Below, piece by piece: positions 1 to 36,703 of a DNA stretch of 36,703 bases. Every line of letters begins with the position of its first letter. Position 1 is the stretch's first letter. Under the pieces are notes generated by a model that was not told where the DNA came from, did no database searches, and saw only the letters and a list, made by a program, of their open reading frames with translations. The position numbers and the translations under genes are program-made. The DNA comes from Planctomycetaceae bacterium (GTDB lineage: Bacteria > Planctomycetota > Phycisphaerae > Phycisphaerales > SM1A02), in assembly GCA_021297815.1 (NCBI GenBank), contig JAJTGK010000028.1, forward strand, positions 1 through 36,703, read 5' to 3'.

Positions 1-48
1 CACACGAACCGAACCGACAGTCGAAAGTCGTAGCCAAGAGTCAACGAC

Positions 49-2280
49 ATGATGGAAACCCTCACCAACGCCGCCTTCGCGATTCCCGCCGTCCTCGGCG
101 AGGCGACCGCGATCAAGCCGGCCGTGCCTGCGACGGACCTCGGATGGGCGGGCCTCATCCTGCTCTTCCCCGCGGTCTCCGCCGTCCTCTGCGGCATCTG
201 CGCCGCGATGCGCGTCAAGGGCAAGCTGCCCGGCGTGATCACGGCGGTCTCGCTGCTCGCGTCGTTCGCCACGACGCTCGCGCTCTTCCTGAATTTCCCT
301 GCCGACGGGCCCCGCACCGTGCACCTCTTCGACTGGGTGTCGATGGCGTGGAGCGGTCAGGGCGCGACCTGGTCGAGCTTCCTTGCGCCGTTCGCGCTGT
401 ACATCGATTCGCTCACGCTGCTCTGGATGCTGTTCGTCACGGGCCTCGGCTCGCTGATCGCGATCTACGCGACCGAGTACATGGAGTCCGATGTCGGCAA
501 GGGCTACGCGCGCTTCTTCGGCTCGGTGAGCATCTTCCTCTTCGCGATGGGTTCGCTCGTGATGGGCGGGAACCTCATCCTGCTCTACCTCGGCTGGGAA
601 GGCGTCGGTCTCGCGAGCTACCTGCTCATCGGCTACTACTACAAGCGCCCGAGCGCCGTCGCCGCCGCCAAGAAGGCGTTCATCATGAACCGCATCGGAG
701 ACCTCGGCCTTGCGCTCGCGGTCTTCCTGATCTGGGTGAACTACGGCACCGTCGAGTTCGATGGCCTGTTCCGCGCAATCTCGAACGGCGTGTCGGCCGC
801 CGAGGGCGGCGAATGGTCGAAGGCCGCGATTCCGTTCTGCCTCATGCTCGGCGCGTTCGGAAAGAGCGCGCAGTTCCCGCTGTATGTGTGGCTTCCCGAC
901 GCGATGGAAGGCCCGACCCCCGTGTCGGCGCTCATCCACGCGGCGACCATGGTCACCGCGGGCATCTACCTGATCGCGCGCACCTACCCGCTGTTCGAGC
1001 TGCACCCCGCGGCGCTGCCCACCGTGGCGGTGATCGGCTGCATCACGGCGCTCCTTGCCGCGACGATCGGCATGGCGCAGTACGACATCAAGCGCGTCAT
1101 GGCGTATTCGACCGTGTCGCAGCTGGGGTACATGTTCCTCGGCCTTGGCGTAGGCACGACCTTCGGCGCCGTGTACCACGTGTTCACGCACGCGTTCTTC
1201 AAGGCGCTGCTCTTCCTCTGCTGCGGCGCGATCATGCACGGCATGGCGGGCCAGCTCGACCTGCGCAAGATGTCGGGCCTTCGCAATGTGAAGGGCTTCG
1301 GCATCATCAGCTGGACCTTCTTCTTCGGCTGCCTCTGCCTTGCGGGCTTCCCCTTCACGGCGGGCTTCTTCTCGAAGGACTCGATCATCGCGCAGGCGTT
1401 CTCGAAGGGCGACACGCTGTCGACCTGGCTCGGGTTCATCGCGCTGTTCACGGCTTTCCTCACGGCGTACTACACCTTCCGCGTGTGGTTCCGCGTGTGC
1501 GGCGGCCCGACGAAGTACGAGCCGGGTGATGAGGATCATGGGCATGACGATGACCACGCGCATGGTCATGGCCATGATCATGGTCACAGCCATGCGAAGG
1601 CTGACGCGCATGGTCACGGTCACGGTCACGGCGAGTTCCACCCGCACGGACCGCGCCTCGCGATCAACGGCGTGCTGCTCGTGATCTGCCTCGGCGCGAT
1701 CCTGGCCGCACTGCCCTCGTACCTCGGCGAGATGCGGCACGAGACGAACTGGGTCGAGTCGATGGTGGCGAATTCCTCGGCCGCTGGCGGCGTTCCCGCC
1801 CATGGTCACGGCGGCGAGCACGGCGAGGCGCACCACGCGCTGGCATTCACGGGCATCGCCGATGTACACAAGGCGACGAGCGTCGTCGCGAGCGCCGCAG
1901 GCATCCTCGGCATCGCCCTCGCGGCCTTCCTGCACCTCCTGAACCGCGGAGCCGCGGACCGTCTCCGCCAGGCCCTGCTCTCGAACGGCCTCACCCGCTG
2001 GCTGCCGCTCGCGATGGAGAACAAGTGGTATGTCGATGAGATCTACCACGCGCTCTTCCGCCTGCCGGCGTGGGTGCTCGGCCACCTCTTCCACATGATC
2101 GACAAGCACCTCATCGACGGGCTGCTCGTCAACCAGGGCGCAAGGATCCCGCAGGATCTCGGCCGCGTGTTCCAGCCGCTCTACAACGGCGCGCTGCAGG
2201 GATACGCGATCACGATGGCAGGCGGCATCGCCCTGATCGCCGCATGGGTGTTCTGGATCCTCTTCCAGGGGAACGGCTGA
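49..2280 (+). CDS. nuoL: NADH-quinone oxidoreductase subunit L
   Basis: Largest antiporter-like subunit of respiratory complex I; it sits in the membrane and carries one of the proton channels plus the long lateral helix. Conserved family residues are visible: GWEGVGL near residues 182-188 (channel Glu183), GKSAQFPLYVWLPDAMEGPTP near 271-291 (Lys272), and HAFFKALLF near 381-389 (Lys385). At 743 residues it is longer than the usual ~610-650. The excess is mostly a loop at residues 491-535 with 15 histidines between 497 and 533, plus a second His/Gly patch near 580-592. Two ATGs lie side by side (49 and 52), so the start is uncertain by one codon. It overlaps nuoM by one base (TGATG), which implies translational coupling. 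Upstream nuo genes must lie outside the window. Confidence 0.97.
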   Translation: MMETLTNAAFAIPAVLGEATAIKPAVPATDLGWAGLILLFPAVSAVLCGICAAMRVKGKLPGVITAVSLLASFATTLALFLNFPADGPRTVHLFDWVSMAWSGQGATWSSFLAPFALYIDSLTLLWMLFVTGLGSLIAIYATEYMESDVGKGYARFFGSVSIFLFAMGSLVMGGNLILLYLGWEGVGLASYLLIGYYYKRPSAVAAAKKAFIMNRIGDLGLALAVFLIWVNYGTVEFDGLFRAISNGVSAAEGGEWSKAAIPFCLMLGAFGKSAQFPLYVWLPDAMEGPTPVSALIHAATMVTAGIYLIARTYPLFELHPAALPTVAVIGCITALLAATIGMAQYDIKRVMAYSTVSQLGYMFLGLGVGTTFGAVYHVFTHAFFKALLFLCCGAIMHGMAGQLDLRKMSGLRNVKGFGIISWTFFFGCLCLAGFPFTAGFFSKDSIIAQAFSKGDTLSTWLGFIALFTAFLTAYYTFRVWFRVCGGPTKYEPGDEDHGHDDDHAHGHGHDHGHSHAKADAHGHGHGHGEFHPHGPRLAINGVLLVICLGAILAALPSYLGEMRHETNWVESMVANSSAAGGVPAHGHGGEHGEAHHALAFTGIADVHKATSVVASAAGILGIALAAFLHLLNRGAADRLRQALLSNGLTRWLPLAMENKWYVDEIYHALFRLPAWVLGHLFHMIDKHLIDGLLVNQGARIPQDLGRVFQPLYNGALQGYAITMAGGIALIAAWVFWILFQGNG

Positions 2281-3950
2281 TGCTTTCGACGCTCCTCAAT
2301 CTTCATGTCATCCTTCCGCTCGCGGCGGCCGCCGCGATCGCGCTCGCCCCGCAGCGCCAGGCGCGTTGGATCGCGACCTTCGCGTCGCTCGCCACCCTCG
2401 GGCTCTCGCTCGCTGCGGCGTTCAACTTCGGCGGCTGGTCCGACGGCTCCTTCGAGCCGAAGGCCGACGGCATCTCGTGGCTTGCGTCGATGGGCATCTC
2501 GCTGACCTTCGCGGTCGACAGCGTGTCGCTCATGCTGATCCTGCTCACGACCTTCCTCACGCCGCTGGCGATGATCGGGTCGTTCACCGCCGTGCAGGAG
2601 CGCGAGAAGGAGTACTACGGCTGGTTCATGGTGCTGCTCGCCGCGATGACCGCGGTGTTCATGGCGCGCGACGCGATCGTGTTCTACACGGCGTACGAGT
2701 TCACGCTCGTCCCGATGTACTTCCTCATCGCGATCTTCGGCGGCGCGGAGCGCAAGGCCGCGAGCATCAAGTTCTTCCTCTACACATTCCTTGGGTCGAT
2801 CCTCACGCTGTCGGGCGTGATCTACATCGCCGCGCAGTACGCGAAGTCGCACGGCGGTTCGTGGACCTTCGACCTCTCCACGCTCGCGACCTTCTGCTCG
2901 ACCGAGCTCGGCGCCGACCAGCAGTACTGGATCTTCATCCTGCTCATGGTCGGCTTCGCGGTGAAGGTGCCGTTCTTCCCCGTGCACACCTGGCTGCCGC
3001 TGGCGCACGATCAGGCGCCCACCGCAGGCTCGGTCATCCTGGCAGGAACGCTGCTCAAGCTCGGCACCTACGGCGTGTACCGCGTGGCGCTGCCCGCGGC
3101 GCCCGTCGGTGGCGTCGAGCTGAGCCAGCTGCTCGCGGTGCTCTGCATCATCGGCATCGTGAACGCCGCGCTGATCTGCTGGGTGCAGCACGACGCGAAG
3201 AAGCTCATCGCCTACAGCTCGGTCAGCCACCTCGGCTTCTGCATGCTGGGGCTCTTCTCGCTCAACTCGCTCGGCGCGACGGGGTCGGTCATGTACATGA
3301 TCAACCACGGCCTCTCGACGGGCGCGCTCTTCCTCTGCATCGGCATGATCTACGAGCGCTACCACACGAAGGACATGGACCAGCTCGGCGGCCTGTTCAA
3401 GCGCATGCCCGTGTGGTCGTTCTTCATGGTGTTCTTCACGCTTGCGAGCCTCGGCCTCCCTGGCCTCAACGGCTTCATCGGCGAGTTCCTCTGCCTGATG
3501 GGCTGCTTTACCGCGGAGCCGAACTCGGTGTCGGGCTGGCCTGGAATCCTCGGGCCGTGGTACGCGGTCGTCGCGGGCCTCGGCCTCGTGCTCGCCGCCA
3601 TGTACCTTCTCATCCTGCTCGGCAAGCTCGTCTGGGGCCCGCTGCGCGAGCCGCATGGCGAGAGCCACCACGGCGGAAGCCACGACACGCATCTTCCCGC
3701 CGACCTCACTCCGCGTGAGATCGGCATCCTTGTTCCGCTCGCGGCCGTGTGCCTTGCGATCGGCTTCTACCCGAAGCCCATGCTCGAGGCGATCGCGCCC
3801 AGCGTCGAGAAGACGCTTGCGCCGTATCCGAAGCTCGTCGAGCGGTTCGTGCAGGACGGGTCGCTGCTGGCCCCTGCAGGGAAGACCGACGGCGTCGCGC
3901 TGGCGCCATCCACCACCGAGAGCCCCGAGCGCAAGACCGTCGGCTTCTGA
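2280..3950 (+). CDS. nuoM: NADH-quinone oxidoreductase subunit M
   Basis: Second antiporter-like proton channel of complex I. The frame is open from 2070, but translation starts at the ATG at 2280, whose A is the last base of the nuoL stop; this gives 556 residues, normal for NuoM. Family landmarks: FYTAYEFTLVPMYFLIAIFG (the channel Glu), FAVKVPFFPVHTWLPLAHDQAP (channel Lys and the conserved loop) and MINHGLSTGALFLC. Many hydrophobic helices are evident. A short histidine-rich stretch (HGESHHGGSHDTH) sits in the loop before the last helix, echoing the one in NuoL. nuoN follows after a 21-base gap, so L-M-N look like one transcript in canonical order. Confidence 0.97.
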   Translation: MLSTLLNLHVILPLAAAAAIALAPQRQARWIATFASLATLGLSLAAAFNFGGWSDGSFEPKADGISWLASMGISLTFAVDSVSLMLILLTTFLTPLAMIGSFTAVQEREKEYYGWFMVLLAAMTAVFMARDAIVFYTAYEFTLVPMYFLIAIFGGAERKAASIKFFLYTFLGSILTLSGVIYIAAQYAKSHGGSWTFDLSTLATFCSTELGADQQYWIFILLMVGFAVKVPFFPVHTWLPLAHDQAPTAGSVILAGTLLKLGTYGVYRVALPAAPVGGVELSQLLAVLCIIGIVNAALICWVQHDAKKLIAYSSVSHLGFCMLGLFSLNSLGATGSVMYMINHGLSTGALFLCIGMIYERYHTKDMDQLGGLFKRMPVWSFFMVFFTLASLGLPGLNGFIGEFLCLMGCFTAEPNSVSGWPGILGPWYAVVAGLGLVLAAMYLLILLGKLVWGPLREPHGESHHGGSHDTHLPADLTPREIGILVPLAAVCLAIGFYPKPMLEAIAPSVEKTLAPYPKLVERFVQDGSLLAPAGKTDGVALAPSTTESPERKTVGF

Positions 3951-3971
3951 GCCCGTACCACGCGAAGCCCC

Positions 3972-5627
3972 ATGCACACCCTCGCCTCCACTTCCATCGA
4001 CATGACCGCGAAGCTCACGCTCATCGCGCCCGAGATCCTGCTGTTCATCGGCGCGGTCGTGGTCGCGGTGCTCGGCCTCTCCCGTGCACCAGCCGTGCGT
4101 CGCGCTGTTCCTGCGGTCACCGCGCTCTTCCTCGCGGGCTCGATCGCCGTCACGGCGTTCGTGTACCGCTCCGACGCGGTCGCCGAGAGCGGCCTGCTCA
4201 TCCCCATGCTTGGCGGATATGCGAAGGCGCTCATCGCGTCGATCGGCATCTTCCTGGTCATGGTGGGCGGCCCCGCCATCGACCGCCGGCTCGAGGAGGC
4301 GTTCGACTCGGGGCGCGCGGCGTTCGACCCGATCCGCACGATGCGCGGCGAGTTCTTCGCGTTCTTCCTGCTGTCGATGGCGGGAACGATGCTGATCGCG
4401 AACGCGAACGACCTGATCTGGCTGTTCCTCGCGCTTGAGCTCTCGAGCCTTCCGACCTATGTCATGGTGGCCGTGAGCCGCGGAACGCGGCGCGCGCAGG
4501 AAGCGGCCGTGAAGTACTTCTTCCTCGGCGCGCTCAGCGCGGCGACCTTCCTGTACGGCTTCGCGCTCCTCTACGGCGCGACGGGTTCGCTCGAGTTCCC
4601 CGTGATGCAGCAGCAGCTCGCGATGCAGGCGGCAACGGGAGGCATCTCGACGCTCGCGATCATCGGCGGCGTGCTTGCGGTGCTTGGCATCGCGTTCAAG
4701 CTGGCCGCGGTGCCCATGCACTTCTACGCGCCCGATGTGTACGAGGGCGCGGGTGCACCGACGACGGCGTTCCTCGGCTTCGTGCCGAAGGTCGCGGGCG
4801 TGCTCGCGCTCATCGTGCTGCTGTCGCTCTTCGGCTGGAGCGGGCACACCGCCATGTTCGATGGCGCCGCCCGCGAGATCTCTGGGCTTCCCGCGCCCAT
4901 CGCGGCGGTGCTCTGGATGGTCGCCGTGCTCACGATGACGCTCGGCAACATCGGCGCCCTGCTCCAGCGCAATGTGAAGCGCATGCTTGCATATAGCTCG
5001 ATCGCGCAGTCGGGCTACCTGCTCATCGGCATCCTGTCGGGACCGAAGGACGGCTTCGACGCGGTGCTCTTCTATCTCGTCGGCTACGGCGTGATGAACA
5101 CCGCGGTGTTCGCCGTCCTGGCGGCGCTTGAACGCAACGGCGAGGAAGTCGAGGCGCTCGACGATCTCAGCGGCCTGCGCACAAGGCAGCCCGTGCTTGC
5201 GTGGATGCTGGCGTTTGCCGCGATCGGCCTGATCGGCATGCCGCCGCTCATCGGCTTCTTCGGAAAGCTGGCGCTGTTCTCGTCGGGCATCGAGAGCGGC
5301 CAGACCGTGCTCGTGATCATCGCCGCCGTGAACAGCGCGATCAGCGCGTTCTACTACCTGCAGCTTGTCGCGGTGCCCATGCTTGGCGCGCCGAACGCGC
5401 GCACGAGCTCGGTGCAGACGATCGCAAGCCCGTGGCCCCGCTACGCGGCCGTCCTGTGCGGCGTTGGCGTCCTCGTGATGCCGCTGGCCGTGCAGTCGCT
5501 CGTCGTGGCGGCCGCCTCGTCAACCGACTCGATCGCACCACAGCAGTCGGCGGCGGTCCCCGCCGAGCCCGCGGTCGACGCTCAAGCGGCAGCGACGGCC
5601 CCTGAAGTTTCGGGCATCTCGCGCTGA
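3972..5627 (+). CDS. nuoN: NADH-quinone oxidoreductase subunit N
   Basis: Third antiporter-like subunit of complex I. Landmarks: LIWLFLALELSSLPTYVMVA (channel Glu), AFKLAAVPMHFYAPDVYEGA (typical NuoN loop with Lys) and NVKRMLAYSSIAQSGYLLIG. Length is 551 residues, slightly longer than usual because of a low-complexity Ala/Pro/Glu tail of about 35 residues. The start at 3972 gives a short Ser/Thr-rich leader before MTAKLTLIAPE; an in-frame ATG at 4002 could be the true start. It is the last gene of the nuo run: a terminator-like inverted repeat spans its stop codon, and the next genes are on the other strand. Confidence 0.95.
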   Translation: MHTLASTSIDMTAKLTLIAPEILLFIGAVVVAVLGLSRAPAVRRAVPAVTALFLAGSIAVTAFVYRSDAVAESGLLIPMLGGYAKALIASIGIFLVMVGGPAIDRRLEEAFDSGRAAFDPIRTMRGEFFAFFLLSMAGTMLIANANDLIWLFLALELSSLPTYVMVAVSRGTRRAQEAAVKYFFLGALSAATFLYGFALLYGATGSLEFPVMQQQLAMQAATGGISTLAIIGGVLAVLGIAFKLAAVPMHFYAPDVYEGAGAPTTAFLGFVPKVAGVLALIVLLSLFGWSGHTAMFDGAAREISGLPAPIAAVLWMVAVLTMTLGNIGALLQRNVKRMLAYSSIAQSGYLLIGILSGPKDGFDAVLFYLVGYGVMNTAVFAVLAALERNGEEVEALDDLSGLRTRQPVLAWMLAFAAIGLIGMPPLIGFFGKLALFSSGIESGQTVLVIIAAVNSAISAFYYLQLVAVPMLGAPNARTSSVQTIASPWPRYAAVLCGVGVLVMPLAVQSLVVAAASSTDSIAPQQSAAVPAEPAVDAQAAATAPEVSGISR

Positions 5628-7252
5628 GTGCCGTTCCCATGAGGCCGCTTCAGGGCCGTCCGCGGGCGGCAGGGTTGACCAGGACTTCCCGAAAAGCACA
5701 CACGCCTCGCGCAAGGCGAGGCATGTGAACGCGACCGGCAGGAATCGAACCTGCAACCCCGAGCTTCGTAGGCTCGTGCTCTATCCAATTGAGCTACGGT
5801 CGCAAACGGGTCGCGAAGTATAGCGAAACCGAGCCGCCCGCCGTCGAGGTCCGAGCCGCCCGCCCCGCCCCAGCCGGCGAGCAGCGATGCCAGGTCTGCG
5901 GCATCCACCGAGCCGTTGTCGTCGAGGTCCGCGGGACACGCAGGCGGCGGCGGCGCCTGGCGCTCGTGGGCGCCGCGGTCGCCGATGGGCGCCGTACCTG
6001 CGCCCGAGTCGGCGACGGCGGGGTCGTCGACAAACCGAGGCAAGCCCGCATGGTCGACCGTCGTGCCGACGGGCACGAGGGCGTTCGAGCCGCTGTCGAT
6101 GGCGGGTGACCCCGCCTGCAGGCGGAAGTCGCGCGTGGCCTGATTGACGAAGAGCGGGTCGCTTGCGAGGTTCGCCGTGCCCGCGAAGCCGCCCTGCACG
6201 ATCGAGTAGGAGACGGTGGTCGTTCCACCCGAGTTCGTGAGCTGGTTGGCCGCGGTCGTGCCGCCGGGCCCCGTGTTCGCCCACAGGATGCAGTTGGCGA
6301 CCGTCGACGAGCCACCCGTGTTGATGATGCAGCCTGCGAGCGAGGTCGCGGAGTTCGCGACGAAAGTCGAGTTGCGCTCGGTTACGGCGCTGCTCACGCC
6401 GATCCACAGCGCGCCGCCGCCATTCGAGCCCGTCGCGGTGTTGCCGCTGAAGATGCAGTTCGTGTACTTCGTCTGCGAGCCGCCGTAGCTCTCGCATGCG
6501 CCCGCGCGGGCGGCGGAATTGCCGATGAAGGTGCAGCGCTCGAAGGTGCCGACCACATTGTTCATGTCGAACGCGCCGCCGTACGAGCCACCGACATTCT
6601 GCTCGAAGCGGCAGTTCACGAAGGTCGCGCCCGCCGTGAAGATGTAGCCCGCGCCGCCACCGAAGGTGCAGCGGTTTCCGATGAAGTTGCAGTTGCGGAT
6701 CGTCGGGCTGCCGCTGTTGATGATCAGGATGCCGCCTCCGCGGTCGAGGCTGCTCGTGCTCGCGCCGTTCGCGTTGCCGGCGCGCACGGTGAAGCCGTCG
6801 AGGACCGCGGTCGATGCGGCGCCCGAGCCGATGACCACATGGTACGAGTTGTCGGTCAGGTTCAGCGTGCCCGAGTCGTTGCCGAGCAGGTCGCCCGTGA
6901 GCGTGCACAGGTTTGCGGCGGGGTCGCGCTGCGCCAGCGACTTCTCGCCGCCCGCGAAGCCGCCGTAGATGGCCACGCCCGACTTCAGGGTGAATGCGAT
7001 GGTCCTGGAGGTGGTTGTCGTCGGCTTGTAGGTGCCGTCGGCGACCCAGATCTCGTCACCCGAGACGCTCGCCGCGAGCGCTGCCGCGAGGCCACCCGCT
7101 CCTTGGTAGGCGTCGGTCCACGAGGTCCCGTTGTTGGCGCCGCTCGCGAGCGCGGCGTCGACGCGGCGAACCGCGCCTTGCGCGGAAGCCGCGGCGAACA
7201 GTGAAAGGAAGAGCGAAGCGGCGAGGGCGGTCGAAGTCGGGCGGGTCGTCAT
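5582..7252 (-). CDS. Secreted parallel beta-helix protein with dockerin-like C-terminus
   Basis: The start is placed at the ATG at 7252 because MTTRPTSTALAASLFLSLF followed by AAASAQGA is a clear Sec signal peptide; an in-frame ATG at 7372 would bury it. After VRRVDAALASGANNGTSWTDAYQGAG the body consists of right-handed beta-helix rungs (repeated G-G-x-I/F, N-C-x-F, GNxA patterns: GGGILIINSGSPTIRNC, NCIFSGNTATGSNGG). A dockerin-like unit follows near residue 437 (CPADLDDNGSVDAADLASLL). The second half of that unit is missing after GGSDLDG: no stop codon occurs, and the frame runs through the tRNA-Arg gene and 46 bases into nuoN. The last ~80 residues are therefore probably not real protein. 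Function: an extracellular or surface protein; substrate unknown. The genuine C-terminus probably lies near 5830. Confidence 0.75.
   Translation of the reverse strand: MTTRPTSTALAASLFLSLFAAASAQGAVRRVDAALASGANNGTSWTDAYQGAGGLAAALAASVSGDEIWVADGTYKPTTTTSRTIAFTLKSGVAIYGGFAGGEKSLAQRDPAANLCTLTGDLLGNDSGTLNLTDNSYHVVIGSGAASTAVLDGFTVRAGNANGASTSSLDRGGGILIINSGSPTIRNCNFIGNRCTFGGGAGYIFTAGATFVNCRFEQNVGGSYGGAFDMNNVVGTFERCTFIGNSAARAGACESYGGSQTKYTNCIFSGNTATGSNGGGALWIGVSSAVTERNSTFVANSATSLAGCIINTGGSSTVANCILWANTGPGGTTAANQLTNSGGTTTVSYSIVQGGFAGTANLASDPLFVNQATRDFRLQAGSPAIDSGSNALVPVGTTVDHAGLPRFVDDPAVADSGAGTAPIGDRGAHERQAPPPPACPADLDDNGSVDAADLASLLAGWGGAGGSDLDGGRLGFAILRDPFATVAQLDRARAYEARGCRFDSCRSRSHASPCARRVCFSGSPGQPCRPRTALKRPHGNGTQREMPETSGAVAAA
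5594..5660 (+). terminator. Long inverted repeat across the nuoN stop codon
   Basis: GACGGC-C-CCTGAAG (5594-5607) can pair with CTTCAGG-GCCGTC (5648-5660): 13 pairs with one bulge, enclosing about 40 bases. No clear U-tract follows, so it may be a transcript-end structure rather than a classical intrinsic terminator. Confidence 0.35.
5692..5722 (-). terminator. Terminator of tRNA-Arg
   Basis: On the minus strand the stem GCCTCGC/GCGAGGC (5704-5722) closes a 5-base loop and is followed within about 8 bases by TTTT (5695-5692). It lies just downstream of the tRNA-Arg gene. Confidence 0.55.
5731..5803 (-). tRNA. tRNA-Arg (anticodon ACG)
   Basis: Complete cloverleaf on the minus strand. The 7-bp acceptor stem is GCGACCG/CGGTCGC. 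The anticodon stem CGAGC/GCTCG encloses the loop CTACGAA, so the anticodon is ACG (Arg, CGN codons after A34-to-inosine editing). The T arm carries GGTTCGATTCC. CCA is not encoded. The gene lies entirely inside an open reading frame that continues from the beta-helix protein on the same strand. Confidence 0.96.
5817..5822 (-). promoter_or_regulatory. -10 box of tRNA-Arg
   Basis: TATACT on the minus strand, 13 bases before the mature tRNA 5' end. No convincing -35 is seen 17 bases further upstream. The box lies within the frame of the beta-helix gene, next to a 14-bp direct repeat. Confidence 0.5.
5829..5864. repeat. 14-bp direct repeat at the end of the dockerin-like unit
   Basis: CCGAGCCGCCCGCC occurs at 5829-5842 and again at 5851-5864, separated by 8 bases. 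It covers the point where the dockerin-like unit of the minus-strand protein breaks off (after SDLDG). A slippage or recombination deletion between such repeats would explain the missing second half and stop codon. Confidence 0.7.
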
Positions 7253-7338
7253 GATGCGTCCAGAGTCGAGCGAATGTAGTCGCTCCGAGCCCACGGCCAA
7301 GGGCAAACGACCGCTTCCACGCGCTTCGCGCAGTCGAG

Positions 7339-7716
7339 ATGCGTCTTTCACAGGCGAACCGACCGATATCATCCACCGTGGTGGATCCGTCCAAACAACC
7401 AGGCGATGCTCCGCGATCGGCCGACTTGTCGCTCGACGACGATCTGCTCAGGCCGCCCGCGCACCCACATGCGGCCCTCGCACGCGCGGCCCTGCTCTCG
7501 CTCGGCACGCTGCTCGTGATCACGGGGGTGATCCTCACCATTCTTCCCGTCGTTCCGGGCTTTCCGCTCACGATCGCGGGGCTCCTCATGATCTCTGGCT
7601 CGAGCCGGACCATGCGAGGCCTGATCAACGCGAGCGAACGGCGGCTGCCCGCGTGGATCCGTCGTATCGTGCGCAAGACGATGCGTCCGATCATGCGGCG
7701 CTGGGACGGCTCTTGA
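7339..7716 (+). CDS. Small membrane protein, PGPGW/DUF454-like
   Basis: 125 residues if read from the ATG at 7339. A -10-like TATCAT at 7367-7372 ends just before GTG codons at 7378 and 7381 in the same frame (VDPSKQPGDAP), so the real start may be one of these with almost no leader. Two hydrophobic segments are separated by a tight turn: ALLSLGTLLVITGVILTILP and VVPGFPLTIAGLLMIS; the P-x-x-P-G-x-P-L turn resembles the PGPGW and DUF454 families of small inner-membrane proteins. A basic amphipathic tail follows (RRIVRKTMRPIMRRW). Function unknown. The next gene starts 1 base after its stop, so the two are co-transcribed. Confidence 0.7.
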   Translation: MRLSQANRPISSTVVDPSKQPGDAPRSADLSLDDDLLRPPAHPHAALARAALLSLGTLLVITGVILTILPVVPGFPLTIAGLLMISGSSRTMRGLINASERRLPAWIRRIVRKTMRPIMRRWDGS

Positions 7717-7717
7717 G

Positions 7718-8914
7718 ATGACCGACGCAACACCCGACCTCGACCCTGCCGACCGCGCCTGGCTCGAGCGGCGCGCGACCTTGGGCTCGTGTGTCCTCGG
7801 GGCCGTGTCGATCCTCACGAGCCCGTTCGCGCTCGGGCTGCTGTTCGGGGCGCTTGCGCTGCGCGGTTCGATCGACATGCGCCGTCGCGGCATCCGCGGC
7901 GCGCTTCCCTTGGTCGGCATCGTGCTCGGATTCGCGGGGACGAGCGCGAGCATCGCCTTCGCGATCGTGTGGGGGTCGCTGCTCGTCGGGGTGCTGCTCG
8001 GTCGCGATGCGATTCGTCAGACCGAGCAATGGCGCGGACGCACGCTCGAGGCGACCACGATTGAACTCCGCGACGGCGGCCGGCTTGGAATCGGGGCGGA
8101 CGGCGACGCGTGCGCGCGAACGGCGCTCGTCTTCATCGACGCGTCGTCGCCTGTCGCGGCCGAAGCGCTCGCCTCGACCGCCGCCGCGGCGCTTCTCCAC
8201 GACCACGGGAAGACCTTGAGAAGCTCTTCCGTGGAGACGCAGCGATCAAGCCGTAGGCGCGACCGCCGCACGCACCGCGCTCGCAGACCACCGTTCGCGC
8301 AGGCGCGCGCGCCCCTCCGCGGTCCACATGCGCTGGACCGAAGGCAACTCGATCATCGCCTCGAGATATTCGCGGTTCGATCGAACCGCCTCGCGGATGC
8401 GCTCCGCGAGGACGGGCGGCGCCTGCGTGTCGTTGAGGTTCTCCCTGCCGACGGGAGCGGTGCTCCGCCCGAGTTCGGAGCCGAGGAACTCACGGAGCGC
8501 CTCGGTCTTCGCCGCATCGTCGATATCGGCACGCATGACGAGGGCGTCGAAGCGCCCCGACTGGTAGCGGGTCCAACCGCGCTCGGAGTCGAAGGCAGCA
8601 GGCGCAAGCGGGTCGATGCCGAGCGTTGCCCTGAACTCCTCCGTCCACCACACGCTGCTCGAGGCATGGGGGAATCCGTCGAAGAAGCGCCTCGCCAGCT
8701 CGCGCGCATCCATCCACGGCGCGCGGCGCCAGCAGGTGCGCATCCAGTAGGCGCGGCCGAAGTAGGTGAAATTCGAGACATTGAACCCGATCGGTTCGCG
8801 CGCGATCGACACGATGCGAAGAGGTCGATCGGCGCCCGCGGCTCCCTGGCTGAAGAGCAGTTCGCGCGTCGTCCGCTGCTCGATGGCCTTGTGGCGCAGA
8901 AGCCCCTCGGGTGA
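7718..8914 (+). CDS. DUF4190-like membrane protein with a truncated redoxin-like C-terminal part
   Basis: Residues ~18-100 hold two hydrophobic hairpin helices of DUF4190 type (ATLGSCVLGAVSILTSPFAL, GALPLVGIVLGFAGTSASIAF). A segment reminiscent of the first strand of a thioredoxin/AhpC domain follows (TIELRDGGRLGIG, then RTALVFIDASSPVAAEAL). The similarity stops near residue 165, at a terminator-like hairpin (8203-8234). Beyond it the frame stays open to 8914 only as an Arg/Pro-rich shadow lying antisense to the sulfotransferase gene for 669 bases. I therefore believe only 7718 to about 8220 is genuine and that the natural stop has been lost by a deletion or frameshift. Function unknown. Confidence 0.45.
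   Translation: MTDATPDLDPADRAWLERRATLGSCVLGAVSILTSPFALGLLFGALALRGSIDMRRRGIRGALPLVGIVLGFAGTSASIAFAIVWGSLLVGVLLGRDAIRQTEQWRGRTLEATTIELRDGGRLGIGADGDACARTALVFIDASSPVAAEALASTAAAALLHDHGKTLRSSSVETQRSSRRRDRRTHRARRPPFAQARAPLRGPHALDRRQLDHRLEIFAVRSNRLADALREDGRRLRVVEVLPADGSGAPPEFGAEELTERLGLRRIVDIGTHDEGVEAPRLVAGPTALGVEGSRRKRVDAERCPELLRPPHAARGMGESVEEAPRQLARIHPRRAAPAGAHPVGAAEVGEIRDIEPDRFARDRHDAKRSIGARGSLAEEQFARRPLLDGLVAQKPLG
8203..8234 (+). terminator. Terminator-like hairpin inside the DUF4190 frame
   Basis: CCACGG-G-AAGA (8203-8213) pairs with TCTT-CCGTGG (8225-8234) around an 11-base loop. It sits between two convergent genes, just after the last credible codons of the DUF4190-like gene and just before the end of the sulfotransferase gene. 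U-tract weak. Confidence 0.4.
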
Positions 8915-9217
8915 CGCGAGCGGCGCACCCGGTCCTGGCCAGAAATGGCGCGGCTGGAGGTAGTGAACCTTGACCACCTCGAGTTCGGAGCTCGCGGCAA
9001 GCGCCGCCGCCACCGAGGTCGAGGCGCTTTTCGTGGCGCTGTAGACAACCACGATCGGCTTGCCCGACGCGACCTGCCCCGCGATCCGCCGCCGCATCCG
9101 TGCCTCGCTGATCGGGAAGCGCGCGGAATCCTGCAGGAACCGCAGCGGCGTATTGAGCCATTCGACGGCATCGCGCAGCCGCGGACCGAATGGGATTGAG
9201 CCAGCCGAACTCGTCAT
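8246..9217 (-). CDS. Sulfotransferase-like protein (putative capsular polysaccharide synthesis family)
   Basis: 323 residues from the ATG at 9217. The frame is open to 9340, but the upstream part is shadow of the opposite gene. Residues 53-68 (KPIVVVYSATKSASTS) form a strand followed by a Ser/Thr-rich loop in the place of the 5'-phosphosulfate loop of PAPS sulfotransferases. VVKVHYLQPRHF (81-92) and RIVSIAREPIGFNVSNF (134-150) match the pattern of the family known as putative capsular polysaccharide synthesis proteins, where the R-E-P-I segment corresponds to the 3'-phosphate-binding region. It probably acts in the cytoplasm on a surface-glycan precursor; the substrate cannot be told. It stands alone, without a glycan cluster around it. 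Confidence 0.75.
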   Translation of the reverse strand: MTSSAGSIPFGPRLRDAVEWLNTPLRFLQDSARFPISEARMRRRIAGQVASGKPIVVVYSATKSASTSVAAALAASSELEVVKVHYLQPRHFWPGPGAPLASPEGLLRHKAIEQRTTRELLFSQGAAGADRPLRIVSIAREPIGFNVSNFTYFGRAYWMRTCWRRAPWMDARELARRFFDGFPHASSSVWWTEEFRATLGIDPLAPAAFDSERGWTRYQSGRFDALVMRADIDDAAKTEALREFLGSELGRSTAPVGRENLNDTQAPPVLAERIREAVRSNREYLEAMIELPSVQRMWTAEGRARLRERWSASAVRAAVAPTA

Positions 9218-9298
9218 GCGAAGTCTGGTGACGGCGAAAGCCGCCACTGGGAGCGTAGCCGATCGGGCTCGTGCGCAGGCCGCTATCCTCGGCCCGCG

Positions 9299-9889
9299 TT
9301 GGACCGTCCACCCCGCATGCCCCGCATTGCCGCCGAGCATCGTGGCCCCATCGTCGGCCTCGATGTGGAGACGGCATGCTCAGAGCACGGCGCGGTCTGC
9401 GCGATCGGCGTCGCCGTCGTCCACCTCGGGCGTGTCGCAGACGAGGCGCACTGGCTCGTCGATCCCGAGACCCGCTTCGACCCGCGGTTCATCGGCATCC
9501 ACGGCATCACGCCCGCCATGGTCCGCGGCCGCCCGCCGTTGCGCGTCATCTGGAAAGACCTGCTCGCGTTCATCGATCAAGCCGTGGCGGGAGCCGTCGA
9601 TCCACCGCTCATCGCTGGGGCCGCGCCGACCGTCGAGCCCATGTTCGTCGCGCACAACGCGCAGTTCGACAAGCGGCAGGTCGAAGCGGCGATCGAGGGC
9701 ACGCTGCCGTTTCGCCTGTCCTGCACCGTGGCGATGTCGCGACGCGCGTTCCCGAGACTCGCCCGTCACAATCTGGCGACCGTGGCGGCCCATCTCAAGA
9801 TCCCGCTCCAGCACCACGATGCGCTCAGCGACGCGCGTGCGTGCGCCCTCATCGCGCATCACGCGATCCGAGCGGGAAAGCCCGGCTGA
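9299..9889 (+). CDS. DEDDh 3'-5' exonuclease, DnaQ/RNase T superfamily
   Basis: The longest start is TTG 9299; the ATG at 9317 (MPRIAAEHRGP, 190 residues) is at least as likely. A TATCCT box at 9284-9289 fits either start, leaving almost no leader for TTG. Counted from 9317, the catalytic set is complete: D16 and E18 in GLDVET (Exo I), D118 in AHNAQFD (Exo II), and H167 with D172 in HHDALSDARA (Exo III). Single-domain size resembles RNase T, ExoX or a free epsilon subunit. Likely roles are trimming DNA or RNA 3' ends; the sequence does not say which. It has a long promoter region shared with the divergent sulfotransferase gene. Confidence 0.88.
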   Translation: MDRPPRMPRIAAEHRGPIVGLDVETACSEHGAVCAIGVAVVHLGRVADEAHWLVDPETRFDPRFIGIHGITPAMVRGRPPLRVIWKDLLAFIDQAVAGAVDPPLIAGAAPTVEPMFVAHNAQFDKRQVEAAIEGTLPFRLSCTVAMSRRAFPRLARHNLATVAAHLKIPLQHHDALSDARACALIAHHAIRAGKPG

Positions 9890-9891
9890 TC

Positions 9892-10149
9892 TCAGCGCTC
9901 GTGGTGCTTGGTCGGCGAGTTGCTGCAGCCTGCCCCGAGCGAGGTCGAGCCGCACCGGCGGCACTTCGGGCCTGGCCCATGTCGGTGCGTCCGCGTCGGC
10001 GAGTTCGAGCAGCTCGCGCCGTACGAGGTGCTTCCGCAGAACTCGCAGCGCGAGGAATCGCCCGAGTGCTCGTGCCTCCGATGGGGGCTGTTCGAGCAGC
10101 TGGCCCCGTACGAGGTGGAGTTGCAGTAGCGGCATCGAGAGGTCGGCAT
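9892..10149 (-). CDS. Small protein of three CCCH zinc-knuckle-like repeats
   Basis: 85 residues from the ATG at 10149, preceded by a GGAGG ribosome site 7 bases upstream. The whole chain is three near-identical units with the pattern C-x2-C-x8-C-x7-H: C6-C9-C18-H26, C35-C38-C47-H55 and C63-C66-C75-H83. The core of each is C-x-x-C-x-S-T-S-(Y/L)-G-A-x-C-S-N-S-P; units 1 and 2 end H-x-H. The spacing and invariant residues strongly suggest that each unit holds one Zn(II), in the manner of a zinc ribbon or knuckle, giving a nucleic-acid- or protein-binding string. I recall similar single C-x-x-C-G-S-T-S-Y-G units in bacterial proteins of unknown role but cannot name a family. It lies 14 bases downstream of a frameshifted gene on the same strand and ends 2 bases from the exonuclease gene stop. 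Confidence 0.8.
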   Translation of the reverse strand: MPTSRCRYCNSTSYGASCSNSPHRRHEHSGDSSRCEFCGSTSYGASCSNSPTRTHRHGPGPKCRRCGSTSLGAGCSNSPTKHHER

Positions 10150-10163
10150 GGCGGAACCTCCAC

Positions 10164-10485
10164 CTATGCGCGATTTCCGACCGTCGAGCGCACGAGGAAA
10201 TGCAGCAAGGTGGAATGCAGCGCCACTTCGTCGCCACGAGGTGTCCAGGTTGCGTCGAAGACCGCGTCGCCAGGAGCACCAGCACCGACGGCATTCGATC
10301 TCTACCTCCACGAGAGTGATCTGAGTGAATCGCCCCGCAAGATCGCGGGCGACAGGCCCCCACCAGGCAGGCACTTCCCCTGAGGCGCCTTCGGCGGGTG
10401 TCACGCGGATGCGCCCGTCCTGGACGAGTTGCGCGAAGGCAGCCTGCACCGCTTCAAGGCTTCGTTCGGGGTAGGTCGGCTCCAA
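10164..10485 (-). pseudogene. Small gene with an apparent +1 frameshift, upstream of the CCCH-repeat gene
   Basis: The best start is TTG 10485, with GGAG 5 bases upstream. The first frame encodes MEPTYPERSLEAVQAAF... with GRIRVTPAEG, GEVPAWWGPVARDLAG and TLVEVEIE, and has the G/C-rich third positions of this genome. Near 10293-10285 the protein-like signal jumps by one base into NAVGAGAPGDAVFDATW-TPRGDEVALHSTLLHFLVRST and stops at TAG 10164, just before the ribosome site of the CCCH-repeat gene. If no shift occurs, the first frame instead runs on, with poor codon use, into the CCCH-repeat protein as one 197-residue fusion. Options: sequencing error, inactivating mutation, or programmed +1 frameshifting. 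Product not recognised; a short mixed alpha/beta protein of about 106 residues. Confidence 0.5.
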
Positions 10486-10581
10486 TTGGACTCCTCGAAG
10501 TTGGCGGACGCGCGCATCACGATGGACGGCGGTGGGGAAGCGATGCCTCCGCGAAGGACAACCTGCGCCAGCCACCGCGCC

Positions 10582-10616
10582 AAAAACGAAGAACGGCCCC
10601 GTCGGGACCGTTCTTC
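10582..10616 (-). terminator. Intrinsic terminator of tRNA-Val
   Basis: GAAGAACGG (10588-10596) pairs with CCGTTCTTC (10608-10616), and CCC/GGG extends the stem inside one bulge. On the minus strand TTTTT (10586-10582) follows at once. Textbook intrinsic terminator. Confidence 0.78.
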
Positions 10617-10623
10617 AGCAGGT

Positions 10624-10696
10624 GGACCATACAGGACTTGAACCTGTGACCTTCTCCGTGTCATGGAGACGCGCTAGCCAACTGCGCCAATGGTCC
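10624..10696 (-). tRNA. tRNA-Val (anticodon GAC)
   Basis: Complete cloverleaf on the minus strand: acceptor GGACCAT/ATGGTCC, D arm GGCGCAGTTGGCTAGCGC, anticodon stem TCTCC/GGAGA with loop ATGACAC (anticodon GAC, Val), T arm CAGGTTCAAGTCCTG. CCA not encoded. Confidence 0.96.
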
Positions 10697-11008
10697 GAGA
10701 TATCCCCTTGCGGGGCCATGGATTGTACCCACGGGTCGGCATCGCGCAAGGCCACGCGGGTGATCTTTGGCTCTGCCGCCCAGGCCTTCGGAATCTTTTA
10801 CGAACCGATTTGCCTTTGCGCGAGGTGGGGTTACCTTTGCCCTTGGAGACGGATCGAGGGGCGACGCTTGCGTCGCGTTGTCTGAGTCCCAGACCCTTCG
10901 GATCCCTCCCAGCTTTCTCGTATTGCTTGGGCCGAAGGGTTTCGCGGGCTGCCGTACGCCGCGGCACCCCCGCCTCCCTCCCCCGGCGTTTGAGAGAAAG
11001 GCAGACCC
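10697..11008 (+). other. 312-base non-coding stretch with a long leader hairpin
   Basis: No credible gene on either strand; the frames through it have erratic codon use. It holds the tRNA-Val promoter, a small hairpin GCGACG-CTTG-CGTCGC (10861-10876), and a nested inverted repeat: ACCCTTCGG (10893-10901) with CCGAAGGGT (10932-10940), inside which CCCAGC can pair with GCTTGGG. This structure would form in the leader of the secreted protein gene that starts at 11009. Confidence 0.55.
10722..10749 (-). promoter_or_regulatory. Promoter of tRNA-Val
   Basis: On the minus strand TTGCGC (10749-10744), a 16-base spacer and TACAAT (10727-10722) form a sigma-70-type promoter ending about 25 bases before the mature tRNA, leaving a 5' leader for RNase P to remove. 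Confidence 0.5.
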
Positions 11009-11797
11009 ATGAAGTTTGCAGTGACTGCGGGTGCCCTCGCGGCGGCCGTGCTTTCGTCGGCCGCTTCGGCGGGCATCATCTATTCGACCGGCTTCGAGAA
11101 CTTCACCGCCGGCGATGTCAACGGCCAGAACGGCTGGACGACCTACGACCCGACCTTCACCACGGGTGGCGGCAACTTCGCGTCGGTGACCTCGAGCGCC
11201 CCCGCGGGCTTCGGTGGAAGCAACGCGATGCGCTTCGACAGCGGCACCAGCGCAACCAGCTCGCCGCGCTACGCGTGGGCTCCTGGCTTCGGCTCGGCCT
11301 TCTCGGCTGAGGCGGCCGCAGGCAACAACATCTTCTACGCGCAGACCTCGATGTACATGGGCTCGGCCCAGACCTCGACCGCGCGTCAGGGCATGGTGAC
11401 CTTTGACTCGACCGGCTCGAAGATCCTCACGGGCTTCTATGTCCAGGCGAACACGGGCATCGTGTTTCTCCTCGCGAACTACAACAACGCGGGCACGATC
11501 AACAACTTCCTGTTCAACACGAATGTCGCCATCGGTTTCGACCAGTGGGTGACCTTCACGACCACTTGGAACCAGGCCACGGGTCGCATGGAAGTGTTCT
11601 GGGGCGCGAACGGCTTCTTCGTCGACGGCGCGGCCGCAGGCTCGGTCGCCGACGAGACCGACTACTACAACACGCGCAATGGCTCGACGATCGGCTCGAC
11701 CGTGTACTTCGACAACCTCGAGATCGGTGCGGTTCCTGCGCCGGGCGCCATCGCCCTGCTCGGCCTCGCCGGCCTCGCTGGCCGTCGTCGCCGCTGA
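11009..11797 (+). CDS. Secreted protein with PEP-CTERM-like sorting tail
   Basis: 262 residues. The signal peptide is MKFAVTAGALAAAVLSSAASA, with cleavage before GIIYSTGFENFTAGD. The body (GFENFTAGDVNGQNGW, SNAMRFDSG, SMYMGS, TFTTTWNQATGRMEVFWG, VYFDNLEIG) has the look of a concanavalin-like jelly-roll domain. The tail VPAPGAIALLGLAG, then LAG and four arginines, is a PEP-CTERM-type signal: short motif, hydrophobic helix, basic end. Such tails mark proteins for exosortase-like processing and display outside the cell; the exosortase is not in this window. The start follows GAGAAAGG at good spacing. A strong terminator follows. Monocistronic; ligand unknown. Confidence 0.9.
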   Translation: MKFAVTAGALAAAVLSSAASAGIIYSTGFENFTAGDVNGQNGWTTYDPTFTTGGGNFASVTSSAPAGFGGSNAMRFDSGTSATSSPRYAWAPGFGSAFSAEAAAGNNIFYAQTSMYMGSAQTSTARQGMVTFDSTGSKILTGFYVQANTGIVFLLANYNNAGTINNFLFNTNVAIGFDQWVTFTTTWNQATGRMEVFWGANGFFVDGAAAGSVADETDYYNTRNGSTIGSTVYFDNLEIGAVPAPGAIALLGLAGLAGRRRR

Positions 11798-11828
11798 TCG
11801 CGGGACTGCTTCTCTCCAAGACAAGGAT

Positions 11829-11864
11829 CCGCCGCCCCCGAATCTCGGGGGTGGCGGTCTTTTT
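11829..11864 (+). terminator. Terminator after the sorted secreted protein
   Basis: CCGCCGCCCCCGA (11829-11841) pairs with TCGGGGGTGGCGG (11845-11857): 13 pairs around a 3-base loop, followed by TCTTTTT. It lies between convergent genes and may also stop gltX transcription. Confidence 0.88.
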
Positions 11865-11906
11865 GAGGGTTGCGGGAAGCAGCGCGGGTACTGCCCGAAG
11901 CGGGCC

Positions 11907-13592
11907 TCAGCGGAGTTCCGAAGCCCACGCGACGCAACGGTCGATGCGCGCAAGCGCTGACTCGCGGCCGACGAGGACCAGCGTGTCCCAGATCGGCGGG
12001 CTCACGGTCGACCCCGACACAGCGATCCGCAGCGGCTGGGCGAGGGCGCCGATCTTTCCGCCCGCGTGGGCGTTCGAGTAGTCCGTCGCGGCCGCCTCGA
12101 GCGCGGCCTGTGTCCACTCGGATATTCCCGCAAGCACGCCGCGCATCGCCCGAAGGTGGGCAAGACCCGTCGGCCCCGCCTCGGGCGCCGCACCGATGCC
12201 GAGCGCCTTGCGCACATTCTTGTCGTCGCTGAAGGCGAGCGCGCCGTCGGCGACGAGCAGGAATCCGTTCGACTTGAACGGGTCGTCGAGCGTCTTCGAG
12301 CGCTCCTGGCACGCGGTCATGAGCAGCGCGAACCGCGCGTCGTCGAGCCGCGCGAGGAAGTCGGCGCGGAACTGCCGCGCGTGCTCACGGCAGCGCCGCG
12401 CGAAATCCTCGGGCTTCATGCCCGTGATCGCATCGGTGTTGAACGCGAGCAGCTTCACGCGGTCAAACTTCGCGGGCGTCTTCATGACGCGGTCGAGGCC
12501 GAAGCGCTCCTTCAGGAACTCGTTGTCGAACTTCTCGATGTCGTGTCCAGGGCTCCAGCCATTCAGCGCGAGGAAGTTGCACAGCACCTCGGGCAGGTAT
12601 CCCGAACGGCGGAAGTCGTCGACATTGATCTCGGGCAGCTGCACCTTGAGCGCCTCGGCGAGCCGGATCGCCCCCTCGAGGTCGAGCTGCACATTGTCGT
12701 CGCCGATCCAGCGCGCCCATTCCTCGGCGGTCACCGTGCCTGCGGGCGGCGTGGCAAGGCCCTTCTCCTTCACCGCCTTGCGCAGGACCTTGTCCTTGTC
12801 GCGCTTCGACATCTTCGAATCGTCGGGATTCTTGATGATCGAGAGATGCCCGTACACAGGCCTGCGGAAGCCTAGCGCGTCCTGCAGCAGCATGTGCTTC
12901 GCGGTGTTCGTGAAGTGCTCCTGCGCGCGAAGCACATGGGTCACGCCCATGAGTTCGTCGTCGACCACCACCGCGAAGTGGTAGGTCGGAAACCCGTCCT
13001 TCTTGCGGATCACGAAGTCGTCGACCTCGCCCGCGGGAAGCGTGGCGTCGCCAAGCACCTCGTCCTTGATGGTGACCGCGACTTCGCCCGAGCGGAACCG
13101 CACGACGGCCTGACGGCCCTCGGCGATGAACCGCGCGCGATCCTCGGCGCTCACGGGGCCGCGGAAGCGGTAGCGGAAGGCGACCTTCTGCGCGGTGGCC
13201 TCCTTGCGCATCGCCTCGAGTTCCTCGGCGGAGTCCCACGCCTCGTACGCCTTGCCTTCGTCGATCAGCTTCTGGCAGTAGCGGTTGTAGATCTCGAGCC
13301 GCTCGCTCTGGAAGTACGAACCGTTCGGTCCGCCGCCCACGCGCGAGCCGTCGGGAGCGGTGTACTCGGGGCCTTCGTCCCAGCGGATTCCCAGCCATTC
13401 GAGGTCCTTCAGGAAGCCCACGCTCGCGGCGTCGGAGGAGCGCTTCTGGTCGGTGTCCTCGATGCGGATGATGAACTTGCCCCCCCGCCCCTTGGCGAAG
13501 GCCCAGCTGAAGAGGGCGGTCCTGGCGCCACCCACATGCAGGTGGCCGGACGGGGACGGGGCGAAGCGTGTGACGGGGTGGGTTGCGGTCAT
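11907..13592 (-). CDS. gltX: Glutamyl-tRNA synthetase
   Basis: Charges tRNA-Glu (and, in organisms lacking GlnRS, tRNA-Gln) with glutamate, using ATP in the cytoplasm. Class I signatures are present: RFAPSPSGHLHVGG (HIGH region, residues 9-22), the IIRIEDTDQKRS segment, and KMSKR at 260-264 in DDSKMSKRDKDK. The anticodon-binding helical domain occupies the C-terminal half. At 561 residues it is longer than the usual ~470-500; the extra length is spread over the region after KMSKR. The frame remains open to 14336, but only the ATG at 13592 starts the family sequence; the upstream part is antisense to the phosphoesterase gene. A weak -10 (TACTCT, 13633-13628) lies at suitable distance. Confidence 0.96.
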   Translation of the reverse strand: MTATHPVTRFAPSPSGHLHVGGARTALFSWAFAKGRGGKFIIRIEDTDQKRSSDAASVGFLKDLEWLGIRWDEGPEYTAPDGSRVGGGPNGSYFQSERLEIYNRYCQKLIDEGKAYEAWDSAEELEAMRKEATAQKVAFRYRFRGPVSAEDRARFIAEGRQAVVRFRSGEVAVTIKDEVLGDATLPAGEVDDFVIRKKDGFPTYHFAVVVDDELMGVTHVLRAQEHFTNTAKHMLLQDALGFRRPVYGHLSIIKNPDDSKMSKRDKDKVLRKAVKEKGLATPPAGTVTAEEWARWIGDDNVQLDLEGAIRLAEALKVQLPEINVDDFRRSGYLPEVLCNFLALNGWSPGHDIEKFDNEFLKERFGLDRVMKTPAKFDRVKLLAFNTDAITGMKPEDFARRCREHARQFRADFLARLDDARFALLMTACQERSKTLDDPFKSNGFLLVADGALAFSDDKNVRKALGIGAAPEAGPTGLAHLRAMRGVLAGISEWTQAALEAAATDYSNAHAGGKIGALAQPLRIAVSGSTVSPPIWDTLVLVGRESALARIDRCVAWASELR

Positions 13593-13749
13593 GGTCGGCT
13601 CAGGTCGCGGGGCTCCGCGGGGCGGGCAGAGTAGCGGATCGAGGATTGCCGAATCTCGGTAGGTCACGGTTGACTTCGCCGTCGCCTCGGTCACGCTACC
13701 CACTGATAGGGCGCGACTTGCGCCCGACTGGTTCCACCTGGCGCAACGG

Positions 13750-14259
13750 ATGGCAGACCTCATCGGGGTCATTTCCGACACGCACGGACGCGCCGAGCGC
13801 GCAGGCCGTGCCATCGAGCTGCTGCGTGCGCTCGGGGCGCACCGCATCATCCATCTCGGCGATGTCGGCTCGGAGTCGGTGCTCGACCACCTCGTGGGGG
13901 TTCCCTCGACCGTGGTGTTCGGCAACTGCGACGACGAGCGGTCGCTCGCGCGGTACGCCGCGCACATGGGTATCGAGGTCGTGCACCCCGCCGCGGTGAT
14001 CGAGATGAAGTCGGTCCGCATCGGCGTGACGCATGGGCACCTCGAGCACGAGGTCAAGCGCCTCGTCGACGAGCGCGTCGATGTGCTTCTGCACGGCCAC
14101 ACCCACGAGATCCGCGACGAGCGCGTCGGCGGCGTGCGGATCATGAATCCAGGCGCCCTGCACAGGGCGCCACGGCCCACCGTGATGTTGCTCGACATGG
14201 CCACTGGAGCGGCGCACTGGATCGACATCGAGGACGGCACGACCGTGCAGGCGGCCTGA
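13750..14259 (+). CDS. Metallophosphoesterase of the YfcE/MJ0936 type
   Basis: 169 residues, the normal length for this compact calcineurin-like family. The two-metal site is complete: D10 and H12 (ISDTHG), D38 (HLGDVGS), N59 (FGNCDD), H95 (THGH), and H117 with H119 (LHGHTHEI). These enzymes hydrolyse phosphodiesters in vitro; the natural substrate is usually unknown and cannot be read here. Its start lies 157 bases from divergent gltX, with a TTGACT at 13670-13675 as possible -35. The next gene begins 33 bases downstream and may be co-transcribed. Confidence 0.88.
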   Translation: MADLIGVISDTHGRAERAGRAIELLRALGAHRIIHLGDVGSESVLDHLVGVPSTVVFGNCDDERSLARYAAHMGIEVVHPAAVIEMKSVRIGVTHGHLEHEVKRLVDERVDVLLHGHTHEIRDERVGGVRIMNPGALHRAPRPTVMLLDMATGAAHWIDIEDGTTVQAA

Positions 14260-14292
14260 AACCACGGCCCCCGACGCGGCGAAGCGGCGCGC

Positions 14293-14742
14293 GTGCAAGC
14301 CGTGCTCCTCGCCAACACCGTCTCCACGCTCTTCATGACGGGCCTGATCTGGTTCGTGCAGGTGGTGCACTACCCGCTGTTCTCGGCGGTCGGCGGAGCG
14401 GAGTTCGCGGCGTACTCGCGCGCCCACCAGTCGCTCACGACCTTTGTGGTCGGGCCCGCGATGCTCGTCGAGGCGCTCAGCGCAGGCATGCTTGTCTTCG
14501 CGCGTCCCGCAGGGGTACCGGCGTGGCTTGCGTGGCTCGGGCTCGGGCTGGTGGCCGCGATCTGGCTCTCCACCGCGCTCCTTCAGGTCCCCGCGCACGG
14601 GCGACTTGCAGGGGGATTCGACGCGGGAATCCACGGGTTCCTCGTCGGCACGAACTGGATCCGCACGATCTGCTGGAGCCTGCGCGCCGTAGTGGTCGTG
14701 GCGATGCTCGCGGCGGTCGCCGCGCCGCGCGTGGAGGCCTGA
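14293..14742 (+). CDS. Four-helix membrane protein, conserved hypothetical
   Basis: 149 residues from a GTG start at 14293; no ATG near it gives the first helix. Four hydrophobic segments are visible (VLLANTVSTLFMTGLIWFVQ, FVVGPAMLVEALSAGMLVF, AWLAWLGLGLVAAIWLSTAL, SLRAVVVVAMLAAVAA). Polar residues recur at helix ends: VQVVHYPLF, E in LVEAL, LQVPAHGRL and TNWIRTICWSLR. This pattern belongs to a widespread uncharacterised inner-membrane family (DUF1772-like in layout). The conserved His, Gln and Trp-Ile-Arg-Thr suggest a buried polar site, but no function is known. Confidence 0.72.
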   Translation: MQAVLLANTVSTLFMTGLIWFVQVVHYPLFSAVGGAEFAAYSRAHQSLTTFVVGPAMLVEALSAGMLVFARPAGVPAWLAWLGLGLVAAIWLSTALLQVPAHGRLAGGFDAGIHGFLVGTNWIRTICWSLRAVVVVAMLAAVAAPRVEA

Positions 14743-14779
14743 AGCCGTACAGTGCGGGCTCCTCGCGGAGTTCCGCCTC

Positions 14780-15949
14780 ATGCAGCAAGCCCAGACGCGC
14801 ATCGGTTTCTTCGGCTGGAACGACCACGCCATCGAGGAGCGATCCTGCGAGTCGGTGGCCGAGGCGATCGCGCTCTCGAAGTCGTACCGAGCCGCGTGGA
14901 TCGATGTCGAGGGCGTGCCGCCGTCGGACTTCGTGGGAACCATCGAACGCTCGGTGCGTCTCGTGCCCCTTGCCGCCGACACGCTGATCGAAGGCGTCCG
15001 CAGGCCTGGCGTCGATGATTTCGACGATGTGCTCGTCGTCACGATGCGATCGCATCTCCCCGACGACTCGACGGAGTTCATCGACTTCATCCTGACCGAC
15101 GGCGTGGTGATCACGCTGCAGGAGCGCTGTGGCGGCGACGGGTTCGACGGCGTGCGCGGCAAGCTCCGCTCGGGCAACGAACGGCTCCTTCGCGCCGATG
15201 TGAATGTCGTGTTCCTGCTGCTCGCGCGCGCAGTCTGCGACGGGTTTCGCCCGGTCCTCGAGCGCTTCCAGGACAGCCTCGAGCGGTTCGAACGCGCGCT
15301 CGTCCGCAGGCCCGACACCTCGATGCTCGACCGCATCCACCACCAGCGGCGCCAACTGCTGTTCCTCCGCCAGGGCCTTGTGCCGCTTCGCGAGGCGCTT
15401 GCGAACATGCAGGCCTCCGCGCCCGTGCGCGAGATGGCGAGCTCCCCGATGCGCGCGCGGCTCGGGGCGCTGCGCGAACTGCAGGACGAGATCGGCGCGC
15501 TGCTCGATGTGGTCGAGTTCCAGAGGGAGAGCTCGCAGCACCTGCTCGATCTCTACCTGAACGCCGCGAGCAACAAGCTGAACGAGATCGTGCGCGTGCT
15601 CACGATCATCTCGGTCATCTTCATGCCGATGACGCTCATCGCGGGCATCTACGGCATGAACTTCGAGCACGGCGAGGGTGCCGGCATACCCGAGCTGCGA
15701 TGGAAGTACGGGTACTGGTTCGCGCTCGGGCTCATGGCCGCGACCGCGCTCGGGTTCCTCTACTTCTTCTGGCGCAAGGGCTGGATCGGCGACCCGCTTC
15801 GCCAGCGGCGCCATCCGCCCAGCGCCGCCCACGCGACGGCCGCCGTCCTCGAGCATGTCGTGGGCACCGCCTGGCCGCTATCGGTCATCCTGGCGAGGCG
15901 CAGGCCTGCGCGCACCCCTCGGCCCGCCTCCCCGAAGCAGGCGAATTAG
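14780..15949 (+). CDS. corA: CorA-like divalent cation channel
   Basis: Magnesium/cobalt-type channel of the inner membrane. The long soluble N-terminal part (helical from ~150 to 260, [14 protein letters not shown] and [12 protein letters not shown]) is followed by two membrane helices: [20 protein letters not shown], ending in the signature YGMNF (G292-M293-N294), and [17 protein letters not shown]. The periplasmic loop after GMN is short. Unlike most CorA proteins, which end shortly after the second helix, it has about 55 extra residues, rich in Arg, Pro, His and Ala. A TACAGT -10-like box at 14748-14753 precedes the ATG by 26 bases. Confidence 0.9.
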
Positions 15950-15962
15950 GGTTCACAGGCCC

Positions 15963-15991
15963 TTGCCAAGGCGCGGGGGCCGTCCGATACT
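15963..15991 (+). promoter_or_regulatory. Sigma-70-type promoter of glnN
   Basis: TTGCCA (15963-15968), a 17-base spacer and GATACT (15986-15991): the best-matched promoter in the window. The predicted transcript start is near 15998. Confidence 0.7.
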
Positions 15992-16000
15992 CGCCCCTTT

Positions 16001-16022
16001 GGCCGAGGATTGGTCCTTGGCC
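16001..16022 (+). promoter_or_regulatory. 5'-terminal leader hairpin of glnN
   Basis: GGCCGAGGA (16001-16009) pairs over nine positions (one G-U) with TCCTTGGCC (16014-16022) around a TTGG loop. It would form within the first few bases of the glnN transcript, where it could stabilise the mRNA or bind a regulator. Confidence 0.5.
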
Positions 16023-16053
16023 GATCCGCCTGCCTCTGCGTGGAGCCGTCGAC

Positions 16054-18219
16054 ATGCCTCAGCCGACCTCAAACCGCACCAAGACCAAGGACTCCGCAAT
16101 GCCCGCCCGCGCCTCGGACACCTTCGGATCGCTCGTCTTCGCTGGCGATGTGATGCTCAAGCGGCTTCCGCCCGATGTGTTCATGAACCTGCAGCGCACG
16201 ATCAACACGGGGTCGGCGCTCGACCCGAAGATCGCGAACACGGTCGCCGGCGCAATGAAGGACTGGGCGCTCGAGCACGGCGCCACCCACTACTGCCACT
16301 GGTTCCAGCCGCTCACGGGCTCGACCGCGGAGAAGCACGATGCGTTTCTCTCGATGACTTCGGATGGCGGCGCCATCGAGAAGTTCAGCGGCTCGCAGTT
16401 GATCCAGGGCGAGCCCGATGCGTCGAGCTTCCCGCACGGCGGCATCCGCGACACCTACGAGGCGCGCGGCTACACCGCCTGGGACGCGACGAGCCCTGCG
16501 TTCATCTACCGCTCGGGCGACCAGGCGACGCTGTGCGTCCCCACCGTGTTCGTGAGCTACACGGGCGAGGCCCTCGACAAGAAGACTCCGCTTCTCCGCT
16601 CGATCCAGGCCGTGTCGAAGCAGGCGATGCGCATCCTGCGCATCTTCGGCGCGGACAAGGGCGCGAACCAGGTCATCACGACGCTCGGCGTCGAGCAGGA
16701 GTACTTCCTCGTCGACCGCGAGCTCGCGTCGGCGCGGCCCGACCTCCTCATCTGCGGCCGCACGCTCGTCGGCGCGCCCGCACCGAAGGGGCAGCAGCTC
16801 GAGGACCACTACTTCGGCTCGATCCCGCAGCGCGTGCTCGGCTACATGGCCGAGGTCGAGAAGCGGCTGTTCGAGCTCGGCGTGCCCGTCAAGACGCGCC
16901 ACAACGAGGTCGCCCCCGGCCAGTTCGAGCTCGCGCCGACATTCGAGAACGCCAATGTCGCGGTCGACCATCAGATGATCACCATGAGCGTGCTCAAGGA
17001 GACCGCCGAGCGCCATGGCTTCGCGTGCCTGATGCATGAGAAGCCCTTCGCGGGCGTCAACGGCTCGGGCAAGCACAACAACTGGTCGCTGTCGACCGAC
17101 ACGGGCGTGAACCTGCTCGACCCGCGCGACGACACGCACACGAACATGCAGTTCCTCACCTTCCTCTGCGCGGTGATCCGCGCGGTGGATGTGCATGCGG
17201 AGCTGCTGCGCGGCGCGATCGCGAGCGCGGCCAATGACCATCGCCTCGGCGCCAACGAGGCTCCGCCTGCGATCATGTCGATCTTCCTCGGCGACATGCT
17301 GACCGACATCCTCGACCAGCTCGAGTCGGGCAACCCGAAGAAGACGATGAAGGGCGGCGCGCTCGAGCTCGGCGCGACCACCCTTCCGCAGATCCCGAAG
17401 CACACGAGCGACCGCAACCGGACCTCGCCGTTCGCCTTCACGGGCAACAAGTTCGAGTTCCGCGCGGTCGGCTCGAGCGCGTCGGTCGCGTGGCCGAACA
17501 CCGTGCTCAACACGATCATCGCCGAGAGCCTCGACTTCATGGCCACGCAGCTCGACAAGCGCGCGGGCAAGAACCCGACGCAGGCGAAGCTCGAGTCTGC
17601 CGTGAAGAGCCTGCTCAAGGAGGTCGTGAAGGAGCACCGCCGCGTGTGCTTCGACGGCGACGGCTACTCGAAGGCGTGGCACGACGAGGCAAAGCGCCGC
17701 GGTCTGGCCAACCACCCGTCGACGCCCGACGCGATCGCCTGCTTCGGCGCGAAGAAGTCGGCCGAGCTCTTCGCGAAGTACGGCGTCCTCTCGAAGCGCG
17801 AGCTCGAGGCGCGCCACGGCGTCATGGTCGAGCAGTACCTGAAGCTCGTGCGCATCGAGTCGCGCACGCTCCAGAGCATGGTGCGCACCGCGATGCTTCC
17901 ATGCGCGCTGCGCTTCCAGGCCGAGCTCGCCGACACGATCGCAGGCACCCAGGGCTGCGGCATCGAGTGCCCCGGCACCGAGACGCAGCTCCGCGAGGTC
18001 GTCGGCCTCGTCGAATCGCTGCGCAAGGCGATCGCGAAGGTCGAGGAGGCCGAGGGCTTCCACGGCGACGCCGAGAAGGAGACGCGCCACTACCGCGACG
18101 CACTCCTCCCCGCCATGCTCGAGACGCGCAAGCTCTGCGACAGCCTCGAGAAGGTGATGCCGGCGGACCTCTACCCGCTGCCGACCTACGCCGAGATGCT
18201 CTTCTCGACGCGCGGCTGA
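16054..18219 (+). CDS. glnN: Type III glutamine synthetase
   Basis: Makes glutamine from glutamate, ammonia and ATP; the main ammonium-assimilating step. It is GSIII (GlnN), not GSI, judged by its 721 residues and the blocks [10 protein letters not shown] (E214, E216: metal ligands), [20 protein letters not shown], and [17 protein letters not shown] (~328-345: ATP/metal site). The N-terminal segment [16 protein letters not shown] and the C-terminal helical domain are also typical of GSIII. Two starts are possible: ATG 16054 (GGAG upstream) and ATG 16099 (AAGGA 8 bases upstream), the latter removing a Thr/Lys-rich leader of 15 residues. It has its own promoter and terminator, so it is monocistronic. 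No glnB/glnK or adenylyltransferase gene is nearby. Confidence 0.95.
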
Positions 18220-18250
18220 GCGCCCTGCCCGCGACCAACCCAGCACGAAC

Positions 18251-18287
18251 CCGACGGCCCGTCCCCGCGACGGGCCGTCGGTCTTCT
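18251..18287 (+). terminator. Terminator of glnN
   Basis: CCGACGGCCCGTC (18251-18263) pairs perfectly over 13 bases with GACGGGCCGTCGG (18269-18281), loop of five, followed by TCTTCT. Confidence 0.87.
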
Positions 18288-18352
18288 CCCGCGGGGGTGT
18301 TCTCAGACGCGCGGCCGCGCCCGAAGGTCGCTTCGGCGCCTTCGCGATCCTG

Positions 18353-18358
18353 TATACT
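18353..18358 (+). promoter_or_regulatory. -10 box upstream of tig
   Basis: TATACT, 38 bases before the tig ATG. The -35 region (around 18330-18335) is weak. Confidence 0.5.
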
Positions 18359-18396
18359 CGTTCCCCTTTCCCACTCAGTTTCCGACGGATTCAACC

Positions 18397-19791
18397 ATGG
18401 CCACCGCGACCGACAACCAGCTCGACCTCACGATCAAGATCGAAGACCCCGCGCCGTGCACCAAGCACATCACGGTGACCGTGCCCGCCGCGCAGGTCGA
18501 CGACCGCCTCGAGACCGCGCTGAACTCGATCATCGCCGACTCGGCGTTCCCCGGGTTCCGCCGCGGCAAGGCTCCGCGCGCGCTCGTGGAGAAGCGCGTC
18601 GGCCCGGCCCTGCTCGACGAGACGCGCGGCCAGCTCATCTCCGCCAGCTGCCAGCAGGCGCTCGAGGCGAACAAGCTCCGCCCGATCACCGACCCGCGCC
18701 CCGTCGGCAACGAGCCCATCCCGACGCTTGAGCGCGGAAAGCCGTTCGTCTTCCGCTTCGAGGTCGAGATCGCGCCCGAGTTCGCCTCGCCCGATTTCGC
18801 GTCCTTCGATGTCAAGAAGCCGACGATCGAAGTGACCGCCGAGCACATCGAGGGCGAGATCCTGCGCCAGAGCTACCGCTGGGGTACGCCGTCGCGCATC
18901 GACGGTCCGTTCGAACACCTCGACCGCATGCTCGGCAAGGCGACGGTCACCGTCGACGGCCGCGATGGCACCTACTTCGAGACCGACAAGGCGCTCTGCG
19001 TCGTTCCCGCCAAGGAGGACGAAGGCAAGGGCCAGCTGCTCGGCGTGCTCATCGAGGGCCTCGACAAGGTCCTCCTCGGCAAGAAGGTCGGCGACACCGT
19101 GAAGGTCACCACCCAGGGCGCCGACAGCCACGAGCGCGAGGAACTCCGCGGAAAGTCCATCACGATCGAGTACTCGATCGGTGAGGCCGAGCGCATCACG
19201 CCGCGCAGCGCGAAGGAGCTCTCCGAGATGTTCGGCGTCGAGAGCGAGGAGATCTTCCGCGAGCAGGTGAAGGACGCGCTCGAGCAGCGCCGCGACGGCG
19301 AGCAGCGCAACGCCATGCGCGAGCAGGTCTCGAAGCAGCTCCTTGCGAAGATCGACTTCGCGCTTCCCGGCAAGCTCTCCGAGGACCAGATCACCCGCAC
19401 CATCGAGCAGCAGCGCATGGAGATGCTCTCGCGCGGCATGGAGCCCGAGGCCGTCGAGCGCCGTCTCGCCGAACTCCGCTCGAAGAGCGAGAAGTCTTCG
19501 CGCGACCGCCTGAAGCTCTTCTTCGTGATGGCCCGTCTCGCCGAGCAGTTCGGCGTGCAGGTCACCGAGCAGGAGCTCAACGGCCGCATCTCGTTCATGG
19601 CCGCGCAGCAGAATGTGCGCCCCGAGCAGATGCGCAAGCAGATCGAGCAGGCCGGCCGCATGGGCGAGGTCATCTCGGTCATCCGCGACGCCAAGGTCTA
19701 CGACCGCATCATCGCGCAGGCGAAGATCAGCGACATCGACGCCACCGAGTGGAACAAGATGGTCGAGGCAGAGGCCAAGGCCGACGCCTGA
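18397..19791 (+). CDS. tig: Trigger factor chaperone/prolyl isomerase
   Basis: Ribosome-bound folding helper that meets nascent chains at the exit tunnel. The ribosome-docking signature FPGFRRGKAP is at residues 51-60. The middle region (about 150-250), which carries the FKBP-type isomerase domain in this family, is divergent here: GLDKVLLGKKVGDTVKVTT is recognisable, but the aromatic active-site residues are hard to place. The C-terminal arms (SAKELSEMFGVES... to EWNKMVEAEAK) are helical and charged. Length 464, slightly above the usual ~430. It is followed by a SHOCT protein and clpX rather than by clpP-clpX. Confidence 0.93.
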   Translation: MATATDNQLDLTIKIEDPAPCTKHITVTVPAAQVDDRLETALNSIIADSAFPGFRRGKAPRALVEKRVGPALLDETRGQLISASCQQALEANKLRPITDPRPVGNEPIPTLERGKPFVFRFEVEIAPEFASPDFASFDVKKPTIEVTAEHIEGEILRQSYRWGTPSRIDGPFEHLDRMLGKATVTVDGRDGTYFETDKALCVVPAKEDEGKGQLLGVLIEGLDKVLLGKKVGDTVKVTTQGADSHEREELRGKSITIEYSIGEAERITPRSAKELSEMFGVESEEIFREQVKDALEQRRDGEQRNAMREQVSKQLLAKIDFALPGKLSEDQITRTIEQQRMEMLSRGMEPEAVERRLAELRSKSEKSSRDRLKLFFVMARLAEQFGVQVTEQELNGRISFMAAQQNVRPEQMRKQIEQAGRMGEVISVIRDAKVYDRIIAQAKISDIDATEWNKMVEAEAKADA

Positions 19792-19820
19792 TCACGCCAG
19801 ACGCTCGACGAGCCTCTTCC

Positions 19821-19867
19821 AAGGGCCTTGATGGAGACGCACCCGTGTCCGTCAGGGCCCTTCTCAT
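19821..19867 (+). terminator. Terminator-like hairpin after tig
   Basis: AAGGGCCTTGA (19821-19831) pairs over 11 positions (one G-U) with TCAGGGCCCTT (19852-19862), with a 20-base loop, followed by the weak T-run CTCATT. Confidence 0.5.
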
Positions 19868-19918
19868 TGGGCGAAGATTGTGGCTTCCACGCGCCGCGCG
19901 CCGATTCGAACACGCCAC

Positions 19919-20209
19919 ATGGACACGACGAGCGGCCTGGCCAGCACCCTGCTTCCTCTGCTCGGACTGTTCGTCCTCGTGGTGATCGGCTGGTTCGCCG
20001 TGGTTCGCGTCCGCCGCTGGATGCGCGACGCTTCCGAGGACGCTGCCGCGTTCACACTGGAAGACCTGCGACGGCTGCGCCGCGAGGGGAAGATCACCGA
20101 GGATGAGTTCAACCGCGCGCGAGAAGCCATGATCGGTTCGATCCGATCCAAGGCCTCTGGGGGCGGCAATCCGGGCGACAGCCCCGAAGAGCCTTCCGAA
20201 GGCGAATAG
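19919..20209 (+). CDS. Small membrane-anchored SHOCT-domain protein
   Basis: 96 residues from the ATG at 19919; an upstream in-frame ATG at 19880 would put a basic leader before the membrane helix and is less likely. One N-terminal helix (LASTLLPLLGLFVLVVIGWF) is followed by a basic juxtamembrane stretch (RVRRWMR) and a short helical hairpin, FTLEDLRRLRREGKITEDEFNRAREAM, which fits the SHOCT module (L-x-x-L-x-x-x-G-x-I-T-x-x-E-F). The tail is Gly/Pro/Glu-rich. Such modules occur in proteins that oligomerise or bind partners at the membrane; no specific role is known. It sits between tig and clpX. Confidence 0.75.
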   Translation: MDTTSGLASTLLPLLGLFVLVVIGWFAVVRVRRWMRDASEDAAAFTLEDLRRLRREGKITEDEFNRAREAMIGSIRSKASGGGNPGDSPEEPSEGE

Positions 20210-20234
20210 CCGAGCCCCGACGCGGCTTCTCTCC

Positions 20235-20260
20235 GTCCGATACAGTCGTCCGATACAGTC
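20235..20260 (+). promoter_or_regulatory. Tandem duplicated -10 region upstream of clpX
   Basis: GTCCGATACAGTC occurs twice head to tail (20235-20247, 20248-20260). Each copy carries a GATACA/TACAGT -10-like core, 31-56 bases before the clpX start, so two transcript starts 13 bases apart are possible. Confidence 0.5.
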
Positions 20261-20290
20261 CTTGGCCCCCTGCGGTCCCCTACGAGCCTG

Positions 20291-21760
<1,470 letters not shown>

Positions 21761-21762
21761 GC

Positions 21763-22323
21763 ATGACGGCCATGCCCCGAAGAGGTTGCGGCGACGCGGA
21801 GCTGTACGAGACACTACGCGCCTCGGCGCTCGGGCTTGCCGTGCGCATCGAGGACCCGAGCGCGCGTCTGGCGCCGCTCAGCGACCTCCTCTGGGATGCC
21901 TTGTCGCCGCGCGGCCTGAGCTGGGTCGGCTTCTATCTCGAGGACCCCGAGGCTCCTGCAGGTCCGGACGGCGGCGGAATGGTCCTCGCGGCCCGTCGCG
22001 ACAAGCCCGCGTGCTCGCCCATCGGGCTCCACGGCGTGTGCGGCCAGTCGTTCGTCGAAGAGGCCGTACGCCTCGTGGAAGATGTGGCGCTCCTCGGCGC
22101 GGGGTACATCGCGTGCGACCCGCGCGACCGAAGCGAAGTCGTGATCCCGATCTACCGCGGCGGCTACCGCTGGGGCGTGCTCGACGCCGACAGCCATGAG
22201 GTCGCCTGCTTCGGCACGCCCGATATCCACGGGCTCTGCTCCGTCCTCCGAGCTGCAGGACTTCTGGCCAAAGACCTCCCCGTGCGCGCCGACCGCTTGC
22301 AGCACACGCGGGAATCGCTATAG
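21763..22323 (+). CDS. msrC: GAF-domain free methionine-(R)-sulfoxide reductase
   Basis: 186 residues from the ATG at 21763. It matches the fRMsr (YebR/MsrC) pattern through the whole GAF fold: LSWVGFYL, KPACSPIGLHGVCG, VEDVALLGAGYIACDPRDRSEVVIPI and WGVLDADS. The three redox cysteines of the family are at C84, C93 and C118, and the substrate-binding acidic residues E125 and D141 are present. It should reduce free methionine-R-sulfoxide using thioredoxin, as part of oxidative-stress repair. It begins 2 bases after clpX and is probably co-transcribed with it. Its stop codon TAG lies inside the -10 box of rpmB. Confidence 0.85.
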   Translation: MTAMPRRGCGDAELYETLRASALGLAVRIEDPSARLAPLSDLLWDALSPRGLSWVGFYLEDPEAPAGPDGGGMVLAARRDKPACSPIGLHGVCGQSFVEEAVRLVEDVALLGAGYIACDPRDRSEVVIPIYRGGYRWGVLDADSHEVACFGTPDIHGLCSVLRAAGLLAKDLPVRADRLQHTRESL

Positions 22324-22324
22324 T
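22297..22324 (+). promoter_or_regulatory. Promoter of rpmB overlapping the msrC stop
   Basis: TTGCAG (22297-22302), a 16-base spacer and TATAGT (22319-22324). The TAG stop of the preceding gene (22321-22323) is contained in the -10 box. The transcript start is near 22331, giving a leader of about 47 bases. Confidence 0.65.
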
Positions 22325-22377
22325 GCGGGACTCTCTCCGCTGCGAGGAACGCGCGGAAACCGAAACGGGATCGAACC

Positions 22378-22656
22378 ATGCCACGCGTCTGCCATTTCTC
22401 CGGTGCCTCCACTTCCTCCGGCTGGGTCTGCAAGTACCGCGGCAAGGCAAAGTACCTCGGCGGCGTCGGCATCAAGACCACCTCGCGCAAGAAGCGTCGC
22501 TTCATGCCGAACCTCCAGGATGTGACGACCGTCGAAGACGGCCGTCCCGTGCGCGTGAAGGCTTCGGTGCGTGCGATCCGCGAAGGTCTGGTCGTGAAGC
22601 CCGTGAAGCGCAAGTTCGCGTACACGCGTCGCATCAAGAACGGCGAGACCGTCTGA
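22378..22656 (+). CDS. rpmB: 50S ribosomal protein L28
   Basis: 92 residues. The family pattern is clear: MPRVCHFSGASTSSGW at the N-terminus, then KTTSRKKRRFMPNLQDVTTVEDGRPVRVKASVRAIREG. L28 contacts 23S rRNA near the exit side of the large subunit. It has its own promoter and a strong terminator, and its usual partner rpmG is not adjacent. Cys5 is the only cysteine in the N-terminal segment besides Cys18 (GWVCKY), so a full four-cysteine zinc site is absent. Confidence 0.93.
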   Translation: MPRVCHFSGASTSSGWVCKYRGKAKYLGGVGIKTTSRKKRRFMPNLQDVTTVEDGRPVRVKASVRAIREGLVVKPVKRKFAYTRRIKNGETV

Positions 22657-22737
22657 GCACCTCACGCTCGGCGAGTCGAGGCACACGCCGCGACTGAACC
22701 AGCGGCTCGGCCGATCGGGCTACAACCCTGCATCATC

Positions 22738-22772
22738 GACACGCGGCGGATATTCCGCCGCGTGTCTTGTTT
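22738..22772 (+). terminator. Terminator of rpmB
   Basis: GACACGCGGCGGA (22738-22750) pairs perfectly over 13 bases with TCCGCCGCGTGTC (22754-22766), loop TAT, then TTGTTT. Confidence 0.87.
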
Positions 22773-22885
22773 GCGGTGCGCCGCGCACCGTGCAGGTCCG
22801 ATGTGATCTTTCGCAATCTCGAAAAATAGCCTTGAAATCCGCGGTGAAATCCCCCCACGCGACTTCCCCTGCAGCGCTCTGAGGC

Positions 22886-23115
22886 TATTGTCGGCGCGGC
22901 AGATTCACCCGTCCGCACTCCCCAACAACGCTTGGGACGGACAAACTCCGACTTCTGCCGAATCAGTCGTGTCCACGTTGTCCGCGCGGTCTTCGCTCGC
23001 GGGTGGAAGTCGTACTCATTGCTCCCGACCTCTCGGTCGGTCGCATCGAGGTGGATGTGGTGTCCGTTCTGGCGGCGTCCGTCGGAACTGCTGCGGCATT
23101 TGTGCGCCGCAGGAT
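22886..23115 (+). ncRNA. Candidate structured RNA or long leader upstream of dnaG
   Basis: The 654 bases between rpmB and dnaG contain no credible protein gene. A -10-like TATTGT (22886-22891) is followed by an ordered set of stems: CGGCAGA (22897-22903) with TCTGCCG (22954-22960), enclosing GTCCG/CGGAC (22911-22915 with 22938-22942) and a C-rich/G-rich inner stem; then CCGCG/CGCGG (22982-22986 with 22998-23002); CCGACC-TCTC-GGTCGG (23025-23040); and CTGCGGC/GCCGCAG (23091-23097 with 23106-23112). It does not show the landmarks I would expect for tmRNA, RNase P RNA or SRP RNA. It could be 6S-like, a novel RNA, or the dnaG leader. The remaining 195 bases to dnaG hold one more weak stem (TCGGCG/CGCCGA). 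Confidence 0.35.
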
Positions 23116-23310
23116 GACGACTGTGTGACTTGAGGATGTGCGAGCCCCGAGGGGTGTGTCGTGTCGGCGTTTCATCGCGCCGATGTGTCGAGCATCCGCG
23201 CGCGGGTGGCTTCGATTGAGCTTTCGAGATCGGCGTATGTCCTTCCCTGCGGCCTTGAAGCGTTTGAAGCCTCGACGACCTGCAACTGAACGGCGCAAGA
23301 CAGAGATCGC

Positions 23311-25436
23311 ATGACCGTCCGCTCCACCAACACCGACCGCGACCGCGTGCTCGCCGCGACCGACCTGCTGTCGATCGTGGGCGAGGTCGTCGCGTTGCGG
23401 CCGAAGGGGCGCGAGCATGTCGGACTCTGCCCGTTCCATGACGACCGTTCGCCGTCGATGTCGGTCGTCACCCACAAGGGCACGGGCTTCTACAAGTGCT
23501 TCGCCTGCGGAGCCGCGGGCAACGCCATCGACTTCGCCATCAACTATCACCGCATGGAGTTCATCGATGCGTTGAAGTTCCTCGCGGCCCGCGCAGGCAT
23601 CGAGTTGACGCCGATGGAGCAGCGGGCCCCGCGGCGCGACGGCGAACCTACCCGCGACGATGTGCTGCGCGCGAACGCGCTGGCCGACCGCTTCTTCCGT
23701 CGCGCCTACGCCGACGAGCAGTTCGGGGCGCGTGCCCGCGCCGAGGTCGCGCGCCGTGGATTCGAGCAGGAGACCGTGGAGGCCTTCGGCATCGGCGCCG
23801 CCCCGTCGGGCGACAGGCTCGTCGACGGCGTGCAGAAGGCGCTTCGGCAGGCAGGCGGCGACTACCCGTCGTTCGAGGCCTTCGTGCAGGCTGGCGTGAT
23901 CCGCCCCGCACGATCGGGCGGCGGATATGTCGACCTGCTCCGCGATCGGCTCGTGTTCCCGATCTGCGACGATCTGGGCAGGCCGATCGCCTTCGGCGGG
24001 CGCATCCTCGACCCCGAGCAGCAGCCGAAGTACCTGAACAGCCCCGAATCTCCGGTGTTCCACAAGTCTCGGGCGCTCTACGGCATCAACCGCGCGAAGC
24101 GCCCGATCGTCGAGCGCAAGACGGCGATCATCACCGAGGGCTACACCGATGTCATCGCCTGTCACCGCGCCGGCTTCACCAACACGGTGGCCACGCTCGG
24201 TACCGCGCTGACGCGCGAGCATGCGCGCATCCTCCGCCGCATGTGCGAGACGGTGGTGCTGCTGTTCGACGGCGACGAGGCGGGACAGAAGGCGGCCGAC
24301 CGCGCGCTCGAGGTGTTCTTCGCCGAGCCCGTCGACATCAAGATCTGCGTGCTTCCCGACGAACTCGACCCCGACGACCTGCTGCGCACCGAGGGCGGCG
24401 CCGAGCGCTTCCAGCGTGCGGTCGACGCGTCGGTCGATGTGCTGCGCTTCATGCAGGGCCGCCTGGCGCGGCAGCTCGCGGGCCGCGGCCTCTCGGGGCG
24501 GCAGGCGATGATCGAGCAGACCACCGCCAAGTTCGTCGACCTCGGCCTGAACCAGATGAGCGGAGTGCGGCGGCAGCTGGTGTTCCAGACACTCTCGGAC
24601 CTCTTCGGGATATCCGCCCGCGACCTCGAGCGCCTCTCCGCAACCATGCGGGCGAGACCCATGCCTGGCGCAGGCGATGCGGTCGTCGCGCAGGAGCGCA
24701 GCGCATCCGCCGTCTCGGTGCCCACAGGGTCGCGCGCGCGGCGCGAGGCCGAGCGCAGGCTCGTCGCCCTGCTCTGCTGCGAACCCTCCTCTGCGGGTGT
24801 TTCGGTGCCCGTCGAAGGCGAAGGCCATCTGCCCCTCTCCGAAGCGCTTGGGCCCGATGAGTTCGCCGACAGCACCCTTGGCGACCTCTTCCGCCGCATC
24901 CGCGACGCTCGCGAGGACGGGCGACGCCTCACCTTCGATGGACTCTTCGCCGAGCTCGACTCCGCCGCCGAGAAGGCCCTGGCGTCGGACCTCTTCCTGT
25001 TCGGAAGCGCTGCGCTGTCCGAAGCGGCGCGCATGCAGGTCGGGCGCATCTCGGCGTCCCTCGACGGCCAGTTCGACCCCGCGCTCGCAGCGGAGCAGGC
25101 CGTGTCCGCATGGGCCGACCTCGAGGCGGTGCGTCGCAGGGAGTCCGCGAGGAATTCCGCAGGGAGGTCCGCAGAACCCGCGGAATGGGCCCCAAACGGC
25201 GTCCGATTTCCTGCAACCGCAGCGACTTCTCCTTCGGAACTTGAAGGAACGCCGATACACGACAACTTGTCTTCTCTCCCCGCGCCCCGTCCGCTCGGGG
25301 GGGATGACGATGGAACCGCGATGGCGGCCGAACGACTCGCGCGCATCCGCGCGCGAGGCCACGACGCCACTGCGGTAAGCGCACTTTTCCGCCGCGGATC
25401 AGCGAACGCGACGGAGACTGGACGGAAGGATTCACT

Positions 25437-25440
<4 letters not shown>
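23311..25440 (+). CDS. dnaG: DNA primase
   Basis: Makes RNA primers at the replication fork. The N-terminal CHC2 zinc finger has C40, H43, C63 and C66 ([18 protein letters not shown]). The TOPRIM catalytic core follows, with E276 in [11 protein letters not shown] and D320/D322 in [18 protein letters not shown]. The C-terminal region, which in this family binds the DnaB helicase, is weakly conserved. The last ~100 residues are low complexity (Ala, Ser, Pro, Arg) and show no motif. Length is 709 against the usual ~600. It overlaps rpoD by four bases (GTGA), so the two form a reduced macromolecular-synthesis operon; rpsU is not upstream. Confidence 0.96.
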
Positions 25441-27380
<1,940 letters not shown>

Positions 27381-27405
27381 GCGCGTCGGAGCACTTCAAC
27401 AACTC

Positions 27406-27440
27406 GCAGGCCCCGCGGTCACACGCGGGGCCTGCTCTTT
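27406..27440 (+). terminator. Terminator of dnaG-rpoD
   Basis: GCAGGCCCCGCG (27406-27417) pairs perfectly over 12 bases with CGCGGGGCCTGC (27424-27435), loop of six, then TCTTT. Confidence 0.87.
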
Positions 27441-27487
27441 GGTGGCGGGTCGGCGGGTTCGCGCGAATCCCGCGGCGCATCCGCGGC

Positions 27488-28951
27488 TCAGCAGCCGCGC
27501 ACGCGCATCGAGACATACTTGAGATCGACATACGCATCGAGGCCGTACATGCCGCCCTCGCGGCCGAGCCCCGAGTCCTTTCGGCCGCCGAAGGGCGCCT
27601 CGGCCGTGCTCGGAGCGCCGTCATTGGCGCCCACCACACCGAAATCGAGGGCCTCCGCGACGCGCAGCAGTCGGTCTGCGTCCTGGGTCATCACATACGC
27701 CGCGAGCCCGTGGGGCACCGCGTTCGCGATCATGACCGCCTCGCTCTCGGTCCGGAAGGTCATGCTCGCGACGATGGGGCCGAAGGTCTCCTCGCACGCG
27801 CAGTGCATCATGGGCGAACACCCCGTCAGGATGGTCGGCATGAAGAAGCGAGGCGCAAGCCCCGCGACCTCGGCGCGGGCCCCTCCAAGTCGGATCCTGG
27901 CACCCTTCGCGACCGAATCGCGCACATGCAACTCGACCTTCCTGATGGCGGCGTCGTTGATGAGCGGGCCGACGCGAGTCGCCTCGGAAAGCGGGTCGCC
28001 GACCACGAGCGCACGCATGCGCGCCTCGAGCCGCGAGAGGAACTCGTCGGCGATCGACTCCTCGAGGAGGAAGCGGTTCGCCGAGATGCAGGTCTGCCCC
28101 ATGAAGCGGAACTTCGAGAGCATCGCCTGGTCTGCGGCGCGGTCGAGATCGGCGTCGGCGAACACGAGGAACGGCGCATTTCCACCAAGTTCAAGCGCCG
28201 TGCGGAGCAGCCTCGGGGCGCACTGGGTTGCGAGCAGGCGCCCGACCTCCGTCGACCCCGTGAAGGTGAGCTTTCGGGTCGACGGCTCCTCGATGAAGGC
28301 GCGGGCGATCGAGATCGGATCGCCAACGACGACGCCAAACGCCGCGGGAGGCGCAGCACACTCCACAGCCGTCTTCGCGAAGAGCCGCGCGAAGGCGAGC
28401 GCCGTCAGCGGGGTGTCCTCCGCAGGCTTCACCAGCTGCGAGCAGCCCGCCGCGAGCGCGGGCGCGAGCTTGCGTGCGATCATCGCGAGTGGAAAGTTCC
28501 ACGGCGTGATCGCGACCGTGGCGCCGATCGGCTCGCGGAGCACGAGCACGCGCCGATCGGCAAGACGGGCGGCGGGGAGTTCACCAGCCGCCATCTCCGC
28601 CGCGGCGGCTGCGTTGTCGAAGAAGCTCGCGGAATACTCGACCTCGGTCCGGCTTTCGGCGATGGGCTTGCCCGACTCGAGCGTGAGCAGCCGCGCGAGA
28701 GGCACCTGCTCGGCGCGCACCGCGGCAGCGAGCCGACGAACCAGCTCGACGCGCCGAAGGACGGGAAGCGCACGCATGGCACGCGCGGCGACGCCGTTCG
28801 CCGCAGCGGCCCGCTCCGCGAGCGCCACGCCCGCACCAGGGATCTCGGCGAGCACTTCGTCGGTCGAGGGCGAACGCACCACGACCGGCGCGGCATCACC
28901 ACGCACGAATTCGCCACCGACATAGTGCTCGGACGGCAGCATGCGCGTCAC
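27488..28951 (-). CDS. gabD: Succinate-semialdehyde dehydrogenase-like aldehyde dehydrogenase
   Basis: NAD(P)-dependent oxidation of an aldehyde to an acid. Catalytic residues: Cys288 in GQTCISANR, Glu254 in LELGGNAPF, Asn152 in TPWNFPLAM; cofactor region TFTGSTEVGRLL (229-240) and Lys175. The C-terminal PFGGRKDSGLGREGG is typical of the GabD branch, as is the sequence around the active Cys, so succinate semialdehyde is the likely substrate, but related short-chain aldehydes are possible. The start is GTG 28951, overlapping the stop of the WXG100-like gene by four bases; ATG 28942 (MLPSEHYVGGEF) is an alternative. It is the last gene of the five-gene minus-strand operon. Confidence 0.88.
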   Translation of the reverse strand: MTRMLPSEHYVGGEFVRGDAAPVVVRSPSTDEVLAEIPGAGVALAERAAAANGVAARAMRALPVLRRVELVRRLAAAVRAEQVPLARLLTLESGKPIAESRTEVEYSASFFDNAAAAAEMAAGELPAARLADRRVLVLREPIGATVAITPWNFPLAMIARKLAPALAAGCSQLVKPAEDTPLTALAFARLFAKTAVECAAPPAAFGVVVGDPISIARAFIEEPSTRKLTFTGSTEVGRLLATQCAPRLLRTALELGGNAPFLVFADADLDRAADQAMLSKFRFMGQTCISANRFLLEESIADEFLSRLEARMRALVVGDPLSEATRVGPLINDAAIRKVELHVRDSVAKGARIRLGGARAEVAGLAPRFFMPTILTGCSPMMHCACEETFGPIVASMTFRTESEAVMIANAVPHGLAAYVMTQDADRLLRVAEALDFGVVGANDGAPSTAEAPFGGRKDSGLGREGGMYGLDAYVDLKYVSMRVRGC

Positions 28952-29220
28952 CGCTGCTTCAGGTACTCCTCGATGCGCTCGGCCTTGCGCACGAGGAACG
29001 GCACATGCTGCTCGGACACGCGGAGGAACTTGACCAGGACCTTCATGGTCTGGTCGAACTCCTCGGCGAACTTCTGCTGCTCCTGGTCCTTCCAGGACGC
29101 CTGCAGGGAGCCCATCTTGGCGCCCATGGCGCTGACCTGACCCTGAAGCTCGATGTTGAAGCGATGGAGGTCCTGCGCGAAGCGCCGGAGCTCGCCTGGA
29201 TCTGCGATTGCCTTGGCCAT
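28948..29220 (-). CDS. WXG100-like small helical protein
   Basis: 90 residues, the classic WXG100 length. It is predicted to be two helices with the turn at SLQASWKDQEQQKF (W43-K-D45 in place of W-x-G), followed by an amphipathic helix EEFDQTMKVLVKFLRVSEQ and a basic end (RKAERIEEYLKQR). WXG100 proteins are secreted helical-hairpin dimers of type VII (ESX) systems in Gram-positives; homologues in other phyla are mostly uncharacterised. No FtsK/EccC-type ATPase is present in the window. The neighbours upstream are a 72-residue protein of similar design and a 226-residue coiled-coil protein; the gabD-like gene overlaps its stop. Confidence 0.7.
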   Translation of the reverse strand: MAKAIADPGELRRFAQDLHRFNIELQGQVSAMGAKMGSLQASWKDQEQQKFAEEFDQTMKVLVKFLRVSEQHVPFLVRKAERIEEYLKQR

Positions 29221-29251
29221 GCGCGCAGTCTACGCGAAGCCGCTCGGCCGC

Positions 29252-29470
29252 CTAGCGGTCGCCGCAATCGTTTCGAATGCGCCGCAGCAGCTCCTCCATC
29301 GACTCGAGCGCGTTCATCGCGGCCCGCAGCTGCTTGTCGATCGGGGCGATCGAGCGCTCATGGAAGGTCCGCGCGACATCGTCGCGCCAGTGCTCGTTGA
29401 CCTTCGTCCACGCATTGATCAGGTCGCGGTGGGCCGCATTCATGCGGGCGCGGGAGTCGGACATGCTCAT
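29252..29470 (-). CDS. Second small W-x-D helical protein, possibly WXG100-like
   Basis: 72 residues from the ATG at 29470, overlapping the stop of the 226-residue gene by four bases (ATGA). It is nearly all helix: ARMNAAHRDLINAWTKVNEHW, a turn at W28-R-D30, then VARTFHERSIAPIDKQLRAA and MNALESMEELLRRIRNDC. Layout and the Trp at the turn mirror the WXG100-like gene that follows 31 bases downstream, so the two may form a heterodimer, as EsxA/EsxB do (inference). One cysteine near the C-terminus; no signal peptide. No named family recognised with confidence. Confidence 0.65.
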   Translation of the reverse strand: MSMSDSRARMNAAHRDLINAWTKVNEHWRDDVARTFHERSIAPIDKQLRAAMNALESMEELLRRIRNDCGDR

Positions 29471-30147
29471 GGCGCCCCCCCGTTCCTGCGGAGTTCTGCC
29501 ACGGCCGCGTCGCGCGCCGCGGCGAGCTCGCGCTCGTCCTTCTCGAGCTGCGCCTGCTCCATGGCCTCGGCCGCCTCCTCCTCGGCGGTGCGCGCCTCGC
29601 CCGCGCGCCGCATCGACCCGAAGCTCGAACGCGCGCGCTCGAGCTGCACGGCAAGCGACGGCGTCGGCGAACTCAGGTACGCCTCGAGGGCGAGCGTCAT
29701 GTTCTTGACACGCTGGATCGCGTTCGGCATGTCGCGGTCGACGAGGGACGACATCGGCGACATGTGGCTCTTGTAGAGCGCGACCTCGCGCTCGAGCTGG
29801 ACGAGCCACCGCCGCGTCTTGTCGAGCCGCTCGCGCGCGTCCTCGGAGCGAGCCTTGGCGCGGGCGACCGCCTTCTTCTCATCGATGGTGGACGGGCGCT
29901 GGCCCGTGCCCATCGTCTGCATCTCCTTGCGGAAGAGCGCCGACTTCGCCGAAGTCAGCTCCTCCTCGAGCCGCGGCACGGCGCGCTTCCAGTGCATCAT
30001 GCGGTCGCGCTCGAGCCAGACGAACATCGCCTTGAGCTCGCTCTCGGCCTCGGCGACGGCGACATTGATCTCCTCGCGGAAACGGACGAGCGCGCGGCGG
30101 AACTCGTCGAGCGCCGCCACATCGGTGATGTTCGCTTCGCCGGCCAC
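29467..30147 (-). CDS. Coiled-coil protein associated with the WXG100-like pair
   Basis: 226 residues from GTG 30147, which abuts the stop of the symporter gene with no gap. It is entirely helical and highly charged: DEFRRALVRFREEINVAVAE and AESELKAMFVWLERDRM, then the Trp-bearing segment MHWKRAVPRLEEELTSAKSA, a break at GTGQRPSTIDE, then KARSEDARERLDKTRRWLVQ and a Glu/Ala-rich C-terminal coil (EEEAAEAMEQAQLEKDEREL). No signal peptide or membrane helix. I recall similar planctomycete proteins with the W-L-E-x-D...W-K and ...R-R-W-L spacing, but know no function. It overlaps the 72-residue gene, so it is very probably a functional partner of the two small proteins. Confidence 0.7.
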   Translation of the reverse strand: MAGEANITDVAALDEFRRALVRFREEINVAVAEAESELKAMFVWLERDRMMHWKRAVPRLEEELTSAKSALFRKEMQTMGTGQRPSTIDEKKAVARAKARSEDARERLDKTRRWLVQLEREVALYKSHMSPMSSLVDRDMPNAIQRVKNMTLALEAYLSSPTPSLAVQLERARSSFGSMRRAGEARTAEEEAAEAMEQAQLEKDERELAAARDAAVAELRRNGGAP

Positions 30148-31214
30148 TCAGGCGGTCTTCTTCTTCGACGGGTAGAAGAGGAGCATGAGCACGAAGCAGG
30201 CCACGGCCATGTACATGGGCACGCTGAAGAGCTTCGTGTAGTCCATCTGGCCTTCGGCCATCCCCGCCGACGCGTACTTCGCGACGACACTCGTCGCAAA
30301 GAGGCTTCCGACGATGATGCCGATGCCGACGATGACGAGGTTGAACAGGTTCTGCGCGGTGGCGCGGATGTCCGCCGTCGTGTTCTCGTCGACGACCATG
30401 AACGCGACGAAGACGAAGCAGCCGAAGCAGAGGCCGTGGAGGGCGATGCCGAGGATGACGGTCGGAAGCGCGGGCGCGAAGGCGAAGAGCGCCATGCGCG
30501 CCGCATAGGCGGCGAGGCCGATCAGGAGAAGGTTCTTGCGCGACACGGACTTCGCGAAGAACGGAATCGCCGCGAGTACGGCGATCTCGGTCATCTGGCC
30601 CACCGTCATGAGTCCGCCGCCACCGACGCCGAAGATGCGGTTGACCCAGTCGGAGAACGCGTCGGCGCTCGCGCTGCCCGCGTTCTTCTGCACTTCGGTC
30701 ACGAACTGGCTCGTGAAGACGAAGTAGAACTGGTGGATCATGCTGACGGGAACGGCGATCGCGAACAGCGTGATGAGCGGCTGCTTCATGATCTCCTTCA
30801 CACCCTCGAGCCATGCGGTCTTCTCGGCGGCCGACTTCGTCGGGGGCGTGTGAGGCAGCGTGAGGCAGTACGCCGCCATCACGATGCCGAGGCCCGCTGC
30901 AATCAGGAAGCCAACCGCGCGACCCTCGTTGAGCTTGGCGTCGCCATCGTTGTAGTGGAGCAGGAGGATCTGACCGACGGCGATGCCTGCGGCGATCCAG
31001 CCGATCGTGCCCCAGAGGCGCACGGGGCCGAAGTCACGGTCACGGTCGGGAAGATTCGCGAACGAGATCGAGTTGGTGAGCGCCATCGTGGGCGCGTACA
31101 CGAGGCCGTACACGAAGCTCAGCCCGAGAAACACCTCGAACTTGTCGGCGCCCGCGAGGAAGTACACAAGCACCGCGCCGGCAAGATGGCTGACGGCGAG
31201 CAGATCGCCGTCAT
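30148..31214 (-). pseudogene. Nucleoside:H+ symporter-like MFS transporter lacking its N-terminal helices
   Basis: The readable frame (GDLLAVSHLAGAVLVYFLAG... to the stop at 30148) has about nine membrane helices and the family segment YGLVYAPTMALTNSISFANL, then VRLWGTIGWIAAGIAVG, as in NupG/XapB-type nucleoside permeases. Those proteins have three more helices (~80-90 residues) before this point. Here an excellent ribosome site (AGGAGGTG, 31228-31221) and ATG 31214 lie upstream in a different frame, and family similarity begins only about 12 bases later. The simplest reading is a deletion just after the start codon that also changed the frame. It is followed without gap by the coiled-coil gene. 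It could be a real pseudogene or an assembly gap. Confidence 0.65.
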
Positions 31215-31291
31215 GTCGGACACCTCCTGGTTGACCCGGAAGGCCGCAATCTAGCCGAAACGCGCGCGCGCGTCCGAGAGCCTCGCCCGCC

Positions 31292-31297
31292 TATACT
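31292..31297 (+). promoter_or_regulatory. -10 box almost touching the ispG start codon
   Basis: TATACT ends 8 bases before the ispG ATG (31306). A start of transcription at the usual distance would leave a leader of about 0-3 bases. No -35 consensus and no ribosome site are seen. Confidence 0.5.
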
Positions 31298-31305
31298 CGC
31301 CGCCC

Positions 31306-32395
31306 ATGAATCCCCGCCGAAAGACCCGTCAGATCACCGTGGGCGACGACCGCGTCGGCCGCGTCAAAATCGGTGGCGACGCCCCGATCGCGGTCCAGAC
31401 CATGACCGCGGGCTACACCCACGACATCGACGCCTGCGTGCGCGAGATCGACCGCTACGCGGCAGCGGGGGCCGATGTCGCCCGCGTCGCGGTGCCCGAG
31501 CGGCGACGCCTGCAAGGAGCGCGCGATCCCGATCCGCATCGGCGTGAACGAGGGCTCGATCATCGAGCGCAAGGACAAGCTGCGCCGCGCCGAGGAGCTC
31601 GGCAAGTTCTTCGCCGACAGGAAGAGCGGCCACATGCTCGCGCTCATGATCGCGAAGCTCGAGGAGTACCTCGACATCTTCGACGCGCGCGGCTTCCACG
31701 ATGTGGCCATCAGCGCGAAGTCGATGGACGCGGCCATGGTCATCGATGTGTACACCGAGATCTCGCAGCGCTTCGACTACCCGCTGCACCTCGGCGTCAC
31801 GCACGCGGGCCCGCGCGACACGGGCGCGATCCGCTCGATCGCCGCTCTGTCGACCCTGATCGCGAACGGCATCGGCGACACCCTGCGCATCTCGTACGCC
31901 AGCGACCACCTCGACGAGGTCAAGGACGGGCTCGAGCTCCTCTACTGCCTCGGAAAGCGCGAGCGCAAGGGCGTCGAACTCATCGCGTGCCCGACCTGCG
32001 GCCGCATCCAGGTCGATCTCTTCACGCTGGTGAAGGAGGTCGAGAAGAAGCTCATGCCCGAACTCGTGCTGCCGATCAAGGTCGCCGTGATGGGGTGCAT
32101 CGTGAACGGCCCAGGCGAGGCCGAGGGCGCCGATGTGGCGGTGTTCGCGGGCGACCGCCGCGGCATCATCTATGTGCAGGGCCAGAAGGTCGCGAATGTG
32201 CCCGAGGCCGAGATCCTCGACCGCCTGCTCGCCGAATGCCGCGCGTTCGAGGCGAAGGTGAAGGCGGGCGAGGCGAAGCTCGGCGAGAAGCTCGTCGAGA
32301 TCGTGCCGCCCGATCCGATCGGCGAACTCGGCTCTGGCGCCGACAAGATCCGCGCGGGCCTGGTCGAGCAGGTCACCATCGGCAAGAGCTCCTGA
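31306..32395 (+). pseudogene. ispG: 4-hydroxy-3-methylbut-2-enyl diphosphate synthase with an internal deletion and frameshift
   Basis: IspG (GcpE) converts MEcPP to HMBPP in the MEP isoprenoid pathway using a [4Fe-4S] cluster. The first frame gives [35 protein letters not shown] and [14 protein letters not shown] up to about 31500. The rest lies in another frame: [39 protein letters not shown], with cluster ligands in ACPTCGR and [10 protein letters not shown], ending at 32395. Between AVPE and DACKE roughly 60 residues of the TIM barrel are missing, including the strand that normally carries VADIHF and the R-I-N-P-G-N segment. As written it cannot make an active enzyme. The gene is normally essential, so an assembly error or a second copy elsewhere is likely. 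Confidence 0.8.
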
Positions 32396-32399
32396 GGCG

Positions 32400-33095
32400 A
32401 TGAACCGCACGCCCGCGCTCCTTCCGCTCATGCTGGCAGCGGCCGCGCTTGGCGGCGCGTCGATGCTCGTGGGGTGCATGGTTCCCAAGCGCGCGCCGAA
32501 CCCGTCGTTCGCGGTCACGAACGCCGAGGCGGCCTCGGACCTGCGGCGAATGCGCGAGTCGCCGAGGAAGCTCTTCACCGAGTTCACCTTCGAGGGCGCG
32601 CGGCAGCAGCTGCTCCGTGAGCTGGCGTTGGCGTTCGGCACCGATCTCGACCACCTTCCCGAGGTCGATGTGGTGGCGTTCTCGATGGGCGGACTGGTCG
32701 CGCGCGCGGCGGCGATTCCCGATGAATCGGGCCGGTTCCTCCCCATCAGGCGCTTGTACAGCCTCTCGGTGCCGCATGAAGGCGCGCGTCTGGCGGGCGT
32801 GCCGTTCGGCATCCCACAAGGCGACGACATGCGACCGGGCTCGCCGTTCCTCCTGCGCCTTGCGGCGGCGCCGCGCGACTACGAACTCGTGTGCTACACG
32901 CGGCTCGACGATGTGACGGTGGGCGAGGAGTTCGCGGCACCGGAAGGCGAGCCGTTGTGGTGGGTGCCCACGCCGTCGGGCGAGTACGCACACATGCAGG
33001 CGTTCGAGGATCCGCGCATCCAAGCCGACATCGCGCGGCGCCTGCGCGGCGAGGAGCCGTTCGGGCGGCCTCCTGCGGCTCCCCTGCCCAACTGA
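32400..33095 (+). CDS. Lipoprotein of the alpha/beta-hydrolase (lipase-like) fold, probably missing an internal block
   Basis: 231 residues, starting 4 bases after the ispG stop. Signal peptide with lipobox L23-V-G-C26, so the mature protein is lipid-anchored. The nucleophile elbow is [12 protein letters not shown], with Ser95; [11 protein letters not shown] resembles the lid/acyl region and EYAHMQAF may hold the catalytic His. In this family the chain between the first residues ([12 protein letters not shown]) and the helix before the elbow ([14 protein letters not shown]) normally contains a first beta-strand with the oxyanion-hole segment; only a few residues (FTEFTFEG) stand there. An in-frame loss of ~40-50 residues is suspected, in line with damage in the genes on either side. 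Substrate unknown. Confidence 0.65.
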
Positions 33096-33157
33096 CCAAT
33101 CCGCGCCGCTCTCCCCCGAGCCTGGCGTTTCACGCCGCTTTCAGGCGTTCCATTCCG

Positions 33158-33163
33158 TATATT
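33158..33163 (+). promoter_or_regulatory. -10 box of the pseudopilin gene
   Basis: TATATT, 35 bases before the ATG at 33198. The -35 is not convincing. Confidence 0.4.
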
Positions 33164-33170
33164 GCCCCAT

Positions 33171-33187
33171 CGCCTCGCGCCGAGGCG
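33171..33187 (+). promoter_or_regulatory. Leader hairpin next to the ribosome site of the pseudopilin
   Basis: CGCCTCG-CGC-CGAGGCG is a perfect 7-bp stem at the very start of the transcript; the GGGAG ribosome site begins at its last base (33187-33191). Confidence 0.5.
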
Positions 33188-33197
33188 GGAGCACCCA

Positions 33198-34259
33198 ATG
33201 CCGAAGAGCGCCCACCAGCGTCCGTTTCTCCGTCGCGGTTTCACGATCGTCGAGCTGCTGGTCGTGATCGGGATCATCGCGATCCTCATCTCGCTGGTGA
33301 CGATCAGCCTCTCGCGTGCGGGCCAGAGCGCGCGCCAGACGCAGTACCTCAGCAACCTCCGCCAGGTTGGCACGGGCTGGGAGCTCTACACGAACCAGAA
33401 CGACGACCGCCTGATGCCTGGCTACATGGACGACGGCGTCCAGCAGGCGTTCCGAGTGAAGTGCTTCAACCGCGCGGGCGACCGGCTTACGCCCGACCTG
33501 TGCCGCACCTATCCGTTCCGCATCCTGCCGTTCCTCGATCACGATCGAACCCTGATGTTCGACTACCTCAACGACTTCGAGGATGTCACCGAGATCCCGA
33601 ACGATGTGATCGCAAACAACCCCGCCTTCGGCATCAACGCCTACTACGTCGGCGGCTGGTGGATCACCGATCAGGGGCAGCCGCGCATGCGCTACTCGGG
33701 CACGGGCTACTTCCGCTCGCCCGGAAACCTCGTGGCCAACCAGGAGGTCGTGGTGCGCGCGAAGGGCCAGATCGAGCGGTCGAGCGAGCTCGTCGTCTTC
33801 ACCTCGAGCTACTCGGCGCCTGCGGGCTTCGCAAAGAACCCCTTCGAGGGCGAGGTCGGCGCAGCGTGGGTCGTTCCGCACCGCATGGCCACGACCGACA
33901 TCTGGGCCTCGAGCGACGGTGGCGCCTACGACGTCATCACCGCCCCTGGCGCGAGCGGGCTGACCGATGCCTCGCGCCTCGACCCGCGGCCGCTCCTTGC
34001 GGGCCTCTTCCGCGACGATGTGCGCGAGCAGAGCCAGATCCTGCGCGTGCAGGGCGATACGGGCATCCAGGTCTTCGTGCCGCAGGCGGTGCCGCTGCGT
34101 CGCATCCGCAATGTGGTGCAGACGATGCGCGCCGACCTTTCCACGCAGGTGCAGGGTCTTCGCGACCTCATGAACCAGGGCCGTTGGATCAACCCAGGCG
34201 GCCGCTGCGATGACCCTGTGAACTTCTCGCACCCGAATGACGGGCTCGGGAATCCCTGA
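33198..34259 (+). CDS. Type II secretion-type pseudopilin (prepilin with N-terminal methylation signal)
   Basis: 353 residues. The frame is open from 33162, but the ATG at 33198 has a ribosome site and gives the proper short leader: MPKSAHQRPFLRRG followed by FTIVELLVVIGIIAILISL. A prepilin peptidase would cut after G14; Glu at +5 (E19) is present and the hydrophobic helix spans ~15-36. The globular part (LYTNQNDDRLMPGYMDDG, PAFGINAYYVGGWWIT) is the large-domain kind common in planctomycetes. It is not clearly DUF1559, as the usual C-terminal histidine block is not seen. It probably forms or caps a pseudopilus in the periplasm. No gsp genes are adjacent. Two of the window's four ACGT sites fall in this gene. 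Confidence 0.82.
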   Translation: MPKSAHQRPFLRRGFTIVELLVVIGIIAILISLVTISLSRAGQSARQTQYLSNLRQVGTGWELYTNQNDDRLMPGYMDDGVQQAFRVKCFNRAGDRLTPDLCRTYPFRILPFLDHDRTLMFDYLNDFEDVTEIPNDVIANNPAFGINAYYVGGWWITDQGQPRMRYSGTGYFRSPGNLVANQEVVVRAKGQIERSSELVVFTSSYSAPAGFAKNPFEGEVGAAWVVPHRMATTDIWASSDGGAYDVITAPGASGLTDASRLDPRPLLAGLFRDDVREQSQILRVQGDTGIQVFVPQAVPLRRIRNVVQTMRADLSTQVQGLRDLMNQGRWINPGGRCDDPVNFSHPNDGLGNP

Positions 34260-34279
34260 CGAACGCAGCGCGAGGCGCG

Positions 34280-35556
34280 CTACTTCGCGTCTTGCGCGGC
34301 ACGCTTCGCCTCGGCCCGCGACTTGAGCCGTTCAAGACGGTCGCGCAGGCCCAAGGCCTTCTTCGCAGCCTCGTCCGAAGCCGCAGGGTCGGATTCCGCC
34401 GCCGCAAGCTGCTTCGCGGTCTTCTCGACCTGCTCGTCGAGCCGCTTCACGCTCCACTCGTCGACCGACATGGCGGTCGACCAGATGGCTTCGCGCGGCT
34501 CCATGCCGTACTCCTCGCGCAGGGTCTTCTCGAAGTCGGCCATGTGCGCCGCGCCGTAGAAGATCGCGACCGACGGCGGCGCGTCCTTCGAGGCGAGCAG
34601 CGCGCGCAGATGGTCGATCACGGCGTCGTTGCGCTCGTCGATGATGATCCGCGTGTCGACTTCGCCAAGGCCGCCGCGGCCGCGACGCCCCGAACCCGCC
34701 TCGCCGAGCGCCTGCACGACCATCTTCTTGAACGAGGTCGACTTCGATACGAACGAAAGCAGGAACCGCAGCAGGCCGCGCTGGAAGCCCGAGTCCGACG
34801 AGAGCATCTCGATGGTCGCGCTGCGCTCGCCGCGCTTCCACAGCCGGTCGAGGAGCTCCTCCATCGGAAGGTCCGCAGGCTCCCAACCCGCGCGGTCGTA
34901 GTCGATCGAGCGGACCTGCAGCGTGACATCCAGGGCATCGGCCATCTCGAGGTAGAGGTCGCGCTTCTCCTCGGACGACTTCTCGGCGGAGAGCTTCTCG
35001 TACTTCGCGAGGTCGCGCGGGTGCGCCGACAGCACCAGGTCGAGCGCGGTGCCGCGGCCTCCTTCGGCGCGGTCCGACCCGAGCGAGCGCAGCACGAAGC
35101 CGCCCTGCTCCTCGCGGTACTCGACCGTCGCGCCCCAGCCGTCGCTCATCGCGAGGTCGAAGGGCCGCGCAAGGCGCGCGTCCTGACCGACGACGAATGC
35201 CCGCAGTTCTTCGCGGCTCGCGGGAAGGCGGTTGTTCTTGAGTCGGAAGCGCTCGATGAGCGAGCGCGTGAAGAGCATCGCGTCCTGCGTGCGGCGCTGG
35301 CGCTCGAGGTCGTCGCGGCCTCCTCGTCGTAGTAGCGCTCGTCGCCGATGTGGATGACGCCGACGAGCCACACCGCGGGGCCGCTGCCGTCAGCCCGTCG
35401 GTACTCGCGCGAGCAGATCTCGAGCGCGGTGTAGCCGTCGCGGCTCGACGAGCGGATGTACGGGGAGGGCTCGGGCGCCTCGGCATTCGGGGGCTCCGCG
35501 TGCGCAAGCGACGCGGCCGCGAGCGCGGTGACAAGCGAGAAACGCGCCGAACTCAT
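34280..35556 (-). pseudogene. TraB-like secreted protein with an internal deletion and frameshift
   Basis: The start is ATG 35556, overlapping the stop of the ExbB-like gene by four bases (ATGA). The first frame gives a signal peptide (MSSARFSLVTALAAASLAHA), then YTALEICSREYRR and VWLVGVIHIGDERYYDEE, the opening of the TraB/PrgY/GumN fold. Near 35325 the coding signal jumps to another frame (DDLERQRRTQDAMLFTRSLIERFRL) and stays there to TAG 34280. The acidic strand normally following (a D-x-V-x-x-E-G-type segment) is missing, so a block of perhaps 20-40 residues has been lost. Later segments DLVLSAHPRDL and DERNDAVIDHLRALLASKD, then VAIFYGAAHMADFEKTL, fit the TraB pattern (the last holds the conserved Y-G-x-x-H). 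Molecular function unknown. Confidence 0.65.
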
Positions 35557-36185
35557 CGCTTCACCGACCAGTTGCGCACGGGGCCGAGCCCCTGCTTCGC
35601 GCTCGTCACGATCGACTCGAACCGCCCGAGCGCGCGCTCGGCGTAGCCTCGGAAGAGCATGTACGGAAACAGCGCGGCGAGCGCGATCACGAGGCCTGCG
35701 GCGGTCGTGATCAAGGCCTCGCCGATGCCCGACGAGACATCGCGCGGGTCGACGAGCGCGCGCTGGCCGCCGAGCAGCTCGAAGGACTGGATGATGCCCG
35801 TGACGGTGCCGAGGATCCCCAGCATCGGGCTCGCGGTCACGATGGTCGAGAGGATGTTCATGAAGCGCTCGGTCTTGCCGCGCAGCTGCTCGATCATCTC
35901 GACCGCCACCGCGTCGTCGGGCCCCTCGTCCAGCATGCGCTTCGCGAGCTGGTCGTACACGCCGCCCTTCTCCTCGACAAGCGACTCGGCCTTCGAGCGG
36001 TCGCCGTTCCGAAGCGCGCGGAGAATGGCGCGAAGGCGCTCCTGCTCGCTGCGCGAGTCGAGCGACCACCAGAACCAGGTGCGCTCGAGGGAGATGGCGA
36101 GCGCCGTGACGCTGACTCCGAGAAGCGGCCACATGACCCAGCCGCCGCGCTCGATGAGAGTGAAGAGATCGAAGGACGCAGTCAT
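35553..36185 (-). CDS. MotA/TolQ/ExbB-family proton-channel protein
   Basis: 210 residues from the ATG at 36185. Three membrane helices are in the ExbB order: helix 1 near 14-32 (GWVMWPLLGVSVTALAISLE), a cytoplasmic region of about 70 charged residues (RLRAILRALRNGDRSKAESLVE), helix 2 ILSTIVTASPMLGILGTVTG with the conserved TVTGII, and helix 3 GEALITTAAGLVIALAALFPYM, whose small and polar residues line the proton path. Such proteins use proton flow to drive an ExbD/TolR partner and a periplasmic effector. No exbD or tonB is adjacent; instead it is coupled to the TraB-like gene. The partner must be elsewhere or unusual. Confidence 0.85.
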   Translation of the reverse strand: MTASFDLFTLIERGGWVMWPLLGVSVTALAISLERTWFWWSLDSRSEQERLRAILRALRNGDRSKAESLVEEKGGVYDQLAKRMLDEGPDDAVAVEMIEQLRGKTERFMNILSTIVTASPMLGILGTVTGIIQSFELLGGQRALVDPRDVSSGIGEALITTAAGLVIALAALFPYMLFRGYAERALGRFESIVTSAKQGLGPVRNWSVKR

Positions 36186-36231
36186 CGGGCGGGCATGGTA
36201 TCGAACCGCACGATTCGGGTAGATTCGGGAC

Positions 36232-36703
36232 ATGACCGCCGAGCCCCCCGCGCCCGATGCACCGCCGCTCGACGCCGCGCTCCTCGATCGAATCGAGCGG
36301 GGCCTCGACGCGGCGCTCCGTGATGCGCCGTTTCCCGAGAATCTGCGGACAGCCTGCGCGCATGCGGTGCTTGCGGGCGGCAAGCGGCTGCGTCCCATCC
36401 TCGTCCTCGAGAGCGCGCGGGCGTGCGGCGGCACGGTCGACGATGCGCTTCCTGCGGCGGTCGCGATGGAGTTCGTGCATGCATTCAGCCTCGTGCACGA
36501 CGATCTTCCCGCGCTCGACGACGACGACATGCGCCGTGGGCGGCCGACATGCCATGTGGCGTTCGGCGAGGCGATGGCGATTCTCGCAGGAGACGCGCTG
36601 CTCGCGCGCGCCCCGATGATCGCCGCGGCCTGCCCGCGGAACGGCGACGCCGCCGCGCGGCTGCTCCTCCACGCGACCTGCGACATGATCGCGGGGCAGG
36701 TGC
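36232..36703 (+). CDS. ispA: Polyprenyl (farnesyl/geranylgeranyl) diphosphate synthase, cut by the window end
   Basis: Condenses IPP with allylic diphosphates to make C15/C20 chains. The first 157 residues are visible. AGGKRLRP (48-55) binds IPP, and the first aspartate-rich motif is LVHDDLPALDDDDMRRG (D90, D91, D96), the form seen in IspA-type enzymes. The second DDxxD motif and the stop lie beyond the window. Product chain length cannot be settled. It is divergent from the ExbB-like gene across 46 bases that contain two copies of GATTCGGG. It shares the isoprenoid theme with ispG 4 kb away. Confidence 0.9.
   Translation, partial: MTAEPPAPDAPPLDAALLDRIERGLDAALRDAPFPENLRTACAHAVLAGGKRLRPILVLESARACGGTVDDALPAAVAMEFVHAFSLVHDDLPALDDDDMRRGRPTCHVAFGEAMAILAGDALLARAPMIAAACPRNGDAAARLLLHATCDMIAGQV

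What the first reader, a model, noticed from the sequence alone, without database searches (positions are those of the whole stretch)
1..36703. Near-total absence of the tetranucleotide ACGT
Reading the whole + strand I found only four ACGT (1178, 22975, 33646, 33931); it is palindromic, so this covers both strands. With about 33% each of G and C and 17% each of A and T, independence predicts about 110. The genome routes around it: Asp and Asn, normally GAC and AAC, become GAT and AAT before codons starting GT (GATGTC, GATGTG, AATGTG recur throughout), and ATGT/ACAT are common. Replacement by ATGT/ACAT is what deamination of a methylated C in ACGT would leave; restriction avoidance is the other explanation. 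TCGA and GCGC remain abundant, so this is not general CpG loss.
Basis: partly seen in the sequence, partly recalled or inferred. Interest (0 to 1): 0.78.

Follow-up and report, generated by a model that had tools for sequence, protein, structure and literature searches.

The report
Near-absence of ACGT in planctomycete genomes
The four-letter DNA word ACGT is almost missing from this lake-type bacterium's genome, and the pattern of what replaced it looks like selection against a DNA-cutting target rather than chemical decay of methylated cytosine; the same loss recurs in many relatives, but the enzyme behind it was not found.

Summary
The window holds exactly four ACGT, at the stated places, against 94 expected. 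The loss is genome-wide: 14 against 697 expected in 20 further contigs. ACGT is as scarce outside called genes (4/99) as inside (13/684).

The mechanism named first, deamination of methylated C, is not supported. At 23 conserved Thr-ACG|T sites of relatives, this genome has ACCT at 20 and the deamination product ACAT at none. The remaining Thr codons keep about their usual proportions (p=0.21). No m5C methyltransferase (PF00145) was found in it or in eight other depleted assemblies. NAC-to-NAT before GT is the only synonymous escape there, so it does not discriminate.

The best reading is restriction-type selection against a palindromic DNA word. It is patchy: 7 of 15 genomes measured in the genus, and 41 of 400 genomes of the order by a GACGTC proxy; ACGT O/E is 0.00-0.07 in 8 of 8 low genomes sampled from a second family. 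The cognate enzyme is unidentified. ACGT avoidance is known in Helicobacter pylori; this is a recurrent variant without the m5C signature.

The parts
1..36703 (.). whole window: ACGT depleted (4 found, 94 expected) and CCGG depleted (60 found, 271 expected)
   Evidence: 4-mer count with Markov expectation
1178..1181 (.). surviving ACGT in a nuoL gene (codons CAC GTG)
   Evidence: gene name from NCBIfam NF005141
22975..22978. surviving ACGT outside the ORFs checked, upstream of dnaG
   Evidence: dnaG from TIGR01391
33646..33649 (.). surviving ACGT in an ORF that looks by eye like a pseudopilin (codons TAC GTC)
   Evidence: no NCBIfam match for the ORF
33931..33934 (.). surviving ACGT in the same ORF (codons GAC GTC)
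25437..27380 (+). rpoD, used as marker to fetch relatives and for trees; itself free of ACGT
   Evidence: name from TIGR02393

Best explanation
ACGT is selected against as a double-stranded DNA word. The most likely agent is one or more ACGT-specific type II-like restriction activities that have been gained and lost repeatedly in this planctomycete order; in this genus a separate CCGG-specific one probably acted too. Occasional failure of protection cuts unmodified chromosomal sites, so variants that lose the site are favoured and synonymous alternatives fill in according to the ordinary codon preferences. Shown: genome-wide loss, equal in and between genes; loss by whichever synonymous route is open and not preferentially by C-to-T; palindromic targets; patchy recurrence among relatives. 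Inferred: that the agent is a nuclease, that it cuts ACGT, and that the modification is not m5C (m4C, m6A or none remain open).
For: Depletion is genome-wide and about the same in intergenic DNA (4/99.4) as in called CDS (13/684.1), so it acts on DNA, not on codons or mRNA. By a z-like score CCGG and ACGT are the two most depleted 4-mers; by O/E the lowest are ACGT, CTAG and CCGG, all palindromes. The chance that the two lowest of 136 classes are both palindromes is 0.013. Replacement follows synonymous opportunity and ordinary codon preference, while control words are mostly kept at conserved sites: TCGA 110 of 114 and 439 of 451, GCGC 195 of 253, 181 of 206 and 235 of 330 (exception: TCGA at offset 3, 0 of 13). 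Close relatives differ sharply: in the genus, G000, G004, G006, G007, G009, G010 and G013 are depleted, and G001, G002, G003, G005, G008, G011, G012 and G015 are normal or weakly low, at least 4 changes on a tree with some weak forks. ACGT and CCGG depletion are separable. Published work links avoidance of palindromes to orthodox type II R-M systems and to traces of lost ones (PMC4687349, passages).
Against: No cognate methyltransferase was found. PF00145 and PF02086 are absent in G000, G006, G010, G013, G030, G064, G065, G066 and G067. PF01555, PF07669 and PF02384 hits that were compared have close relatives in non-depleted genomes; a type I HsdM-like piece lies in G000; other hits were not examined (for example G006 C133, G010 C480, several of G030, G067 C2 and C67). 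Depth near zero argues against a system lost long ago in each of these lineages. Foreign-looking stretches carrying ACGT persist in depleted genomes (G000 C165: 9 ACGT in 6.9 kb; G004 L136: O/E 0.85). Nothing here shows cutting or methylation. Relatives share genes, so its sites are not all independent.
Confidence: 0.62

Rival explanations
1. m5C methylation of ACGT followed by deamination to ATGT/ACAT.
For: Known ACGT methyltransferases M.Hpy99XI and M.MaeII are m5C enzymes, and H. pylori ACGT change is skewed to ATGT/ACAT (PMC10423294, PMC10113651, passages read). 75 of 77 conserved NAC|GT sites hold ATGT. Among 46 ACGT sites with an amino acid change, 8 hold ATGT or ACAT (frame 1: 3 ATGT, 1 ACAT; frame 2: 4 ACAT). 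Four depleted genomes (G004, G007, G009, G016) do carry PF00145 proteins.
Against: Frame 1: 0 of 23 ACAT and 20 of 23 ACCT. The ACA share of non-ACG Thr codons is not clearly raised before T in G000 (odds ratio 1.36, p=0.12), nor in 8 low genomes of a second family (0.193 against 0.220; that table as a whole differs, p=1e-5, through an ACT excess). No PF00145 in nine depleted assemblies. CCGG losses are mostly transversions.
Confidence: 0.08
2. A mutational process other than deamination (for example break-and-repair or mismatch repair specific to ACGT) removes the word without selection.
For: It would also give equal loss in genes and between them, and no enzyme is identified.
Against: It must give C-to-T at NAC|GT (75 of 77) and G-to-C at ACG|T (20 of 23) at once, following codon synonymy, which points to selection filtering the outcomes.
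Confidence: 0.12
3. Trace of an R-M system present in the recent past but now lost, or carried on plasmids or islands that escape binning.
For: PMC4687349 reports avoidance without the system as traces of lost systems (passages). Weakly low genomes exist (G001, G008, G015, stretches at O/E 0.53-0.83). G000 is 88% complete.
Against: Several depleted genomes are rated 95-97% complete (G004, G007, G013, G016, G030), and recent loss would have to be repeated in many lineages.
Confidence: 0.15
4. mRNA-level avoidance (an endoribonuclease or codon-pair effect).
For: 84% of the sampled DNA of G000 is called coding.
Against: Intergenic depletion is about as deep as coding depletion; both words are DNA palindromes.
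Confidence: 0.03

Closest known systems
ACGT avoidance in Helicobacter pylori (HpyCH4IV / M.Hpy99XI)
   Same: The same palindrome and very deep loss (O/E 0.11 and 0.05 in the two data sets of PMC3849833, the second of which I take to be whole genomes; passages); large differences between lineages not correlated with methyltransferase frequency (PMC10423294, passages).
   Different: There the methyltransferase is m5C and loss is skewed to ATGT/ACAT. Here no m5C methyltransferase was found in nine depleted assemblies and free sites do not go to the deamination product.
Avoidance of orthodox type II R-M recognition sites in prokaryotic genomes (Rusinov et al. 2015, PMC4687349)
   Same: Short palindromic words depleted beyond expectation, variable among relatives, sometimes with no R-M system present (passages).
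   Different: The system is not identified here, O/E falls to 0.00-0.07, and one word recurs in 15 genera of one order by the proxy count.
MaeII R-M system of Methanococcus aeolicus (ACGT)
   Same: Same target word.
   Different: M.MaeII is an m5C enzyme (PMC10113651, passages). Its sequence was not at hand, so no homology test was made.

Membership tests
Site avoidance caused by a resident orthodox type II R-M system | palindromic word under-represented beyond Markov expectation, genome-wide | tested here: met
Site avoidance caused by a resident orthodox type II R-M system | acts on DNA in coding and non-coding sequence alike | tested here: met
   CDS 0.02, intergenic 0.04
Site avoidance caused by a resident orthodox type II R-M system | varies among close relatives as expected from gain and loss | tested here: met
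   some tree forks weak
Site avoidance caused by a resident orthodox type II R-M system | cognate methyltransferase and endonuclease encoded in the genome | tested here: not met
   five Pfam methyltransferase families gave no cognate candidate in G000; assembly 88% complete; endonucleases not searched family by family
Site avoidance caused by a resident orthodox type II R-M system | modified ACGT in native DNA | not testable with these tools
   no kinetic or bisulfite data
m5C-deamination-driven motif loss | m5C methyltransferase present | tested here: not met
   no PF00145 in G000, G006, G010, G013, G030, G064-G067; present in depleted G004, G007, G009, G016
m5C-deamination-driven motif loss | excess of C-to-T products where other synonymous choices are free | tested here: not met
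mRNA-level word avoidance | confined to transcribed sequence | tested here: not met
   (intergenic DNA as a stand-in for untranscribed DNA)

The most novel reading that the evidence does not exclude
An unrecognised ACGT-targeting nuclease system, with a non-m5C modification or with none, circulates through the planctomycete order of this genome. Hosts become immune largely by erasing the site from their chromosome (down to 3 GACGTC in a 3.2-Mb assembly, G173, and 0 ACGT in 40 kb of it), so that protection by absence partly replaces protection by methylation.
Probability: 0.2. Interest if true: 0.82.

Novelty: new variant of a known kind. Interest (0 to 1): 0.52.

Why it matters
ACGT avoidance was tied to an m5C enzyme and deamination in H. 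pylori. Here the same word is nearly erased by selection-like replacement, in many genera of one order, with no m5C enzyme in sight in nine assemblies. That makes a clean natural experiment: close relatives with and without depletion can be compared gene by gene to find the agent, and it offers a way to separate restriction avoidance from deamination by codon choice alone.

Tried and rejected
Candidate enzymes. (1) The PF01555 protein of G000 (L113:3780-4700, minus strand, motif I before DPPY) has strong matches in 13 of 16 genus genomes, depleted or not (partial in G002, none in G005 and G009), and in at least one genome of each of the six families sampled, though many genomes lack it. (2) The PF07669-like protein at G000 C130 has orthologs at 48-57% identity in depleted and normal genus members alike. 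(3) Weak PF07669 hits in G009 and G013 are, by eye, PrmC/HemK. (4) The DPPF-type PF01555 protein of the deeply depleted G066, with those of G064, G065 and G067 C29, has relatives at 54-89% identity in genomes not or weakly depleted. (5) The 358-aa PF01555 protein of G013 is 60% identical to one of depleted G030, and 60% and 58% to ones of normal G022 and G019. (6) PF00145 proteins of depleted genomes did not form a group of their own (its script chose ORFs crudely, took wrong frames for some loci, G004, G014 and G044 among them, and took one ORF twice for G007). (7) G016 C69 carries an m5C methyltransferase beside an MvaI/BcnI-type endonuclease, a family whose known targets (recalled) are not ACGT. 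(8) G000 C165 holds a contig-edge piece of a type I HsdM-like protein.

Artefact: 21 contigs of one MAG and named MAGs of several projects show the same loss, so misassembly is unlikely. Codon or mRNA effect: disfavoured by intergenic counts. A search of phage records with window 1-24000 gave one short match, and a plasmid search with the G016 methyltransferase gave only distant relatives; neither helped.

Limits. Gene calls in the codon tests are a home-made ORF heuristic (GC3 above GC2). Even in non-depleted genomes ACG is somewhat rarer before T than elsewhere, so the log odds of 5.6 is an upper figure. NNA|CGT sites (0 of 11 kept) are weak evidence, as the control TCGA at that offset is not kept either (0 of 13). 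The relatives used include weakly low ones (G001, G008, G015). One search read plus-strand frames only; one search repaired this except for G067 C67. The rpoD tree left out 7 minus-strand loci; one search repaired that for the genus, without G009 and with no state for G014. GACGTC is only a proxy for ACGT; for G030 it gives a ratio of 0.26 although its two stretches have ACGT 0/39 and 2/35. That L033-L038 and L106 lie in G012, G003, G005, G010, G013, G015 and G004 is judged from identical hits. Samples next to PF00145 genes can lie in islands and were not used alone to call a genome normal. Stretches of G014 and G035 read as N and were dropped.

Full report
OBSERVATION. The window contains exactly four ACGT, at the coordinates given, against 94.4 expected from its own 3-mers (O/E 0.042; independence 110.3); Poisson P = 3.5e-35. 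TCGA and GCGC are normal. In 20 further stretches of the same 3.03-Mb MAG, ACGT is 14/697 and CCGG 352/1762. Genome-wide, GACGTC occurs 24 times against 1591 for its reversed control. Depletion of CCGG is similar in every flanking context, and surviving ACGT have varied flanks.

WHERE IT ACTS. ACGT is depleted about equally in called genes (13/684) and in the rest (4/99), and CCGG likewise (0.20 and 0.21), while the nine other palindromes tested there lie at 0.86-1.15. The force therefore acts on DNA. Three of the four survivors in the window lie at NAC|GTN in reading frames; the fourth is outside the ORFs checked, upstream of dnaG (gene names).

DEAMINATION OR SELECTION. ACGT can be left silently in frame-specific ways. 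At NAC|GT the only silent change is C to T, so GATGTC and AATGTG are expected under either hypothesis. At Thr ACG|T, deamination gives ACA, while avoidance lets ACC, ACT or ACA fill in by ordinary preference. In this genome Thr before T is 39 ACA, 349 ACC, 2 ACG, 26 ACT; elsewhere it is 108, 1332, 2064, 82. ACG is removed and the rest keep about their proportions (p=0.21; ACA alone odds ratio 1.36, p=0.12). The log odds against ACG before T is 5.6, an upper figure, since ACG is somewhat rarer before T in non-depleted genomes too. In 55 ortholog pairs (at least 60% identical) with non-depleted or weakly low members of the genus, 23 conserved Thr ACG|T sites are 20 ACCT, 1 ACTT, 1 ACGC, 1 ACCC and 0 ACAT; 77 NAC|GT sites are 75 ATGT and 2 ACGT; 11 NNA|CGT sites keep none. 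A further 46 ACGT sites have amino acid changes, of which 8 carry ATGT or ACAT. CCGG sites hold mainly CCCG (46 of 62) and CGGG (47 of 75). Control words are mostly kept: TCGA 439 of 451 and GCGC 181 of 206 at offset 2; but TCGA at offset 3 is kept at 0 of 13, so the NNA|CGT result says little. Several relatives share a gene, so sites are not all independent. No PF00145 protein was found in G000 or in eight other depleted assemblies, although depleted G004, G007, G009 and G016 do have some. Deamination is therefore unlikely to be the driver.

DISTRIBUTION. Of 80 loci around rpoD from named MAGs, 7 have ACGT O/E below 0.2 (L036, L037, L070, L071, L089, L093, L106). In the window's genus, stretches of G000, G004, G006, G007, G009, G010 and G013 are depleted (G004, G007 and G010 also have stretches at 0.37-0.85), while those of G001, G002, G003, G005, G008, G011, G012 and G015 are normal or weakly low; G014 could not be measured. 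On a two-gene tree with several weak forks the state changes at least four times. Over 400 genomes of the order, the ratio GACGTC/CTGCAG is under 0.1 in 41: 14 of 170 in family f1 (6 genera), 27 of 163 in f2 (9 genera, most of them in g91), 0 of 67 in f3-f6 (counted from the typed table). All 8 low f2 genomes sampled (of 27) have ACGT O/E 0.00-0.07 with normal CCGG (0.86-1.06); two members of g91 that are not low have 0.82 and 0.60. In the pooled low f2 genomes ACA is again not in excess (0.193 against 0.220 of non-ACG Thr codons), though ACT is. So ACGT loss is recurrent and separable from CCGG loss.

THE MISSING AGENT. PF02086 is absent in G000, G004, G006, G007, G010, G013, G030 and G064-G067. 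The PF01555 and PF07669-like proteins of G000 and G013 have close relatives in non-depleted genomes; G000 also has a contig-edge piece of a type I HsdM-like protein. The PF01555 proteins of G064, G065, G066 and G067 (C26, C29) likewise have relatives in genomes not or weakly depleted. Other hits were not followed up (for example G006 C133, G010 C480, several of G030, G067 C2 and C67), and endonucleases were not searched family by family. DNA with normal ACGT persists as islands in depleted genomes (G004 L136; G000 C165), so an active unprotected cutter is not proved. Either the system is of a kind not covered, is unbinned, was lost recently, or the force is not restriction.

COMPARISON. Avoidance of palindromic R-M sites, including traces of lost systems, is well documented (PMC4687349, passages read). 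H. pylori has ACGT at O/E 0.05-0.11 by G+C expectation (PMC3849833, passages), with an m5C enzyme and loss skewed to ATGT/ACAT (PMC10423294, passages); M.MaeII is m5C too (PMC10113651, passages). The present case works like R-M site avoidance, but the defining enzyme pair was looked for and not found, so it is not filed as a proven member. Eight searches bearing on site avoidance, ACGT and methylation, planctomycetes or Phycisphaerales among the terms of three, listed no paper that I recognised as describing ACGT avoidance in planctomycetes. Only the top listings were shown, only open-licence full texts were searched, and I read listings and passages, not whole papers. The lake metaepigenome paper PMC6329791 has no hit for ACGT or Planctomycet in its main text.

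VERDICT. A real, extreme and recurrent DNA-word avoidance; best explained as restriction-type selection, with deamination disfavoured and the agent unknown.

Noticed in passing
window 31306-32403: ispG looks broken by a frame change: by eye its start is in the ORF 31306-32403, and the rest is in the ORF 31475-32395 (NCBIfam match to ispG from profile position about 126). Assembly error or pseudogene; only described.
   Followed up: no
L378 (G000 C165, 6923 bases): Foreign-looking contig with 9 ACGT and 40 CCGG, carrying a contig-edge piece of a type I HsdM-like protein: undepleted DNA inside a depleted genome.
   Followed up: partly
L136 (G004 C14:50000-69999): Stretch around a PF00145 methyltransferase with ACGT O/E 0.85, while other stretches of this genome are at 0.03-0.45: a likely recent island.
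   Followed up: partly
L104, L092, L148 and other rpoD loci: Other palindromes are low in other relatives: AGCT 0.20 in L104, GATC 0.28 in L092, AATT 0.31 in L148, GCGC about 0.5-0.6 in a number of the rpoD loci.
   Followed up: no
L113:3780-4700 (minus strand) and relatives L203-L232: A PF01555 protein with motif I before DPPY (the reverse of the profile's order), 54-90% identical over its core, in at least one genome of each of six families of the order; target unknown.
   Followed up: partly
L301-L305, L307: A second PF01555 family (DPPF in the members read) shared by depleted and non-depleted genomes, 54-92% identical.
   Followed up: partly
L379 (G016 C69): An m5C methyltransferase overlapping by a few bases with an MvaI/BcnI-type endonuclease gene (PF15515, E 1.9e-53), shortly after a gene that looks by eye like accC.
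   Followed up: partly
L036: Record titled Limnohabitans sp. encodes an RpoD 93% identical to the window's protein, whose other close matches are titled as planctomycetes or uncultured bacteria: the public label looks wrong.
   Followed up: no
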